Part shown: one piece after another, positions 1-51,576 of the stretch
Layout of the letters: every line of letters starts with the position of its first letter
Position numbering within the stretch: position 1 is the stretch's first letter
DNA from: a virus
DNA length: 51,576 nt
IMG/VR virus record: IMGVR_UViG_3300028590_000023
Coordinates: 1 to 51,576 of that record
Reading direction: 5' to 3' (one strand)
Notes under the pieces: generated by a model
What the model saw: only the letters and a program-made list of their open reading frames with translations
Database searches by the model: none
What the model was told of the DNA's origin: nothing
Position numbers and translations under genes: made by a program

Positions 1-213
1 CCTTATATAGAGGTGCTTAAATCTCTAGGTGACAGGTTCGCTGCTAAGGCTATGGCATTGGGCGACTCGCGTAAGTTTGGATACGATATACCGGCACCTA
101 AAACTCTAGTCGTACAAGTTGAACTTAACGGTATTCGCCTTATATGGGAAAGAGACGGGCTCTCTGTAAATGAGGGCCTTTTGCTTTCTTGGGCTGAATT
201 GGAGGCATTATGA
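1..213 (+). CDS. Small phage protein of unknown function, 5' truncated by the window edge
   Basis: The frame is open from the first base of the window, so the gene probably starts upstream; an internal GTG at 13 would give 66 residues. The product is mixed alpha/beta with a hydrophobic strand around LVVQVELNGIRLIW. Its stop overlaps the start of the next gene (ATGA), typical of translationally coupled phage genes. I do not recognise the family. Confidence 0.55.
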   Translation, partial: PYIEVLKSLGDRFAAKAMALGDSRKFGYDIPAPKTLVVQVELNGIRLIWERDGLSVNEGLLLSWAELEAL

Positions 214-485
214 AGGTAAAGCAGGGTCATACAAAGTGGACAGCGTACACTGTCAAAGATCCGGATCAACACTACTCGAACATGGACATGTATAAGGGAT
301 TAGTTGTGGCCTTCGTTCAACCTTGTTTCGTGACGGCTGTAAGAGGCAACACAATTCACTATACTTGTGGTCGTACTAGCTATAGGTGCGGCATAGCTTT
401 CTGGCAAAGGCAACTGCAACCAACCTATAGGAAGGCTTTGGCAAAGGCCCGCCTGCTGATAGACGAGGAGACTTCTGGTGGATGA
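210..485 (+). CDS. Hypothetical protein, 91 aa
   Basis: The start overlaps the stop of the preceding gene. The protein has an N-terminal basic and aromatic part, two cysteines in the segment TCGRTSYRCG (a possible CX6C pair) and a basic helical C-terminus. The segment FVTAVRGNTIHYTCGR looks like a small beta-barrel strand pair. No family recognised. It belongs to the co-directional run of small genes from 1 to 6363. Confidence 0.6.
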   Translation: MKVKQGHTKWTAYTVKDPDQHYSNMDMYKGLVVAFVQPCFVTAVRGNTIHYTCGRTSYRCGIAFWQRQLQPTYRKALAKARLLIDEETSGG

Positions 486-867
486 TATCTCTAAAGAGAT
501 GCCTGAGGCATTTGCGGACTACGTTTGCGTGGACCTCAGTAAACTAAATCCAAAGGGAGGTAGTTCTCGCGCTCGAAACATTAGCATAGAGTACGAAGTC
601 CATCATGAGGAAGAGCATTATCTACGGGCCTTAGGTAGATATGTTTTAGCCCAAAGAGAAGAGTACCTAAAGGCGGGACAAAGTTCTGATTGGGTTGACA
701 AACCAAAGACAATTAAGCTCGCACGTGACCTAGAGATTCACAATGTAAGGAGCATCCTGGATGCTAGTATAAACCACATGCCTCTCAACTATTTGGCTGA
801 TCCTAAGAGTGTGTCCCAGAAGGGCGTAATAGTTCGAGTAACCTATAGCGGGTTCTACGTATCATGA
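478..867 (+). CDS. Hypothetical protein, first member of a tandem paralogous pair
   Basis: The start is a GTG at 478 preceded by a GAGGAG ribosome-binding site inside the previous gene. The 129-residue product aligns along its length with the next protein: ADYVCVDL matches ADFVSLET, KPKTIKLARDLEIHNVRSI matches LPKKIRLSSNLELRYVKYI, and both end in a strand with VTYSGFYV or LQYKCYLP. The pair therefore looks like an old gene duplication. The acidic segment EVHHEEEHYLRALGRYV is probably a helix. Function unknown. Confidence 0.65.
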   Translation: MDDISKEMPEAFADYVCVDLSKLNPKGGSSRARNISIEYEVHHEEEHYLRALGRYVLAQREEYLKAGQSSDWVDKPKTIKLARDLEIHNVRSILDASINHMPLNYLADPKSVSQKGVIVRVTYSGFYVS

Positions 868-1247
868 CACTCTTTAAATCCAAATTCTTTAAACCCAACT
901 CTAGGGAACTAGTTGTACCACCAAGTCTGGCAGACTTCGTTAGTTTGGAGACCGAGCCTCATTACCTTGATGGTCCTCTATCTACCATCGTGTATGATGT
1001 CCTTGCTCCAGAAGAAAATCCATATGTGAAGGCCCTCCAGGAACTAATACAGGTCATTATTCAACCACCTAGTTTTGGTGATCGCATCGACTACCAATGG
1101 GTTTTCTTGCCCAAGAAAATCAGGCTCTCCTCAAACCTAGAACTCCGGTATGTCAAATACATATCCCTCTTAGAGTTTTACTCAACCGAGTATCATACAC
1201 AAAAAGTAACCCTACAGTATAAGTGCTACCTGCCTATTCGAAAATAA
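864..1247 (+). CDS. Hypothetical protein, second member of a tandem paralogous pair
   Basis: The ATG overlaps the stop of its paralogue. The product has 127 residues and keeps the order of its partner: an N-terminal 'PPSLADFVSL' block, a central helix with ENPYVKAL, then a 'PKKIRLSSNLELRYVKY' block and a terminal strand. Divergence is strong, so the two copies have probably specialised. Function unknown. Confidence 0.65.
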   Translation: MTLFKSKFFKPNSRELVVPPSLADFVSLETEPHYLDGPLSTIVYDVLAPEENPYVKALQELIQVIIQPPSFGDRIDYQWVFLPKKIRLSSNLELRYVKYISLLEFYSTEYHTQKVTLQYKCYLPIRK

Positions 1248-1256
1248 GGACAACCT

Positions 1257-1520
1257 ATGGGCCTACTGTCTCTGTTCAAAAACAAAAAATGCGGATGGTT
1301 TAGGAGTTGCCAATTCGAGCCCCGTTATGACTACATACCTCCGACTGGACTAAGCGTCCAAGGCATCTCCATGGAGAATGCCGTTCAATTGCTAACAAAG
1401 CGCATATACGTTTGTGATGTGTGCGTGAAATGCGGTGAGACCAACACAGAGTCTACTCGATTAGTTAAGTATGAAGATGCGGCTAAGGACGTAATAACCA
1501 AAATCAAGAGAGGCCTATGA
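1257..1520 (+). CDS. Small zinc-ribbon-like protein, 87 aa
   Basis: The ATG follows AAGGACAACCT, a reasonable ribosome-binding site. The C-terminal half carries CDVCVKCGETNTESTR, a CxxCxxC cluster like half a zinc knuckle; two further cysteines near residues 12 and 18 (CGWFRSC) could complete a four-Cys site. The N-terminus MGLLSLFKNKK is basic and hydrophobic. Function unknown; metal binding is inferred from the Cys spacing. Confidence 0.6.
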   Translation: MGLLSLFKNKKCGWFRSCQFEPRYDYIPPTGLSVQGISMENAVQLLTKRIYVCDVCVKCGETNTESTRLVKYEDAAKDVITKIKRGL

Positions 1521-1753
1521 ACTACACTCATTTCATCTTTGGTAAGTACAAGGGGCATCTTATCGACCAGGTGGCCGAACAAAATCCAAAGTATGTACTG
1601 TGGGCCCACAAGAACGTAACGTGGCTAAAGGGTAAGATAGCAAAGGAGACTTTGGATAAAGCTTACGTCAATAGTACAGAAAACGAATCAGAGCGAGCAA
1701 CCGCCAATGAGGAAGTTTACGGCGTTGGACTTGATGCATGGGGATATTACTAA
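1517..1753 (+). CDS. Small protein with exonuclease-associated GKYKG motif (DUF3820-like)
   Basis: The segment FGKYKGHLIDQVAEQNPKYV followed by LWAHKNV matches the short domain (DUF3820-like) found at the C-terminus of DexA/ExoX-type exonucleases and as stand-alone phage proteins: FGKYKG, a spacer, then P-x-Y-[LV]-x-W. In T4-like phages this module follows the nuclease domain; here no nuclease is attached. The remainder is acidic and ends in GLDAWGYY. It may bind nucleic acid or a nuclease partner, which is inference. Confidence 0.6.
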   Translation: MNYTHFIFGKYKGHLIDQVAEQNPKYVLWAHKNVTWLKGKIAKETLDKAYVNSTENESERATANEEVYGVGLDAWGYY

Positions 1754-1785
1754 CATATGTTACACCATACATATTGCATCTCGTA

Positions 1786-1798
1786 GAATTTAATAGCG
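1786..1798 (+). promoter_or_regulatory. Candidate phage promoter motif (variant)
   Basis: GAATTTAATAGCG lies in the short gap before the gene at 1827. It shares ATTT-x-ATAGCG with the motif at 6443-6455 and resembles the other AATTTTAT sites in this window. It is followed by a strong GGGAGG ribosome-binding site. Confidence 0.4.
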
Positions 1799-1826
1799 TC
1801 AGTGAAAACTCCTTTGGGAGGTTGAG

Positions 1827-2060
1827 ATGCTACATAATTGCCGTAACTGTAAGTATGCAATATGGGAGAAATCGATAAGTGGCCGACAACTCTACCACAA
1901 ACCTGGACGCTGCGTTTACCAGGTTCAAGTACCCGCTGTTCCTCTTTCTTTTATTCGACTTCATTCTAGTGCTTTACAAACTCTTTCACAGCCGCGTATT
2001 GTAGCTTCCACAGCAAACACTGACATTGGATGTGATGTCTGGATGGGAGTAGAAAAATGA
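1827..2060 (+). CDS. Small Cys-rich phage protein, 77 aa
   Basis: The start is fixed by GGGAGGTTGAG before the ATG. The protein opens with MLHNCRNCKYAIW, then GRCVYQVQVPAVPLSF and a late cysteine in IGCDVW. This C-x2-C ... GRC ... C pattern with a P-x-x-P segment is a layout I associate with small phage proteins of unknown function that probably bind one metal ion. It is probably expressed from the promoter-like site just upstream. Confidence 0.6.
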   Translation: MLHNCRNCKYAIWEKSISGRQLYHKPGRCVYQVQVPAVPLSFIRLHSSALQTLSQPRIVASTANTDIGCDVWMGVEK

Positions 2061-2353
2061 ATAAAGCAATATTGAACTTGCCTTTCGATAAGGCAATGGG
2101 TACCGAACGAGAGAGACGCCAGTTCTACGAGGCAACCCAGGAGTTGATGACTGAATCTCTAGAAATTAGCCGTGAACTCCTTGATCTCAAGCAGGCAATT
2201 ATGGAGACGAACGCTGATCGGTACAAGTTCATTCGCAAACAAGAAGGGGTAACGTTGATCGTGCAAGAGAATGGGGATTCTTTTGTACCAGAGACACCAC
2301 AACATGTGGATGCAGCAGTCGATAAGCTAAGGGCTACCAAGGAGAAAACATGA
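2057..2353 (+). CDS. Hypothetical helical protein, 98 aa
   Basis: The ATG overlaps the previous stop (ATGA). Residues 20-55 are strongly helical (RQFYEATQELMTESLEIS and onward), followed by a short strand region KQEGVTLIVQENGDSFV. The C-terminus is again helical. No family recognised. It is coupled to the tagged coiled-coil gene at 2350. Confidence 0.6.
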   Translation: MNKAILNLPFDKAMGTERERRQFYEATQELMTESLEISRELLDLKQAIMETNADRYKFIRKQEGVTLIVQENGDSFVPETPQHVDAAVDKLRATKEKT

Positions 2354-2568
2354 TTGAGTTAAATGCTGCTACTCGTTTGTCAGCTGGTAAAAACGTCGAT
2401 GACTTGAAAAGAGAGTTAGACGATATAGAGGAAAATATAGAAGACCTGAAAGAAGAAATTCAAGACTCTGACGATAACGATACCATTGATGACTTAAAGA
2501 GCGAGTTGAAAAGCCTTACAAAACAAAGGGACGCCTTGAAAGAAGCCATACGTAAAGCCCAAAACTAA
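2350..2568 (+). CDS. N-terminally tagged coiled-coil protein, 72 aa
   Basis: The protein starts MIELNAATRLSAGKN, a clear copy of the tag shared by many small proteins in this window. The rest (residues 16-72) is an almost uninterrupted charged coiled coil with repeats of D/E-L-K (DDLKRELDDIEENIEDLKEE). It could be a small structural filler or a partner of another tagged protein. The ATG overlaps the stop of the preceding gene. Function unknown; virion packaging is inferred from the tag. Confidence 0.7.
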   Translation: MIELNAATRLSAGKNVDDLKRELDDIEENIEDLKEEIQDSDDNDTIDDLKSELKSLTKQRDALKEAIRKAQN

Positions 2569-2578
2569 AAGGAATTAC

Positions 2579-2707
2579 ATGGAAACTCTAGCAGATATCC
2601 GGAATGAAAATCCAGAACAGTTTGATGCCCTAATCCGGGCATCTATACATGAAGCGGCAGCCCTAGTGGGCCCGCAGGTTGTTATAGAAGCCCTAGTAGG
2701 TGAATAA
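2579..2707 (+). CDS. Very small hypothetical protein, 42 aa
   Basis: An ATG at 2579 follows AAAAGGAATTAC, a good ribosome-binding site, and the frame runs 42 codons to TAA. The product METLADIRNENPEQFDALIR then continues as an alanine-rich helix (HEAAALVGPQVVIEALVGE). It fills the gap between two genes exactly and ends one base before the next ATG, which supports it as a real gene. Function unknown. Confidence 0.55.
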   Translation: METLADIRNENPEQFDALIRASIHEAAALVGPQVVIEALVGE

Positions 2708-2708
2708 T

Positions 2709-3167
2709 ATGGGTCTAAGAATTCAAGCGGTAGCCAGACTTAGGGCTGGCCGTGAAACAGGCAGAGGGGCAGGTGCTGTGTTCTACTGTCCGGCTACAGG
2801 TAGATTCCTTTTGGTTAAACGTAGTGATCGTGGTGATGATCCTGGTACATGGTGCTGCCTCGGCGGCGGTGTCGATGACGACGATCCGTCCTTCGAGCAC
2901 ACGGTTCTACGGGAAGCCCAGGAAGAGGCGGGCTTTAGTGGTGAGTGCGACCTGCATTTCATGTACGTTTGTGAGCAGCCTGACTTCTCCTTCTATAACT
3001 ACTGTGCCGTGGTTCCTGAGGAGTTTAAGCCTCGCCTAAACGACGAGCACACGGAATATCAGTGGGTTGCTAGAGAAGATTTTCCGGAGCCAATGCATGA
3101 GGGATTTATGGAAGCTCTCAATTCCGATAGTGGGCAATCAGTGTTGAAAAGGTTAGGAGCATTATAA
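2709..3167 (+). CDS. NUDIX hydrolase carrying the shared N-terminal tag
   Basis: A nucleoside-diphosphate-linked hydrolase. I choose the ATG at 2709 over an upstream GTG at 2700 because it places the tag at the terminus: MGLRIQAVARLRAG. The domain follows at about residue 20: AGAVFYCPATGRFLLVKRS, then WCCLGGGVDDDDPSFEH and VLREAQEEAGF. The last part is the REx2EExG catalytic half of the Nudix box (Mg-binding Glu at about 72 and 73); the loop before it is slightly longer than usual. The substrate cannot be told; phage NUDIX proteins act on (d)NTPs, nucleotide sugars, NAD-like dinucleotides or RNA caps. Confidence 0.85.
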   Translation: MGLRIQAVARLRAGRETGRGAGAVFYCPATGRFLLVKRSDRGDDPGTWCCLGGGVDDDDPSFEHTVLREAQEEAGFSGECDLHFMYVCEQPDFSFYNYCAVVPEEFKPRLNDEHTEYQWVAREDFPEPMHEGFMEALNSDSGQSVLKRLGAL

Positions 3168-3982
3168 TGCTAGTTATATACCACGCAAACTGTACCGATG
3201 GGTTTGGTGCAGCGTTCGCGTTTTACAAACGCTTTGGTAAGAGTCCTAATGTGGAGTTAGAGTTTCATCCAGGTGTATATAACCAGGTGCCCCCAGATGT
3301 CAAAGGTAAGGATGTTTATCTAGTTGACTTCTCTTATCCAAGGGAAGTCATATCGGCTATGTGTAAAGAGGCTTCCTGGGTTACTGTCATCGATCACCAC
3401 AAGACGGCTATCGAGGGACTAGCAGGTTTGGATGACGTAGAAACAAACCTAAGCCTACACTTAAGTACCGATCATTCCGGTGCTATGCTGGCTTGGAACT
3501 ACTGCTTCCCCACAGTCTCACCGCCAACATTATTGGACCACATAGAGGACCGAGACTTGTGGCGCTTCAAGCTGCCCGGCACTAGGGAGATTATAGCAGC
3601 CCTATACAGCTACCCCTTCGATTTTGAAGTGTGGTCGGAACTAAATACAAGCGCTCTTTATTCTGATGGGATTCCTCTTCTAAGGTCAGATAGAAAGCGA
3701 ATGGAAGACCTGCTGAAACAACCAGAGCGTAGGACCCTCATAGGTGGCTATAATGTGAGAGTCGTTAATGCACCGCCCTACTTGGCATCTGAAGTTGGTC
3801 ACTTACTTTGTGATGGGGAGCCTTTTGCAGCTACTTATTATGATGGTCCACATCATAGGCATTTCAGTTTGCGCTCTGCCAAAGATGGTTTAGACGTAGA
3901 AGCCATAGCCCAGCAGTATGGTGGCGGTGGGCATTATCATGCATCGGCCTTCAAGGTTCCTCTACCCGAGGTGCTTCTATGA
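3167..3982 (+). CDS. DHH-family phosphoesterase
   Basis: A 271-residue member of the DHH superfamily (RecJ/NrnA-like phosphoesterases that hydrolyse short oligonucleotides or cyclic dinucleotides). Motifs in order: YHANCTDGFGAAFAF near the start (motif I with the metal Asp), VYLVDFSYP (motif II), VIDHHKTA (the DHH signature, about residue 80), HIEDRDLWRF (motif IV). At the C-terminus GGGGHYHASAF resembles the DHHA1 GGGH substrate motif. The gene starts one base before the end of the NUDIX gene (TAATG), so the two are probably co-translated. A role in oligonucleotide turnover or in degrading host signalling nucleotides is plausible; which one is unknown. Confidence 0.85.
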   Translation: MLVIYHANCTDGFGAAFAFYKRFGKSPNVELEFHPGVYNQVPPDVKGKDVYLVDFSYPREVISAMCKEASWVTVIDHHKTAIEGLAGLDDVETNLSLHLSTDHSGAMLAWNYCFPTVSPPTLLDHIEDRDLWRFKLPGTREIIAALYSYPFDFEVWSELNTSALYSDGIPLLRSDRKRMEDLLKQPERRTLIGGYNVRVVNAPPYLASEVGHLLCDGEPFAATYYDGPHHRHFSLRSAKDGLDVEAIAQQYGGGGHYHASAFKVPLPEVLL

Positions 3983-4263
3983 TTGATTCGCAGATCCTCA
4001 CTCTGACGGAATTTCGCAGCATCATAGAGTTCTTCAAAACGCACTACGGTCCCCCAGGTGACCTTCAGCGTCAGGTGAACGAAAGCCTATCAATAAGGTG
4101 GGACCATCCTGAGGCCACGATTGTTTTAGTTTGCACTAAAGACCACGTAGTGGTTGTGACTCTTAAGTTACCAGATTCTCCTCTTATAATTCTAGAGGCG
4201 GAGACCCTCAATGATCTTAAGAGCAAGCTCAAAGAGTATGACTGGATACTCAACTTGAAATGA
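3979..4263 (+). CDS. Hypothetical protein, 94 aa
   Basis: The ATG overlaps the end of the DHH gene. The protein has an N-terminal helix (LTEFRSIIEFFKTHYG), a central strand pair (ATIVLVCTKDHVVVVTLKLP) and a C-terminal helix rich in Lys and Leu. It is compact alpha/beta with no motif I can assign. Confidence 0.6.
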   Translation: MIDSQILTLTEFRSIIEFFKTHYGPPGDLQRQVNESLSIRWDHPEATIVLVCTKDHVVVVTLKLPDSPLIILEAETLNDLKSKLKEYDWILNLK

Positions 4264-4703
4264 TCCGCACTCTTCTAGACAACATGTGGGTATCGCCGTA
4301 TGCTGATGGACGAACGTGGTATGTGTTGACTCCGTTCGCTTATTCTTCGAATCTCCTTGCAGGTAAGGTATTCGTGGTACCCACAGGCTTCACGACGGAC
4401 TTCTCGTCTATGCCTCCTCTGCTATGGCACCTCATCCCCCGGTGGGGCGGCTATAGCAAGGCCCTAATAATGCATGACTATCTGTATTATTGGCAGGCAT
4501 TGAATCGAGAGCTAGCAGACAAGCTCTTTATGGAGGCCTTAGAGAAACTAGAAATACCACCGCTTTATCGACTACTCTTCCGCGCCTGTACCTTATTATG
4601 GGGCGGTATAGCGTGGTCCAGACTTAGGAGACAGAAAGCACGGGGCTATATCAAGATAGCCTACCAACCTCCCGCTAGTTGCCTATCCTTACCAGGTAAG
4701 TAA
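4260..4703 (+). CDS. DUF1353-like phage protein
   Basis: A 147-residue protein matching the DUF1353 layout: an N-terminal strand region with WYVLTPFAY, then VVPTGFTTDFSSMPPLLWHL (the family hallmark GFxTDFAS-x-P), and a helix with KALIMHDYLYYW (the H-D-x-L-Y motif) followed by D-x-x-F. The conserved Asp and His residues suggest a small metal site or enzyme, but the family has no established biochemical role. The C-terminus has a hydrophobic helix (LLFRACTLLWGGIAW) and a basic tail, so membrane association is possible. Confidence 0.8.
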   Translation: MIRTLLDNMWVSPYADGRTWYVLTPFAYSSNLLAGKVFVVPTGFTTDFSSMPPLLWHLIPRWGGYSKALIMHDYLYYWQALNRELADKLFMEALEKLEIPPLYRLLFRACTLLWGGIAWSRLRRQKARGYIKIAYQPPASCLSLPGK

Positions 4704-4708
4704 ATAAC

Positions 4709-5113
4709 ATGGATACTTTGATCATTACCACTCCCGCAGGGTCTTTGATCGCGCTTCCTGTATCGTCTGTACTCGAAGCGCATGTATTTCCGCAGTTTGT
4801 TTATGACCCGCACGAAACGACTTATGAAAGGTCACTCCGTTGGCAAGCAGAGCACCGTAAACTGTTTGAAGCTCAGGAACAGTTTATCCTTAATGCGGCG
4901 GCTTCCGCTTATATTAGAGCCCACGACGCGCCCTCTAAATCCCTAAAGCATGAAACAGAAGAGGTACTATCGAGACTAGTATTCGACGGGCGCCTCCAGT
5001 ATGCCACAATACGAATAAATAAGCGGGCTCTAAAAGTAGAGTACGCATATACAACAAATTCAAAAGAGAGGAGACTAACTATTCATGGATACCGCAACCC
5101 TTCCTCCCTTTAA
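4709..5113 (+). CDS. Hypothetical protein, 134 aa
   Basis: The N-terminus is strand-rich (MDTLIITTPAGSLIALPVSS), the middle is a long helix with YERSLRWQAEHRKLFEAQEQ, and the end is again beta (YATIRINKRALKVEYAYTT). No family recognised. The final 29 bases overlap the next gene in another frame. Confidence 0.6.
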   Translation: MDTLIITTPAGSLIALPVSSVLEAHVFPQFVYDPHETTYERSLRWQAEHRKLFEAQEQFILNAAASAYIRAHDAPSKSLKHETEEVLSRLVFDGRLQYATIRINKRALKVEYAYTTNSKERRLTIHGYRNPSSL

Positions 5114-5396
5114 ACTCTATAAGTCGCACCCAGAGTTTAACGTAATTGGTGACCGTGTAAGGGCCCTAGATTTACCATTGGGCTGGCGTAGGTCTTACTC
5201 GGAAAAGTCGATTGTTCTTACTAGTCCCAATCGAAGCAAGGTTGTGAAAATAGACGTGTCGCGTACCGTCTATTTAGACCACGTGAGTAAGACTGGAGTG
5301 AAGTCGCATAAGTACAATTGCATAACCGTAGAGAAGGCGTGGTCACAGTTTCTATCGATCTTGAAAGACATAAATGAGTTTGAAATCCAAGGCTAA
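5085..5396 (+). CDS. Hypothetical protein, 103 aa
   Basis: The start lies inside the previous gene after a GAGGAG site about 15 bases upstream. The product is a small basic alpha/beta protein (SYSEKSIVLTSPNRSKVVKI) with a C-terminal helix. No recognisable motif. Overlaps on both sides show it belongs to the compact operon. Confidence 0.55.
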   Translation: MDTATLPPFKLYKSHPEFNVIGDRVRALDLPLGWRRSYSEKSIVLTSPNRSKVVKIDVSRTVYLDHVSKTGVKSHKYNCITVEKAWSQFLSILKDINEFEIQG

Positions 5397-5766
5397 AGCC
5401 GCTAAGACTAGGGCACATAAGAAGCTTATGGCAACCCAAGAGGTTCAGAAATTAGAACGCAATGCCGAGAGACTAAAGTCTATGACTGGTGGTTTTGCCA
5501 TAGACAAAAGGCAGAGCAAGAAAGAAGTCCAGCCTGTTCTATATAGGAACTATCAGGGGTTTGTTGAAGGTTCCCCTGATCCTGTGTATGTAGCCAAGTC
5601 GGTACCTCAGTATACCGAGGACATGGCTCTTCGTGAGCAGGCTGCACGTGACCAAATTAAAGAGCGGGAGAAGTTAGTTATGCCCCTGTTTAATAAAGGT
5701 GGTCTCCAACTACCGACTGAAGCGGACTTGGCAGCCTCAAAACGCGGAGAGCTTAAACGACGATGA
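5374..5766 (+). CDS. Hypothetical basic helical protein, 130 aa
   Basis: The N-terminal 40 residues are Lys/Ala/Arg rich (KSKAKAAKTRAHKKLMATQE) and would bind nucleic acid or phospholipid non-specifically. The middle has a Tyr/Pro-rich segment (VLYRNYQGFVEGSPDPVYVA) and the C-terminus is a charged helix with KERE. It lies directly before, and overlaps, the antitoxin-like regulator. It does not look like any toxin family I know. Confidence 0.55.
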   Translation: MSLKSKAKAAKTRAHKKLMATQEVQKLERNAERLKSMTGGFAIDKRQSKKEVQPVLYRNYQGFVEGSPDPVYVAKSVPQYTEDMALREQAARDQIKEREKLVMPLFNKGGLQLPTEADLAASKRGELKRR

Positions 5767-6137
5767 TCACCGATACCTCTAAGGTTCAGGTAATTTACAA
5801 TCCAGACGGTAGACCTGGCTTTGTCGTCATACCATATGATGTGTATGTAGCCAGTCAGAAGCATTTGGACCGCCCTCATCTCCCCCAAAATGTAGTGTCG
5901 CTTATGCTGAGCAAAGGCTGGACCGGCATTCGTGCTTGGCGTGAGCATCTAAATTTTACTCAGCAGGAGATTGCTGATTTGCTCGATATTAGCCAAGCAG
6001 CCTTTGCCCAAATGGAAGTCTCGAAAAAGCCTAGAAGGTCAACAATGGAGAAGGTTGCTAACGCATTTGGACTTCAACTTGAGCTATTGAGCACCTGCTA
6101 CAACTTGTTATATGAAAGGCCAAATGTAGGGGAGTGA
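5763..6137 (+). CDS. XRE-type HTH regulator, antitoxin-like
   Basis: A 124-residue two-part protein. Residues 1-35 (VQVIYNPDGRPGFVVIPYDV then YVAS) match the Phd/RelB-like segment seen in antitoxins that precedes an HTH domain. Residues about 57-110 are a classical helix-turn-helix: RAWREHLNFTQQEIADLLDI, SQAAFAQMEVSKKPRRSTME and KVANAFGL. HigA-like or Phd-Xre antitoxins have this arrangement. No toxin-like gene is adjacent, so it may be an orphan phage antitoxin that neutralises a host toxin, or a transcription regulator of this early region. The ATG overlaps the previous stop. Confidence 0.8.
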   Translation: MITDTSKVQVIYNPDGRPGFVVIPYDVYVASQKHLDRPHLPQNVVSLMLSKGWTGIRAWREHLNFTQQEIADLLDISQAAFAQMEVSKKPRRSTMEKVANAFGLQLELLSTCYNLLYERPNVGE

Positions 6138-6138
6138 A

Positions 6139-6363
6139 TTGAAATCAGTAACCACAATAATAGACACCATAGAGACACCTGAACTAGGTGTTATTGTTCC
6201 CTATGAAGAGCCAGCAGATAGGGAGGAAGATCCAACGGAGACCGTAGTAAAAGTGGTTAAAAGGAGACCGAAGGGGCAGGCCAAAAGAGATAGTGAGGCC
6301 CGTCACTATATAGAAGACATTCAGTTCATGAAGATGAGGAATATAAGTTTAGAAGACCTGTGA
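6139..6363 (+). CDS. Small acidic/basic hypothetical protein, 74 aa
   Basis: A TTG at 6139 follows AGGGGAGTGAA, a strong ribosome-binding site, so I accept the rare start. The product is low in hydrophobics, with an acidic centre (YEEPADREEDPTE) and a basic segment (VVKVVKRRPKGQAKRDSEAR). It is the last gene before the terminator at 6394. It is not an obvious toxin for the upstream antitoxin-like protein. Confidence 0.5.
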   Translation: MKSVTTIIDTIETPELGVIVPYEEPADREEDPTETVVKVVKRRPKGQAKRDSEARHYIEDIQFMKMRNISLEDL

Positions 6364-6393
6364 AGTACCGAGGGCGCTCTCGGGCAGGCCGGC

Positions 6394-6430
6394 GAGGTGT
6401 GGAGAACTAAATCTCCACGCCTCTTTTTTT
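6394..6430 (+). terminator. Rho-independent terminator
   Basis: GAGGTGTGGAGA pairs with TCTCCACGCCTC across a short ACTAAA loop (one mismatch-like T/G position) and is followed by seven T. It closes the 1-6363 gene run and is followed immediately by a promoter-like site. Confidence 0.85.
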
Positions 6431-6442
6431 GGCTTCCACGCT

Positions 6443-6455
6443 AAATTTTATAGCG
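6443..6455 (+). promoter_or_regulatory. Candidate phage promoter, AATTTTATAGCG
   Basis: AAATTTTATAGCG sits between a terminator and the AAGGAGG ribosome-binding site of the gene at 6471. The same core recurs before other plus-strand units (17431, 23848, 25219, 47949, 51481). Position and recurrence support a promoter; the polymerase that reads it is unknown. Confidence 0.55.
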
Positions 6456-6470
6456 TAATAAGGAGGCCAT

Positions 6471-7703
6471 ATGCCGATAAAATCACACACGAATAACCGT
6501 GTGCTGCCCGCTAATGCGCGGGCAGCCGATGTGGCCACCAAAGCCATATACGAAATACTTCCCGCCCAACAAATGCGGACCTACAATGCCTTTCGTGTTC
6601 AGGGCTACCAAGGTCTGCTCTACAATCGCCTGCAACAGGGCCGCAAATGCACCTGCCAGGCATCCCAGAAACAACTCAATAGCCGCTTAGACAGGGACGG
6701 TAAAGCCACAGTAGGTGCAATCAATCAATTGCTTACTGGCAGCGCCACGTTCGATGTATCCCCCTACGGCTCCACACCTCACCGCGACAGTCCCTTTACC
6801 AACGAAGTCTCACCACTAGCACCTGTCAATCCGTTTCAGGGTGTTTTCGACGTTGTGGGCACTGATCTTCACGATCATCCTAGCACTCGGATTTCCGATG
6901 AACCTACCTTCGGCGACAATGGCCCTCTAGATCCTATGGTGGACATAGAGCAACTGGTAGGCGACTTCGATGCGGCCCACCTAGGCTTCACCGACGTTAC
7001 GTGTGGCGTTTGCTTTGGCACAGGCTTCGTCGGTGGCTACGCACCTTTCCATGGTCAGCGGATCATTCTGACACCCGCAGATGTTAACCTAGGCCTATCG
7101 ACAATCGATTACACAGCAAAGCCTTGGTCCGCTACGACAGAGCAGTCCTTCTCGGTATCGTTGGTCTTACCGTTGGGTGCCCTTGGCTTAGACTCGCTTA
7201 AGCTTTGGAATGGGTACAGGCCTTGCGTAGCAAATTTTAGTGTAGATGGCACACCAATAGCCAACGACATCCAGATCCTGAAATATTGCGATGGGCGAGT
7301 CCATACTCTGGAGGTTACTGCCCCAGAGACAAAGTGGACCCATCTAGAACTTCAGCTCGCGCTTTCTGTCGAAAGCCCATACTTCGAGTTTCCCAAGCTA
7401 ACTAAGGGCTCTGATACTTCTCTCCTAGAGCAATTAGAACCATTCCAGATAATAATGAGCCCAAATGTCCCTTCAGTTCGTCCTGAGGATGTCATAGTGG
7501 AATCCACATTCGGCAAGACGTTGATCGTGCAGAATAGTAATTGGTGGAATACTAGAAAGCAGGATGTACTCGGTTGGGAATGCAATGTACGGGTAATTCA
7601 ACCTCAGGAGCTTTATCGGATTCTACCAGCAAGGGGGAGGGTCCAGACAAAGAGCAGAACAACAAACGCGGTACACGACAATATCATAGGCAATAGGACT
7701 TAA
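6471..7703 (+). CDS. Probable virion structural protein with a Cys-rich insert, 410 aa
   Basis: The start is fixed by AAGGAGG 5 bases upstream of the ATG. The N-terminal 70 residues are helical and contain CTC (about residues 61-63); near residue 180 the segment VTCGVCFGTGFVGGY adds a C-x-x-C, so the two pairs could form a zinc site. The rest is strand-rich (VSLVLPLGALGLDSLKLWNG; HTLEVTAPETKWTHLELQLA) like a beta-sandwich virion protein. The CGVCFGTGFVGGY signature is one I associate with structural proteins of large myoviruses. It heads the transcription unit that continues with two more large genes. Exact virion position (neck, baseplate or tail) cannot be assigned. Confidence 0.65.
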   Translation: MPIKSHTNNRVLPANARAADVATKAIYEILPAQQMRTYNAFRVQGYQGLLYNRLQQGRKCTCQASQKQLNSRLDRDGKATVGAINQLLTGSATFDVSPYGSTPHRDSPFTNEVSPLAPVNPFQGVFDVVGTDLHDHPSTRISDEPTFGDNGPLDPMVDIEQLVGDFDAAHLGFTDVTCGVCFGTGFVGGYAPFHGQRIILTPADVNLGLSTIDYTAKPWSATTEQSFSVSLVLPLGALGLDSLKLWNGYRPCVANFSVDGTPIANDIQILKYCDGRVHTLEVTAPETKWTHLELQLALSVESPYFEFPKLTKGSDTSLLEQLEPFQIIMSPNVPSVRPEDVIVESTFGKTLIVQNSNWWNTRKQDVLGWECNVRVIQPQELYRILPARGRVQTKSRTTNAVHDNIIGNRT

Positions 7704-7704
7704 T

Positions 7705-8937
7705 ATGAAAGACAAAAAAGTTGATCTTCCAAAATTCCGCTACCTGGAGGACTACAATCGATACATCAAGGAGCTGAATGAGGAACTGAAGGAGATATCT
7801 GATCTCGTAAAGGTTCAACAAAGGGCACTGGCCTCCGTGTTCAAGGCCTCTACTTCTATACGGGCCTCTGTTGTCTTCGATGTTACCCCTACTGACCGTA
7901 GTGAGCAAATGAAGACTGTCCGTAAGCTCAAGACGAAAATCGATCCGGAGCTTACGAAGGTCGTGGTACCCAACGTTAAGAAACTCCAGTCTCAATACAA
8001 CTTGGCCGAGGATCTGTACGAGAAACACAAGACGGTCGAAAGTATGGAGACCCAGCTAAGCCTGCAGTTTCCGGATCGCAGGGGCGAAGCCTACAATGCG
8101 ACTATCACGGCATTAGCTGCTATGAAGGCAAAGATCGCAGGCCAACTCAAGATTGTTCTCCAGTTCTTGAATGAAGTGGCAGCCCAGCACGTGCCTAAGC
8201 AGTTTGTAAAGTACGTTCAGACCATTGCTGAGCTAGTTAATGAGCACGTGATCTTTAAGGACAGCCAGTCGTTCATGTATGCTTCGGTAACCGATGACGG
8301 TGATCTGGTGTTCACCAATTACTTGATGCTGGTTGACGCTATTAATGATGAGGGGTTCATTGCACCTCATCTGTATATCAGCACTCAATGGGTATTAGGT
8401 AAAGACTCGACTATCTTCGTTGATCTCAATCATGAGTACGAGGCTCCCAATAAGCTGCTAGGTTCTGGCGAATCCGTGGGTTCGGTAGGTGAAGCAGTGA
8501 AGGCTATATCCACTGCATTGGAACTCGAAAACTTTAGCTCGGCTTTGGGTGTCGTGCCTCTGGCTCTGCAATTGAAGGTCGATCCAGAGAAACTGAGCTC
8601 TGAGATATTCAGCTATCGGGATTTCATTGACAAGGTTATCGTCGATGAGAACACCATAAGCTTCAAGCTTAGAAAGCAAGCTGATAGCCCGGAACTGGTA
8701 AAGGAAATCAGCTACCAACTGTACAAAGAGCTGAAAGAGCTCCTGAAGTCCAAGAATGTACGCCTGACCATGAAGCTTAATAACGTTGCTGGTTCCCCTG
8801 TGGTGACCTTCAATGTGGTCAAGATCGCTGAAGGTGGCCAGTTCTCTACTTACGACCTGGAATTCCTACGGGACAAATTCGGTCTAAAGGAAAGTGCGCT
8901 CCGCAAGATCGCTAACATTATCAACCAACAGGGATAA
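7705..8937 (+). CDS. Probable virion structural protein with N-terminal coiled coil, 410 aa
   Basis: Residues 12-60 form a coiled coil (YNRYIKELNEELKEISDLVK), and a second helical part spans about 75-185. From about 200 the protein is mixed alpha/beta (VTDDGDLVFTNYLMLVDAIN). No enzymatic motif is seen. It starts one base after the preceding stop, and codon use favours C/G at third positions like the capsid gene, which fits a highly expressed structural protein. Function unknown beyond that inference. Confidence 0.6.
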   Translation: MKDKKVDLPKFRYLEDYNRYIKELNEELKEISDLVKVQQRALASVFKASTSIRASVVFDVTPTDRSEQMKTVRKLKTKIDPELTKVVVPNVKKLQSQYNLAEDLYEKHKTVESMETQLSLQFPDRRGEAYNATITALAAMKAKIAGQLKIVLQFLNEVAAQHVPKQFVKYVQTIAELVNEHVIFKDSQSFMYASVTDDGDLVFTNYLMLVDAINDEGFIAPHLYISTQWVLGKDSTIFVDLNHEYEAPNKLLGSGESVGSVGEAVKAISTALELENFSSALGVVPLALQLKVDPEKLSSEIFSYRDFIDKVIVDENTISFKLRKQADSPELVKEISYQLYKELKELLKSKNVRLTMKLNNVAGSPVVTFNVVKIAEGGQFSTYDLEFLRDKFGLKESALRKIANIINQQG

Positions 8938-8941
8938 GCAA

Positions 8942-9283
8942 ATGAAAGTCAAGCTCAATGCATCGTCACGATTAAAAGCTGGTTGGTGGGATGACCTTTC
9001 AGATGCGGCTAAGAAGGCTTACAAGAAACTACATCCCAATAGTAAATTTGGGGGCGGTGGATCCTCAGGTGGCTCAAGCAAGAAAGAAGCTCTAGATAGG
9101 GCTCGAAAAGAGCATAAAGACGCTGCTGATGCCGTAGAGCAGATAGACAAGCGCCTGGGTGATCCTGATACCCGAACTGATGAACAGTGGGAAGAATACC
9201 ACAATGCCCTCGACAATCTGCGGAACAAGACCAAAAATCTGAAGAAACACGGTGGCATTAAACGATTCGGCGGATTTAAATAA
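8942..9283 (+). CDS. Tagged small protein with 'WWDDL...HPNSKF' motif, 113 aa
   Basis: I choose the ATG at 8942 (after CAGGGATAAGCA) over an upstream in-frame start because it gives MKVKLNASSRLKAGWW, with the tag at the terminus. Directly behind the tag, WWDDLSDAAKKAYKKLHPNS followed by KF resembles a short motif of the form W-x-x-L-[ST]-x-x-x-[QK]-x-A-Y-x-x-x-HPxSK that I associate with other phage virion-linked proteins. A Gly/Ser linker (about residues 38-48) leads to a charged helical half (RKEHKDAADAVEQIDKRLG) and a basic glycine-rich tail. Its place between two large structural genes supports a virion role. Confidence 0.65.
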   Translation: MKVKLNASSRLKAGWWDDLSDAAKKAYKKLHPNSKFGGGGSSGGSSKKEALDRARKEHKDAADAVEQIDKRLGDPDTRTDEQWEEYHNALDNLRNKTKNLKKHGGIKRFGGFK

Positions 9284-9284
9284 A

Positions 9285-10805
9285 ATGGATAACTCTACAT
9301 TTGTCTTCTTCAAGGACTACCAGACAGATACCGAGGTGGCGGCTAATATAGCGGACCTCTTAAGGTTCGGGGAGACTCTGATATCTGTAGTGCCTCAGGT
9401 AGTAAGTCCGGTAAGCACACCACCACTAGTGGTTACCCGCACTTCACCCCTGAATGATCCCGAAGTCCGTATGCTTCTTACTGGTAGCCAGGAGAACGTT
9501 AGCTACGGCTTCAAGCTTTTAATAACCACAGATGCCCGTACTTTAACGGCTTTGGTGGCTATCACTGCTACATCCAATGTTCAGGTTCCCTACACAACGG
9601 AGAACCCTAGGGCCTACGCGGATCTAGTAGATACCATCGAAGCGGGCAAGGCGGCTATTGGTACAGCTATATTCTCCTTCCCAGCTCAGGTCGATCCCTC
9701 AGGTGGATTCGTAAGCTGGGAATTCCTCGATGCTGAAGGCAGTGTTTATGCCGCAGGCAATGCGTTTGACTATACGGTGCGGTCCAACGGTGTGACCAAT
9801 ACATCTATAGCTAAAGCCGTCATCAACGTACCTTCATCGGTGCCCCCTTCCCTTGAGAACCAGAAATACCAACTGCGATACACGCTGGAGTTAAGCAGTG
9901 ACCTAGTTCAAGAGTACCCAACCCAAAGCCGCTACTATTCCTATGAGAATGTGGTAGTCGTTGGCTTGAACACTGTACCTCTGGGAACACAGCCCTCCAT
10001 AGAACTCCGAGGTGATCAGGCAGTTATGTCGATCGTGGTCGATAAGCTGTATGACAACGTATGGGTAGAACTGTATGCAGACAATACCAAATTAGGTGAG
10101 ACCCGGGTTCAGAACTTTGAGCGCGTGTCCTCTGGCTATTATTTTTCGGCGCCCTTCGATACGACAAATCTTCAGGAATCGTTGGAGTCTTATACCATCG
10201 TATGGCGCTATGGGTTCTCCAATCAACCCCATCAAGTATTCAGGGAATCCGCTGCCTTGTGGATTACCACACCGACAGTCATGCAGGCCATAGAGGACGT
10301 TAAGGCCAAGATCAACAAGGCTCGCACTACCTTGTATGGTACACCTGATCTTCTGTTCCCACCGACTACGATCATGACGTGGCTACGCCGGGCAGCCGAT
10401 AACTTCAATGGTGCTTACGGGGTATTCACAAGCTTCACCTTCACTAAGGCCAAAGGAGGTATTCGTGAATACTGGCTCATGTATGCCGAACTGTTGGCTA
10501 TAGAGAGTCAATACCTGGCTGAAGGGGAGAAGGCTTTCGATTTCCAAGGTGCAGCTATATCGCTTAATGTTGACCGTACTGGCTTCCTGGACACGGCTGC
10601 CTCAAAGATTCAGAGCCGTTTGGACAACGAGTTCAAGCCTTTCAAACAGAATCTGGTAATCAAGGGTCAAACTGGGGGCGATGGTTCAGCCGATCCTTCA
10701 AAGCTTGCACCTGGTGCTATCGGTGCCGTTGGCATTACTATCACACCGGCATCCCCTTGGGGTCCATATCGTGTGGGCTTACCTTACCCAACTATCTTTA
10801 GGTGA
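9285..10805 (+). CDS. Probable virion structural protein, 506 aa
   Basis: An ATG at 9285 begins just after the preceding stop; an upstream GTG at 9252 would overlap it, so the shorter form is preferred. The protein is dominated by beta-strands with Thr/Ser/Val-rich repeats typical of sandwich domains (residues 1-330), then a helical segment with EDVKAKINKARTTLYGTPD, and a C-terminal Gly/Pro-rich part (LAPGAIGAVGITITPASPWG). It resembles baseplate or tail-associated proteins of large myoviruses. No catalytic motif is visible. Confidence 0.6.
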   Translation: MDNSTFVFFKDYQTDTEVAANIADLLRFGETLISVVPQVVSPVSTPPLVVTRTSPLNDPEVRMLLTGSQENVSYGFKLLITTDARTLTALVAITATSNVQVPYTTENPRAYADLVDTIEAGKAAIGTAIFSFPAQVDPSGGFVSWEFLDAEGSVYAAGNAFDYTVRSNGVTNTSIAKAVINVPSSVPPSLENQKYQLRYTLELSSDLVQEYPTQSRYYSYENVVVVGLNTVPLGTQPSIELRGDQAVMSIVVDKLYDNVWVELYADNTKLGETRVQNFERVSSGYYFSAPFDTTNLQESLESYTIVWRYGFSNQPHQVFRESAALWITTPTVMQAIEDVKAKINKARTTLYGTPDLLFPPTTIMTWLRRAADNFNGAYGVFTSFTFTKAKGGIREYWLMYAELLAIESQYLAEGEKAFDFQGAAISLNVDRTGFLDTAASKIQSRLDNEFKPFKQNLVIKGQTGGDGSADPSKLAPGAIGAVGITITPASPWGPYRVGLPYPTIFR

Positions 10806-10835
10806 TTGAACCAACCATAAACCTAGGGTTAGGTC

Positions 10836-11480
10836 ATGATTACATTAAACTCCTCTACAAGGCTCCTAGCCAAAATTAATTCCTTAGACTATGTTCACGG
10901 GATTAACCATATTTTACAGACATCCAAACCTCCTCGTAAGAGTTCTGTGGCCCAGTCAGCAGAACGCTTTAGAAATGCTCTGTATGACTACTTGGAGGGT
11001 TTTTCCGATGTAAATAGCAAATGGGCCCCATTTCTTCTGGACATAGGTTTAACTGATAAATGCCCCTCGGTTCTTTACAGGCTGGTTTTAATGCCTATTA
11101 AGGTCAAGTTGAAACCTGGTGACACGGTTAGACTAAACTCCAAGCCATTAATGTCGGCGTCTGATAGACCTTATAATGCAGTATATGCTGGGTCTAGTTA
11201 TCATGCTGACATGGAAACGAGTTTAGATAATATGCAGCTTGCTCTAGTCTCCATTCAAAATCCAAAATGCATATTCTCTTTCGACACGCTCAAGGCTTTT
11301 GTAAAAGGGACGTCTGCTTATGACAGGATTGTGTACGAGAGGCTTGAGAAGGAACGAGAATACATAATCAGGGGCCTAAATGTTAAAGGTAGGATTATGT
11401 ATATAACCGATAACGTGGACTATATAAGGAAAGGTAAGTATCGGTCTCTGAAGAAATTCATTAAACCAGATAAGGAGTAA
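10836..11480 (+). CDS. Tagged mono-ADP-ribosyltransferase-like protein
   Basis: A 214-residue protein starting MITLNSSTRLLAK (the shared tag). The three R-S-E landmarks of arginine-directed ADP-ribosyltransferases appear in order: Arg82 in LYRLV, Ser-Ala-Ser at about 107-109 in KPLMSASD, and E173-x-E175 in EKEREYII, followed by a strand with a Gly-containing turn as in the ARTT loop region. T4 Alt and ModA are the known phage examples, modifying host RNA polymerase and other proteins; Alt is packaged in the head through an N-terminal targeting sequence. This gene has a paralogue at 15588. The enzyme assignment rests on motif order and spacing, without overall similarity. Confidence 0.7.
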   Translation: MITLNSSTRLLAKINSLDYVHGINHILQTSKPPRKSSVAQSAERFRNALYDYLEGFSDVNSKWAPFLLDIGLTDKCPSVLYRLVLMPIKVKLKPGDTVRLNSKPLMSASDRPYNAVYAGSSYHADMETSLDNMQLALVSIQNPKCIFSFDTLKAFVKGTSAYDRIVYERLEKEREYIIRGLNVKGRIMYITDNVDYIRKGKYRSLKKFIKPDKE

Positions 11481-11482
11481 TC

Positions 11483-11620
11483 ATGCTGTCCTTTCTAATC
11501 GGTGTTGTTGTAGGTTCTGCTGGCTATCGTTATCTAAGCAAGAATAATCCAGCTGTACTGGACTATTTGGTAACTAAAGCTAATTCTCTTGTTACTTGGT
11601 TTAAAGGAAAATTCAAATGA
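11483..11620 (+). CDS. Small membrane protein, 45 aa
   Basis: An ATG at 11483 after TAAGGAGTAATC gives a 45-residue protein with an N-terminal hydrophobic segment (MLSFLIGVVVGSAGYRYL, one short transmembrane helix) and a basic C-terminus. The stop overlaps the ATG of the next gene (ATGA), supporting it as real. The role could be small-protein modulation of the membrane; nothing more can be said. Confidence 0.6.
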   Translation: MLSFLIGVVVGSAGYRYLSKNNPAVLDYLVTKANSLVTWFKGKFK

Positions 11621-11964
11621 TCAAACTAAATGCAGCAACTCGTATTATGGCTTCCTCTGAAATAGAGCACGTACAAAAGATTTTGAAGCCTATTCTAGGT
11701 GACTCCCACCCTAGCCCTAGTGGCACGTCCATTACCTGGGCTAAAGGGGAATTTCCTACCCAGCTTGATGAGATCGAGGGTGGGATACGACTTACATTTA
11801 ATCCCAAGATGCGTAAAGCCTGGTTTGGGGTTGAGGGCACCAATTCTGCGGATCTATTAAAGAAATTGCGAACCAAAGCCGAAAAGATGCTGGACAAACT
11901 CAAACGTGAACCCAACTTCGAGTCGGTTAAAGACGTTCTCGAAGCCTTTTCCAAAGTACGATAA
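11617..11964 (+). CDS. Tagged protein, member A of a three-copy paralogous family
   Basis: Starts MIKLNAATRIMASS (tag). After the tag comes a helix with VQKILKPILG, strands with TSITWAKG and IRLTFNPKMRKAWFG, then a helical C-terminus with SADLLKKLRTKAEKMLDKLK. The copy at 12496 keeps the same order (LLEPILG, NIKWKP, FVFQPRAMRRAWTG, then helices ending MLEALANL), and the copy at 32555 is a more distant relative. Function unknown; the tag suggests shared virion destiny. Confidence 0.7.
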   Translation: MIKLNAATRIMASSEIEHVQKILKPILGDSHPSPSGTSITWAKGEFPTQLDEIEGGIRLTFNPKMRKAWFGVEGTNSADLLKKLRTKAEKMLDKLKREPNFESVKDVLEAFSKVR

Positions 11965-11970
11965 TGGGCA

Positions 11971-12020
11971 CTACACCGCAAAAAACTTCCCATGGTGTTG
12001 CGGTGTAGAGTATTGTTTTA
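11971..12020 (+). terminator. Hairpin, possible weak terminator
   Basis: CTACACCGCAA (11971-11981) pairs perfectly with TTGCGGTGTAG (11998-12008) around a 16-base loop and is followed by TATTGTTTT. A second small hairpin (TTTTACC with GGTAAAA) lies just downstream before the gene at 12054. The long loop makes it weaker than the other terminators here; it could instead shape mRNA stability. Confidence 0.45.
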
Positions 12021-12053
12021 CCGTATGGGTAAAAGCTATTATTTGGCGATCTT

Positions 12054-12482
12054 ATGAAGCTCAAGTCTGGCCAGCGCCTCTTGGCTGCTACAAAGTTTGT
12101 TATTAATAACAAGTATGGTTCTCTAGAATATAACTGGAAATCAGACCTTGAGGACGAAGAATATCCAGGTTACATCCCTGATGGGTACAGTAAAACGGTA
12201 CTAGAGCTTTCCTATTTAATTGCGTCAGAACTCAATAAGGGTTATGGTTCAAAGTTGATGAACACTTTTTTGAACAGTCCTCAAGCCAAGAAGGCAGAAT
12301 TGATTTTCTTGGACCCAAATCCTGACGAAGGTTTATTTGAAAACTCTGGAATACCAGAGAGGGAACAAATTAATAGGTTAATTCGCTTTTATGGGAAATT
12401 TGGATTTAGGCACGCCCCAGGATCAACTCGTATGTGGTTAGTACGTCGAGGTACTATACCTGATAATAAACTCCCTAAGTAG
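12054..12482 (+). CDS. GNAT-like acetyltransferase with tag-like N-terminus
   Basis: A 142-residue protein starting MKLKSGQRLLAAT, a diverged tag that keeps R-L-x-A. The body fits the GNAT acetyl-CoA fold: strand with TVLELSYLIASELNKGYGSK (G-x-G at the acetyl-CoA binding turn) followed by a helix, a strand with AELIFLDPNP, then INRLIRFYGKFGFRHAPGST and a final strand, the typical 'FYxKxGF' end of GNAT domains. The substrate could be a protein or a small molecule. It is preceded by two hairpins, so it may be separately controlled. Confidence 0.65.
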   Translation: MKLKSGQRLLAATKFVINNKYGSLEYNWKSDLEDEEYPGYIPDGYSKTVLELSYLIASELNKGYGSKLMNTFLNSPQAKKAELIFLDPNPDEGLFENSGIPEREQINRLIRFYGKFGFRHAPGSTRMWLVRRGTIPDNKLPK

Positions 12483-12495
12483 GATCCGCATTCAA

Positions 12496-12858
12496 ATGAA
12501 GATTAATGCAGCAGCCAGGCTTCAAGCCACCCAATCAACATCGGAGGAGCTTCTACATCTGTTAGAACCCATATTAGGAACCAATTATAAGAAATCAAAG
12601 ACCAGCTATTCCACAAACATCAAGTGGAAGCCCACACCTACTTGGAGTGCTATGCTGTCTGTAGGTAATGATGGATCTCTATACTTTGTTTTTCAGCCTC
12701 GTGCTATGCGTCGCGCATGGACTGGCGGTAATGGCCAAGACGTGACTACGGTACTGAAGTTTCTAACTCGAAACACGAAGAACATTCTTCGAGAATTTGG
12801 TAACGACTCTAAAATCGCAGACGTTAAACCTATGTTGGAGGCATTAGCTAACCTATGA
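12496..12858 (+). CDS. Tagged protein, member B of a three-copy paralogous family
   Basis: Starts MKINAAARLQATQ (tag). The 120-residue product aligns with the protein at 11617: LLEPILG, a strand with NIKWKP, the F-x-P-R-x-M-R-R-A-W block, a helix with TTVLKFLTRNTKNIL, and an ending with KPMLEALANL. The two copies are two genes apart, consistent with duplication and divergence inside the tagged island. Function unknown. Confidence 0.7.
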   Translation: MKINAAARLQATQSTSEELLHLLEPILGTNYKKSKTSYSTNIKWKPTPTWSAMLSVGNDGSLYFVFQPRAMRRAWTGGNGQDVTTVLKFLTRNTKNILREFGNDSKIADVKPMLEALANL

Positions 12859-13121
12859 AACTCAACGCAGGCATACGCCTTAAAGCCGATGACTGGAGCT
12901 CTGACGTAGAGACCAAGAACCACACACCAGAAGGTTTGTTCACCAAATCAGCTAATGAAATAGCGCGAGGCATAAAGAAGGAACATGGTTCTGACTTCAA
13001 GGGCGCTATGAATGCACTGACCTTTTACTATAACCGGGCTGGCGATAATTTGTCAGAAGCCGATAAGCGGAAAGGTGAGCATGCTAAAGAAGCCCTACGT
13101 AAACTCTACGGTAAATCATGA
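12855..13121 (+). CDS. Tagged DUF3175-like protein, 88 aa
   Basis: Starts MKLNAGIRLKADDW (tag), then a segment matching DUF3175: FTKSANEIARGIKKEH, GAMNALTFYYNRAGDNLSEA and AKEALRKLYGKS, corresponding to the family's 'AMSMLxFYINRAGxNL ... AKxELRxxFG' core. Stand-alone DUF3175 proteins are small bacterial proteins of unknown function. The ATG overlaps the previous stop. Capture of a bacterial small domain behind the tag is a reasonable inference. Confidence 0.7.
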   Translation: MKLNAGIRLKADDWSSDVETKNHTPEGLFTKSANEIARGIKKEHGSDFKGAMNALTFYYNRAGDNLSEADKRKGEHAKEALRKLYGKS

Positions 13122-13273
13122 AGTGCCCTGTATGTGGCAGTGTGATAGCCGCTACTTATAAGGTAAAGAGCCGAGAGCTAGGTGCCTGTTACGGTGGCCA
13201 TCTCTTTAAAATGCCTCTTAAACTCCAAGCTGCGGCGAGGCTTAAAAAATGGAACTCAATAAATCAACGATGA
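13118..13273 (+). CDS. Zinc-ribbon miniprotein carrying the tag sequence at its C-terminus, 51 aa
   Basis: The ATG overlaps the stop of the preceding gene (ATGA). The product begins MKCPVCGSVIAATYKVKSRE with a C-x-x-C and a third Cys in GACYGGH, a half zinc-ribbon. It then ends MPLKLQAAARLKKWNSINQR: this contains a good tag copy, L-Q-A-A-A-R-L, but at the C-terminal end. An internal ATG at 13211 would give the tag as the start of a 20-residue peptide. The end overlaps the next gene by 25 bases. It may be a remnant of a lost tagged gene. Confidence 0.55.
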   Translation: MKCPVCGSVIAATYKVKSRELGACYGGHLFKMPLKLQAAARLKKWNSINQR

Positions 13274-13584
13274 TGATCATAGGATGGTTGGTCGCTATGA
13301 TCGTTGGTCTGCTCATTCTTTGCTATATCCAATTCAAGAAAGACTCACTTGACCTTCGGTATCTCATACTTGATGACGTGACTGGCAAACCATCGCTGAG
13401 TAAGCTCGGTCAACTGATAGCGCTTGTCATGTCTAGCTGGGGATTCCAGTACCAAATACTTAATGACCGAATGACGGAATGGTACTTCGGTCTATATATG
13501 AGCGCATGGGCTGTTACAGGCTTAGCCAACAAATGGCTATCAGGTAAACAGAATCTAACTCAAGACGGACGTGGTAATTCATGA
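13249..13584 (+). CDS. Membrane protein, possible holin
   Basis: A 111-residue protein with an N-terminal transmembrane helix (MMIIGWLVAMIVGLLILCYI, residues 8-27), a cytoplasm-like loop with LDLRYLILDDVTGKPSLSKL, then two more hydrophobic segments (LIALVMSSWGFQYQIL and YFGLYMSAWAVTGLANKW). Size and three hydrophobic segments fit phage holins or related small membrane proteins, but no lysin or spanin lies next to it, so the role is open. The first residues MELNKST faintly echo the tag. Confidence 0.6.
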   Translation: MELNKSTMMIIGWLVAMIVGLLILCYIQFKKDSLDLRYLILDDVTGKPSLSKLGQLIALVMSSWGFQYQILNDRMTEWYFGLYMSAWAVTGLANKWLSGKQNLTQDGRGNS

Positions 13585-14123
13585 AACTCAATGCTGCTAA
13601 CCGGTTGACAAGCCAGCCACTGACCGACAGCATATCTGATAAGAATGGGCTGTATCATTGTAAGATGTACTATTGGAATCATCTGTCCAATAGCAAGGGA
13701 TTGGGCACCAAAGGTGGAATATCTCTCAGTTATTGCGTGGCCAACGACGAGCCCACATTCTTGCTCAGTACTAGTGGTTCTGTCATAGGTTACCTGACGT
13801 TAGCCAAATCGACTTACGGTATACCTGGCGTCAAGTTCTCTATAAATAGCGCGTTTCTGAATCCCCAGTATAGGGGCCGCAAGTTGGGCACCGTTATGTA
13901 CTTGGGAGCCCTGCATGTCCTGAAGCACATGGCTTCGGATGCGGTGTTGTCCAAGAATGCAATACACTCGTGGCGTAGCCTACTGAAATACGGCTATAAG
14001 GTTAAGCTGTGGAATAACACAACTGGCAAACCACAGCCCTTCGTATGGGGTGATGAAATGCCTGTTGTTGGTGGCCTCCCAATAAGTGCCATCATAAGAG
14101 AAGAATTTGTGCTCTACATATAA
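13581..14123 (+). CDS. Tagged GNAT-family acetyltransferase
   Basis: A 180-residue protein starting MKLNAANRLTSQ (tag). GNAT landmarks follow: a strand with SVIGYLTLAK, then FLNPQYRGRKLGTVMYLGAL, which carries the Q/R-x-x-G-x-G/A acetyl-CoA motif as QYRGRKLG and continues into the long helix, then a helix with NAIHSWRSLLKYGYKVKLWN (the 'x-x-GY' end). The arrangement is the same as in bacterial GNATs that modify proteins or small molecules. It is the second GNAT-like gene in the tagged island. The ATG overlaps the previous stop. Confidence 0.75.
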   Translation: MKLNAANRLTSQPLTDSISDKNGLYHCKMYYWNHLSNSKGLGTKGGISLSYCVANDEPTFLLSTSGSVIGYLTLAKSTYGIPGVKFSINSAFLNPQYRGRKLGTVMYLGALHVLKHMASDAVLSKNAIHSWRSLLKYGYKVKLWNNTTGKPQPFVWGDEMPVVGGLPISAIIREEFVLYI

Positions 14124-14134
14124 AGGGGTTGATT

Positions 14135-15283
14135 GTGCTAATCCTAGGGTCAGCTAATAGGCTTCAGGCAGCTAAGGCTGACGTTAAAGCCGCTGAAACA
14201 TTCTTGACGGAACTGGGCTTTAGTGGCCTAAGATTCAAAAGCAGTAAGGACGACATCATCCAGTTTGCCTACAAGGCTTATGATAAAGCGCAGGTTACCA
14301 AGCACTTAGGTGCCCCTAAGGCTGCTTCTACAGGCATTCGCTATAGATTCGGTAACCAAGGGGTTGTGGCTATATTCCCGAATCGGGTAGTCCTAAAGAA
14401 TAGCAAACGCACCAAACCAGCTAAGCCTGAGCCTAAAACAGGTACGATGAATGACGATGATAAAGTTCCACTGGTCCACATCACTGAGGCACTGCATAAA
14501 GAATACCAGAGGGCCCAGACTAATCCTAGCGCCCGACTGAAGTTCTGTACTGATCTTTGGAAGTATTTCAATACTACCAAGTTTGGGTCTAAACTTGGGA
14601 TGCCTAACATACGGTTACTCAAGAATGTCGCTGGCACCTCATTTAGAACACGTGGGTACTGGAATCCGTCTAACCGTAAATTAGCCGTTAGCCCTCGGTT
14701 GTTCAATGCCAGCCAGGAGTTCTTCGTCGAGACTTTCCTGCATGAGATGTGTCACCAAGCGGTTAGTGAGATCGATAGGAAGATAGAGTATGAGAATCAA
14801 AGCCATGGTCCGCTATGGGCGTCGTGGATGCGTAAAGTAGGCTTGAATCCCTTACGATTTGATCCCGTAGGGAACGCGACCTACATGACAGACAAAGAGA
14901 GGGACCACTACAACAAAACTCGTGACCAATATAAAGATGCTCTTTACGAGCTAATTAGGTTGGGCCTGAAGCAAACTACACCTGCGGAGCACAAGGCTGT
15001 AACCTTCGTAAACGATGGGCAGCTTATCGATGGTGTATGTGTATGTCCAGCACCGGGTAAAAAGTGGGCTGTGCTGCCTGTTGACACCATAAACTCTTAT
15101 ACACAGGGCTCCCTAAAGTGGTTCAAGATTGGCACCGGGCACCTGTACCAAGCCAGACCTACGTCCATATACTTCACCAAATACGATAGACTTGCGAATC
15201 TCATTAAGAACTTCTATGAGCAAAAGGAAAACGAAAGGTTCTTGAGACGGGAAAAGAAACATAGGCAGGAATGGGGTTATTAA
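14135..15283 (+). CDS. Tagged SprT-like zinc metallopeptidase
   Basis: I prefer the GTG at 14135 over the TTG at 14129 because AAGGGG is six bases upstream of it. The 382-residue product starts MLILGSANRLQAAK (tag variant). Residues 20-110 form a separate N-terminal region with a basic Pro/Lys linker. A SprT-like domain follows: KLAVSPRLF then FVETFLHEMCHQAVSEID (HExxH at about 203-207) and SHGPLWASWMRKVGLNP, supplying the third ligand His at about 224. SprT/Spartan proteins cleave DNA-bound proteins; phage versions are little studied. The C-terminus has no recognisable domain. Confidence 0.75.
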   Translation: MLILGSANRLQAAKADVKAAETFLTELGFSGLRFKSSKDDIIQFAYKAYDKAQVTKHLGAPKAASTGIRYRFGNQGVVAIFPNRVVLKNSKRTKPAKPEPKTGTMNDDDKVPLVHITEALHKEYQRAQTNPSARLKFCTDLWKYFNTTKFGSKLGMPNIRLLKNVAGTSFRTRGYWNPSNRKLAVSPRLFNASQEFFVETFLHEMCHQAVSEIDRKIEYENQSHGPLWASWMRKVGLNPLRFDPVGNATYMTDKERDHYNKTRDQYKDALYELIRLGLKQTTPAEHKAVTFVNDGQLIDGVCVCPAPGKKWAVLPVDTINSYTQGSLKWFKIGTGHLYQARPTSIYFTKYDRLANLIKNFYEQKENERFLRREKKHRQEWGY

Positions 15284-15585
15284 TGAAACGCTTTAATGCT
15301 CGTATAAAAACGAATGGCTATGGGGTGGCTAAAATCAAACGGGCCACCTACAACTCCAATACGGGCTTCTCCAAAACCAGCGACTGGTGGTCATTAAGGG
15401 CTGAGGTGTGGAAGCGTGATGGTGGTCACTGCGTCCCCTGTGGGAAAGCCGGTAAGCGTGTGAAAGGCAAGGACGTTCATCATATTATACCTCTAGGTAG
15501 AGGTGGAACTACTACCAAAGCCAATTTGATTACAGTGTGTGAAGACTGCCATGATAAACGCCATCCAGGGCACCCTAAGAGGTAA
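15283..15585 (+). CDS. HNH endonuclease
   Basis: A 100-residue HNH protein. The ATG overlaps the stop of the peptidase gene (TAATG). The N-terminus MKRFNARIKTNGYG is basic and only faintly resembles the tag. The HNH core covers residues 44-95: WKRDGGHCVPCGKAGKR with the first Cys pair (C50, C53), DVHHIIPLGRGG (catalytic His66/67), N81 in KANLITVCEDCHDKRH, and the second Cys pair with His90/His94. It is the minimal zinc-braced HNH domain, as in McrA-like and homing nucleases. It may cut host DNA or act as a mobile endonuclease. Confidence 0.85.
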   Translation: MKRFNARIKTNGYGVAKIKRATYNSNTGFSKTSDWWSLRAEVWKRDGGHCVPCGKAGKRVKGKDVHHIIPLGRGGTTTKANLITVCEDCHDKRHPGHPKR

Positions 15586-15587
15586 AA

Positions 15588-16103
15588 ATGATCCCGCTTA
15601 ATGCCGTCACTAGACTACAACGCCCACTTGAGTTTGTTGAGGAACTTTTCAATTACTTAGAAGGTGATAAAGTCTCAGACCAATGGGTTGCTGAGGTAAC
15701 TAAACGCCGTGATAAATGCCCAACCATACTGTATCGAATGGTGTTACTTTCAGAGAAGACCAAGCTAGACATTGGCAAGGAAATTAAGCTCAAGTCTAAA
15801 CCCATTATATCGGCTTCAGATAACCGTATGAATGCTTTATACGCTGGATGTTCTTATCATCATGACCATGGTACTAGGTTAACGGGAAAGCAAATAGCGC
15901 TCGTTAGTATTAAAAATCCACATTGCTTTATGTCTTATAGAGAGCTAAAGAAACTCGTTAAGCAGAATTCCTATGTTGTAAATCGTTTGAATAAAGAGCG
16001 GGAGTATATAATTGACGGTCACAATATTAAGGGCACGGTTTTGTCGATAAAGAGTATACACCTTATTAGCGATGAGCTTTATAAAGGTTTCAAACTGATA
16101 TGA
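15588..16103 (+). CDS. Second tagged mono-ADP-ribosyltransferase-like protein
   Basis: A 171-residue paralogue of the protein at 10836, starting MIPLNAVTRLQRP (tag). The R-S-E landmarks are preserved: Arg50 in ILYRMVLL, Ser75-Ala-Ser77 in KPIISASDNR, and E137-x-E139 in NKEREYIIDG. Blocks such as NALYAGCSYHHD and QIALVSIKNPHC align with NAVYAGSSYHAD and QLALVSIQNPKC in the other copy. The N-terminal region between tag and domain is shorter. Two such enzymes recall the multiple ADP-ribosyltransferases of T4 (Alt, ModA, ModB), suggesting different targets. Confidence 0.7.
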   Translation: MIPLNAVTRLQRPLEFVEELFNYLEGDKVSDQWVAEVTKRRDKCPTILYRMVLLSEKTKLDIGKEIKLKSKPIISASDNRMNALYAGCSYHHDHGTRLTGKQIALVSIKNPHCFMSYRELKKLVKQNSYVVNRLNKEREYIIDGHNIKGTVLSIKSIHLISDELYKGFKLI

Positions 16104-16312
16104 TTAAGTTAGACGCCGCTGCACGAATATCTCTGTCGAAGATGTCCAAGCCAGAGAAGCTCAAGTTTTATAATGACAAGTTGAATTGGAAGAAGACGCA
16201 ATTGATAAAGCTTTCCAAAGAAACTGCGCCTGTAACGTACAAGTTAATCCAGCAGCAGATCAACAATATCAAAGACAGACTTACCAAACTTAGACAACCG
16301 AAGAAGGTGTGA
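16100..16312 (+). CDS. Tagged small basic helical protein, 70 aa
   Basis: Starts MIKLDAAARISLSKM (tag variant with Asp for Asn). The rest is one or two Lys-rich helices (KPEKLKFYNDKLNWKKTQLI; QQQINNIKDRLTKLRQPKKV). The ATG overlaps the preceding stop. High positive charge would suit binding to packaged DNA, which is inference. Confidence 0.65.
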   Translation: MIKLDAAARISLSKMSKPEKLKFYNDKLNWKKTQLIKLSKETAPVTYKLIQQQINNIKDRLTKLRQPKKV

Positions 16313-16314
16313 CC

Positions 16315-16680
16315 ATGAAAGATCAGCTACGAAACTTTATAACGCTCTTCCTCCAACTTAATGCGGAACCCGCTGACTTCCAAGTCCATGCACTGGCCGA
16401 AGCTCTTGGTTGCGATAAAGAGACTCTGGAAGGCGTCATCTATGCTATGCTCGGGCGTGAGGTCAACAACGAAGTTACGGCTTCTGAGGAAGAGGTTCTG
16501 GAAGACGTTTATCCGCCTGACCAGATATCCGTGAACGATATAACACTTAATGACAGCGCACCTACAGCCCCGGATCCGGACTATACTTCTGATGACGGCG
16601 TGGACGCCCTGGATCAAGGTATTGGCGATGCTACAGGTGATCTTCTGATTGACGATGGTGTGCCGGACCGAAGCCTATGA
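16315..16680 (+). CDS. Small acidic protein, 121 aa
   Basis: I choose the ATG at 16315 over the GTG at 16309. The N-terminal half is helical with DFQVHALAEALGCDKETLEG and VIYAML, a block I associate with small head-gene-neighbouring proteins of other phages. The C-terminal half is acidic and disordered (PTAPDPDYTSDDGVDALDQG). It lies between the tagged island and an unknown 234-residue protein. Confidence 0.55.
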   Translation: MKDQLRNFITLFLQLNAEPADFQVHALAEALGCDKETLEGVIYAMLGREVNNEVTASEEEVLEDVYPPDQISVNDITLNDSAPTAPDPDYTSDDGVDALDQGIGDATGDLLIDDGVPDRSL

Positions 16681-17381
16681 AAGACTATTTCCTGTCCAGT
16701 TTAGGCATCTTGGATACCGATCAAGTGCGGTCACCAACTAAAGATGCCTTCCCGTTGGCTTTCAATGTCAACAACCACAGGGTGTGGGATGCAGTTATTC
16801 AGGGCTTTAAGCAGACCGATAATCCAGCAGCCGATTGGTCCGCTGCCATCCACTTGTATATAGAACGTTGCGTTGGTCAAGGTCTTTACCCCTTTTCGAA
16901 CGTGCACCAGAGCTCTAATGATTCAATACTTAGGGAGCTCAATGATGGCCGTAAAGCCGTAGTCAAGTTCATGAACCTTAGCCGTATTCTTCAGCTTATC
17001 AATCTGAGCTCCACGACTAGGCAAGTGAAGATGACCAACACGGGATTTTGTCTTAAAGTGAGTGGCAAGGCAAAGCTGAAGGATCCATCGTTTCCCCAGT
17101 GGTTGACTAAGATACCCATGCCTGGCTTTCAGATCCTGAAGGTTGATGAGCGCTATATAAAGAACCTTAGCGGTACGACCACTATAATCGCATATAACGA
17201 GGGCGCTAACTTGCCAGATCGATGGCACCTAGGCTACGAGATTATCGTCAATAGGTTCCCCGATATACCAGGCAACCAACTACCATCTAGAGCGGAGTTA
17301 GAGAAGTTCATTCTGACCACCCTCTGGATGCCCATCTTGAAAGCCCATAGACCACAAGGCTTTCACCACAGACTCATATGA
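16677..17381 (+). CDS. Unknown protein, 234 aa, probable virion component
   Basis: A mixed alpha/beta protein (AFNVNNHRVWDAVIQGFKQT; FCLKVSGKAKLKDPSFPQWL; LGYEIIVNRFPDIPGNQLPS) with no enzymatic motif. It ends just before the strong terminator at 17387 and its ATG overlaps the previous stop. Structural role is inferred only from neighbourhood. Confidence 0.5.
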   Translation: MKDYFLSSLGILDTDQVRSPTKDAFPLAFNVNNHRVWDAVIQGFKQTDNPAADWSAAIHLYIERCVGQGLYPFSNVHQSSNDSILRELNDGRKAVVKFMNLSRILQLINLSSTTRQVKMTNTGFCLKVSGKAKLKDPSFPQWLTKIPMPGFQILKVDERYIKNLSGTTTIIAYNEGANLPDRWHLGYEIIVNRFPDIPGNQLPSRAELEKFILTTLWMPILKAHRPQGFHHRLI

Positions 17382-17386
17382 TCACC

Positions 17387-17426
17387 AAGGGGCGATAATC
17401 GCATGATTATCGCCCCTTTCCTTTTT
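17387..17426 (+). terminator. Strong rho-independent terminator
   Basis: AAGGGGCGATAAT pairs perfectly with ATTATCGCCCCTT across a six-base CGCATG loop, followed by a T-rich tract. It ends the transcription unit starting at 6443 and directly precedes another AATTTTAT promoter-like site. Confidence 0.9.
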
Positions 17427-17430
17427 CTGC

Positions 17431-17441
17431 AATTTTATGCG
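17431..17441 (+). promoter_or_regulatory. Candidate phage promoter, AATTTTATGCG
   Basis: AATTTTATGCG follows the terminator at 17387 by five bases and precedes the giant helicase gene. The nearest in-frame ATG (17437) lies inside the motif, which favours the downstream start at 17464. Same core as at 6443 and 47949. Confidence 0.55.
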
Positions 17442-17463
17442 GAATATACCACCGAGGACGATT

Positions 17464-20400
17464 ATGACACTTCGTAAGACTACCAATCTGGTCATTCCGC
17501 CAGAGCTTAAACTGCCGCGTAAGGAGCTTAAATCAGGCTTCATGTATCTGTATAACAAAGGCTATTCGTCCCTCCCACCTTCGTTCTTGAACAAGCTGTG
17601 GGTATCCACGATATTTCCTAGCATTGCGGAGCAGCCTTCTTTTGGCAAGAACCGTAGGAATTTGAGGGCCCTTGTTGCTCGGCTTGTAAAGGTTATACCT
17701 GCCGGGTTGATGAAGCTCAAGAAGGTGAACGATCCCGCAGATCCTCATTTTGTGGTTTCCATTCCGGTATTTAAGTTGTTCTTAGACCCAGAGCGTATGG
17801 GTCAATACTTAGCGGACTTGGTAGATAAAATAGAGGCCCCTGCAGATGGCTCACCTTGGAACCCCTATGCCGGCAGCAAGGTCAACGAGGTATCTGGGGG
17901 TCTAGTACCTGCTGCCCAGGCTATCCTGAACATCAAGAACCTGGATGCTAAGGCTCGGGCAGCGCTGTCCGAGACCTTTCTGGGTTTCCGCCTTGTACCC
18001 AAAGACGTGGATACTCTGGTCTATTTGGACTTCAAGATCTCTAAGCCCATTGCAGAGCAGTTAACCACCTCTTATTGGATTGAGATTCGAAACATTGATC
18101 TCTACCCGCTGCTCCTCCAATGGACTACAACTTATTTCGGCTTCACGGGCCCCGCACCTTTATCCGCATTTCCGGTATCCAAGATCGCCCGTACTTTGCC
18201 CTCGCTTCAGAACAACCAGATTCGAGTCAACGAACACTCCCTGTCTATTGGACCCGACGGTACTGCTTATTGGCTGCCCAAGGAATTGGACAATACAGGT
18301 CGTTATGAGGATCTCTATAGCCAAGTAGGTGATAAGGGTGACGATAGCTTCCAATTGGTAGACGTGACAGAAGCTGATTCCTTATCCATAGATGGCGATG
18401 AAGGGCATATAACGAAGTTACCTCGTAACATACCGGTCTTAATGGATTGGCAGAACAACAAGTATAGCTACACAACCTCTACTGGTATGTTGAAGGTTCA
18501 GGACTTGGCTCGCTTTAAGATAGCCGACTCCTCGCATGTCGTCAACCTGTTAGACAAGCCTTCGAGTATCAAGACCCTCAAGACCATTGTCAATATGGCT
18601 GACTCATCTGGGTTGAGTACAACCCCTAGCCAATACTTTGTGGCAGAAGAGACCCAACAGTTGATCAAAGAGAATCCAAATGCCGCTCCAACTTTGGTGA
18701 AATCACCTAACATGCTCGACTACATGGTAGACGCCCTAAACTTCTACCGTATGGAAGAGGGCATGCATCCTGATGATCCTGTGCCTTGGAAAGACTTCAA
18801 TCTAGGAGGCCCTGTTTCCCTGAGACCTATTGCGAGGTTCATGCAAGCCGCTTTGCCTGCAATACTGGATCACCTTGATGCGGTCAATACTAAATATGCG
18901 GTATCGACAGTCAGCACACATTTGGCTATAGTAACGATGGTTGCCAAGTACGGCGCTGAGAACTATGGAGACACACTCCTAAAGAGTAATTCGATTCGGG
19001 AGGCTGCTCAGAACCAAGGCGTCGACCCTGATTGGGAACCACCAGCCATACCGTTGTTGTCCGATAAGATCGGCATGTTGCCACACCAGAAGAAGGTCAG
19101 AAACTTGCTGAAAGGTAGCCCTGACTTCGCTATTCTGCCTGTGCAGGCGGGTGGTGGTAAGTCGGTATTGTCTATCACAGACGTTCTGTACGAGATCAAG
19201 AACGCCACTAATGCGCCGTACCTTATCCTGTGTCCGCCGCACCTGGTAGCCCAGTACGTGAAGGAGATAGTGTTCTTCACCAATGGTAAGCTTAATGTGG
19301 TATCGATCAACTCCTATGCTATTGACCGCAATGGCTTTCCAAGGCTCACCAAGTTGTTGGAAGGTGCGCCCCGCAATACTGTAGTGGTCTGCGACTATGA
19401 CGTTCTGCGGTACAGGCAGGATGAGGTGTGCTATGGCACGACCCCGATAAAGGTCTATCCAGTTATCGAATTCTTGCGGCAGTTCTCCTTTGGCTACGCA
19501 ATGCTGGACGAATCGCAGTCGGTAAAGAATGATTCGGCTCGTACTCGTGCTTGTATGGCACTTATTGCTGACATACCGAAGAAGAGGTTGGCTTCTGGTA
19601 CAATGGCCCACGATTCACCTTCCGATTTGGCTCTCCAAATAGCGATGCTTGACCCAACTCTGTTTGGTGATCGTAAGGAGTTTAATGAGCGCTTTGGTGC
19701 CGAAGTTAAGGGTGATCGTGTTATCAAGTGGAAGCCAGGGGCTCAGCTTGAGATCATGCGAATGATCAAGAGCCGGATTGTAGTCGCAGGCGCTATGCGT
19801 AAAGAATGGGCCGCGTTGCTTCCTAAAGCACATGAGCAATTCCACAAGGTAGAGCTTACAGAAGCCCAATATAATGTGTACCAATCGATCTTGACCGAGA
19901 CGTTGGATCGCATTAGAGAAGACGCCAAGAATAATAAAGGGTTGGCCAAGCTTCTGGCACCTGTAGTCGGTGCTAAACCGGATGAAGATGCCGAAGACGC
20001 ACCGTTGGCTGATTCTGAAGATCAAGCCGACACGATGGATGAATTTGAAGACGAAGACCTGGCAGCGTTGCTGACGCCCTACTTGGCTCGTCTCGAACAG
20101 TTCATTACGGCGCCTGCAAAAGACCCGTTGGGAGATAAGCTACTGAAGGGCGTAGATCGGATGTCACCTAAGGTAGCTAAGATCGTGGAGCGCGTTAAGT
20201 TGCACCTGGATCAGAATCTCCCGGGTAAAGTACTGGTTTTCACGAACTATGTGGAATCTGCCGAAGAGATCTTTGACGCCTTCCCTCCGGAACTGAAATC
20301 ACAGGGCTTGCTGTATGTAGCGTCTCAGAAGGTAGAGATTGGTGCGGCCTTCGAGCGTGACCCCCAGAAGAAGTGGATGGTCGGTGTTGAGCAATCAATG

Positions 20401-21978
20401 AACACTGGCTTGAACTTGCAGTTCGTGGCCCGTTTGGTTCGCGTTGAAACCGTCTGGAACCCAGGTACACTGGAACAAGGTAACAGCCGGGTCAATCGTC
20501 CTGAACTCAAGAAGACGGATATTCGTGGCGAAATTTACTACGACTGGGTGGTAGCGGATAGAACAATCGATATCACCAAGATCAGCCGCTTGATATCCAA
20601 GATTGTGGCCATAGCTAAGTTCGAAAACACGGACAACGTAGCCTACGAGAGCATACCGGATGTTCCTGTTATCAAGATGACGCTGGACAGCATCGAGAGC
20701 ATGAACTCGTGGTCAGAGAATCTCAAGGAATATGCGGATGCTTACCGCGAGTACAAGACGGTACAAGCAGAAGAGTATGCTGAATACCGAGAGAAACACG
20801 GTGAACTCAAACTAGAGAAATTGACCATAGCTGAAACACCGAAAGATGCCAAGCTTATGGGTACGGTACCTTATACCCCGGGCCTTGAAATCTACGGTGC
20901 GGATGAAATGGGTCTGGTACGTCTAGACGAGCACTTGAGGCAGAATACGTTCGAGGACGGTGAAGAAGGTGAGGAAGAGGACGAAGATAAGGCTTCTAGC
21001 TCTGACCTAGTTGACGCGATAATAGGCCAGAGGGTTCATACAGAGTTTGGTGACGGCGTGATCAAGAGCGTTATGATGACCAATCGAATGGTCAACGTAA
21101 GTCTTGATTCTGGCTACCTAATTCGTGTACGGCTAAGCTCTGCGTTCTTGATCACAAGGCCTACTACATCGACTAAGGATATCAGGAATCAGTTACTGAA
21201 GTCTGTAGGTGAATTGGAGCTTACTGCACCACTGGACGTACCGGCACAGAAGTTCCGGATCGATAATGCGGCAGCCCGCAAGGCTCTTAAAGATCAGATC
21301 CAGAAGGAGAAGGAAGCTCAGAAGAAGGCTAAAGAGAAACTTGCTTCGTTGTCTGTGGAGCTCACATTCAACATATCGAATGGATTCTTGGGCATCACTT
21401 ACTTCGAGAACGAAGACAACCCTGAGGCGGCTAATGCTTTGCAAGCCCTAGGTTTCAGACCAACCGAACAGTTTGCATATGCGTTGGTTAAGACACCACG
21501 ACAACTGCTCCAGCAATTTAATGTTTGGAAAGACAAAGGCTATACCTTAGATAAGGCATTCCACGGTAATGTTTCTGAAGCTTTCCGGGACCTGTATAAG
21601 TTGATGGAAAAGGGTAGGTTGAAATCAAGGAACGTGGACTTCAACTTCTCTACAAAGAACGAGCTGAAGAACTTCTACAGAATGGAAGTGAAGCCATCAA
21701 CAGACGATAAGGCCATCAAACCTTATCCGATGATTGAAGATGGGCAGGCTTATATAGTGTTGCCCCTGCGTGGTCAACCTGCGTCTAGGAAAGCAATACA
21801 GGTTAGGGCACCTGGAGTTCGTTGGCAGATGTCCACACCGTCTTTAGTCTATTATGGTCTTGGTCTAGCAGCTACTGGTAAGATGATTCAGAAGATTATG
21901 GAGAATGGTATTACCATAAGTAATCTGAAAGAAGTTAAGTCTGACTTTAAGAAGCTGCGTAAGGTCTCAACTCGTTAA
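17464..21978 (+). CDS. Giant SNF2-type superfamily 2 helicase/ATPase, 1504 aa
   Basis: The start at 17464 is preferred because a GAGGA site lies 9 bases upstream. The first 540 residues have no recognisable domain. The ATPase core follows: LPHQKKVRNLL, PVQAGGGKSVLSI (Walker A, about 560-568), ILCPPHLVAQYVKEI (Ia), MLDESQSVKN (DESQ box, about 680), ASGTMAHDSPSDL (III). Lobe 2 has VLVFTNYVESAEEI, GVEQSMNTGLNLQF (about 974) and EQGNSRVNRP (VI), the SNF2 arrangement. A charged acidic linker splits the lobes (about 845-870), and a coiled coil (KDQIQKEKEAQKKAKEK) lies near 1275. It sits between virion genes and away from the replication block, which recalls the packaged DarB helicase of P1 that protects DNA from restriction; that role is inference. 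Confidence 0.85.
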   Translation: MTLRKTTNLVIPPELKLPRKELKSGFMYLYNKGYSSLPPSFLNKLWVSTIFPSIAEQPSFGKNRRNLRALVARLVKVIPAGLMKLKKVNDPADPHFVVSIPVFKLFLDPERMGQYLADLVDKIEAPADGSPWNPYAGSKVNEVSGGLVPAAQAILNIKNLDAKARAALSETFLGFRLVPKDVDTLVYLDFKISKPIAEQLTTSYWIEIRNIDLYPLLLQWTTTYFGFTGPAPLSAFPVSKIARTLPSLQNNQIRVNEHSLSIGPDGTAYWLPKELDNTGRYEDLYSQVGDKGDDSFQLVDVTEADSLSIDGDEGHITKLPRNIPVLMDWQNNKYSYTTSTGMLKVQDLARFKIADSSHVVNLLDKPSSIKTLKTIVNMADSSGLSTTPSQYFVAEETQQLIKENPNAAPTLVKSPNMLDYMVDALNFYRMEEGMHPDDPVPWKDFNLGGPVSLRPIARFMQAALPAILDHLDAVNTKYAVSTVSTHLAIVTMVAKYGAENYGDTLLKSNSIREAAQNQGVDPDWEPPAIPLLSDKIGMLPHQKKVRNLLKGSPDFAILPVQAGGGKSVLSITDVLYEIKNATNAPYLILCPPHLVAQYVKEIVFFTNGKLNVVSINSYAIDRNGFPRLTKLLEGAPRNTVVVCDYDVLRYRQDEVCYGTTPIKVYPVIEFLRQFSFGYAMLDESQSVKNDSARTRACMALIADIPKKRLASGTMAHDSPSDLALQIAMLDPTLFGDRKEFNERFGAEVKGDRVIKWKPGAQLEIMRMIKSRIVVAGAMRKEWAALLPKAHEQFHKVELTEAQYNVYQSILTETLDRIREDAKNNKGLAKLLAPVVGAKPDEDAEDAPLADSEDQADTMDEFEDEDLAALLTPYLARLEQFITAPAKDPLGDKLLKGVDRMSPKVAKIVERVKLHLDQNLPGKVLVFTNYVESAEEIFDAFPPELKSQGLLYVASQKVEIGAAFERDPQKKWMVGVEQSMNTGLNLQFVARLVRVETVWNPGTLEQGNSRVNRPELKKTDIRGEIYYDWVVADRTIDITKISRLISKIVAIAKFENTDNVAYESIPDVPVIKMTLDSIESMNSWSENLKEYADAYREYKTVQAEEYAEYREKHGELKLEKLTIAETPKDAKLMGTVPYTPGLEIYGADEMGLVRLDEHLRQNTFEDGEEGEEEDEDKASSSDLVDAIIGQRVHTEFGDGVIKSVMMTNRMVNVSLDSGYLIRVRLSSAFLITRPTTSTKDIRNQLLKSVGELELTAPLDVPAQKFRIDNAAARKALKDQIQKEKEAQKKAKEKLASLSVELTFNISNGFLGITYFENEDNPEAANALQALGFRPTEQFAYALVKTPRQLLQQFNVWKDKGYTLDKAFHGNVSEAFRDLYKLMEKGRLKSRNVDFNFSTKNELKNFYRMEVKPSTDDKAIKPYPMIEDGQAYIVLPLRGQPASRKAIQVRAPGVRWQMSTPSLVYYGLGLAATGKMIQKIMENGITISNLKEVKSDFKKLRKVSTR

Positions 21979-21993
21979 TCAAAGGAGAAATAA

Positions 21994-22329
21994 ATGTACG
22001 ATAATATTAAAACCGCGATGACCAATGCAGGTTATGCTGTATCCGAAGGAAGCGACTGGACTCCTGCAGACCAGGTTCTGTACCGGGAATATTGCTACTT
22101 CCGTTTGGGTATCCCTGACATTGGGGCCATCGCTTTGATCTCCTATCCGGCATATTTCCAAGAGCAATACCCGACAGCCTATTCTACCTATGAGGCTGAT
22201 CTGGGTGAAGAAGAGCCTGAGGAGCCGGAAGAGGAACCAGAGGAAGAAGAGACGCCTCCTGAAGAGGAGCCCGAAACACCCCCAGAAGATGAAACTCCAC
22301 CGGACGAAGAAGAGCCGTCTAACCCCTAA
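21994..22329 (+). CDS. Small protein with Glu/Pro-rich C-terminal tail, 111 aa
   Basis: A good AAAGGAGAAATAA site precedes the ATG. Residues 1-65 form a compact helical part (MYDNIKTAMTNAGYAVSEGS; YPTAYSTYEAD). Residues 70-111 are nearly all Glu, Pro, Thr and Asp (EEPEEEPEEEETPPEEEPET), an extended acidic tail. Such tails are usually flexible and can mask basic surfaces. Its place before the head genes suggests an assembly or virion role; function unknown. Confidence 0.6.
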   Translation: MYDNIKTAMTNAGYAVSEGSDWTPADQVLYREYCYFRLGIPDIGAIALISYPAYFQEQYPTAYSTYEADLGEEEPEEPEEEPEEEETPPEEEPETPPEDETPPDEEEPSNP

Positions 22330-22338
22330 GGAGCTTAA

Positions 22339-22731
22339 ATGTCGGCCATAACGATTATTGGTAATCATGGGCCAGCATATAGGAACGGTGTCACCCCTTC
22401 GGGGGTGGCCGTTCCAAATGTTGCTGATGTTGGGATGGGCTGGACTGCTGTAATAGCTAATGATGCAGGCCAGTCTTTAATCGCCCTCAACTCCTTGGTA
22501 CGAGGTGACATAAACGTAGGTGTCCATTTTCAAGGTACGGCTGGCGTGAAGGTCTCTTTCACTTTAGCCAACACTGCCTCTGCTCTAAGTTCTAATCCTG
22601 ATGTACAGGACTCGGTTACGTGGAGTAACGAAATAACCATGGGGGCAGACATTGTACCCGCGGAGGTATTGTTCACGGCCTTGAAAGTGGTGTTCGACGG
22701 CCCCGGTGAGTTGTATATAGCAGTTCGATAA
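22339..22731 (+). CDS. Small beta-rich protein, possible head decoration, 130 aa
   Basis: The ATG follows AAGGAGCTTAA. The product is rich in small residues and strands (GWTAVIANDAGQSLIALNSL; VSFTLANTASALSSNPDVQD; GADIVPAEVLFTALKVVFDG). Its layout resembles small virion surface or decoration proteins, but no family is certain. Codons 15-26 contain a remarkable 13-bp hairpin described separately. Confidence 0.5.
   Translation: MSAITIIGNHGPAYRNGVTPSGVAVPNVADVGMGWTAVIANDAGQSLIALNSLVRGDINVGVHFQGTAGVKVSFTLANTASALSSNPDVQDSVTWSNEITMGADIVPAEVLFTALKVVFDGPGELYIAVR
22382..22415. other. Long intragenic hairpin with TTCG loop
   Basis: GGAACGG (22382-22388) pairs with CCGTTCC (22409-22415), and CACCCC (22392-22397) pairs with GGGGTG (22402-22407) around a TTCG tetraloop, with a small internal asymmetry. 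This 13-bp structure lies 40 bases inside the gene at 22339. A UUCG loop on a C-G closing pair is exceptionally stable RNA. Confidence 0.7.
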
Positions 22732-22743
22732 ATAGGGTGCTCT

Positions 22744-23469
22744 ATGTTTTTCGATTCAGAACCTAAGAAGCCAAACATCATAGTGGCCAACAATGGGATA
22801 TCTGTAATTGATGCCGAAAAAGACGGTTCTCGATTGCAGACTTTGGACTACCCTACTTGGCTCCCTTTCGCAGCTAAACTCTACAATATCAGCTCCAACA
22901 TAGAGGACTTCTTGTTGGTCACCACACCTATCTGCCCATCTGATATCCCCAATCGGAATGGTGTGGCCTTCCCCCTTGCAGAGCTCACCAAGTTTCAACC
23001 GCCGCCTGTATCCCGCATGACCTACAAAGCCTGGAAAGGCTGCCCGGTTCATAGGGAACATAAAGCCGATGTTCATGAAGATGCCTATGGTGTTATTCTT
23101 GACGCTTCCTTGCACAAGGTAACCGGATACGGCAATGGTAAGCTGTGGAAGGTAATGGGGCTGCTGGCTATCGACAAGTATAAGTACCCAGAGATGGCAC
23201 GTAGGGTTCGAGAAGGCGATGTTAATACCTACTCGATGGGAGCTCTAGCGGACTTCTTTACTTGCTCATATTGTGGTCAGGAGATAACTAAAGCCAGCAA
23301 TTGTGGTCACGTTCATCATAAGAACGAGATAGATTGGCGTGAAGTTATAGGACCTGATGGTAGAAACCACATAGCGTTTCGCAATGCCCATAATGTGAAT
23401 CCTGTGGAATGCTCTATCGTTGAAAGTCCTGCGTGGACTACCGCGCTGTCTGATCAGATATTAGGCTAG
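22744..23469 (+). CDS. Prohead maturation protease with inserted zinc-finger-like loop
   Basis: A 241-residue protein whose position just upstream of the scaffold and capsid genes, and whose motifs, fit the herpesvirus-like prohead protease group (T4 gp21-like). Candidate catalytic residues are His103/His106 in CPVHREHKADVHEDAYGVIL and Ser164 in NTYSMGALAD; the closing strand VECSIVESPAWTTA is the usual C-terminal block of these proteases. Between them a loop FTCSYCGQ ... NCGHVHH (about residues 172-192) supplies three Cys and several His, an unusual putative zinc-binding insertion. It would process the scaffold and capsid proteins and perhaps tagged cargo. Confidence 0.75.
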   Translation: MFFDSEPKKPNIIVANNGISVIDAEKDGSRLQTLDYPTWLPFAAKLYNISSNIEDFLLVTTPICPSDIPNRNGVAFPLAELTKFQPPPVSRMTYKAWKGCPVHREHKADVHEDAYGVILDASLHKVTGYGNGKLWKVMGLLAIDKYKYPEMARRVREGDVNTYSMGALADFFTCSYCGQEITKASNCGHVHHKNEIDWREVIGPDGRNHIAFRNAHNVNPVECSIVESPAWTTALSDQILG

Positions 23470-23471
23470 CT

Positions 23472-23846
23472 ATGCCCTACGCCTTTTATGCCCGTCCAAT
23501 CCTTCGCCGTATTCTTGCTGCCCTTCCCATACTGTCGGATATCCAGATAGCTATTAGACGGTATGGGCCAGATATCATCGCCGTTCAACTCTACAATAAG
23601 GGCAAGCACGTAATACCAAACTACAAAGACAGGCTCCAAAGAGAACTTGTGTTCAGCATAAATATGCCGCTGATGCTTGATCATGGGTGGGGATTAAGGT
23701 GGCCTGGCGAGAACTGCAATTCACCACAGTTCTCTATTCTTGTAGAAGACACCCAGGGACTGACAATAACTAGAGTAAAAGACTGTTTGAAAGATAGCCT
23801 ACAACGGTATACCCGTCTCCCGTTGTTCAGGAGTTGGCACGAATAG
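23472..23846 (+). CDS. Hypothetical protein, 124 aa
   Basis: It starts two bases after the protease stop. The N-terminus MPYAFYARPILRRILAALPI is basic and hydrophobic, followed by strands (GPDIIAVQLYNKGKHVIPNY) and a C-terminal part with QGLTITRVKDCLKDSLQRYT. No family recognised. The codon use is less biased than that of the capsid genes downstream. It ends just before the promoter-like site at 23848. Confidence 0.5.
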   Translation: MPYAFYARPILRRILAALPILSDIQIAIRRYGPDIIAVQLYNKGKHVIPNYKDRLQRELVFSINMPLMLDHGWGLRWPGENCNSPQFSILVEDTQGLTITRVKDCLKDSLQRYTRLPLFRSWHE

Positions 23847-23847
23847 T

Positions 23848-23859
23848 AATTTTATTTTA
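23848..23859 (+). promoter_or_regulatory. Candidate phage promoter before the scaffold gene
   Basis: AATTTTATTTTA lies 48 bases before the scaffold start codon at 23907. It keeps the AATTTTAT core of the recurrent site but not the following GC. A second such site precedes the next gene, suggesting dense promoters over the most highly expressed head genes. Confidence 0.45.
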
Positions 23860-23906
23860 CAACAAGGTTTGTCCACAACACTTTGTACGACGTTAAAGGA
23901 ACCATC

Positions 23907-25205
23907 ATGCCCATCAAGAAACAAGTTCAGGCAGCCAAAACTGCTTCTACCTCGACGCATATCGACAATCTGGACCCAGTAAAGGTCGAAGAAAGCGATA
24001 CCAAACTGATGAACCACATGTCCCCGGATACGCTGATCGATCCGGAAGATGACAAGCCTGGTTCGACTTATTCGGCAATCACGGCTTCTACAGAAGAGAT
24101 CGATCTGCCAGATGACTCCCTGGAAGATGACGAAGAGTTGGATGCTGCATCGTTGCACACGCCTCAAGATGGTGAAGAAGTCGAAAACAACGATACGCCC
24201 AACATCCTGACAGCCGACGAGGATGAAGACGAGGATGAAGACGAGGATGACGAAGATCCTGATTGGGACGCTCCGGTAGAGGACGAAGAGGAAGAATTCG
24301 AAGCTGAAGACGAAGAGGCTGTGGAGGACGTTGGTGATGTAGAAGACGTTGCTGAAGAGGATGAGACCGTGGCTTCCGATGCAATGCCTATCGTTGACGT
24401 TGATGGCACTGATGACTCAGATGTGGACAATGTGGTCTTTGCTTCGTTTGGTAGCCGTTTGATGGTCATCAAAGGCAGCCGTATCATAGCGACCATGACT
24501 AAGGCAGCCGCAGATGCAGCGAAGCACGCCGACGTTTATATGAGCGATCAATTCCAAGATGTTGTAGCTTCGGAAATGGTTAAGAAGGGCTTGCGTCAGG
24601 GCTTGACCGGCATGGGCTTCGTTATGGCGAAAGTCGATGTGACCAAGCAAGAAACAGTAAACGCTAGGGTTGAACGTAAGGTTCAGGCAGCTACCGCAGC
24701 CGTACGTAAGGTAAGCGCCTCCAAAGAAGCAGCCTTCGAGCAATCGTTGGCAATCGCTTCTGTTGGTATCCACCGTGGCTTCTTCAAGGACCAGCCGAAT
24801 GAACTGAAAGCCGCCCTGGAGAAGGAACTGCAACTGGCTGGCCTACGTGGTGGCGCTAAGTTGGTTGAGCGTGTGTTTGCTGCTCATGGCCCGTCCTACG
24901 CTAAAGCGATTGTGACGTTGGCAACCAAACTGTCCGCTATGCCACAAGCTGTGCGGGATGAGTTTGTAGCTGGCCTCGATATGACCTCTGAAGACGTTGA
25001 TATGGTTAGCGATGACGAACTGGAAGAAGGTGTTCAGATCGGCGCCGATGACGACTTCAACGATGATGAGTTTGTGGATGACGTAACGACCGTTACTGCT
25101 GCATTAAACAAACCGGGTGTTCCACGTCAAGTAGTTACGGCCAAGACTGCTGGGTATTCTGTTGCGGCCGCCTCTATTCTTAATGGGGAAAAGTCATTGT
25201 TCTAA
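23907..25205 (+). CDS. Acidic scaffold-like prohead core protein, 432 aa
   Basis: The ATG at 23907 follows AAAGGAACCATC and is preferred over an in-frame ATG at 23883. The N-terminal MPIKKQVQAAKTAS is basic; residues about 60-190 are extremely acidic, with runs of Asp/Glu encoded partly by 12-bp repeats. From about 185 a folded helical domain follows (LMVIKGSRIIATMTKAAADA; RKVQAATAAVRKVSASKEAA), and the C-terminus is again acidic then basic. Highly charged helical proteins between protease and capsid genes are typically the internal scaffold (T4 gp22 role), degraded after assembly. Assignment rests on position and composition. Confidence 0.65.
   Translation: MPIKKQVQAAKTASTSTHIDNLDPVKVEESDTKLMNHMSPDTLIDPEDDKPGSTYSAITASTEEIDLPDDSLEDDEELDAASLHTPQDGEEVENNDTPNILTADEDEDEDEDEDDEDPDWDAPVEDEEEEFEAEDEEAVEDVGDVEDVAEEDETVASDAMPIVDVDGTDDSDVDNVVFASFGSRLMVIKGSRIIATMTKAAADAAKHADVYMSDQFQDVVASEMVKKGLRQGLTGMGFVMAKVDVTKQETVNARVERKVQAATAAVRKVSASKEAAFEQSLAIASVGIHRGFFKDQPNELKAALEKELQLAGLRGGAKLVERVFAAHGPSYAKAIVTLATKLSAMPQAVRDEFVAGLDMTSEDVDMVSDDELEEGVQIGADDDFNDDEFVDDVTTVTAALNKPGVPRQVVTAKTAGYSVAAASILNGEKSLF
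24216..24251 (+). repeat. Three tandem 12-bp repeats coding Asp/Glu
   Basis: GACGAGGATGAA at 24216-24227 and 24228-24239 is followed by GACGAGGATGAC at 24240-24251. The repeats encode D-E-D-E units inside the acidic region of the scaffold-like protein. Tandem exact repeats here probably arose by slippage and may vary in copy number between relatives. Confidence 0.85.
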
Positions 25206-25218
25206 AAATCACAAAACG

Positions 25219-25231
25219 TAGTTTTATTGTG
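25219..25231 (+). promoter_or_regulatory. Candidate phage promoter before the capsid gene cluster
   Basis: TAGTTTTATTGTG in the 48-base gap before 25254 resembles the AATTTTAT core with one change. It is followed by a strong CAAGGAGG ribosome-binding site. Confidence 0.4.
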
Positions 25232-25253
25232 TAATTCTTTCAAGGAGGTTTAA

Positions 25254-25934
25254 ATGCTCTATCTGCCATACACCAAACTCGTTGATTCGAGCGAAGCTGC
25301 CGTAGCCCCGGGCGTCATCATCGGTGCTGAAGGTATCGCGCTTGTTCGTGCAAACAACGCCCAAGCAAATGGCGTTATGCCGTCGACTGGCACTTCCGCT
25401 GACAAGTTCGTTGGCTTTGCTATCGCTGGCACTTCGGCTGCTCCTTTCGCTGAAGGTTTCACCAACAAGGTTGAGAAGTTCGTTGTGCCGTCGACTGGTA
25501 TCGTTACTGTCCAGTTCGCTCCAGTAACTGGTCAAGTGCTGATCATCAATAACGCCACTGGCGCTGTTGTTACTGGCACTACCGTAACCGGCAATAGCAT
25601 CTCTGGTTTGACTTCGGGCCTGAATATCAGCGTGACCTACAAGTATGCACTGACCGTTCAACAAGCTCGTGCTTTGATGGGTGACGTAACTCCGGGTGGG
25701 TACAGCGGTGCGTATGTCGGCCAAATCGGTTTGGCACGCCGCGGTCTTCTGTACACTACAGAGTTCGATGCTGCCGTCAACTGGGCAGCAGTTACCGGCA
25801 TCAAGCTGGCAGCCAATGGCCAACTGACTAGCCAAGCTGGCTCTGGTGTTGCAATTAACGCTGTTGTGGTTGCGGTTCCGAGTCAAGATTATCCGTATCT
25901 TGGTATCGACTTCTCGGCGCCAGGCGCTGCTTAA
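25254..25934 (+). CDS. Probable capsid decoration/head structural protein, 226 aa
   Basis: A strong CAAGGAGGTTTAA site precedes the ATG. The protein is small-residue and beta rich (PGVIIGAEGIALVRANNAQA; FVVPSTGIVTVQFAPVTGQV; QIGLARRGLLYTTEFDAAVN) and lacks charged helices. Its codon bias matches the adjacent capsid gene, implying high expression. A gene of this type directly before the major capsid gene is usually a decoration or stabilisation protein. No family hallmark is certain. Confidence 0.6.
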   Translation: MLYLPYTKLVDSSEAAVAPGVIIGAEGIALVRANNAQANGVMPSTGTSADKFVGFAIAGTSAAPFAEGFTNKVEKFVVPSTGIVTVQFAPVTGQVLIINNATGAVVTGTTVTGNSISGLTSGLNISVTYKYALTVQQARALMGDVTPGGYSGAYVGQIGLARRGLLYTTEFDAAVNWAAVTGIKLAANGQLTSQAGSGVAINAVVVAVPSQDYPYLGIDFSAPGAA

Positions 25935-25949
25935 TTAAGGAGAGTAATA

Positions 25950-27026
25950 ATGACCAAACTCAAAGTACGTGCAGCTCGCACTCCAGTTGTTGCTCAAGAC
26001 TATCGTTTCAATGACGGCAGTCTGGCCATCGGCGCCAAGGGCGAATTGAATGCATCGTCCAAGAAGGAACTTCTGCAACGTCAAGTGCAGTTCTTGCAAG
26101 CCGCTTCTAACGGTCAAGTCGTTACTGCTGCTCAAGCAACTGCAATGGAAAATCAGTCCAAGATCAACCGTGAGTTGGTTCAGGCTGCTTTCAATGACGC
26201 AGCAGCACACCGTATCCTGGGTGAGCGCGTTGCTGAGTCCCTCTACATGACTGCCAATCGTGAAGGCTTCATGCGTAAGTATTTGGCCAAGATCGACGTT
26301 GCGCAAGGCACCATCCCGCGCTTCCCGGTCCGCGCCAAGAACGTGACTGCTGTATGGTCCACTTCGCCGACTCGCGTTCAATCGCAGATCACTCGTGACA
26401 AATGGCTGTACCCGCCGGAACTGTCCATCATCGCTCGTCCGTTCATTACCCAGAACGAACTGAATCAAAGCGCTGGTGACGTTCTGCAAGAGAAGTTCGT
26501 TGAAGCTACTGAAGCCGTTATGGTTTCGGAAGACCGTCTCTGGTACAACCAAGCTAACCAACTGGTTGGCGTTGACAACAACCTGGCAATCGTCAGCGGT
26601 CAGCTCACACCGTACACACTGATGCAAGTCGTGGTCAACGTTACTCGTTGGGGCCTGAAGACACCGCACGTCCTGATCGCAGCTGACCTGTATGCTGATA
26701 TCATCGGTAACTCTGAGTTCTACGAAGCAATCGATCCGGTTGCTCGCCACGAGTTGCTGCTGACTGGCGAACTGGCTGTTATGTACGGCATGACCATCAC
26801 TTCCGATGCCTACCGTCATCCGGAACACAAGGTTCTGAACCAAGGCGAATTCTTCGTGATCGCTGACAAGCTGAATCACGGTGGTTACTCTGATCGCGGC
26901 GGCCTGCAATCGAGCCCGACCGATATCACTGTCGAACAGATCCCAGGCAAGGGTTGGGTCATCCACGAAGAGATCGCTATCTCCATCGCCAACAGCCGTT
27001 CCATCGCTAAGGGCGTACGCCTCTAA
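25950..27026 (+). CDS. Major capsid protein
   Basis: A 358-residue protein with strong AAGGAGAG ribosome-binding site and extreme codon bias. Order of elements fits the HK97 fold: an N-terminal charged arm (KKELLQRQVQFLQAASNG, about 38-55), a helix region with FNDAAAHRILGERVAESLYM, the strand FPVRAKNVTAVWSTSPTRVQ, a long spine-helix region (about 175-200), the P-domain with PHVLIAADLYADIIG, and a late LNQGEFFVIADKLNHGGYSD. Its place after protease, scaffold and decoration genes and before tail genes supports the call. The N-terminal ~35 residues may be removed by the prohead protease; the cleavage site cannot be fixed. Confidence 0.8.
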   Translation: MTKLKVRAARTPVVAQDYRFNDGSLAIGAKGELNASSKKELLQRQVQFLQAASNGQVVTAAQATAMENQSKINRELVQAAFNDAAAHRILGERVAESLYMTANREGFMRKYLAKIDVAQGTIPRFPVRAKNVTAVWSTSPTRVQSQITRDKWLYPPELSIIARPFITQNELNQSAGDVLQEKFVEATEAVMVSEDRLWYNQANQLVGVDNNLAIVSGQLTPYTLMQVVVNVTRWGLKTPHVLIAADLYADIIGNSEFYEAIDPVARHELLLTGELAVMYGMTITSDAYRHPEHKVLNQGEFFVIADKLNHGGYSDRGGLQSSPTDITVEQIPGKGWVIHEEIAISIANSRSIAKGVRL

Positions 27027-27045
27027 TCCAATAGGAGAAACGAAT

Positions 27046-27534
27046 ATGAAGACCTACAATAGGGCGTTGGACTACATGGCTCTGGGCGTAGCGGTGTATC
27101 GCAAAGGCGGTGAGGGTGCAGCAGTTAAGGCAGCCAAGCTGTTTGCTAAAGCGGCTATGTCCCCAGATGCACTGCATGCTGTGGCTGTTATCGAGGCCTC
27201 CAACAAGCAGGCAGTAACACTGCAAGCAAAGGCTAAGGAAGATGCCAAGGCTAAGGCCAAGACGGAAGCCAAGGCTAAGGCAGCTCAAGTTCAAGCTACC
27301 AAGCGCTTGAAAGCCAACGAAGACGAGATCGATTTTGATGCTGATGAAGTCGATAGCTTGATCAACGAAGGCGATGACGCAGCCGAAGTAGTTGAAGACG
27401 ACGCGACCGATGAGGTCGTTGAGTCTGAAACCTTCGAAGAAGAAGTGGAAGACGAGGACCAATCGGATGAAGAGTTCGACGCTGAATTCGCATCGATCCT
27501 GGCCTCCATGGAACCAAAGCGCAGCAAAAAGTAA
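27046..27534 (+). CDS. Ala/Lys coiled-coil plus acidic tail head protein, 162 aa
   Basis: The ATG at 27046 follows AGGAGAAACGAAT. Residues 1-60 are a compact helical domain (YMALGVAVYRKGGEGAAVKA), residues 62-90 a Lys/Ala coiled coil encoded by imperfect AAGGCTAAG repeats, and residues 95-155 an acidic tail ending EFASILASMEPKRSKK. The composition resembles an internal core or assembly-chaperone protein. It is the last gene before a terminator, in the same unit as the capsid gene. Confidence 0.6.
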   Translation: MKTYNRALDYMALGVAVYRKGGEGAAVKAAKLFAKAAMSPDALHAVAVIEASNKQAVTLQAKAKEDAKAKAKTEAKAKAAQVQATKRLKANEDEIDFDADEVDSLINEGDDAAEVVEDDATDEVVESETFEEEVEDEDQSDEEFDAEFASILASMEPKRSKK

Positions 27535-27547
27535 TAAACTGCACAGG

Positions 27548-27590
27548 TGGTCCGGTAGCTCTTAACTGTGCTACCGGACCATTTTTCTTT
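27548..27590 (+). terminator. Strong rho-independent terminator after the capsid unit
   Basis: TGGTCCGGTAGC pairs perfectly with GCTACCGGACCA around a ten-base loop, followed by TTTTTCTTT. It ends the capsid transcription unit. Confidence 0.9.
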
Positions 27591-27607
27591 TGTGGGGCAT
27601 GTTTAAT

Positions 27608-28264
27608 ATGGAATCCAAGATCCAACCCCTAGAGGACTATGTACTTGCTGGATTCAGTTCTAGATTCCAGCAAGTGTTCAACTGTATCTGCCTGTACGCT
27701 ACAGCAACCGATAAGATGAAGGCTTTGGAGAGGGTATTTGGGGGCCGTGAAGTTACTTACCCTTATGCCTTGTTTACCATTCAGACATTGGCTTCCAACA
27801 ATGAGTCGTATGTGAACCAAAGCTTGGCACGCCGAGGCTTGACTACCGTAGTTAAAGACGGCTTCTTGCATACAGTAAGGCTGATGCCTGCCAACTTCGA
27901 AATCGAGATCGAATACTACACAAATAGGTATCAAGGCTTGGAGCAGGGCTCTGTTTTGGCTTTCGTCAAACGTTGGCTGTTTGCTAGGCGTTTAGGGTAC
28001 CTCAAATTTAATATCAACTATGGATCGTTGACTCCTATGGTAGGTGTAACCATGTCGGAAAGCCTGACATTACCGCCAAGGGAGAATAGCGTTGAGCAGG
28101 AAACGGTCTATAAAACAGTAACAACGGCCACCATACACGGATATATATCTGAAGCGTCTCTAGGCACTAAGGGGGTAATACAGCAGCTAGACGTAGAGGA
28201 GTTAGTGCTAAATCCTGATGGATCAGTGCCTGGGTATCAATTCTTTTCGTTTAATAAGGAGTAG
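27608..28264 (+). CDS. Neck or tail-completion-like structural protein, 218 aa
   Basis: I choose the ATG at 27608 (MESKIQPLEDYV) over upstream TTG and ATG codons that lie against the terminator. The protein is mixed alpha/beta (FSSRFQQVFNCICLYATATD; ANFEIEIEYYTNRYQGLEQG; LKFNINYGSLTPMVGVTMSE). No catalytic motif is seen. A gene between the capsid and the sheath commonly encodes a neck or tail-terminator component; the assignment is positional. Confidence 0.55.
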   Translation: MESKIQPLEDYVLAGFSSRFQQVFNCICLYATATDKMKALERVFGGREVTYPYALFTIQTLASNNESYVNQSLARRGLTTVVKDGFLHTVRLMPANFEIEIEYYTNRYQGLEQGSVLAFVKRWLFARRLGYLKFNINYGSLTPMVGVTMSESLTLPPRENSVEQETVYKTVTTATIHGYISEASLGTKGVIQQLDVEELVLNPDGSVPGYQFFSFNKE

Positions 28265-28266
28265 TG

Positions 28267-28488
28267 ATGCGACAGCTCTTGATTAATCTAACGCGCGAGA
28301 CTCTGCAGGTAGAGATTCGTTTGCCGGATAACAGGCTTAGTCATGTACAGCTTATGCCTCGCAGCAGAGCACACATAGGAGTCGGCTGCAAAGTCGATGA
28401 CAACTATCGGGCCCTTAGTCCAAAGGCTATTAAAGTGGTTGAGGAGCAAAAGGTAGTTGAAGAGCAAAAACAAGATGGAGAAGAGTAA
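28267..28488 (+). CDS. Hypothetical small protein, 73 aa
   Basis: The ATG at 28267 is preferred over the overlapping GTG at 28264. The product has an N-terminal beta part (MRQLLINLTRETLQVEIRLP) and a charged C-terminus (EEQKVVEEQKQDGEE). Its stop overlaps the sheath start (TAATG), so it is translated together with it. Unknown function, possibly a small tail or neck component. Confidence 0.55.
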   Translation: MRQLLINLTRETLQVEIRLPDNRLSHVQLMPRSRAHIGVGCKVDDNYRALSPKAIKVVEEQKVVEEQKQDGEE

Positions 28489-30422
28489 TGACTATTCTTG
28501 AACAAAGAGCCTCTGACGTTCGCATCCAGGAAATCAATCTATCGACGGTCATTACTTCGAACAGTACGGCCGTAGGCTGCCAGGTTGTGGTGGCCAAGCA
28601 AGGTTCCCCTGAGCCTAAGTTCTTTACGAATGCCGATGACTATATTGCTGAATACGGCAATCCCGATGCTTCTGTATCGTTCGACGTATATTGCGGTCTC
28701 GATTTCTTCAGGGAAGGCAATGCGTTATGGGCACGCCGTGCCGTGCATAACGATGCGCTTTATGCTGGCCTTCTGCTGTATAGCGATGGCACTACCATGG
28801 CTTTCGAGCCCATAACGGCTGGCATAGCCGACCCAGAGAACCCAGACTGGGAATCATTAATCCCGTCGCCTACCGATATACCCATCGCTTTGTTTTGGCC
28901 TAAGCAAGGACCTGGTTCGTTCGCTGATGAACTAGCGGCTAGCATAGTATCGAATAACATTGATGCACCTACTAACGTGGATGCCGCTTCGGTTGCCACC
29001 GGTGGCTCTATGGTTGCTGGTACCTATCAGTATTCGGTGTCGGCATTGGGTAAGAACGGCGAAACACTGGCTTCAGTACCCGCTATAGTAGTGATTGCTG
29101 GTGTAGCTGTCACCAATTCGGTAACGGTATCGTGGGATCCTATACCGCTGGCCATAGGCTATCGCGTATATGGGCGGCTACAAACATCGGCCAACATCGG
29201 CCTTATGGCCGAAATAGGTCAAGGTACTTACGAGTTCTTGGACACTGGCTCGATAACACCGAATACTGCCCGTAAGCCAATCACCAATCCTGCTGATTTG
29301 CCTCCGCCTGACCCAACGTTCACTGTCAATCTGTATGACGAACGTATCCCTTCTGTTGAGAGTTATCTCTGCACGTTGGGCCCCAACACTGATGATACAG
29401 GAATGTCGACGGAGCTAGAGGAACGTATTAACCCCTTCAGTGTGGCATTCAATGTCACATCGAACGTTAGTGCTTTGGTCTCCATACCGCCTGTTAATAC
29501 AGTTGATCGGGAGAACCTGGCTGGTGGTACCAGCGGCTCGGCACCCACATCGTTTGATGTAGCGGCTGCCTACGATATCTTCAAGAACAAGCAGCTCTAT
29601 CGTATTAATACGCTGATCAACGGTGGCCATGCTAACCCTACTGTTCAATTGGCGATGGACACTCTGTCCCAAGGTCGTGGCGATACAGTGGGCATGTTGG
29701 ACGTGCCGTCTGCAAAGCAGAGAATGCAAGATGCCCTGAACTATCGTAACTTGGAGCTGAATCTTAACTCCTCGTATAGTGCTTTGTTCTGCCCGGACGT
29801 TCTGGAAGCCGATAACATCAATGGCAAGCAGCAGTATGTACCGTTCTCTGGGTGGGCTGCTGCACTATGCGCCCGTACTGACCGGGTAGCTAACCCAAGC
29901 TTCTCGATAGCAGGCTTGAATCGAGGCTTAGTCAACGTTCTGAAAACCCGTTATACGTATGACGATGGGCAGGCAACTCAACTGTTTAAGGCCCAAGTCA
30001 ACTACACGAGGACTTTCATTGGTCAGGGCATTGCGCTGTGGGAGCAACAGACACTTAGCGCCCAACAGTCTGCGTTGTCTTGGATATCGGTACGTCGGAT
30101 TGTCAACGTCATCAAGACTTCGCTGTACCAGTTCCTGCTCTACAGCTTGCAAGAACCCAACGATGACTTCACGGGTCGGCAGATCGTAGGCTCTTGCTCT
30201 GACTACCTGGAACTGATCAAGAACGCACGAGGTTTAACTAGCTATCAGGTTATATCGGATACCCGTAATAACTCGGCTGCTATGTTCAACTCGGGCATCC
30301 GTAGGGTTACGGTCATCATCGTGCCGACCATACCTATCCATGAGATTCAGTTGCAGATCGTGATCTCTAAACAGGGTGTGTCGTTTGAGGAAGTTCTTAC
30401 TCAAGTAACTGGGCAGGGCTAA
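28488..30422 (+). CDS. Contractile tail sheath protein
   Basis: A 644-residue sheath protein. The N-terminus, INLSTVITSNSTAVGCQVVV followed by FTNADDYIAEYGNPD and DFFREGNALWARRAVHND, is the conserved start of myovirus sheath proteins (surface loop, 'F-x-x-x-x-D-x-x-x-x-G' and 'A-R-x-V'). The middle (about 160-275) includes an Ig-like insertion (GTYQYSVSALGKNGETLASV). The C-terminal third has the characteristic order LNRGLVNVLKTRY, FIGQGIALWEQQTL, SWISVRRIVNVIKTSLYQF and QLQIVISKQGVSFEEV. This gene makes the phage a myovirus. Confidence 0.9.
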   Translation: MTILEQRASDVRIQEINLSTVITSNSTAVGCQVVVAKQGSPEPKFFTNADDYIAEYGNPDASVSFDVYCGLDFFREGNALWARRAVHNDALYAGLLLYSDGTTMAFEPITAGIADPENPDWESLIPSPTDIPIALFWPKQGPGSFADELAASIVSNNIDAPTNVDAASVATGGSMVAGTYQYSVSALGKNGETLASVPAIVVIAGVAVTNSVTVSWDPIPLAIGYRVYGRLQTSANIGLMAEIGQGTYEFLDTGSITPNTARKPITNPADLPPPDPTFTVNLYDERIPSVESYLCTLGPNTDDTGMSTELEERINPFSVAFNVTSNVSALVSIPPVNTVDRENLAGGTSGSAPTSFDVAAAYDIFKNKQLYRINTLINGGHANPTVQLAMDTLSQGRGDTVGMLDVPSAKQRMQDALNYRNLELNLNSSYSALFCPDVLEADNINGKQQYVPFSGWAAALCARTDRVANPSFSIAGLNRGLVNVLKTRYTYDDGQATQLFKAQVNYTRTFIGQGIALWEQQTLSAQQSALSWISVRRIVNVIKTSLYQFLLYSLQEPNDDFTGRQIVGSCSDYLELIKNARGLTSYQVISDTRNNSAAMFNSGIRRVTVIIVPTIPIHEIQLQIVISKQGVSFEEVLTQVTGQG

Positions 30423-30426
30423 GGGA

Positions 30427-30451
30427 TCAAGGGCAGTTAAACTGCCCTTGA
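30427..30451 (+). terminator. Perfect 12-bp hairpin after the sheath gene
   Basis: TCAAGGGCAGTT is followed after one base by its exact reverse complement AACTGCCCTTGA. It lies 5 bases after the sheath stop. No T-tract follows, so it is either a factor-dependent terminator or an mRNA 3'-end stabiliser. Confidence 0.6.
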
Positions 30452-30469
30452 CCTTCGTTGGAGAACCAC

Positions 30470-30874
30470 ATGATAAAGATTAATGCAGCAGCTAGACTAA
30501 AGGCTGAGTACGAGGGAACCAAGGTAAAGGACCTTGCGACCTACGTTAAGTCTTTATGCCCTTCTGCTAAATTCAGCTCTAGCCCTCCTATGAAGAGTGG
30601 CCAATTGGTGGCTATTGTTCAAAAAGCTGATGCACTGAGGCTAGGTAAAGCTCTTATGAGCGAAGGGTGGAAAAAGCGTCGTATTAAGCGGATTCTAAAT
30701 ACCCAGGAAGCTAAGATTTATAACGTGTTCACTCCAAGTAACTCTGAAGATACACCAATAATATATGTACCTGCTGTTAGACTGTCAGAGCCGTCCTCCT
30801 CAGGTAAGGTGTCGGTGCATATAACTCAGGGTACTGCAATGAGTGTTAGCGAAAACCGTAAGAACCGTGCCTAG
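30470..30874 (+). CDS. Tagged protein of unknown function, 134 aa
   Basis: The ATG at 30470 after TTGGAGAACCAC gives MIKINAAARLKAEYEG, a clean tag. The body has a helix with VKDLATYVKSLCPSAKFSSS, strands with GQLVAIVQKA, a helix (LRLGKALMSEGWKKRRIKRI), and a beta C-terminal part ending with basic residues. The coding of the first ten tag residues (ATTAATGCAGCAGC) is almost identical to that at 12496, suggesting recent copying of the tag. Function unknown. Confidence 0.65.
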   Translation: MIKINAAARLKAEYEGTKVKDLATYVKSLCPSAKFSSSPPMKSGQLVAIVQKADALRLGKALMSEGWKKRRIKRILNTQEAKIYNVFTPSNSEDTPIIYVPAVRLSEPSSSGKVSVHITQGTAMSVSENRKNRA

Positions 30875-30882
30875 GGCTTATA

Positions 30883-31353
30883 ATGACACCTCAAGATCAA
30901 GAGTTCTTGTACGATCCTGATAACGATCAATGCGGGGATTGTGGGAGGGCTGTTATAGCTAGTCTTATGGACTTGCCTATAAAGGATGTACCGCACTTTG
31001 CGCAGATATCAACGTACACGCCGGGCTCTAATGGCTTCTATACGTTGATTGACGACTGGCTAGCTGAACGGGGTTTGGAGATGCTGTGGCATGTTAATCC
31101 GGTGTATTATGCACCAGGTACTTACTGCTACATAAGTGGACCCAGCCCTAATGCTAGTGGTGTGTTTCATGCATGTGTTGGTCAAGTGCAGAATGACCAT
31201 ACGCTAAAGCTTATACATGATCCACACCCCAGCAAGAAGGGACTGTTGGGGATCGACTGGCAGGCAAGCTTTCTGGTTCAATGCAAGACACCGGTATCTG
31301 ATTTAGGTGGTTCTTGCTCTTCTACATCGATGCCCAATCGCGATTCTGCTTGA
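30883..31353 (+). CDS. Cysteine-peptidase-like phage protein, 156 aa
   Basis: The N-terminal segment DQCGDCGRAVIASLMDLPIK followed by DVPHFA fits a phage/bacterial family with a papain- or C39-like active-site block (DC-x-x-A-x-x-A-S-L ... VPHF). A histidine follows in SGVFHACVGQV and an Asp in LIHDPHPS, so a Cys-His-Asp triad is possible. The C-terminal 25 residues overlap a gene on the other strand. The gene carries no tag but stands next to tagged genes; it may be an enzyme of virion maturation or host takeover, which is speculative. Confidence 0.6.
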   Translation: MTPQDQEFLYDPDNDQCGDCGRAVIASLMDLPIKDVPHFAQISTYTPGSNGFYTLIDDWLAERGLEMLWHVNPVYYAPGTYCYISGPSPNASGVFHACVGQVQNDHTLKLIHDPHPSKKGLLGIDWQASFLVQCKTPVSDLGGSCSSTSMPNRDSA

Positions 31354-31589
31354 ACCAATAGCTCTTCAATGGTGTAATACTTCACGTCTGTTACCTTACC
31401 CTCAGCATCTTTAATGGGTTTACCATTGGTTACGGTAAGCAGGGCGTGAAGCATGCCATATGCAATAGCATTACCCAGAACTTCCTTCACTTCGTCATCT
31501 AGGTCAGAGCTGTCGAACTGGTCCTTAATAAAGGCTTCCGCAATATCATCAATAAATCCGTCGTTTTCAAATTCAGATTCAAGTATCAT
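31278..31589 (-). CDS. Acidic hypothetical protein on the opposite strand, 103 aa
   Basis: The start at 31589 is fixed by AAGGAGGATCGT; an upstream in-frame codon at 31607 is rejected. The protein is acidic and helical (EFENDGFIDDIAEAFIKDQF; DDEVKEVLGNAIAYGMLHAL) and ends EEQEPPKSDTGVLH. It is the only minus-strand gene in the late region, converging on and overlapping the previous gene by 76 bases, and divergent from the tail-tube gene. It could be an independently timed (early) gene or antisense regulator; unknown. Confidence 0.6.
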   Translation of the reverse strand: MILESEFENDGFIDDIAEAFIKDQFDSSDLDDEVKEVLGNAIAYGMLHALLTVTNGKPIKDAEGKVTDVKYYTIEELLVQAESRLGIDVEEQEPPKSDTGVLH

Positions 31590-31635
31590 ACGATCCTCCT
31601 TAAACACATTATTTACTGAACTGAAGGAGCTAATA

Positions 31636-32142
31636 ATGCCACGTTCTTCTTTGTTTGATGTTCTATCGCTTCAGGATCCGGCTTCTTCCTGGAACTTCGA
31701 TCTTTTCCTGCCAACAATCCCAGGTTCTTCAGATACCCGTGATTTGACTTACAAATGCATGACGACTGATCTCCCCGGTTCAGGGATGGATAATATGGAA
31801 GTCGCTTTGCATGGCGTCTCCCTTCAGTATGCGGGCCGTCGTATTTATACGCATACCCTGAATGCTACCTTTCTGGAAACCGCTGATTGGTCCACCCGTG
31901 AGAAGTTCAAGAGGTGGCATGATGAAATGCGGTCGTGGACTAACAATAGTGGGTCCATTGCTGCTGCCTATAAAGTGAATGCGCAGATTGTGGTCTATAA
32001 CGACATACCTGAAGTCGTAAGGACCTGCAATATCATTGGCTTGTGGCCTGAAACCGTTACTGAAGTTCCTCTGGATGGTTCTGCATCGAATCTCATTACG
32101 CTTCAGATTTCCTTCCGATACGACTACTGGGAAGATTCTTGA
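31636..32142 (+). CDS. Tail tube protein
   Basis: A 168-residue protein starting MPRSSLFDVLSLQDPASSWN after a perfect AAGGAG. The layout matches the T4 gp19-like tube fold: LFDVL...SWNFDLFLPTIPG, LTYKCMTTDLPGSGMDNMEV, LHGVSLQYAGRRIYTHTLNA, EKFKRWHDEMRSW, and an end with ITLQISFRYDYWEDS. Many copies stack to form the inner tube driven through the host envelope by the sheath. In most myoviruses it follows the sheath gene directly; here three small genes intervene. Longer upstream starts cross the divergent gene and are rejected. Confidence 0.85.
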   Translation: MPRSSLFDVLSLQDPASSWNFDLFLPTIPGSSDTRDLTYKCMTTDLPGSGMDNMEVALHGVSLQYAGRRIYTHTLNATFLETADWSTREKFKRWHDEMRSWTNNSGSIAAAYKVNAQIVVYNDIPEVVRTCNIIGLWPETVTEVPLDGSASNLITLQISFRYDYWEDS

Positions 32143-32173
32143 TCCACAAAATTCAATTTAATAGGAGAAGCAA

Positions 32174-32545
32174 ATGAAACTTAACGCAGCAACTCGGTTG
32201 GCGGCCGCTATTAATAACCTTTCTAAACGAGACGTTCTTAAGATCCTCGATGAATTAGGAATAGGGGCAAAGAATATCTCAATAGAGGATGGTAGCTGGC
32301 TTGTCACTGCAAAGTTGGCAATCACTCCAGCAAGTATCAAAGATAAAATAGCTACGATAAAGGAGGCAGTTGATCCCCGGTTCTTTGACTTGGAAGTCTC
32401 AAAACGTGCTACCTATATCATTGCCCCCTATTCAGAAAATGTTGGTCTTCACATACAGTTTATTCCACATTCTGACATCATTGTTATAGATGGCCCAGTT
32501 ACTAAATATAGTGGCTGTAAGAAATTCTTCAGAGACCAGCTCTAG
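32174..32545 (+). CDS. Tagged protein of unknown function, 123 aa
   Basis: The AATAGGAGAAGCAA site and ATG at 32174 give MKLNAATRLAAAINN, a canonical tag. The body: a helix with KRDVLKILDELGIG, strands (ISIEDGSWLVTAKLAI), a helix (SIKDKIATIKEAVDPRFFDL), then beta (IIAPYSENVGLHIQFIPH). The pattern helix-strand-strand-helix resembles the 11617 family, but similarity is weak. Function unknown. Confidence 0.65.
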   Translation: MKLNAATRLAAAINNLSKRDVLKILDELGIGAKNISIEDGSWLVTAKLAITPASIKDKIATIKEAVDPRFFDLEVSKRATYIIAPYSENVGLHIQFIPHSDIIVIDGPVTKYSGCKKFFRDQL

Positions 32546-32554
32546 TGATTAATC

Positions 32555-32923
32555 ATGGGTACTCGAATCAATGCGGCTGCTAGGTTGGTGGCTGCTTCTA
32601 TAGAGGACCTAAAGCAGGTAATCAAACTCCTGTGTAAGGCTCTTGGGCGAGGCAAAGTAGCCAACAAGTCCATACAATGGTCAGGTCCACTGTGGAATGC
32701 TGAGCTACGGAACGAGGGCGAGCTATATTTTGAGCTTCATTTCCGTAGCTCGGACCTGGACATCTATAACTTCGGATTTTATGCGACTGATCTAAATGAC
32801 TTTCTAAAGCAATTGAAGGGCAGCTTGAAGATCAATAGGCATAGCATAGCCAAACAGATTAAAGCTGGTGGGCCAGAGGGGTTGACCAGCATCGCAGCTC
32901 TGTTTGATAAATTCCCTCTTTAA
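32555..32923 (+). CDS. Tagged protein, member C of a three-copy paralogous family
   Basis: Starts MGTRINAAARLVAAS (tag). It shows the layout of the proteins at 11617 and 12496: a helix with LKQVIKLLCKALG, a strand with KSIQWSGPLWNAEL, beta with LYFELHFRSSDLDIYNFGFY, and a helix with LNDFLKQLKGSLKI, then an ending like SIAALFDKFPL. No clear ribosome-binding site precedes it, suggesting coupling to the gene just upstream. Function unknown. Confidence 0.65.
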   Translation: MGTRINAAARLVAASIEDLKQVIKLLCKALGRGKVANKSIQWSGPLWNAELRNEGELYFELHFRSSDLDIYNFGFYATDLNDFLKQLKGSLKINRHSIAKQIKAGGPEGLTSIAALFDKFPL

Positions 32924-32933
32924 GGAGAAGCAA

Positions 32934-33236
32934 ATGAAGGTTAACGCAGCGACCCGGCTTCAGGCCGACTCTGGTCTAAGCGAAATAGAAGACACACATA
33001 TCCAGAATGTGGTCAAAAAGATCGCACAAAGTGGTTTCGACATAGAGGAGACCAAGACTGGTCCTGTCCGTATAACGTTCAGGCCTCGTGGAAAATCCAC
33101 TATGTCTCGGGAATCAATAGTCAAGCCGCAGGGGTTGCTTGTTCTCTCCCGGTTGTTGTCTGCACTCGAATCCAAGTATGAAATAGAGATATTCGTATGT
33201 GATGGTTACATACGAGTCTATTTCTTGGACAAATGA
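32934..33236 (+). CDS. Tagged protein of unknown function, 100 aa
   Basis: The ATG at 32934 follows TAAGGAGAAGCAA and yields MKVNAATRLQADSG, a canonical tag. The body has a helix (DTHIQNVVKKIAQSGFDIEE), strands with GPVRITFRPRGK, a helix (GLLVLSRLLSALESKYEIEI) and a terminal strand (GYIRVYFLDK). The compact alpha/beta fold has no recognised relative. Confidence 0.65.
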   Translation: MKVNAATRLQADSGLSEIEDTHIQNVVKKIAQSGFDIEETKTGPVRITFRPRGKSTMSRESIVKPQGLLVLSRLLSALESKYEIEIFVCDGYIRVYFLDK

Positions 33237-33238
33237 TT

Positions 33239-33304
33239 ATGTGCCCCTGTGGGCCAAGTCACCAATCCTCCTCTCATCGTAGAATGTCACATTTGGAGCA
33301 CTAA
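33239..33304 (+). CDS. Possible 21-residue Cys/His micropeptide
   Basis: A short frame in the gap before 33305 would encode MCPCGPSHQSSSHRRMSHLE plus one His, rich in Cys and His. No ribosome-binding site is evident, and it may only be spacer. I list it because it fills the gap exactly. Confidence 0.2.
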   Translation: MCPCGPSHQSSSHRRMSHLEH

Positions 33305-34078
33305 ATGAACATCAATACCAAAGGCCTTGCCACATCCACGGTCTCTATTACTGATCACCAAATCGTTGCGGCTAAGGTAGCAAAGGTAATCGTTGCTTTC
33401 ACAGGCAGGCAAACGAAAGAAAGCCTGACCGAGGCTTTGACTGCGCAACTGAAGCACCTGGCTACACCGATCGAGTCGTCCTTCCGTATCGTTAAGGACA
33501 ATGTCGCTGTTGGCTTCATTCGGGCCAATCGTGAGATTCGTGCTGTTGATGACGACAACCAATTGAAGGCCAACTATCGGGTTATGGCCTCCAATATCAT
33601 GATGGATAATCGTGACCGTACTTTGTGGGAACTGAAAGAAGGTACGGGCGGCAAGTTTCTGGCCCGTCATGGTGAAGAGGACTTGTCGGAACTGGTGCAT
33701 GCAGCAACCAAGAACCGTACAGATATACCGAAGATTCGCAATCTGGCACTGGCCACTGCAGGCGTTAAGGAGTTCGTTGCCTACGCAGGTTCCAGCGGTG
33801 ATATGGAGTATGGCTTCTGCATTCAAGCGTCTACCAAGGACGAGGTGCTGAAGGTCGTATCGAAGTCTAGCCGGGAAACCGTTGTTATCCCCATGTCGGC
33901 TGTAGCTGGTGTGTATGACATCAAGATTCCGCTGTCTGCACACAAGAAAATCACGGCCGCTGGTTGGACCCGTGATGACGTGAAGCAGTCTAAGGACTAC
34001 TACTCGCAGCTTTACGCTTACGCACCTGACTATCTGGACGAAGTGATTAGCCAAATCGAAGAGTCCGCAGCTCTGTAA
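33305..34078 (+). CDS. Unknown, probably highly expressed virion protein, 257 aa
   Basis: The ATG follows TTTGGAGCACTAA. The product is alpha/beta without a recognisable motif (HQIVAAKVAKVIVAFTGRQT; VMASNIMMDNRDRTLWELKE; ETVVIPMSAVAGVYDIKIPL). Its codon usage is like the capsid and sheath genes and unlike the small neighbours, which suggests strong late expression and a structural role. It is followed by a strong terminator. Confidence 0.55.
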   Translation: MNINTKGLATSTVSITDHQIVAAKVAKVIVAFTGRQTKESLTEALTAQLKHLATPIESSFRIVKDNVAVGFIRANREIRAVDDDNQLKANYRVMASNIMMDNRDRTLWELKEGTGGKFLARHGEEDLSELVHAATKNRTDIPKIRNLALATAGVKEFVAYAGSSGDMEYGFCIQASTKDEVLKVVSKSSRETVVIPMSAVAGVYDIKIPLSAHKKITAAGWTRDDVKQSKDYYSQLYAYAPDYLDEVISQIEESAAL

Positions 34079-34081
34079 TAG

Positions 34082-34118
34082 AAAAGGGTGGCTAGAATCT
34101 AGCCACCCTTTTGTTTCC
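34082..34118 (+). terminator. Strong rho-independent terminator at the end of the plus-strand late region
   Basis: AAAAGGGTGGCTAGA pairs with TCTAGCCACCCTTTT around one unpaired base, followed by GTTTCC. The T-rich end is part of the stem. The A-rich left arm could make it work in both directions. Confidence 0.85.
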
Positions 34119-34130
34119 TTTGGAGAACCT

Positions 34131-34235
34131 ATGGGTACCGCATTACGAGCACCTAGCGCACCATACTACATTATAACCACAGATAAGCAGGCATTCTATA
34201 GGGCCCTTAATTTAGCTCTAAGTAGGCTGTATTAG
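34131..34235 (+). CDS. Very small hypothetical protein, 34 aa
   Basis: An ATG at 34131 after TTTGGAGAACCT opens 34 codons (MGTALRAPSAPYYIITTDKQ ... LSRLY). The good ribosome-binding site supports it, but it lies after the terminator and its 3' end overlaps the convergent minus-strand gene. Possibly expressed by read-through. Confidence 0.35.
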   Translation: MGTALRAPSAPYYIITTDKQAFYRALNLALSRLY

Positions 34236-34499
34236 ATCACAGTGATTTTGCATCCACTCTACGCCCTTCTTTATACTCTCCAAGGTAGCCTCTACGGTCT
34301 TATTGCCAGTACCGATTACGCTATATGACGCCAAGGTTCCGGTGTCCCTAACGCCAGCCATATAGAAGTGCTTCAACATTCTTAGCTGGTTCTCACTGTA
34401 TATGGACCTCCATTCTGGATAATACTCGTCCAATGCGGCCTCAAAGCCCACCCTCGTTTCCTGGCCTACTGTCGTTTCCTTATGTTCGTCGTTTACCAC
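34218..34499 (-). CDS. Hypothetical protein, 93 aa
   Basis: A GTG start preceded by AGGAGGTATAA. The product is acidic with several helices (GFEAALDEYYPEWRSIYSEN; QLRMLKHFYMAGVRDTGTLA; VEATLESIKKGVEWMQNHCD). The 'F-Y-x-A-G' helix recalls small phage proteins of unknown function. It is the last gene of the minus-strand replication block. Confidence 0.6.
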   Translation of the reverse strand: MVNDEHKETTVGQETRVGFEAALDEYYPEWRSIYSENQLRMLKHFYMAGVRDTGTLASYSVIGTGNKTVEATLESIKKGVEWMQNHCDLIQPT

Positions 34500-34647
34500 T
34501 TATACCTCCTGAAATAATTCGTTCGCCATTGCGCCCCAAGGACCTACCTATATTACTAGTGGGTCCCACTATGATCAACACGTCTGGTTCATTACTCGTG
34601 TGTACTGGGCAGGTCTTTCCTATTGCCCCGTAGTTTATTGATTCCAT
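34480..34647 (-). CDS. Possible small hypothetical protein, about 55 aa
   Basis: Starting at the ATG at 34647 the frame encodes MESINYGAIGKTCPVHTSNE and continues with DVLIIVGPTSN and a basic, Gly-rich end. It would fill the gap between the genes at 34592 and 34499, overlapping both slightly. No clear ribosome-binding site is seen. It may be non-coding spacer. Confidence 0.3.
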   Translation of the reverse strand: MESINYGAIGKTCPVHTSNEPDVLIIVGPTSNIGRSLGRNGERIISGGISGKRRT

Positions 34648-35005
34648 AGTAAAGTGTAAACGCGAAATCGCCATCTGCCCATTCTCCATAGTGTTCTATT
34701 CGACCTCCCTTATACAGGTTGTTCACGTACTCTCTGCCGGTCATTACTAATGATTGATCATTACGGGGCATAAAGTCTGGGTTGTCATAGCCCCTTGGCG
34801 AACCAATTAGCCGCCTGGTATCCGGCGATACCATATAGTAACGGTCTGCCCATATTGTGACCCCGCTATTATCTAGCCAGGGCCATACTTCGGTATACAA
34901 GACGGCTATGTCATAGTTAGCGGCCCCTATCTCCGCTAAGGCTAAGGGCAGGCTTAAGAAGTTCCGTACCGCACCCTTATGAGTGATCGTGAATTGGTGC
35001 CTCAT
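34592..35005 (-). CDS. Hypothetical protein, 137 aa
   Basis: The ATG overlaps the stop of the helicase gene (ATGA). The sequence is alpha/beta with many Trp and Tyr (YDIAVLYTEVWPWLDNSGVT; DRYYMVSPDTRRLIGSPRGY; GEWADGDFAFTLYYGINKLR). No family is recognised. Coupling to the replicative helicase hints at a DNA-metabolism role but does not prove it. Confidence 0.55.
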   Translation of the reverse strand: MRHQFTITHKGAVRNFLSLPLALAEIGAANYDIAVLYTEVWPWLDNSGVTIWADRYYMVSPDTRRLIGSPRGYDNPDFMPRNDQSLVMTGREYVNNLYKGGRIEHYGEWADGDFAFTLYYGINKLRGNRKDLPSTHE

Positions 35006-36327
35006 ACATCAGATCCTTCCGCTAAGTTAGGTATCGATTCCTCTTTGCCACTAACCGATCCAAGCGATTCACTATCCATCTTCACGCCCCGTGCCCTCAT
35101 CTTAGAGTAATCAAACTTCACGTAGAAAGCAAAGGACTTACTGTTACGGGACTTAGGTTGTTCGATCTTAGTCAACCCAGTCTCCTTAGTTTCTTTCGTA
35201 GCTATCCATATCCAACTGTTGGACGAGTGTTCTGATATAGCACGAGCATACCGTATCTTACCTGACTCATCTACCTGACACAGCAATATAACTACACGGT
35301 TCTGGTTCTCCGCGTTGATCTTGCCATATCGAGCTACGGCACCCAGCTGCCTCCACTGGTCATCACCATCCATACCCTTCAAAAGCGATATGTAGTCAAT
35401 GGTAATAACGTCCACATTGTATGCAGCAGTTGCGGCCATAATCTCTTCGGCCGTCATGTCCTCTTCGGGCTTGAAGATCGTTAAGCGACCGCCTTTCAGC
35501 CGTACCCTCTTGAGCCACTTTCTGAACTTGCGATAACACCGGTCTCTGTCATCTGTGGACAAGCGCTGGGTCAGAATGTCAGTCACATCATAGCCCGTCA
35601 CGTTGGCCATAATACGGGCTGTCATTTCCCGTTTGGACATTTCTAGGGGTACGACAAGTACCTTGTAGCCCATCTCTGCTTGGTTGATAGCTATCTGTGC
35701 GGCCATAGCTGACTTACCACCACCGGAAGTAGCCCCTATAGTGAACAGAGAGCCCCTAAGAAGGCCACCAGAGGCATCATCAAACGGTGATATACCAGTG
35801 GGTATAACGTCTTCTGAATTATCTTCATACAGAAGACTTTGCGCTATCTTTAGGCTCGAATTGTTCTTGCCAAAGTGAACGAAAGAGTCTTCAGTGCTCT
35901 TCCTAGACCTAATTATGTTAAGCGCAGTTGCCGACTTCTGGAGTAGGTCGTCGATATCAACCTTAGACTTGCTAATGTGATCGCCCAAATAGGCTGCAAG
36001 GTTGTATATACCTCGTTTCTGTCTGTACTTGTTGAGTATCTTGGCAGCCCTACCAGCGTCGTCCACGTTCTGGACTGTAGCTATGGAATCCCTTAGATGG
36101 GACCGTGCCTCTTCGCTGATATCAGGATCTTCTATTAGAAGCCTGTACGTAGGGGACTGCCCGTTCTCCGCAGTAAGCCTTAGTATTGACCTATATACCT
36201 CCACAGACTCCGGGCTGTAAAAGTATGACTCGTCTATAGACCGCATTAGAGTTCCCGCAATCTTCTTATCGCGGTGACACAAGCCTCGTAATACGGTCAA
36301 CTCTGCTTTAGGGGACGCTAGTTTCAT
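35002..36327 (-). CDS. Replicative DNA helicase, DnaB-like (T4 gp41-like)
   Basis: A 441-residue hexameric helicase that unwinds DNA ahead of the fork. The N-terminal helical domain (LRGLCHRDKKIAGTLMRSID) resembles that of DnaB and is followed by a linker. The RecA-like core has TGISPFDDASGGLLRGSLFT, Walker A GATSGGGKS (198-206), LVVPLEMSKREMTARIM (the 'SLEM' block), Walker B VITIDYISLLKG (Asp at about 311), and motif H4 with RVVILLCQVDESG. It sits downstream of two small genes, one of them a possible helicase loader, and before a gene of unknown function. Confidence 0.9.
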   Translation of the reverse strand: MKLASPKAELTVLRGLCHRDKKIAGTLMRSIDESYFYSPESVEVYRSILRLTAENGQSPTYRLLIEDPDISEEARSHLRDSIATVQNVDDAGRAAKILNKYRQKRGIYNLAAYLGDHISKSKVDIDDLLQKSATALNIIRSRKSTEDSFVHFGKNNSSLKIAQSLLYEDNSEDVIPTGISPFDDASGGLLRGSLFTIGATSGGGKSAMAAQIAINQAEMGYKVLVVPLEMSKREMTARIMANVTGYDVTDILTQRLSTDDRDRCYRKFRKWLKRVRLKGGRLTIFKPEEDMTAEEIMAATAAYNVDVITIDYISLLKGMDGDDQWRQLGAVARYGKINAENQNRVVILLCQVDESGKIRYARAISEHSSNSWIWIATKETKETGLTKIEQPKSRNSKSFAFYVKFDYSKMRARGVKMDSESLGSVSGKEESIPNLAEGSDV

Positions 36328-36587
36328 TTTTTCTTAGGCACACCAAAAGTTATCGCTACGGCACTTCCCTTAATATCCACGTAGTCCACGAATACTCTGG
36401 GTAAGGTGCGAACCTCATATTTTCTGTCTAACCAGCTGGTCACGAACTTTCTGACTACTAGAGGTGTACCGCGCTCCGCAACGGTATTTGTATCTCTGAA
36501 CCGTTTGTACAATAAGCCTGTGAGTTCCTCCTGCAAATATAGTGGCATTTCATAGGGATCAAGCTTGGACTCTCGGTGCTTTTTCAC
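36324..36587 (-). CDS. Hypothetical small protein upstream of the helicase, 87 aa
   Basis: Its stop overlaps the helicase start (ATGA), and its start overlaps the end of the gene at 36584. The product is basic and helical with YLQEELTGLLYKRFRDTNTV and PLVVRKFVTSWLDRKYEV, ending AITFGVPKKK. The tight coupling suggests a helicase cofactor, but there is no motif to prove it. Confidence 0.55.
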   Translation of the reverse strand: MKKHRESKLDPYEMPLYLQEELTGLLYKRFRDTNTVAERGTPLVVRKFVTSWLDRKYEVRTLPRVFVDYVDIKGSAVAITFGVPKKK

Positions 36588-37249
36588 ACTACCTCCACTC
36601 TTTGTTTAATAAGGCTTTCGCTGAAATAAGCTAGCCCGTTTATCGGTGTGAAAAGCTTGGTTGCTAAAAAGGATAGAGGATCGCAGCCAGCTATGACTAC
36701 TATGCGAGGCACGTCGGGGTGCTTCTCTACTATATCCCTTGCCTTCTCCAGCCGCATAGGCGTCGATAGGGCCGTTAGGTTGGTCAGCACTATCATTGTC
36801 GGCGGTGCTCGATCGTGGTCCATCAGTGGATTGTCGAAGCCCCCAAATACCGGATTCCATACCACGTTGGCATCTGAACCCAAAGCCTTTAGATGGGCCT
36901 CTACTAGGTAGGCCGCAAAATACTTGGCCTTGGAGTCATCTGGATTACCGGATATCCCGTATATCATGGGAACCTCCGGGTTCTTCAAGAATCTCCTCAA
37001 TGAAGCTACTTGTACCTTTGGTTCAATGAACTTGCCGTCCAGTGTTTCAGCATCGGGTACAAAAGGTACGGGATCAAACTTGAAGGCAGAAGTTCGCCAC
37101 ACATGACTAGGCACTATTGCCCTTATCTGAGGTCCCTGTTTGACCTCAATCTTTATGCCTTCGTATACGCCCTCCTCACTGCGTTTGACCTTTAGGGAAT
37201 CGTAACCTCTTTTAAGCCCTTTCCCTCGGGGCTTGATTACGTCTACCAT
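36584..37249 (-). CDS. AAA-like protein with degenerate P-loop, possible helicase loader
   Basis: A 221-residue protein. The segment VPMIYGISGNPDDSKAKYFA is in the place of a Walker A (G-x-x-G-x-x-D-x-S-K-x-K) but lacks the G-K-[ST] core. Then come PPTMIVLTNLTALSTPMRLE, a helix, and VPRIVVIAGCDPLSFLATKL, resembling the Walker B/sensor region of DnaC-type loaders. The N-terminal 50 residues are basic. Position just upstream of the DnaB-like helicase supports a loader role. The loss of the P-loop residues suggests that it no longer hydrolyses ATP, if it is homologous at all. Confidence 0.5.
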   Translation of the reverse strand: MVDVIKPRGKGLKRGYDSLKVKRSEEGVYEGIKIEVKQGPQIRAIVPSHVWRTSAFKFDPVPFVPDAETLDGKFIEPKVQVASLRRFLKNPEVPMIYGISGNPDDSKAKYFAAYLVEAHLKALGSDANVVWNPVFGGFDNPLMDHDRAPPTMIVLTNLTALSTPMRLEKARDIVEKHPDVPRIVVIAGCDPLSFLATKLFTPINGLAYFSESLIKQRVEVV

Positions 37250-37473
37250 ACTACTTCGATCCCTGTTATTACCTCATTGGTCTTTATAGATTTGTCTTGG
37301 CTAACCTTTAGCTCGGCCGCTATGTTCCCCTTTACGGACATGCCCATCAACTGCTGAACTTGAGCAGCCGTAAGCCCCTCACTTACGAGCCTCACATGTA
37401 TGCCACAGAGCTCCGCATTCAAGACCAATACTGTTTCCCCTAGACCTTCGGTAACTAATAGCAGGCTCATCAT
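37243..37473 (-). CDS. Hypothetical protein, 76 aa
   Basis: I choose the ATG at 37473 (MMSLLLVTEGLGETV) with GGGAG upstream. The product is mostly beta with a central helix (EGLTAAQVQQLMGMSVKGNI) and a C-terminal strand. Its stop overlaps the start of the next gene. Function unknown; co-transcribed with replication genes. Confidence 0.55.
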   Translation of the reverse strand: MMSLLLVTEGLGETVLVLNAELCGIHVRLVSEGLTAAQVQQLMGMSVKGNIAAELKVSQDKSIKTNEVITGIEVVW

Positions 37474-39008
37474 AACTCCCAACTAGGTAATGTTGCGCTT
37501 TTCTTTTGTGTCAAGTAACTCTTTAGTGCTATTTGATCCCGTTCTGTTATTATAGGTTTGAACTTGGGCTTAATGCAGTTGAACCACTCGTTGCTCAAGC
37601 ACCGCTGCCGAACATTCATGTCGTCCAAAAAGATACGCAAGATCGGTGGCGGCTTGTCCTCCCAAGGAGTAAGTACGCGAGATACCCGCTGTTCGCAGTT
37701 CTCGATATTCGAGCTCAGTGTCGTGTCATATATTGCAGATGCCCGAGGTATGTTGATGCCTGTTGATAGCAGCTTGGTATTGCCTACTAGAATACGAGCC
37801 TTATAGTTCCGAGCATCCTGAATCAATTTCTTCCTGAGATCCTTCTTGAGCCCACCAAAGAACGGGTGGGCCACTCTTTTGCCAGCCATGCGATTGATAG
37901 CCAAACAAAGGGCTTTAATCGGCGTGACCTGCGCAAGGGGTATAAGGACCATGTGCCCATCTTTTACGTCCTTCAGCGCCCATTTTGCTATCAACTTCAA
38001 TCTAGCTGGGTTCTTCTCTAAGCGAGAGACCATCGATGTCCATAGGCCACCTTTATGCTGTGCCTTGTAGCCTGTTCGTACAAGCTTGATCGTGGGCTTC
38101 AGCCTCTCCACCTTGGCTTCATATATGATGGGTCCTATCAGGGCTTCGACGACTACGTATCTCAAGTCTTTACGGGAAGGCGTACCAGAGAGTCCTATCT
38201 TCCACTTGCAGTTAAGCCTGGACACTACGGTAGCAAAGCCCGTTGCTGCACCCATGTGTACTTCGTCAAGGACCATAACAGGGAACATGTCCCTGATCTT
38301 CTCTAAGAGTTTCTTACCTTTCTCAGACCTGAACGTCTGGTAGGTAACTAAACATACATCATACTTTAGGAAGTCCTTATACTTCTTGGCGAACCCTACT
38401 TGGTTCTTCTTGGCCGTAGTTAAAGCTGCTTGCGTACCAGAGCCGCAGAAAGTCTCGTAGAAGCCATCGAGCCATTCCCTTTGGGCTGCTAACACTATAG
38501 CCTTTTGACCAATCTTGCAGATAGCCGCTGTGGACAACACAGTCTTACCGCTACGTGGCGGTGCCTTGATAACCCCATACATTTTCTCAATGATGGCAGC
38601 TACCGCTTCTTTCTGGAAGTCTTTCAGAGTACCACTGAACTTGATCTTGCGCTTGAATTCTGAACTCGGTCGTTTAGACTTTATGGTCAGATCGCCCTTC
38701 TTCTTGAGCACAGATTTCAGAGACGCTTCTGTACCAGCGGGGACCGACAGGTATGTATTGCCGCCTATCTTCAATTCCTTGGCAAGGGCTATACCACCCT
38801 TGAAGGCCGCACAGTTAGGGCAGGCTTCTGCTAACTTGGTCTCTGAGGACAATCGATCATCATGCCACTCACACTCCTTACATGCCCTCTCTTCGAAGAA
38901 GTAGAATGTATTCTTGGTTATGAGTCTCTGAGTTAGCTTCTCCCCTATAGAGGATTTCTTTACGAACAGGGCTTCGCGTTTAACTAGAGTGATTTCGGCG
39001 TCAGGCAT
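37470..39008 (-). CDS. Superfamily 2 DNA helicase, UvsW-like
   Basis: A 512-residue helicase related to T4 UvsW, which regresses forks and resolves recombination intermediates. The N-terminal region carries two Cys pairs, CKEC (43-46) and CPNC (63-66), a probable zinc finger absent from T4 UvsW. The core has TLKDFQKEAVAAI (motif Q-like), APPRSGKT (149-156, Walker A), VLAAQREWLDGF (Ia), VMVLDEVHMGAA (DEVH, 248-251), IGLSGTPSRKD (III), ILVGNTKLLSTGINIPRASA (V) and NCEQRVSRVLTP (VI). It shares the block with the gp46-like and clamp genes. Confidence 0.85.
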   Translation of the reverse strand: MPDAEITLVKREALFVKKSSIGEKLTQRLITKNTFYFFEERACKECEWHDDRLSSETKLAEACPNCAAFKGGIALAKELKIGGNTYLSVPAGTEASLKSVLKKKGDLTIKSKRPSSEFKRKIKFSGTLKDFQKEAVAAIIEKMYGVIKAPPRSGKTVLSTAAICKIGQKAIVLAAQREWLDGFYETFCGSGTQAALTTAKKNQVGFAKKYKDFLKYDVCLVTYQTFRSEKGKKLLEKIRDMFPVMVLDEVHMGAATGFATVVSRLNCKWKIGLSGTPSRKDLRYVVVEALIGPIIYEAKVERLKPTIKLVRTGYKAQHKGGLWTSMVSRLEKNPARLKLIAKWALKDVKDGHMVLIPLAQVTPIKALCLAINRMAGKRVAHPFFGGLKKDLRKKLIQDARNYKARILVGNTKLLSTGINIPRASAIYDTTLSSNIENCEQRVSRVLTPWEDKPPPILRIFLDDMNVRQRCLSNEWFNCIKPKFKPIITERDQIALKSYLTQKKSATLPSWEL

Positions 39009-39034
39009 AGGACTAACTCAAATATTTGGATCAT

Positions 39035-39496
39035 TTAGTTCCCCATTGATACGTGCCGCACAATTAACCTGGGTTCTTGACAGCGGAGGGGATCAGCCCT
39101 CAGGTACTCAGATATTCTCTGAATACCCAAGATCCTCATCGTACACACCCTATCGTTCTTATTAAGCTGGCCCTCGAACACGAACTCCAAACCATTGGTG
39201 TACTGAAGCGATTGGTACATAAACAAGTCAAGCAGGGCCCTAATCTTAGGCAACTCATTGAGCACCATATTGACGTGCGGGCCGTCTCTCAAGAACTTCC
39301 CTACTGCATAAGGACCTACATGCGCTAACTGTTCGTTTATGTCGAGGACACATTCTTTATTTACACTGTTAGTTATTAGCGCACACATGAGCACAGGCAT
39401 CTTCTGTGAACCAACTACTTTAAATAATAGTTTCTGATATACCTTATAGGGTGTGCACCAACCTTCAACCACGTCATAGGCTGTATCGATTATCAT
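39035..39496 (-). CDS. Hypothetical protein, 153 aa
   Basis: The start overlaps the stop of the preceding gene. The product is helical and strand-mixed (YKVYQKLLFKVVGSQKMPVL; CALITNSVNKECVLDINEQL; IRALLDLFMYQSLQYTNGLE). No recognisable motif. It lies between the UvsW-like helicase and a helical protein. Confidence 0.55.
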   Translation of the reverse strand: MIIDTAYDVVEGWCTPYKVYQKLLFKVVGSQKMPVLMCALITNSVNKECVLDINEQLAHVGPYAVGKFLRDGPHVNMVLNELPKIRALLDLFMYQSLQYTNGLEFVFEGQLNKNDRVCTMRILGIQRISEYLRADPLRCQEPRLIVRHVSMGN

Positions 39497-40038
39497 GCCA
39501 GCTTTCCCTTCGAGTGACTCAATAGTTCAAGAGCCTTGATCATGCGCTCAAGTTGGAACGAAGTCTGGTCAATGTCCCTGACCAAAGTGTCCAACAATTC
39601 GACCAATGCTTCACCTTCGCTTTTGAGTTCTAATGCGGAAGCGACTATGCGGTCGATCATAGACTTACGTTGGTCCACCGTCTTATAGCCACTTAGCTCA
39701 TCGTAGAACTCGGTGGTGATGTACCGCTTGATTACGTCAATGGCATCATCGAGCAACGAGGTATGGAGATTGGCTTGTACTCGAATTTCTACCATACGTG
39801 ATCTATATGATGAGTCTTGAAGTGAGGACTCTAACAAGGCTTGCGGTGAATACTGCTTCTTACCGTACATCTGCCTCGATAGTCTAGCCGCATGCAATGC
39901 CAGCGCTTCATTACGGTCTTGGTCGACCTTTAGTTTCTCTCGGGTATTTCTTACTATCTCCCTAAACTTCTTATATTGCCCGTCCTCACGGATCTCGGCA
40001 ATAATCTTTGACTTGGGGTTCTTCGAGTTCTTAGCCAC
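39493..40038 (-). CDS. Helical hypothetical protein, 181 aa
   Basis: A GTG start with AAAGG upstream. The protein is almost wholly helical and charged, with possible coiled coils (NTREKLKVDQDRNEALALHA; VQANLHTSLLDDAIDVIKRY; EGEALVELLDTLVRDIDQTS). The basic N-terminus MAKNSKNPKSK could contact DNA. Unknown function within the replication operon. Confidence 0.55.
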   Translation of the reverse strand: MAKNSKNPKSKIIAEIREDGQYKKFREIVRNTREKLKVDQDRNEALALHAARLSRQMYGKKQYSPQALLESSLQDSSYRSRMVEIRVQANLHTSLLDDAIDVIKRYITTEFYDELSGYKTVDQRKSMIDRIVASALELKSEGEALVELLDTLVRDIDQTSFQLERMIKALELLSHSKGKLA

Positions 40039-40049
40039 GTGTGACCTTT

Positions 40050-40430
40050 CTATTGCTCTTCGAATATAGTCTCGATGATAGGATTTACCAGCGGTGATAT
40101 AGCCAGGGTCCCTCGATTCGGATAGTTATAGACCACTAAGTCTTCGGTCTTGATTAAGACCTCTACCTCTGTGGCTTTTCCCTTATTCTGGAGGTAGGTT
40201 ATCAAGTAGCCACCTTCGTTTTGGACCTCGAATCGGGTTACAAAGAAGAAGCCTACCCTGGTGCCACCGCAGCTCACAAAGAATATGTCGAACATGCAGC
40301 TCACGCTGAGCTTAGACTGGATCTCTAGCTTCGAATGGAAAGGAACTTCTTGGATAGGTAACATGAAGCCCGAACCTATATCATAAAAGGTACCGGGCTT
40401 CATATCTAGCGGCGCAAGCAGAGGACTCAT
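40050..40430 (-). CDS. Hypothetical protein, 126 aa
   Basis: The product is mainly beta (GSGFMLPIQEVPFHSKLEIQ; MFDIFFVSCGGTRVGFFFVT; TEVEVLIKTEDLVVYNYPNR). No family recognised. It starts five bases after the clamp gene ends and is probably co-transcribed with it. By analogy to T4 a late-transcription or clamp-partner role can be imagined, but there is no sequence support. Confidence 0.55.
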   Translation of the reverse strand: MSPLLAPLDMKPGTFYDIGSGFMLPIQEVPFHSKLEIQSKLSVSCMFDIFFVSCGGTRVGFFFVTRFEVQNEGGYLITYLQNKGKATEVEVLIKTEDLVVYNYPNRGTLAISPLVNPIIETIFEEQ

Positions 40431-40434
40431 GGGC

Positions 40435-41505
40435 TTAGTCCTGATTAAGAGACACGATAACCGCCGAGTTCTTCATCTGGAAGTTGATAAACGCATCGTT
40501 TACAATCTTCATGACCACCGAACCTGCACACTTTCTGACAGCTTCATCCAGGAACTCGAAGTCTACTTTGGCCTTGGTCTGGGTAGTACATGCAGCCTTC
40601 AATACCGTACGGGTAGAGCCATTGGCCGTCACGATCTCGAACTTGACCTTACCTTTATCTGTAGTTATCGCAATTTCCGAACGCTCTTTGGTGGCCACCG
40701 CACGAGCATTGTCCAAGAATTCTAATAGGGCGGCCTTCTCGATCTCCACTTGAGCTCCGTCTGCTTTAGACGCGGCCTTAGACTGGGTAACCACAGCGTC
40801 CAAACCAATGGCCGACTCCTCATCTTCTTGAGGTAGGGATAAAGACGCTCTCACTAACGCATTAGTAACATGCAGGTTAGATGAACCGAGCTCCAGTTTG
40901 AAAGGTGCCTTATGGAATACGTCGAGTACCGCTGTGGCTGTATCGAAGGGCAGCACAATGCTCATATCGCCTGTAATCTCTTTGCTGTTCACGTAAGCGA
41001 TATGATCCCTATCGTAACAGGCAACGAATGCTGATTTATTCGTGAGCCTGATAGCTACGGGCATGAATGTGTTTAGCAGTGCATTAGGTTTCAAGGCTAC
41101 GGTATTGACTGCCGACTTAAGCCATTCTGCCTGTTCAGAGTTAAGCTTGATGGCTTCCCCCTTTGAGGTGTCTTTATCGGCTTCCACCTCTAGCGCGTCA
41201 ACTGTGGCCAACTCACATTTGTAGTTGGAGGCCGATATCTTGCACAAAGTCTTGTCGTAGTGAATCTCTAACTCCTTACGACCTTTTGTGGCATCCCTCA
41301 GTGTGTTAAGACTGATGGCAAACAGGTTCTCGCCACTCACCGTTGAGGGCATCAATACAGAACACCGCGATATTTCAGCGGTAGACTGCATCCACGCCTT
41401 CTTACCATCAGTCTTTATAACTATGTTGCCTGATACTGGTGGTGCAAGTCGGGAGACCACGCGAATAGCCTCCTGTAGAACAGTGTTATCGATTTTAATT
41501 TTCAT
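40435..41505 (-). CDS. DNA polymerase sliding clamp, DnaN/PCNA-like
   Basis: I choose the ATG at 41505 (MKIKIDNTVLQEAI), just after the stop of the upstream gene; a TTG at 41535 is rejected. The 356-residue product shows the clamp pattern of repeated helix-strand units: KIDNTVLQEAIRVVSRLAPP, IVIKTDGKKAWMQSTAEISR, ISLNTLRDATKGRKELEIHY, SIVLPFDTATAVLDVFHKAP, and a third repeat with IEKAALLEFLDNARAVATKE. The length suits a bacterial three-domain clamp (about 360-370) better than the T4 gp45 two-domain type (about 230). It would tether the phage polymerase, and in T4-like phages also activates late transcription. Confidence 0.8.
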   Translation of the reverse strand: MKIKIDNTVLQEAIRVVSRLAPPVSGNIVIKTDGKKAWMQSTAEISRCSVLMPSTVSGENLFAISLNTLRDATKGRKELEIHYDKTLCKISASNYKCELATVDALEVEADKDTSKGEAIKLNSEQAEWLKSAVNTVALKPNALLNTFMPVAIRLTNKSAFVACYDRDHIAYVNSKEITGDMSIVLPFDTATAVLDVFHKAPFKLELGSSNLHVTNALVRASLSLPQEDEESAIGLDAVVTQSKAASKADGAQVEIEKAALLEFLDNARAVATKERSEIAITTDKGKVKFEIVTANGSTRTVLKAACTTQTKAKVDFEFLDEAVRKCAGSVVMKIVNDAFINFQMKNSAVIVSLNQD

Positions 41506-41507
41506 GG

Positions 41508-42290
41508 TCAAGTAATAGTGAGGGTCAGTGTGCAAGTTGTGGAGAGGTTCTTATCATCTGTGACTCGATAGGTGAACTCATAGTCCCCAGGTGCAGGGTC
41601 TTGGAGTTTGATGATACGTACGGTATTGAACTGGATAGCGCCGCCCGGTGCAACTGTGGGCTGGGCAACCAATGTCGATTTGAACTCACCGCCCGGAGGG
41701 TTGGCTATAATCTCGATGCTTAGGGGTTGTGCTGAAGATTTAGCCTGAAACAGGTACGGCCATTGGAAGTCGAAGAAGCCGCATACCATCTGTGACGAAT
41801 TCAGAGCCATAGAGGCAGCCCAGCGCAGGGTCGCGTCTTCTGCCTCTGGGGGTGTAGGCGTAGCTGGTGTGTAGGACTCGTTGTCCATAGTGATGGTGAG
41901 GTTACCGATAAGGACACCTGGGCCGAAATGCAGGGTCTGGCCTTGCGTCGGCATAGAGAACCAGCGATAGAAGCCTGTAGAATTGGTATCAACAAATGAA
42001 GTATAACCAAGCCATGGGCGCAAGCGGAACTCCAGGTCGTTGTAGTAGGCAGCCATGTATTGCGGAACCCCATAGTTCGAACCATCTTGAATTCGGGGAT
42101 GTAGTGTCACCGTGGTGATCGATACCTCGCCCTCAAGTAACTCGAATTCGGTCTCTGTGCCGTCGAAGTCTGTTTCTTCGATAGCAAAGAACCCGGATAT
42201 CTCGTTCGTCAACGTGTTGATCACAGGCAGAATTGTCTGTTTAACGGGTTCAACGAAAGGCAGGCCATACTGGTTGTTGGTGTTAGTCAT
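41508..42290 (-). CDS. Virion-like protein with Ig-type fold inside the replication block
   Basis: The ATG at 42290 follows AAGGAGTGAAA. The 260-residue protein begins with beta strands (SGFFAIEETDFDGTETEFEL), has a middle with PWLGYTSFVDTNSTGFYRWF, and ends in an Ig/PKD-like strand series (VRIIKLQDPAPGDYEFTYRV; TTCTLTLTIT). It has no DNA-related motif and looks like a surface or tail protein. A motif GAATTTTATAC is present upstream on the minus strand (about 42880), within the gene at 42570, a possible separate late promoter. Confidence 0.55.
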   Translation of the reverse strand: MTNTNNQYGLPFVEPVKQTILPVINTLTNEISGFFAIEETDFDGTETEFELLEGEVSITTVTLHPRIQDGSNYGVPQYMAAYYNDLEFRLRPWLGYTSFVDTNSTGFYRWFSMPTQGQTLHFGPGVLIGNLTITMDNESYTPATPTPPEAEDATLRWAASMALNSSQMVCGFFDFQWPYLFQAKSSAQPLSIEIIANPPGGEFKSTLVAQPTVAPGGAIQFNTVRIIKLQDPAPGDYEFTYRVTDDKNLSTTCTLTLTIT

Positions 42291-42573
42291 TTTCACTCCT
42301 TACGGTTACATAAGCTATATCTGTGCCTCTGCATGTGATGCCGCAGAAACACTCCTCAGGGGCGTCCACTGTAATGATTCGTGGGTCATTCTCAGTTACC
42401 ACCTCCTGATCGACAGCAGTTATCAAGCACTGCCAAGGACCAACGTCACTATTTACTAAGCAGAGCTCGCCTACAGATGGTTCGATGAATGCCTGACCAT
42501 CGTAGATTAAACAATCGTCTAGGAGCCCTAGCTGCTCCTCACCTTCAGGGGTTATAACTGTTAATATCATCAT
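42283..42573 (-). CDS. Hypothetical protein, 96 aa
   Basis: Start overlaps the stop of the preceding gene. The product is acidic and beta-rich (LGLLDDCLIYDGQAFIEPSV; RIITVDAPEECFCGITCRGT) with a Cys cluster CFCGITC near the end that could bind a metal. Function unknown. Its last eight bases overlap the next gene. Confidence 0.55.
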   Translation of the reverse strand: MMILTVITPEGEEQLGLLDDCLIYDGQAFIEPSVGELCLVNSDVGPWQCLITAVDQEVVTENDPRIITVDAPEECFCGITCRGTDIAYVTVRSEND

Positions 42574-43289
42574 GAATCCTTATTGCGGGACGCTGAATTC
42601 ACCACGTATAAGATTTCAAACGTGTCGAAGCCCCATTCTTGAGCTATCTGCTCCAAATGTGCGCTGTCTTTAGGACTCTCCTTGTAGGCCTTTACGGCTG
42701 ATCTCAGATCAATAGCCCTAGGATCGAGGACTAACGTTAGTATGTCCCCAAGCTTAAGGTTAGACTTGAGCTTGGCTTTCAGAGCAGGCAACTTGATATC
42801 CGAGTTAAGGTACTGCACGATCATTAACTGGACCTCTTTTCGTAGCTGATATTTTGAAATCTTGTATAACGCGGTTTGTATAAAATTCAGGTACGAAGGC
42901 TTTGTCGCTACATTAACGTAGTCTGCGGTTGTCAGTGATTTATGTACCAATTGAAAGTCCTGCTCTGGGTGAGCTACCGCAAACCGCAGGGCTGATTCAA
43001 CATTGGCTCTCAAATCCTGGTGCCTTATTATTCGAATATTGCACTCTGATAGGGCTACCAGAGCGTCACATATAAACAAGACCTGCCTGCCCGTCTTAGG
43101 CTCGTACTTCTTAGCCATAGCTACAGAAGGCAAGATGATGGGTAGCGCAGGTTGCTCTGTAGCGTAGTGGAAGATTTTGACCTCCGCTTTTGATACCAGC
43201 CCATAGCTGATACCCAAGTCCTTGAACACGTCACCTATCTTAATGGGCGACTCGCTTATACCAAATGCTTGAATGATTCTAGTGCTCAC
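42570..43289 (-). CDS. Unknown replication-block protein, 239 aa
   Basis: A GTG start overlapping the end of the SbcC-like gene. The product is alpha/beta with basic helices (LYKISKYQLRKEVQLMIVQY; KLPALKAKLKSNLKLGDILT) and an end with EWGFDTFEILYVVNSASRNK. Its position directly behind the gp46-like gene is where the nuclease partner (gp47/SbcD) might be expected, but none of the phosphoesterase motifs (D-x-H, GNHD) is present. Function unknown. Confidence 0.55.
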   Translation of the reverse strand: MSTRIIQAFGISESPIKIGDVFKDLGISYGLVSKAEVKIFHYATEQPALPIILPSVAMAKKYEPKTGRQVLFICDALVALSECNIRIIRHQDLRANVESALRFAVAHPEQDFQLVHKSLTTADYVNVATKPSYLNFIQTALYKISKYQLRKEVQLMIVQYLNSDIKLPALKAKLKSNLKLGDILTLVLDPRAIDLRSAVKAYKESPKDSAHLEQIAQEWGFDTFEILYVVNSASRNKDS

Positions 43290-45516
43290 TGGGGTGCCCT
43301 TTCACTATGTTGGCCACACCTTTACTCTTTATGACCGTAAACTCAGAGGCGCCTTCGTAGCGCTCGTCAGTCTTAGGCGTTATGATCACAATCGAAGGTA
43401 TGATTTGATTTATCACGGGTAGCAGTGCCTTGAATGCTTGTGTGGTCTCAATAGAAAAGTTGGCTGTAGGTTCGTCAAGGATGATTATGTTTGATCTCTT
43501 CTTATGGGGCACAAAGGTCAATAAGGCTAAGACCAGTATGATCGTGAACAACTTGGATTCCGCACCACTAAGTTTGCGAACATCCGATACCTTAGTCTTC
43601 TTACCATACTTACGGTGCACCAATAACGCTAGTTGCGAAGTATCCCATCGGAATTCAAACTGAAAATCCTCGGGGAACACGATTCGCGCATACTTGTTAA
43701 TTACAGTTACCAACCTATTCGATATTGCCTGAACGGCTAATCTCTTCATTGCCTTATCGGAGTAAGCCTCGATCAATAACTTGAGTGGCTTCTCGTTCAC
43801 CAACTGCGCCTTGAGATCTTTTAGTTTGGTTGCCAGCCGCTTCACATTGGCGTAAGCCATCTTTTGGGTCTCTAACTGGGCTCTAAGCTTCGACAACTCT
43901 TCGTGAACTTCGTTGATACGTGCCTGTAGCAGAGGTGCAGCCGCCGCTGCTACCCTCTGCTTATCGCTTACCTTCTGAATGGCTATTACCATATCAAGGT
44001 TAGGCTGAAGAAATTTCAGGAGCTTTAATCGGTCTTTGTCCTCATCGACCATTCGCTGCTTGACCGCCGCCTCTAGTTTCTTGCCCTCAAAAGGACGGGG
44101 CTTACGAGGCAGATTCGATAGGTCTTCATTAAGGTCTGCATATCGACTTAGCTTCTCGATCCTAGGCTGCAGGTTCTCTAATTCGATCTTGATCTCACGG
44201 ATTTCCTGCTTGTTTGTTGCCCTCTGCCTTCTGACCTCTTTGTAGGCTTCCGCTTTGTCGAAGTCAGCCAGTAACCGCTCTAGCTTCTTTATCTTAGCCT
44301 TTAGGACCTCTGGGTCCTTAACACGTACTGACTGACCGCAGGTCTCACATGTGCCACTCTTGAACTCCTGTGCATGGTCATACTGGTGTTCCAATGACTG
44401 GAGTTTGTTTAAGGTTTCACCACGGTCTATATCAGGTGCCTCAACCTCTTCGGCTACCAGCCCTTCTTGCTCTGCCTCTAGGTCAGCTAAACGGGCCTTC
44501 AAGCTCTTTCGGTTATGCTTGAGTTCCAACAGTTTAGACCGAGCAGAGCTACACTTCGACTTGGCTTCTTTAGTACCCAGCTTATTTATGAGCTTCCTAG
44601 CATCGGGTGTCAGTTTATCCCACGCCTTGCTGTAATTGGCATTATCGCGTTTATACTGCTCCCACTCCAAGGCTGCCTCTAACTCCTGGACGTTCTTTTT
44701 TAAGGCCCATTCTGTATCACTGACTACGGCATTGAACGACTCTTCTGTTATCTCACCGTGGCACAGAGACTTCAGGACATTGATCTGCTCTTTAGCTAGG
44801 GACTCAAAGGCTAATAGGTTGTGAATGGTCTGGAGCTTGCTGTTCTTCTGATTCAACTCATCTACCAAGGACTCCTTGATCTTAATAGATTCCCGAAGCT
44901 TGATCAACTTATCTTTATCTATCCTATTGCCCTTCGCTGCCTCATACTCCTCACGGATTTCTGAATAGACAGCACGTACCTTATTCAGGGCCGCAAGCTC
45001 GGCCACAAAGAGCTTGCGTTCGATATCCATCTTGTCCAGGCTAAAGAAGGAATTGAAGAACCGTTTTCGTTCAGTGGACGACCCCATTACCAATGGGTGG
45101 GGAATACGAGCATCTAGGTGAACGTAGGTATTGAACTCCTCCTCGTTGATAGGCAATACCTTTTTTAGCCATTGCCTGGCCAACGGTTTGGTCCGAAATT
45201 TCTTTTCGGTACCATCTATAGAGACCTTGATCTTGCTCGCAGATTTCTGTAGAACGATCTTCTTTTTACCCAGCATGAACTGGAGAGCCCGCGTCCCTTC
45301 TTTAACTGAGTCCTGCCGTTCCCCGATGATAGGTGTTTCATACAGGATCTCCCCTACTTGAGAGAACAGGGAACTCTTTCCTGCACCATTGCCATTACTA
45401 TTGGCTTTAGTGTTAGAACGGTTCAGGCCATATACTACAGAGATTCCTGGCTTGAATTCGAATGAAGCGTCCTTGAAGATGATAGAGTTCTGGAGCCTAA
45501 TCTTATTGAAAAGCAC
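43279..45516 (-). CDS. Rad50/SbcC-like recombination ATPase (T4 gp46-like)
   Basis: A 745-residue ABC-type ATPase for DNA end processing and recombination. A GTG start at 45516 gives MLFNKIRLQNSIIF. Walker A GNGAGKSS (about 42-49), a long coiled coil on both sides of the zinc hook C390-x-x-C393 (CETCGQ), a signature motif LSGAESK (about 649-655, variant of LSGGE), and Walker B IIILDEPTANF (about 676-686). The partner nuclease gp47/SbcD is not seen in the window. It is flanked by the clamp-loader gene and a gene of unknown function. Confidence 0.9.
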   Translation of the reverse strand: MLFNKIRLQNSIIFKDASFEFKPGISVVYGLNRSNTKANSNGNGAGKSSLFSQVGEILYETPIIGERQDSVKEGTRALQFMLGKKKIVLQKSASKIKVSIDGTEKKFRTKPLARQWLKKVLPINEEEFNTYVHLDARIPHPLVMGSSTERKRFFNSFFSLDKMDIERKLFVAELAALNKVRAVYSEIREEYEAAKGNRIDKDKLIKLRESIKIKESLVDELNQKNSKLQTIHNLLAFESLAKEQINVLKSLCHGEITEESFNAVVSDTEWALKKNVQELEAALEWEQYKRDNANYSKAWDKLTPDARKLINKLGTKEAKSKCSSARSKLLELKHNRKSLKARLADLEAEQEGLVAEEVEAPDIDRGETLNKLQSLEHQYDHAQEFKSGTCETCGQSVRVKDPEVLKAKIKKLERLLADFDKAEAYKEVRRQRATNKQEIREIKIELENLQPRIEKLSRYADLNEDLSNLPRKPRPFEGKKLEAAVKQRMVDEDKDRLKLLKFLQPNLDMVIAIQKVSDKQRVAAAAAPLLQARINEVHEELSKLRAQLETQKMAYANVKRLATKLKDLKAQLVNEKPLKLLIEAYSDKAMKRLAVQAISNRLVTVINKYARIVFPEDFQFEFRWDTSQLALLVHRKYGKKTKVSDVRKLSGAESKLFTIILVLALLTFVPHKKRSNIIILDEPTANFSIETTQAFKALLPVINQIIPSIVIITPKTDERYEGASEFTVIKSKGVANIVKGHPSEH

Positions 45517-45528
45517 GGACTGTCCTTA

Positions 45529-46623
45529 TTATTTAGGGTGAATTTCCTTGATGAGGCGGTAAAGCTTTGCCGACAGTAACTCCTCGGGTGATGTCGCAAA
45601 TTGCTGTGCTAGTCCCTTGATCTCAACTAACGTCGCATTAGTTGCGGCCAACGCGCCTAAGCTTACCTTGAGCTTCTGTGCGTTCCCTCGAAGTTCTTTA
45701 TTGATAGGCGTAGCCCATACCTTTCTGTGGCGTGCGCCATCCAATACCGTGTCATTCAGCACAAAGCTATTAGCCCACAGGAGTTTGTTAATCAATTGGA
45801 AGCCGTCTTGGGCATCCAGCAAAGATCGTTGAACTTCCTTAAACTTGCCTCCATAAACGGCAGTCAATATGGTAACGACTAGTCTATCATCTGAGGATTC
45901 AGTGGACGACAAGACCTTCGATATATGCTCCTTACTGAGTCTTGAAGGTTTGGTATCTAGTCCTTCATAATACTGTTGGGCGGCTTGCAAAAGGTTAGCC
46001 ACCGAACGCATTTCACCACCCGATGCCTTAACTATAGCCTTCAGAAGACTCTTCTCCTCGTCCATAACATACTTCATTTTCTCGCCCTTGGCAATACGAA
46101 CTGCCTGTTTGAGCAAGTCAGAATTAGTATGGGACTCCAATACGAATTGGGTGCAGCGTTTAGCGATTGCCAATCCGTTACCAGACGTGAATTTCTGGGG
46201 ATCCATGGAGCACAAGATCCACAAAGTGTTCTTTGCAGGCTCTTCCAGGGGCTTCAGTAATGCAGCAGAAGCTACCGCATTGCTTAGGACGCCTTGCGCT
46301 TCGTCAATACATATAACCCTCTTCTTAGTCTGGGGCCTAAACTTCGCTGTCTGAATCCAGCTTCTTACATCTTCGATGGTTCTTTGTTCACCAGCGTTCA
46401 CCTCGATATAGTCAGGATGCCCTTCAGCCTTTTCAATACCGTTAAGGGCTGCTGTCAGTGCTCTGGCTAACGTAGTTTTGCCTACTGAAGAGGGTCCTGT
46501 AATAAGCAAGGCATTCGGTATCTTCCCAGAGCTAACCATCCCTTTCAATCGTGTTACAGCCGCCTCATGCCCAATCAAAGTATCTAAGGTGAGGGGTCTA
46601 TATTTTGTGTGAAACGCTGTCAT
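45529..46623 (-). CDS. DNA polymerase clamp loader AAA+ subunit
   Basis: A 364-residue AAA+ protein, probably equivalent to T4 gp44 or bacterial DnaX. YRPLTLDTLIGHEAAVTRLK is the canonical clamp-loader N-terminus; Walker A GPSSVGKT (43-50); Walker B ICIDEAQG (about 105-111, DEAQ instead of DEAx); sensor/Arg finger block with IAKRCTQFVLE; and a helical collar C-terminus. The Cys-containing zinc module of DnaX is missing, as in T4 gp44. It opens the clamp encoded at 40435 onto DNA. A small clamp-loader subunit was not recognised. Confidence 0.85.
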   Translation of the reverse strand: MTAFHTKYRPLTLDTLIGHEAAVTRLKGMVSSGKIPNALLITGPSSVGKTTLARALTAALNGIEKAEGHPDYIEVNAGEQRTIEDVRSWIQTAKFRPQTKKRVICIDEAQGVLSNAVASAALLKPLEEPAKNTLWILCSMDPQKFTSGNGLAIAKRCTQFVLESHTNSDLLKQAVRIAKGEKMKYVMDEEKSLLKAIVKASGGEMRSVANLLQAAQQYYEGLDTKPSRLSKEHISKVLSSTESSDDRLVVTILTAVYGGKFKEVQRSLLDAQDGFQLINKLLWANSFVLNDTVLDGARHRKVWATPINKELRGNAQKLKVSLGALAATNATLVEIKGLAQQFATSPEELLSAKLYRLIKEIHPK

Positions 46624-46889
46624 TTAGTAACCTCAAATATGTGAACAACATAACCAGGGCGAACCTGCGTGGTCGCAACATGCCTCCCTGGTTTCGGTGG
46701 CAGCTCAATGCCTGTCTCGTAGAAAGCAAAGACACGGCTGCATTTGCGAGCCCTAGTGTTGACCAGAGCCCACAGGCATAAACAGTTAGTGGTAACCTCT
46801 ACCTGTACCGATAGTATCTGGGCCCTCTTCGGGAGGATCAATCGATGGGTAGGGTTTCTCCAATTCAGAACATACTTGATGACCTTCAT
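46620..46889 (-). CDS. Small phage protein (DUF7352-like), 89 aa
   Basis: The arrangement MKVIKYVLNWRNPTHRLILP, AQILSVQVEVTTNCLCLWAL, VFAFYETGIEL and VVHIFEVTK matches a common small phage/bacterial family (strand, 'LPxGAxILSVQ', 'LCLWALVD', 'GTG', 'HVFE' end). No function is established. Stop overlaps the clamp-loader start (ATGA). Confidence 0.65.
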   Translation of the reverse strand: MKVIKYVLNWRNPTHRLILPKRAQILSVQVEVTTNCLCLWALVNTRARKCSRVFAFYETGIELPPKPGRHVATTQVRPGYVVHIFEVTK

Positions 46890-47092
46890 TCTTCATCTTG
46901 GTACTTCTTTATCTCTCGGTTCATACAGGTCTCAACTGTTTCAGAACACGCTTTATAGAGTTGGATCTTGCATTTACGAACGTCATCACCTGACTCTATC
47001 TCTGCGGTTTCTGTCATAGACACTACCGAAGGGTGGAATTGTTGAATCTGTACGGTACGGCTTACTGTTACGCTTATGGTCTTGGTCTTCAT
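46886..47092 (-). CDS. Hypothetical protein, 68 aa
   Basis: Small protein with an N-terminal beta part (TKTISVTVSRTVQIQQFHPS) and a C-terminal helix holding three Cys (KCKIQLYKACSETVETCMNR). No obvious ribosome-binding site; AT-rich TAAAGTAAATAT precedes the ATG. It starts 5 bases after the nuclease gene ends and overlaps the next gene. Confidence 0.5.
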   Translation of the reverse strand: MKTKTISVTVSRTVQIQQFHPSVVSMTETAEIESGDDVRKCKIQLYKACSETVETCMNREIKKYQDEE

Positions 47093-47096
47093 ATAT

Positions 47097-47945
47097 TTAC
47101 TTTAGCCTGCTAAGTGGTAAGTGGTTTTTCTGGCTGCCTGTCTTGTAGGCACGAGCTAATTGCTTCTTGAGTGACGTAGGGGACTTGCAGACCCTACAGT
47201 ATGCACTGTTACATCGTCCATATTTAGCTAAGTCTAATACCTCCTCTTCAGTCTGTGCGGTCAAAACTCTTTGGTGCCTTTTCTTGTAACGTTCGGTCCG
47301 GGCCTCTATGGCCTTGAAATCTGAGGTCCGCAGTGTCATGTACCAGATCACAGGTGCTTCCCACGTAGGGTTGTCTCGACGAATGAACATCAAGACTACA
47401 CCTTTGACCTTAATACCATATTGACGCCACAGCATAAGCGCATAGGTTTCTACTTGCTCTGTATAAGCTACCCCAGGATTTGTCCTCTTCCTGGGCGCTG
47501 ATTTTACCGATGTGGTCTTGAAATCAACTATCCAATAATTCCCTTCATTATCCCTATAAATGGCATCGATATGACCCTTTACCCCTTTGTGGTTAATCTC
47601 CACTTCATGGTACTTCATGGGCATATCGCAGCACTCGTTTTTCATTGAGCACTTGCGTTTCTTGCCACATATTTTGCATTCCCAGTTAGCCAGGAACTTA
47701 CCACTGGTTCCCAGATATTTCTGCAAAACTTCGTGGACAGTAGTTCCCACTGATGTGTAGAATGAACCATTGAGATCCATTACCTGGGCTAATCCCATTG
47801 TCGCATGTTTAATGAAGAAAGCAGGCGGACAGAAAGGTAATTGGGAAGGCCTGAGGTACTTTAATCGGCTAGGGTCTCCTTTAGTAACCGTATATACCTC
47901 TGTGCAAGATTTGTAGAGCTTGGTCAGTTCCTGTTCTATACCCAT
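47097..47945 (-). CDS. PD-(D/E)xK nuclease, RecB/Cas4-like, with Fe-S and zinc-type cysteines
   Basis: A 282-residue nuclease of the RecB/Cas4 group. Catalytic residues in order: His71 in GTTVHEVLQKYLG, Asp127 in GVKGHIDAIY, Asp141-x-Lys143 in WIVDFKTTSVKS, then QVETYALMLW (QxxxY motif). Cys39 (SQLPFCPPAFF) plus three late cysteines (RCNSAYCRVC) match the four Fe-S ligands of Cas4/AddB. An additional cluster CKIC ... KCSMKNECC (about 90-106) is inserted before the catalytic strands and may be a zinc finger. It probably resects DNA ends in recombination with the SbcC-like protein, which is inference. Confidence 0.8.
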   Translation of the reverse strand: MGIEQELTKLYKSCTEVYTVTKGDPSRLKYLRPSQLPFCPPAFFIKHATMGLAQVMDLNGSFYTSVGTTVHEVLQKYLGTSGKFLANWECKICGKKRKCSMKNECCDMPMKYHEVEINHKGVKGHIDAIYRDNEGNYWIVDFKTTSVKSAPRKRTNPGVAYTEQVETYALMLWRQYGIKVKGVVLMFIRRDNPTWEAPVIWYMTLRTSDFKAIEARTERYKKRHQRVLTAQTEEEVLDLAKYGRCNSAYCRVCKSPTSLKKQLARAYKTGSQKNHLPLSRLK

Positions 47946-47948
47946 GAC

Positions 47949-47960
47949 AAATTTTATTGC
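47949..47960 (+). promoter_or_regulatory. Candidate phage promoter for the tail-fibre gene
   Basis: AAATTTTATTGC sits in the 33-base gap between the minus-strand nuclease gene and the plus-strand fibre gene, with GTGGAGGAACT ahead of the fibre ATG. As the fibre gene is isolated in the opposite orientation, it must have its own promoter here; this supports the motif. Confidence 0.6.
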
Positions 47961-47978
47961 AGTTTATGTGGAGGAACT

Positions 47979-50318
47979 ATGATTATCCAGATCACAGATT
48001 ATGGACACACCATAATCGAATCAAACGTCGGCCCTATAGTGCTCGACGTGTACAAACTTGGATCTGACTACAATTACGTACCACAGCCTACAGACACCGA
48101 CATCCACGGTACTGAAGTATTCTCCGGGGGAGTTAGTGTACCTGACGCTGTGAATGCCAACGTGGTTCGGTATTCCATGTATTTACAGTACAACCTAGGC
48201 CCCTTTGACTTTGGGGAAATAGGTATCTACTACCAAGGTCAGTTGTTTGCTCTGGGTGCAGCAAACGCCCTGATAGAGAAATTGGCACCTACGTCTAGCT
48301 CGGTTGGCAACAGTATAAGAATCGATGTTTACCTCAGCGTTACGGGTACCAACTACAATATGTGGCTGGACTACGCTGAGTCGGACAACAGGTTCAAGAT
48401 GGCTACGTTGCATAGCCCTGACCAGTTGCCACCTAGCCATGCTGCGGTACCCAACGCTTACATCATCCAGGGTGCTGATAGCTCTCAAGGCCCCTGCTTG
48501 GCCTTCACTGACAGAAATGGCTTGTGGAGCTTCGACGCTTACCAATATGCCACGATCGTTACGGGTACCATTACTGCGGTAACCAGTACGTCAGTTGATT
48601 TGTCGATCACGCATTACTCACCGAAGATGAATCCCTCTTACTTCGGTGAAGTGGTATTGGAATTCATTACAGGCGAACTGTTCTCCATATGCCGCTACGT
48701 AAAGACAGCGGTTGTCGCAGGTAATACAGTAACCCTGGTGTTCGACACGCCACTGATGATCTTGCCAGAGGTTGGCGATAAGTTCGTGACCTTCAATAGG
48801 ACCCAATCATCGACTACAATACCTAACATACCACAAGCTACGGCTACCGTATTGGGCGGCATTAAAATAGGGCCGGGCTTGACCATTGCCCCGGACGGTG
48901 TTGTTAGTGTTGATCCTCTGGCATTGAGCTTGGTTACGTCTGTCAATGGTCAGATTGGTGACGTGACTATCAACGCGGGTAATCTGCCTGATCTGGCAGC
49001 CGTTGGCATAACTAATGACTACAACAGCCTGAACAACAAACCTACACCTTATTCGTTGCCTGCAATGACTACGGTGACCCGGGGTGGTGCAAGACTTCCC
49101 TTGAACGGTAACCTGATAACTACCGGAGGCGATGTTCTTGACCTGGGATTCGCACCTGTCAAGAGTGTTAATAGCCAGTTGCCCGACGTTGATGGCAATG
49201 TCAATGTGGTTGCCTTAGTAGAGGGCTTAATTGACCCAACAGAGATACCGAACGGGGCTAATCTGGATACCTATACAGATAATGGTCTGTTCTTTGTTGT
49301 GGTAGCCAATGCAACATCTCTTACCAACGCACCTTCGGGAACCACAGGTGCTGCTACGCTAGAAGTGGTGCCCTTGTCGACCAATAACACAGGTGAAGTA
49401 GTTCAGCGGTGGACTACGGCGACCAAGCAGTGGTGGCGCAAACTTACCTCGGGTGTGTGGCAGTCTTGGGTAGAAGTAGGTACCGGTTCTATTCAGATAG
49501 CTACCTCTACAGTATTGGGTGTCGTTAAGATAGGTTCTGGCTTGACCATCGATGGCTCAGGACTTCTGACAATCAATCCACCCACTCTGCCGATTGCTAC
49601 GAGCTCCATACTAGGTGCCATACGGGTTGGCACAGGATTAGCCATCAATAGCGGTACCGGTGTTCTATCAGTGGATCCCGCTAACATAGCGGTTGCCACA
49701 ACTTCTACACTGGGCGTCGTTAAGATCGGTTCAGGATTGGCCATCACATCAGATGGTACACTAAGCTCTACCGGCAATAACATCGCTACGGTATCTACTG
49801 TGGGTGTCGTCAAAGTAGGTGTAGGACTCTCCGTTGACATAACAGGTAACCTTACGTCGAATCTCCGAACCGTTAACGGTATTAGTCCAGATGCTGGCGG
49901 TAATGTCGTGGTCTCCGCGGGCGGCGATAAGCTTGATCGAGTTAATGGTACAGCTACGGGCCTGTTCTTGGCCTTCTTGGAAGGCGGAAATGCGTCCACA
50001 ACGTTTAACCTTAATGTTGATGCAGCCAACGTTCAACACTTTACGGTAACCTCCGGTGCTACCATGACCTGGAGTTTCAGTGGGTGGCCTGCAAGTACAT
50101 ATGCAGAGCTTCAAGTAGAGCTTACCAACGGTGGGCTACGTCTGCATACGTTCCCAGGTGCAGTGCAATGGGTTAATCCTGACGGTAGCACCACAACGTC
50201 GTTCGCTACCTTCATGAGTAACCTGCGGGGAGCTACTAACTTCCAAGCAGCCGGCACAGACTTCGTTATTTTCTGGTCTCGGGACGCGGGCTCCATTATC
50301 TACGCTAGGGTGCTCTAA
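47979..50318 (+). CDS. Tail fibre / receptor-binding protein, 779 aa
   Basis: The N-terminal 130 residues (MIIQITDYGHTIIESNVGPI; YLQYNLGPFDFGEIGIYYQG) are like the virion-attachment part of tail-collar fibres. The middle and C-terminal parts hold five copies of a fibre repeat of the form 'A-T-x-S-x-L-G-V-V-K-I-G-S-G-L-x-I'. Near residue 410 a pyocin-knob-like segment (DNGLFFVVVANATSLTNAP; VVQRWTTATKQWWRKLTSGV) is found. The end is beta with Trp-rich strands. It should form a trimeric fibre for host recognition. It lies in the replication block in opposite orientation with its own promoter, and its last 14 bases overlap the convergent exonuclease gene. Confidence 0.85.
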   Translation: MIIQITDYGHTIIESNVGPIVLDVYKLGSDYNYVPQPTDTDIHGTEVFSGGVSVPDAVNANVVRYSMYLQYNLGPFDFGEIGIYYQGQLFALGAANALIEKLAPTSSSVGNSIRIDVYLSVTGTNYNMWLDYAESDNRFKMATLHSPDQLPPSHAAVPNAYIIQGADSSQGPCLAFTDRNGLWSFDAYQYATIVTGTITAVTSTSVDLSITHYSPKMNPSYFGEVVLEFITGELFSICRYVKTAVVAGNTVTLVFDTPLMILPEVGDKFVTFNRTQSSTTIPNIPQATATVLGGIKIGPGLTIAPDGVVSVDPLALSLVTSVNGQIGDVTINAGNLPDLAAVGITNDYNSLNNKPTPYSLPAMTTVTRGGARLPLNGNLITTGGDVLDLGFAPVKSVNSQLPDVDGNVNVVALVEGLIDPTEIPNGANLDTYTDNGLFFVVVANATSLTNAPSGTTGAATLEVVPLSTNNTGEVVQRWTTATKQWWRKLTSGVWQSWVEVGTGSIQIATSTVLGVVKIGSGLTIDGSGLLTINPPTLPIATSSILGAIRVGTGLAINSGTGVLSVDPANIAVATTSTLGVVKIGSGLAITSDGTLSSTGNNIATVSTVGVVKVGVGLSVDITGNLTSNLRTVNGISPDAGGNVVVSAGGDKLDRVNGTATGLFLAFLEGGNASTTFNLNVDAANVQHFTVTSGATMTWSFSGWPASTYAELQVELTNGGLRLHTFPGAVQWVNPDGSTTTSFATFMSNLRGATNFQAAGTDFVIFWSRDAGSIIYARVL
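49494..49850 (+). repeat. Fibre repeat array (protein level)
   Basis: Four consecutive copies of a fibre repeat (I/V-A-T-x-[ST]-x-[LV]-G-V-V-K-[IV]-G-x-G-L-x-I), starting near 49494, 49590, 49690 and 49785; a fifth, diverged copy lies at about 48831. The coding DNA is similar but not identical, so the array could still recombine to change fibre length. Confidence 0.75.
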
Positions 50319-51162
50319 AAAGCCCTCTAGACTTTGGATATAGGAAGTCCTGATAAGCATACCAGTATTTTGGCATGTTTGTTTTCTTAAGCTTAGGGAC
50401 CACAAGTTCTTGAAGCTCAGGCAGCTCTAGATTGGATACCAACTCTACGAGCTGCCTGTTTATATGTAGATCGACGTGGTGTGTCTTTAGCCACAGCTTT
50501 TCTTCTCGGGTTCCATTAGCGTACCAATTCTTGATCGACCCCCAGGTCTTAAGTATTTTCTTAGCCTCACTTGGTGTCTTATACTGAGGTATGTTGTCTG
50601 TGGGATCACCTATCAGCGTTTGAAACGCTACCATCTGTGAGCACTTAACACCCTTCTTGGCTTCTGCTGTGGCCACCTCGATGTATTCAGGCGGGTCCAA
50701 TGCAGAATCATAAATAGAGACCCTGGGGCCCAGTACTTGGTAAGTGTCTTTATCCCGGCAGCCAAGTATAACTTTAGCCTTCCCCCTCCCGAATTGTTTA
50801 GCCACCGAGGCTAGAACATCGTCGGCTTCATACTTCTTTGGCTGTATCCACGCAATCCCTGCGCTTTCTAGATACCGCTGTACAGCAGGCAAGTATGAAT
50901 AAATTTCCTTACTGCTATCCTCAGTATCCCCGCCTTCAGTATTCTTGTGACGTGTGCCCTTATATTCCTTATATACCTTATACCTGAACACGGAAGGACC
51001 GTCAAAGCCAACCAACAAATGGGTAGCCTTCACTGCACAAGCGTCCTTCATGATCATGCTTAGGAATGCATAGGGCAAAGCTTCTTCAATAGAACGGCTA
51101 GTCTTCAGCGTGAACCACCGTCTGTGAAGGTACCAGTTACCATCAATGGCGAGTATTTTCAT
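50305..51162 (-). CDS. 5'-3' exonuclease / flap endonuclease (T4 RNase H-like)
   Basis: A 285-residue PIN/FEN-type nuclease that removes RNA primers and flaps. Motifs: MKILAIDGNWYLHRRW (Asp7), VGFDGPSVFRYKVYKEYKGT (catalytic Asp and the basic arch), YEADDVLASVA (the D-D pair), GCRDKDTYQVLG (D-x-D), and LIGDPTDNIPQYKTP (H3TH start, binding duplex DNA). Length is typical. The ATG overlaps the stop of the preceding gene, and its 3' end overlaps the fibre gene on the other strand. Confidence 0.9.
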   Translation of the reverse strand: MKILAIDGNWYLHRRWFTLKTSRSIEEALPYAFLSMIMKDACAVKATHLLVGFDGPSVFRYKVYKEYKGTRHKNTEGGDTEDSSKEIYSYLPAVQRYLESAGIAWIQPKKYEADDVLASVAKQFGRGKAKVILGCRDKDTYQVLGPRVSIYDSALDPPEYIEVATAEAKKGVKCSQMVAFQTLIGDPTDNIPQYKTPSEAKKILKTWGSIKNWYANGTREEKLWLKTHHVDLHINRQLVELVSNLELPELQELVVPKLKKTNMPKYWYAYQDFLYPKSRGLFRAP

Positions 51163-51437
51163 TGTAGGGTTATAGAGTAAGGTTGGTCCTTCGCATCGAT
51201 CCTCAACATGTATTGAGAACCCTCTAAGCTGTCAACGACCGTATCTGTTTCTGGATCATAATAAGAAACGGAGAAGTAGGGCCCATAGCGCTTGACCGCC
51301 TCGTTGATCCGCGGCAAATACTCAGCATCGAGCTCCAGACTAGATGCCAATAAATCGATGTAGCACATGACCAAACGACCATTGTTTGGTGCGTTCAGCA
51401 GTGCTCGTGCAGTCATTATTATACCTGCATATATCAT
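51159..51437 (-). CDS. Hypothetical protein, 92 aa
   Basis: The ATG at 51437 is fixed by TAAGGAGGCTTT. The product has an N-terminal hydrophobic stretch (MIYAGIIMTARALLNAP), helical middle (YIDLLASSLELDAEYLPRIN) and a beta end. Function unknown. It is the first gene of this minus-strand unit and is preceded by an AT-rich promoter-like stretch. Confidence 0.6.
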   Translation of the reverse strand: MIYAGIIMTARALLNAPNNGRLVMCYIDLLASSLELDAEYLPRINEAVKRYGPYFSVSYYDPETDTVVDSLEGSQYMLRIDAKDQPYSITLQ

Positions 51438-51462
51438 AAAGCCTCCTTATAGGCTTATATTT

Positions 51463-51475
51463 ACTATTTAAAATT
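51463..51475 (-). promoter_or_regulatory. Candidate promoter for the minus-strand unit
   Basis: Read on the minus strand, TAATTTTAAATAG followed by TAAATATAAG lies between the divergent genes, about 25 bases upstream of the gene at 51437. It is related to the AATTTTAT core but less exact. Divergent to the site at 51481. Confidence 0.35.
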
Positions 51476-51480
51476 AGTCC

Positions 51481-51492
51481 AAATTTTATCGC
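51481..51492 (+). promoter_or_regulatory. Candidate phage promoter, AATTTTATCGC
   Basis: AAATTTTATCGC precedes the partial plus-strand gene at 51513 and is followed by a GAGGGCACCAGAG ribosome-binding region. Same core as at 6443 and 47949. Confidence 0.5.
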
Positions 51493-51512
51493 ATAACTTG
51501 AGGGCACCAGAG

Positions 51513-51576
51513 ATGGACTACAACTTCAACGATCCCTTTGGTTACGCATGGACAGAATATGCGTTCACCATATTAT
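51513..51576 (+). CDS. Start of a plus-strand gene cut by the window end
   Basis: An ATG at 51513 opens a frame without stop to the window edge: MDYNFNDPFGYAWTEYAFTI and on. The sequence is rich in aromatics. It lies directly behind a promoter-like site, so another plus-strand gene (perhaps a fibre or accessory virion protein) begins here. Identity unknown. Confidence 0.45.
   Translation, partial: MDYNFNDPFGYAWTEYAFTIL

What the first reader, a model, noticed from the sequence alone, without database searches (positions are those of the whole stretch)
2350..33236. A shared N-terminal tag on at least 16 dissimilar small proteins: a candidate virion-cargo (injected effector) system
Seen directly: proteins starting at 2350, 2709, 8942, 10836, 11617, 12054, 12496, 12855, 13581, 14135, 15588, 16100, 30470, 32174, 32555 and 32934 all begin with the pattern [LIV]-x-[AS]-[AGSV]-x-R-[LI]-x, mostly followed by A (e.g. 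LNAATRLQA); the Arg is invariant. One further copy is C-terminal (13118). The bodies behind it are unrelated: ADP-ribosyltransferase-like, GNAT, metallopeptidase, NUDIX, DUF3175-like, coiled coil. Synonymous codons vary freely (CTC/CTA/TTA for Leu, AAT/AAC for Asn), so selection is on the protein. Known: T4 packages Alt and internal proteins via an N-terminal capsid targeting sequence. Inference: this is an analogous loading signal for effectors delivered with the DNA.
Basis: partly seen in the sequence, partly recalled or inferred. Interest (0 to 1): 0.93.

Follow-up and report, generated by a model that had tools for sequence, protein, structure and literature searches.

The report
Shared loading tag on phage cargo
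A group of giant bacterial viruses puts the same short peptide tag on up to about two dozen otherwise unrelated small proteins each, most likely as an address label that loads them into the virus particle so they enter the next host cell with the DNA.

Summary
All 16 tagged starts are in the window at the stated coordinates. The tag (consensus [ILV]-[NQEK]-A-[AS]-x-R-L-x-A within about 5 residues of Met) occurs on about 160 proteins of some 100 families in 11 records of one jumbo-myophage clade: the window, IMG/VR contigs, Achromobacter phage Motura, and few in Burkholderia phage BcepSauron. Shuffled N-termini give under one per genome. Selection acts on the peptide, since synonymous sites, upstream DNA and the bodies behind it are random. 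Tags crowd into the virion-gene block (87 of 98; Fisher p about 2e-53). Nineteen further copies are internal or C-terminal, so it is a position-tolerant linear motif. Related phages lack this tag but carry their own N-terminal tags on similar, partly homologous proteins; one, PaBG gp83, is a proven virion protein. Bodies include ADP-ribosyltransferase, kinase, GNAT, metallopeptidase and NUDIX types, the classes of injected phage proteins such as T4 Alt. Best explanation: a capsid-targeting signal that works like the T4 CTS but is unrelated in sequence, loading accessory effectors. Virion incorporation and injection are inferred, not shown, for this clade. I rate it a new variant of a known kind.

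The parts
2350..2568 (+). tagged protein, MIELNAATRLSAG + coiled coil (72 aa)
   Evidence: tag score 23.4 bits; only coiled-coil-type Pfam matches
2709..3167 (+). tagged NUDIX hydrolase, MGLRIQAVARLRAG
   Evidence: tag 19.5 bits; Pfam NUDIX E=5e-17; 8 of 9 relatives in the cluster are tagged
8942..9283 (+). tagged protein, MKVKLNASSRLKAG + WWDDLSDAAKKAYKKLHPNSKF module
   Evidence: tag 22.9 bits; by eye the same WxxLSxxxKxxYxxxHPxSK module as cluster 3 of tagged relatives, though not joined to it by BLAST
10836..11480 (+). tagged ADP-ribosyltransferase-like protein, MITLNSSTRLLAK
   Evidence: tag 18.6 bits; YR...SxS...ExE conserved in three members; AlphaFold pTM 0.71 with residues 8-41 unfolded; best Foldseek matches are mostly ADP-ribosyltransferases but E >= 0.03
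11617..11964 (+). tagged small protein, MIKLNAATRIMAS; paralog of 12496
   Evidence: tag found; 31% identity to 12496
12054..12482 (+). tagged GNAT-like protein, MKLKSGQRLLAAT
   Evidence: tag 17.5 bits; Pfam Acetyltransf_7 E=0.0085, weak
12496..12858 (+). tagged small protein, MKINAAARLQATQ
   Evidence: tag 29.0 bits; AlphaFold tag residues 1-14 pLDDT below 50 (poor model)
12855..13121 (+). tagged DUF3175 protein, MKLNAGIRLKADDW
   Evidence: tag 19.0 bits; Pfam DUF3175 E=9e-13, match begins at residue 31; 9 of 10 cluster members tagged
13118..13273 (+). 51-aa Cys-containing protein (CPVCG start) ending in a C-terminal tag copy LKLQAAARLKK
   Evidence: 17.1 bits from the internal Met at 13211; further non-N-terminal copies in the clade
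13581..14123 (+). tagged GNAT acetyltransferase, MKLNAANRLTSQ
   Evidence: tag 15.8 bits; Pfam Acetyltransf_1 E=4e-4, above curated cut-off
14135..15283 (+). tagged SprT-like metallopeptidase, ILGSANRLQAA
   Evidence: tag 15.4 bits; Pfam SprT-like E=2e-11; tagged orthologs in G002, G005, G009
15588..16103 (+). tagged ADP-ribosyltransferase-like protein, MIPLNAVTRLQRP; paralog of 10836
   Evidence: tag 11.8 bits; 47% identical to 10836
16100..16312 (+). tagged 70-aa protein, MIKLDAAARISLS
   Evidence: tag 10.2 bits; no Pfam match
30470..30874 (+). tagged protein between tail sheath and tail tube genes, MIKINAAARLKAE
   Evidence: tag 26.0 bits; BcepSauron has a tagged gene in the same slot (35607-35960)
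32174..32545 (+). tagged protein, MKLNAATRLAAA
   Evidence: tag 22.9 bits; orphan family
32555..32923 (+). tagged protein, MGTRINAAARLVAAS
   Evidence: tag 27.2 bits; orphan family
32934..33236 (+). tagged protein, MKVNAATRLQADS
   Evidence: tag 23.9 bits; orphan family
9252..10805 (+). head-tail connector-like protein (block landmark)
   Evidence: phrog_17327 E=3e-69
17437..21978 (+). giant helicase; the PaBG homolog is a virion protein
   Evidence: phrog_62 and phrog_21391; PaBG Table 1
22744..23469 (+). head maturation protease
   Evidence: phrog_18299 E=8e-78
23883..25205 (+). putative scaffold/core protein (annotated 'ATPase' in relatives)
   Evidence: phrog_20988; scaffold role inferred from position between protease and capsid gene
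25950..27026 (+). major capsid protein; N-terminus KLKVRAARTPVVA of a form conserved in the tag-bearing clade
   Evidence: phrog_2522 E=4e-92; N-termini compared; tree
28488..30422 (+). tail sheath
   Evidence: phrog_23 E=4e-72
31642..32142 (+). tail tube
   Evidence: Phage_T4_gp19 E=5e-5; annotated tail tube homologs in BcepSauron and Motura

Best explanation
The tag is a capsid-targeting short linear motif. It sits on a flexible end (usually the first 12 residues, sometimes a linker or the C-terminus) of small accessory proteins encoded among the virion genes. It docks them onto a component of the prohead, most plausibly the scaffold/core or the inner face of the capsid propeptide, so that they are enclosed before DNA packaging and delivered into the next host with the DNA. 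The cargo is an exchangeable set of host-directed enzymes and small, probably anti-defence, proteins. Shown here: the motif, protein-level selection, modular attachment to unrelated bodies, restriction to one clade, concentration in the virion block, and equivalent lineage-specific tags in relatives. Inferred: docking partner, location in the head, injection. Unknown: whether the maturation protease removes the tag.
For: (1) Motif far above chance: 6 to 22 tagged genes in most genomes against at most 0.55 in shuffles at 10 bits; in 118 aligned tagged relatives only the Arg is invariant. (2) Peptide-level selection only: synonymous sites, upstream DNA and bodies are random. (3) Modular: about 160 proteins in about 100 families; the same ortholog can have or lack it (g7705 is tagged in three relatives and untagged in six). 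(4) Location: 87 of 98 tags lie in the virion-gene block, p about 2e-53, and 145 of 152 are on the capsid-gene strand; they fill slots between connector and helicase, protease and scaffold, and sheath and tube. (5) Cargo type: ADP-ribosyltransferase (one relative hits Alt-like phrog_802), kinase of the T7 0.7 type (3), GNAT, SprT, NUDIX. ART, kinase, GNAT and zincin peptidase are protein-targeting enzymes listed for injected phage proteins in PMC5512222, and T4 Alt is packaged and injected. (6) Lineage-specific tags on equivalent proteins: Lu11 MKIQLAVA (9 against 0.07 in shuffles), HRDY3 MExxLALA, Alexandra and PaBG IKINL. An ART-like protein about 40% identical between G010 and Alexandra carries each lineage's own tag. 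(7) PaBG gp83 begins MLIKINLLEAVAAK and was found in CsCl-purified virions; its mass matches exactly. (8) T4 internal proteins are described as highly diverse with only a conserved CTS (PMC3012670), the same pattern.
Against: No virion proteome was found for any phage with this exact tag. PaBG gp83 carries a related-looking but different tag, and with 3 tagged genes and 14 detected proteins out of 322 features, one overlap by chance has a probability of about 0.13. The tag is not strictly N-terminal (19 internal or C-terminal copies), unlike T4. A few tagged genes lie outside the virion block (11 of 98), and BcepSauron has few. The sequence shares nothing with the T4 CTS and has no conserved Glu for a gp21-like cleavage. 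Many tagged bodies are orphans, so their role as effectors is a guess.
Confidence: 0.68

Rival explanations
1. The motif recruits late proteins to the assembly site or to another virion part (tail, neck, baseplate), or serves core and scaffold assembly. The proteins are assembly factors or structural minor proteins rather than injected effectors.
For: Tags occur beside sheath and tube genes as well as head genes. The conserved virion-block gene g7705 is tagged in three relatives. Internal copies occur in g16309- and g27046-family proteins of the virion block.
Against: The bodies are fast-changing accessory enzymes of conflict type, many without orthologs even in close relatives, which does not fit assembly factors. 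Core structural genes keep their synteny without tags.
Confidence: 0.15
2. The motif is an intracellular address (replication compartment, phage factory, membrane or nucleoid) for host-modifying enzymes made late in infection, with no virion role.
For: The cargo classes are host-directed enzymes. A short terminal motif is also typical of localisation signals.
Against: Concentration in the virion-gene block and strand. The phiKZ nuclear-shell protein is absent from five records of the clade with phiKZ as positive control, and nuclear import in those phages uses no conventional terminal signal (PMC13282480). The tag is too short and polar for a membrane anchor. The window's replication genes, which such a compartment would need, carry no tag.
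Confidence: 0.1
3. The motif is only a recognition or cleavage site for the head maturation protease (a propeptide), without a targeting role.
For: A head maturation protease is encoded in the block. PaBG virion proteins are processed. The capsid protein N-terminus of this clade, KIKVxAARTP, resembles the tag.
Against: A cleavage site alone would not explain why unrelated enzymes acquire it. Mid-protein copies would cut the protein. The resemblance to the capsid N-terminus is out of register by one residue and no cleavage site is known.
Confidence: 0.05
4. An RNA-level element (translation start signal) or a mobile 5' cassette copied between genes without function in the protein.
For: The motif sits at the start codon of most tagged genes.
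Against: Third codon positions agree only at random level, the upstream 30 bases are unrelated, and 19 copies lie far from any start.
Confidence: 0.01

Closest known systems
T4 capsid targeting sequence (CTS) of internal proteins IPI-III and Alt
   Same: Short N-terminal peptide shared by otherwise dissimilar small proteins, including an ADP-ribosyltransferase; linked to head assembly (PMC5694885, PMC3012670; T4 ipII and ipIII starts read).
   Different: No sequence similarity (T4: MKTYQEFIAEA). Up to about two dozen proteins per phage rather than a handful. Internal and C-terminal copies occur. No conserved Glu cleavage residue. Packaging not yet shown.
Phage P1 DarB N-terminal packaging signal (Dar proteins)
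   Same: N-terminal residues direct a protein, and a heterologous reporter, into the capsid for injection (PMC9024508).
   Different: P1 Dar proteins show no common consensus; here one consensus serves about 100 families.
Polyvalent proteins of phages and conjugative elements (Iyer et al. 2017)
   Same: ART, kinase, GNAT and metallopeptidase domains predicted to enter the host with the DNA (PMC5512222).
   Different: Here the activities are on separate small proteins united by a tag, not on large multidomain polypeptides.
phiKZ/SPN3US head ejection proteins and propeptides
   Same: Jumbo phages with many packaged proteins; paralogs gp53 and gp54 of SPN3US share an identical 15-residue start (PMC5694885).
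   Different: Mostly long propeptides (over 100 residues) with a known S/A-x-E cleavage motif, on a few proteins; different phage lineage.
N-terminal tags of Lu11, HRDY3, Alexandra and PaBG found here
   Same: Same architecture: a lineage-specific tag in front of ADP-ribosyltransferase-like, GNAT and other bodies.
   Different: Sequences MKIQLAVA, MExxLALA, MExxVSLS, IKINLxEA. Homology with the window tag is possible but not shown.

Membership tests
T4-type capsid targeting sequence | Short peptide at the N-terminus of dissimilar proteins | tested here: met
   16 N-terminal copies in the window and about 160 in the clade; but 19 non-N-terminal copies also exist
T4-type capsid targeting sequence | Sequence of the T4 type (MKTYQEFIAEA) | tested here: not met
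   Consensus K-I-N-A-A-x-R-L-x-A against T4 ipII and ipIII
T4-type capsid targeting sequence | Conserved Glu cleavage site for the prohead protease at the end of the signal | tested here: not met
   No column of the profile is Glu-rich; a different protease specificity remains possible
T4-type capsid targeting sequence | Directs proteins into the prohead | not testable with these tools
   Needs virion proteomics or a reporter fusion; only indirect support from PaBG gp83
Phage head ejection proteins | Present in mature virions and delivered to the host | not testable with these tools
   No proteome of a tag-bearing phage was found
Polyvalent proteins | Several disparate domains in one large polypeptide | tested here: not met
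   Median tagged protein 123 aa, quartiles 98-188
R-S-E ADP-ribosyltransferase (window 10836, 15588) | Arg, S-x-S and E-x-E motifs in order | tested here: met
   R82, S107-A-S109, E173-R-E175 conserved in three members
R-S-E ADP-ribosyltransferase (window 10836, 15588) | ADP-ribosyltransferase fold | tested here: inconclusive
   Top Foldseek matches are mostly ADP-ribosyltransferases, but best E=0.03 and TM about 0.26-0.33; no Pfam or PDB sequence match
Chimalliviridae nuclear import signal | Phage encodes the chimallin nuclear shell | tested here: not met
   phiKZ gp54 finds nothing in Sauron, Motura, G004, G010, G011; phiKZ itself as positive control

The most novel reading that the evidence does not exclude
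A general cargo-loading code in the PaBG/Lu11/Motura-type jumbo phages. Each lineage has its own short linear motif, recognised by its own assembly machinery and placeable at either end or in a linker. It lets the phage recruit any newly acquired protein as virion cargo, so that each particle carries up to about two dozen different effectors and anti-defence proteins.
Probability: 0.45. Interest if true: 0.9.

Novelty: new variant of a known kind. Interest (0 to 1): 0.82.

Why it matters
If true, sequence alone names the injected proteome of a jumbo-phage clade: about 160 candidate effectors in about 100 families, most of unknown function, from a group of phages where a 2026 review knows only one anti-defence protein (PMC13282480). 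It makes 'what does a jumbo phage inject?' directly testable by one mass-spectrometry run and one reporter fusion. It also offers a short tag for loading chosen proteins into large phage heads, and it suggests that the T4 CTS principle has been realised with different sequences in several lineages.

Tried and rejected
RNA-level element or recent cassette spread: rejected by codon, upstream and body comparisons.
Chance or low complexity: rejected by shuffles, de novo patterns and collection scans. Of 9 IMG/VR stretches with the strict start pattern, 6 lie in contigs with the related capsid gene and several tags; the 3 others have neither. In 257 billion bases of prokaryote genomes there are 56 scattered single hits, taken as chance.
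Phage-nucleus import: shell protein absent.
PaBG and Lu11 at first looked tag-free; a second look found their own tags. PhiXhv-12, Aura and GR7B have no set of tags of the forms tested.
Ea35-70: no hit of this clade's capsid protein, only about 60 kb scanned for tags, not pursued.
Fold of the 12496 family: model too poor (pTM 0.56).
Window ADP-ribosyltransferase-like protein against phage records: no match.
DUF3175 in PhiXhv-12 lies inside a 319-aa protein without tag, so it does not test exact orthology.
No paper found that describes this tag; the library lacks most subscription journals, so absence is weak evidence.
Full report
What the window is. The window is a 51,576-base virus record from IMG/VR, a fragment that starts inside a gene. 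Its capsid protein is 67% identical to Burkholderia phages BcepSauron and BcepSaruman (263 kb), 59% to Achromobacter phage Motura (221 kb) and 73-78% to several IMG/VR contigs. The + strand from 1 to 34 kb holds virion genes (connector, giant helicase, head maturation protease, putative scaffold, capsid, sheath, tube). The - strand from 34.6 to 47.9 kb holds genes that look like replication and repair genes (helicases, clamp, clamp loader, SbcC-like; named here from their sequence and from homologs, not from a family search).

The observation. I built a position profile from 11 related records. The Arg is 99% conserved, the next residue is Leu (96%), position -3 is Ala or Ser (98%), -2 mostly Ala, -4 mostly Asn (Gln in Motura, often Glu in G002), -5 is Ile, Leu or Val (90%), and +3 is Ala (74%). 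At 10 bits the window has 16 hits against 0.0 in shuffles, G010 22 against 0.3, G004 17 against 0.15, G011 15 against 0.15, G009 14 against 0, Motura 10 against 0.15, and PaBG and Lu11 none (that gene set misses some short genes, and an ORF-based count gives 18-24 in the larger genomes). Because the profile was trained on the same data, I used checks that do not depend on it: de novo gapped patterns, a strict DNA pattern run over 2.9 million viral contigs and over 257 billion bases of prokaryote genomes. All agree that the tag is specific to this phage group.

Selection is on the peptide. Between tags of one genome, residues agree at 0.53-0.67 over nine positions. Third bases of identical residues agree at about 0.32, the upstream 30 bases at 0.27-0.31 and the following residues at 0.07-0.10. 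Recent duplication, a spreading 5' cassette or an RNA signal would have left nucleotide similarity.

Who carries it. Clustering the bodies without the tag gives about 100 groups for about 160 proteins, many with no relative even in close phages. Recognisable bodies among the window and relatives: DUF3175 (9 tagged members), NUDIX (8), SprT-like metallopeptidase (several), GNAT, one clear ADP-ribosyltransferase (PF03496, 2e-28) and a match to the T4 Alt family in PHROGs (2e-7), three kinases matching the T7 0.7-type family (best 6.5e-18), a saccharopine-dehydrogenase-like enzyme, a ribosome-modulation-factor match, and a module WxxLSxxQKxxYxxxHPxSKYA in several proteins. In the window, 10836 and 15588 look like R-S-E ADP-ribosyltransferases: Arg, S-x-S and E-x-E are conserved in three members, and the model's best structural matches are mostly ADP-ribosyltransferases, though none is significant. 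The model leaves residues 8-41, from the tag to the start of the domain, unfolded, as expected for a tail; this is a weak test because the alignment had three sequences.

Where it sits. In five records with enough context, 87 of 98 tagged genes fall in the syntenic virion block, which makes up 20-22% of the four larger genomes (Fisher p about 2e-53; block limits were set from homologs of the window's virion genes, then padded), and 145 of 152 are on the capsid-gene strand. Tagged genes fill variable slots between fixed virion genes: connector to helicase, protease to scaffold, sheath to tube to g33305.

Not only N-terminal. Nineteen copies without a nearby Met lie inside proteins or at the very C-terminus, against 0.9 in shuffles; 12 of the 14 that could be placed are in the virion block. 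BcepSauron 175135-175647 has one at each end. So the signal is a position-tolerant linear motif. This argues against a simple cleaved propeptide and distinguishes it from the T4 CTS.

Equivalent tags elsewhere. The tag-bearing phages form one group in the capsid-protein tree (100/100 support). Outside it, Lu11 has MKIQLAVA on about a dozen proteins including topoisomerase I and four ADP-ribosyltransferase-like proteins (three of those four by motif only), HRDY3 has MExxLALA on the syntenic set, and Alexandra has MExxVSLS and LIKINL forms. The ADP-ribosyltransferase-like protein of G010 (MMKLNAAHRLLASQIFYRGL...) is about 40% identical to Alexandra gp197, which begins (L/M)QVFVSLSAPKIYYRGL...: same body, different lineage tag. 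A distant relative of a Lu11 tagged protein in the T4-like Vibrio phage 6E35.1a begins MKKFNEFAKELEEA, which resembles the T4 internal-protein start MKTYQEFIAEA; this is a resemblance, not a test.

Direct virion evidence. PaBG gp83 begins MLIKINLLEAVAAK, the PaBG form of the tag, and is one of 14 proteins identified in CsCl-purified PaBG particles; its predicted mass matches the published 35,127.30 Da exactly. It lies next to the scaffold gene, as do tagged genes in four relatives. With three PaBG genes of this form, an overlap with 14 of 322 features has about 13% probability by chance, so this is supporting, not decisive. The PaBG homolog of the giant helicase is also a virion protein.

Interpretation. 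A peptide that is selected as a peptide, attached modularly to unrelated accessory enzymes, encoded among virion genes, and replaced by a different peptide in related phages is what a capsid-targeting sequence looks like; T4 internal proteins are described in just these terms. I therefore put 0.68 on a capsid-loading signal for cargo delivered with the DNA. The partner is unknown. The clade's capsid propeptide starts KIKVxAARTP, a similar but out-of-register sequence absent from PaBG and Lu11, which makes the scaffold/propeptide interface a sensible first candidate.

What remains open. No tag-bearing phage has a published virion proteome that I could find, the docking partner is a guess, cleavage is unknown, and most cargo functions are unknown. 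The full texts searched do not mention this tag, but the library omits most subscription journals.

Noticed in passing
L235 (Lu11 155-172 kb) and L236 (HRDY3 92-117 kb): Lu11 carries its own N-terminal tag MKIQLAVA on about a dozen proteins including topoisomerase I and several ADP-ribosyltransferase-like proteins; HRDY3 carries MExxLALA on the syntenic set.
   Followed up: partly
window 8942-9283; L164:17845-19808; L180:18755-19240; L186:16042-17058; L236:11693-12001: A second shared module, W-W/F-x-x-L-S-x-x-Q-K-x-x-Y-x-x-x-H-P-x-S-K-Y-A, follows the tag in several proteins and occurs in similar form in HRDY3; no Pfam family matched it at E 0.001.
   Followed up: no
window 13118-13273; G008 contig 32754-33671; G010 contig 14268-15908 (L163): Several proteins start with a CPVCG-like Cys pair followed by the tag, suggesting a Zn-ribbon + tag + body layout; the window copy has no body behind the tag.
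   Followed up: partly
window 7705-8937 and orthologs in G009, G010, G011: The same conserved virion-block gene is untagged in six phages and carries an N-terminal tag, apparently in tandem in two of them, in three others: a natural tag gain or loss.
   Followed up: partly
G010 34377-35792 (L164:15377-16792) and Motura 74207-75577: A saccharopine/homospermidine-synthase-like enzyme is tagged in the virion block of G010 but untagged and elsewhere in Motura (family match for a tagged member).
   Followed up: no
window 17437-21978: The 1,513-aa helicase has a PaBG homolog (gp202, 221 kDa) that is a Coomassie-visible virion protein; a packaged giant helicase of unknown role.
   Followed up: no
L237:9974-10567 (Vibrio phage 6E35.1a): A relative of the Lu11 ADP-ribosyltransferase-like protein in a T4-like phage begins MKKFNEFAKELEEA, resembling the T4 internal-protein start.
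   Followed up: partly
window 25950-27026, residues 1-14: The capsid protein N-terminus KIKVxAARTPxVA is conserved in form throughout the tag-bearing clade and different in PaBG and Lu11.
   Followed up: partly

Follow-up and report, generated by a model that had tools for sequence, protein, structure and literature searches.

The viral DNA analyzed here, a stretch of 51,576 nucleotides (the window), carries a gene for a 1504-residue SNF2-type ATPase that, judged from sequence profiles, is a member of a large jumbo-phage helicase family and contains no detectable methyltransferase. On balance we lean slightly toward one explanation as the best for the evidence as a whole, namely that the protein is a methyltransferase-free, head-packaged double-stranded DNA (dsDNA) translocase that acts on incoming DNA.

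The SNF2 protein and its predicted architecture

The gene and the regions of its product are as follows.

17464–21978, + strand: putative SNF2-type dsDNA translocase, 1504 aa (Pfam, PHROG, homologs, Shine-Dalgarno)
17464–19077, + strand: N-terminal family-specific region, residues 1–538 (AlphaFold, conservation, no Pfam/PDB match)
19078–20703, + strand: SNF2 two-lobed ATPase core, residues 539–1080 (motifs, VIA, Foldseek)
19150–19164, 19507–19518 and 20476–20502, + strand: motifs I, II and VI, respectively, within the SNF2 core
21031–21153, + strand: small five-stranded barrel, SH3/Tudor-like, residues 1190–1230 (AlphaFold, strands 659–699 of the model)
21361–21951, + strand: C-terminal alpha/beta region, residues 1300–1496 (AlphaFold)

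The longest open frame would allow an ATG at 17437, giving a protein of 1513 residues. We preferred the start at 17464 because a GAGG Shine-Dalgarno sequence lies just 5′ of it, whereas the 17437 start has none, and because homologs share the 17464 start residue (M-x-LRPTTNLVxP). The 1504-residue protein matched the Pfam SNF2-rel_dom family (PF00176, E = 1.3e-16), and motifs I (GGGKS, 563), II (DESQ, 682), III (SGT, 711), V (GLNLQ, 982) and VI (QxxxRxxRP, 1005) were located. The AlphaFold core superposed on the solved SNF2 motors ZorD, INO80, Mot1, SsoRad54 and CSB with VIA Z-scores of 19.6–22.5, and a Foldseek search with the core model gave E values of about 1e-19 with CSB/Rad26 among the top matches. 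With intact Walker A/B and helicase motifs and a two-lobed predicted fold, the description in the earlier note of a SNF2 ATPase with complete motifs held. The best solved relatives were Rad54-type, as SsoRad54 scored 98 bits against the core profile versus 32 bits for RapA, and a RapA-like assignment by closest core profile was rejected. By both sequence profile and predicted structure, SsoRad54, Rad54, CSB/Rad26, Mot1 and ZorD share the two-lobed core, but their flanking domains differ and they are cellular proteins or belong to host defense.

The SNF2 core and C-terminal region together matched the profiles of PHROG 21391 (E = 3.4e-120) and PHROG 62 (E = 3.8e-86), which define the helicase family named above. 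A scan of the 1504-residue protein for [DNS]PP[YFW] was empty, in agreement with the earlier report that no methyltransferase motif was seen, and no Pfam methyltransferase domain was found in it.

The first 540 residues had been described as unexplained, and they matched no family by Pfam, PDB sequence or fold search. Structure prediction of this region, which the earlier note had proposed, gave a confident fold (pLDDT 86.6, with the block of residues 1–10 at 58 and predicted to be flexible) that had no PDB fold match at E ≤ 0.001 (VIA best Z 3.8); the search used the whole 543-residue model and might have overlooked a known domain of small size. We also rejected a methyltransferase hidden in residues 1–540, as none was indicated by any Pfam, PDB-sequence or whole-model Foldseek match. 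Close relatives show strong conservation of the first ~17 residues (LRxTTNLVxPxxLxL). Following the motor, the barrel contains VHTEFGDG, one of the two motifs selected for highest conservation. It gave weak, single-member Pfam matches to several SH3/Tudor-like families, including PcrA_UvrD_tudor (two relatives); its SH3/Tudor-like assignment is thus weak, and such barrels serve many roles. No Pfam or PDB match was found for the C-terminal region (residues 1300–1496), and neither search supported our visual impression of a HARP-like or DUF5710-like C-terminus.

Genomic context and relatives

The following features surround the SNF2 gene.

9252–10805, + strand: head-tail connector protein, upstream of the SNF2 gene (phrog_17327, E = 2.7e-69)
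15271–15585, + strand: HNH endonuclease, conserved cluster member (phrog_589, E = 1.7e-19; 51 loci)
16309–16680, + strand: acidic protein of 123 aa, also in the conserved cluster (homologs in 23 loci)
16677–17381, + strand: partner gene X, 234 aa, no assigned function (homologs in 37 loci)
17387–17418, + strand: intrinsic terminator separating the SNF2 gene from the gene before it (stem, loop, T-rich tail)
21994–22731, + strand: two small proteins, no assigned function, directly downstream (second conserved in 25 loci)
22744–23469, + strand: head maturation protease (phrog_18299, E = 8.3e-78)
25950–27026, + strand: major head protein (phrog_2522, E = 3.9e-92)
37470–39008, − strand: UvsW-like SF2 helicase, part of the replication block (phrog_16, E = 9e-45)

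The gene had been thought to have its own terminator-promoter boundary upstream. We found the terminator, which consists of a 14-bp perfect stem, a loop of 4 and a T-rich tail; the window contains just two other perfect stems of at least 10 bp. The promoter half of the claim did not stand, as no + strand sigma-70 match was present at the boundary 5′ of the SNF2 gene; the T4-type late promoter sequence TATAAATA had only two matches in the window, none of which was near this gene. The terminator boundary was present in only 2 of the 24 distinct relative loci tested, which ruled it out as a family feature.

As the earlier note had stated, the gene is far from the replication block, which begins at 34.6 kb and is on the minus strand, and it is followed by head genes. 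A 15-bp gap separates it from the downstream small-protein gene, and the head genes 3′ of it are ordered protease, scaffold-like protein, virion protein and MCP. As an argument for packaging, this location was weakened both by the rarity of the boundary and by the finding that in 41 of the 80 loci, among them that of PaBG, the SNF2 gene is followed by a DNA polymerase gene in place of head genes. The connector gene precedes the SNF2 gene in 50 of the 80 loci, also in the polymerase-downstream clade, and the two genes have nearly equal genus counts among public phages. Because it co-occurs with this lineage-specific connector, the SNF2 gene looks, from sequence comparison, like a core gene of the RSL1/Motura/BcepSaruman/PaBG jumbo-phage lineage. 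Its presence in essentially every connector-bearing phage points to a function more general than optional counter-defense.

Homologs of X (37 loci) are nearly all directly upstream of the SNF2 gene, and a PaBG-type counterpart was found by profile (95.9% probability, E = 5.9e-9). The idea that X is a paralog of the helicase N-terminus arose from a weak Foldseek match (E = 0.051) to an uncharacterized 227-aa PaBG protein and was rejected when profile comparison gave 0.2%; the 227-aa protein is possibly the X counterpart.

Full-length homologs at 41–44% identity were present in BcepSaruman (gp88), BcepSauron, Motura (gp182) and RSL1-like (L024) phages, the first three at 41%. Their annotations go no further than SNF2-like or DNA helicase, and we found no published function or virion data for them. 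The window gene order HNH, X, SNF2, head protease is shared by BcepSaruman and Motura. PaBG gp202 is a BLASTP homolog (E = 1e-35, about 24–27% identity) that is alignable with the window protein in the SNF2 core and C-terminal region, and HNH and X-like genes are upstream of it as in the window. Unlike the window protein, gp202 has 1969 residues with a longer N-terminus and a DNA polymerase downstream.

A family member is present in virions

Band 1 in the virion proteome of CsCl-purified PaBG particles is gp202, labelled ‘RuvB helicase-like’ (PMC7412058, Table 1). Because gene number and mass match (221,159 Da computed for the PaBG SNF2 homolog versus 221,162 Da in the table of PMC7412058), we identify this band as the SNF2 homolog. 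The protein was visible by Coomassie staining, and none of the 14 PaBG bands is labelled polymerase, UvsW or other replication enzyme (PMC7412058). Thus the proposal in the earlier note that the helicase is packaged found support through a family member, from one study of a relative at about 24–27% identity that its authors labelled differently. Because this distant relative was found in virions, the window SNF2 protein is probably in the particle also, and we consider its association with the virion of the window's phage likely. Packaged precedents are DarB, which is found in P1 virions and believed to be delivered (PMC9024508), and the DarB-like gp69, which was detected in JC1 virions by mass spectrometry (PMC9144972).

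Approximately 14–16 unrelated window proteins share the N-terminal tag M..LNAATRLxA, which resembles a putative capsid-targeting signal. The helicase N-terminus (MTLRKTTNLV) is without this tag common to many neighbors, which we counted against the packaging reading.

Alternative functions

P1 DarB had been put forward as a precedent and, like the window protein, is an SNF2 protein of very large size encoded by a myophage. Kinship with DarB was rejected, as DarB belongs to PHROGs other than 21391/62, has an N6 methyltransferase (N6_Mtase and Eco57I matches) that the window protein lacks, and showed no BLASTP similarity to it. JC1 gp69 of the Bcep22-like phages (4515 aa) is DarB-like by name, and its likeness to the window protein is by published description. 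In a DarB-type role the packaged protein would act in cis to shield injected DNA against type I restriction, whose enzymes also translocate and could be displaced by a DNA-tracking motor. The SNF2 core and large size, the virion location of DarB and DarB-like proteins, and the family member in PaBG virions are all consistent with this role. Nevertheless, given a protein that has no methyltransferase domain or motif, no PHROG or BLASTP tie to DarB, and a gene that behaves as a lineage core gene, unlike an accessory counter-defense gene, we regard DarB-type shielding, and a specifically anti-restriction function, as quite unlikely.

An intracellular fork-restart or recombination translocase, near head genes by chance and passively carried in PaBG virions, would be equally consistent with the 41 of 80 loci that have a downstream polymerase, and the Rad54-type relatives also favor it. 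However, both the window and PaBG (gp210) carry a separate UvsW-like helicase. T4 UvsW-like proteins are SF2 helicases that belong to the phage replication set, and the window has its own phrog_16 member; the SNF2 protein matched phrog_16 only weakly and in the C-lobe (E = 9.9e-6), so a UvsW-type recombination helicase was rejected. Moreover, gp202 is a Coomassie-visible band in virions for which no polymerase or UvsW is listed, and the connector linkage is kept even in the polymerase-downstream clade. We therefore consider a replication or recombination role unlikely. A RapA- or CSB-like transcription remodeler, packaged or not, that uses its SH3/Tudor-like barrel to act upon host RNA polymerase bound to phage DNA, would accord with CSB/Rad26 among the top Foldseek matches and with a barrel after the motor that weakly matches PcrA_UvrD_tudor in two relatives. 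RapA falls well under Rad54 by sequence score (32 versus 98 bits), and the barrel assignment is weak for a fold with many roles; this function appears very unlikely.

Proposed function

We favor the packaged translocase because gp202 is virion band 1 with no replication enzymes among the 14 bands, because linkage to the connector is kept (50 of 80 loci) even with a polymerase downstream and genus counts nearly match those of the connector, and because in the window's clade the SNF2 gene, after its own terminator, leads into head genes. The full set of motifs, the predicted dsDNA-translocase fold, nearest to the Rad54, CSB, Mot1 and ZorD types, and the availability of a separate UvsW-like helicase for recombination point the same way. 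From this evidence we infer that the protein would be made late, placed into the phage head and probably ejected with the DNA. In the cell it would track along double-stranded phage DNA in an ATP-driven manner, stripping or remodeling bound proteins such as host nucleoid proteins, stalled host RNA polymerase and restriction complexes; alternatively, the motor may help draw the DNA in. The infecting genome would thereby become usable. In the absence of a methyltransferase, targeting might be provided by the N-terminal domain, the SH3/Tudor-like barrel and the C-terminal region. That the protein is delivered and works as a translocase on entering DNA has, in our judgment, about an even chance. 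A bolder version, which we hold to be doubtful, is that an essential start-of-infection motor is present in the heads of the whole lineage and processes or pulls in the genome, with the novel N-terminal domain docking or loading it. To our knowledge, such a function has not been described for a virion SNF2 protein.

Packaging of SNF2 proteins is known from DarB, which is fused to a methyltransferase and has an anti-restriction role. Here, a large family without a methyltransferase appears to be part of the core gene set in other jumbo phages, and its PaBG member is a visible virion band filed under another name. The cultured phages BcepSaruman, Motura, RSL1 and PaBG make direct testing possible. 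Should this be confirmed, a DNA-tracking motor would count among the general components with which some jumbo phages begin infection.

SNF2 gene and its product

The open frame at 17437-21978 was intact and real in our ORF analysis of the window. The start codon at 17464 is preceded by a GAGG Shine-Dalgarno sequence that is lacking at the alternative upstream ATG (17437), and close homologs share the N-terminal start M-x-LRPTTNLVxP. We therefore take 17464 as the correct start. The product contains the full set of SNF2 motifs in the correct order, confirming an earlier note that described a 1504-residue protein with complete ATPase motifs. In a scan of 79 long family members, every one had motifs III, V and VI, whereas motif I was present in 75 and motif II in 76; where motif I or II was not scored, an intein or an alternative residue may be the reason. 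An intein-like insertion interrupts Walker A (GGGK / C...HN / T) in three relatives, loci L008 (about 11310-12890), L040 and L063, one of which is Yersinia phage fHe-Yen9-02. Other large insertions occur in L045 and L048.

AlphaFold models of residues 1-543 and 532-1504 were confident (pLDDT of 86.6 and 84.3, respectively). The modelled motor core superposed on ZorD, INO80, Mot1, SsoRad54 and CSB with Z of about 20-22, and SsoRad54 was the nearest solved sequence (E 4e-27). Motifs and model together show a predicted SNF2 motor that is intact. For the first 540 residues, previously noted as unexplained, no significant match was found among solved folds, and matches among viral models were to members of the protein's own family only. 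C-terminal of the motor, the model contains a small five-stranded barrel around VHTEFGDG that is probably SH3/Tudor-like, followed by an alpha/beta region that matched no known family. Mean identity was 0.55 over the first 20 residues compared with a domain average of 0.37, yet residues 1-10 were predicted to be flexible; a short docking or packaging peptide would fit this combination.

Distribution of the family

The protein matched PHROG 21391 and PHROG 62. Among annotated phages, full-length identity was 41% to the homologs of BcepSaruman, BcepSauron and Motura and ~28% to those of Vibrio GR7B, Xanthomonas PhiXhv and Pseudomonas putida jumbo phages, with more distant homologs in Lu11, PaBG and Erwinia, Dickeya and Yersinia jumbo phages. 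A search of IMG/VR, covering uncultivated viruses and deposited genomes, identified 72 loci with a homolog. One of these, a 24.8 kb contig of the same virus (IMGVR_UViG_3300038441_000347), has a 100% identical SNF2 gene. When records with the helicase (93) were compared with those containing the lineage's head-tail connector (86), genus counts were equal in all main genera except Rhizobium, in which the helicase was found without a connector match. Because its genus counts match those of the connector, the SNF2 gene shows the distribution expected of a core gene in this lineage.

Genomic position

The following feature lies 5′ of the SNF2 gene:
17387-17418, strong terminator

The earlier note had proposed a terminator-promoter boundary here. 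The terminator was found, but no sigma-70 promoter was detected in the gap before the gene, and such a terminator was present in only 2 of 24 distinct loci. As had also been described, head genes lie downstream: a 15 bp gap separates the gene from small ones, beyond which the head maturation protease, a scaffold-like protein and the major head protein are encoded.

Across 80 loci, a set that counts the window and has some redundancy, the recurrent order on one strand was connector, HNH, X and SNF2, where X is the 234-aa protein encoded at 16677-17381. The connector was upstream of the SNF2 gene in 50 loci within the stretch fetched for each. Head genes followed the SNF2 gene in 29 loci, constituting the window's clade, and DNA polymerase followed it in 41, comprising PaBG and relatives; the two never occurred together within one fetched stretch. 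The SNF2 gene lies where virion genes meet replication genes. Since its 3′ side depends on the clade, the argument for a virion role from gene position alone is weak.

X, which belongs to no known family, was just upstream of the SNF2 gene in 37 loci, and its PaBG-type counterpart was recovered as a profile match (95.9%). It is a very faithful neighbour and may be a partner of the helicase. An acidic protein (16309-16680) also belongs to the conserved cluster; its homologs in L016, L019, L023, L026, L027, L031, L034, L036 and L045 have a tag-like RL motif in or near the C-terminal end. In PaBG-type phages, about 2.5 kb separates the SNF2 gene from an upstream homolog of the 257-aa protein that the window encodes where its tail block ends (33305-34078).

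Probable virion association

The structural proteome of PaBG, obtained from CsCl-purified particles by Coomassie staining and MALDI, lists band 1 of Table 1 as gp202, a 'RuvB helicase-like protein' of 221,162 Da (PMC7412058). We found that PaBG_00202 is the SNF2 homolog (BLASTP E 1e-35 to the window protein) with a computed mass of 221,159 Da; the mass of gp191 agreed likewise (35,272 Da). A member of this helicase family has therefore been reported in virions in an amount sufficient for a stained band. By homology to gp202, at about 24-27% identity, the window protein is likely to be virion-associated.

N-terminal tag on other window proteins

A tag resembling M(K/I)xLNAATRLxA was found at the N-terminus of 14 of 78 window ORFs (about 14-16 proteins in all), compared with 1.5 matches to a similar pattern in a shuffled-sequence control.

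Starts of tagged proteins:
2350, 2709, 8942, 10836, 11617, 12054, 12496, 13223 (+)
13581, 14135, 15588, 16100, 30470, 32174, 32555, 32934 (+)

These proteins are small and unrelated apart from the tag, and include NUDIX, GNAT-like and SprT-like members; within the window the core motif is confined to N-termini. The tag was seen in relatives of the head-downstream clade, being present in L016, L018, L025, L026, L027, L036, L043 and Motura, and none was found in PaBG-type loci. It resembles in kind the capsid-targeting signal of T4 internal proteins, a precedent described in PMC9024508, and has the appearance of a capsid-targeting or prohead-protease signal of co-packaged proteins. The helicase lacks the tag and, if packaged, would therefore need another route.

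The tagged SprT-like metalloprotease (14129-15283; Pfam E 2.1e-11) has a counterpart in Motura gp178, adjoining the SNF2 cluster, and a metallopeptidase domain is also present in DdrB, a member of the P1 Dar system. The tagged proteins at 10836-11480 and 15588-16103 appear to be paralogs of each other and share, by eye, the motif KEREYII; this might be ART-like, in the manner of T4 Alt, although a Pfam search gave no support.

Possible roles

P1 DarB occurs in the head of the phage particle, and the 30 N-terminal residues of the protein are enough to direct a reporter into the capsid (PMC9024508). The proposal that DarB is a precedent holds functionally, as a packaged SNF2 protein, but not as kinship: DarB belongs to other PHROGs and carries an N6 methyltransferase, BLASTP detected no similarity to the window protein, and the likeness is limited to the general SNF2 core. 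A specifically anti-restriction role is improbable. Recombination in place of UvsW has been proposed for jumbo-phage Snf2 helicases (PMC7824862), but the window and PaBG each have a separate UvsW-like gene. A RapA-like role is possible, although the closest core match is not RapA.

The window protein acting on incoming DNA is in our judgement an even proposition. It would be synthesised late, packed into the head and delivered to the cell together with the DNA, where the motor would track dsDNA using ATP, clearing or remodelling bound proteins or assisting entry. This is not a new kind of protein, as the family is already annotated and one virion match was published under another name. What is new is the recognition of a methyltransferase-free core SNF2 motor in this jumbo-phage lineage that is probably packaged.
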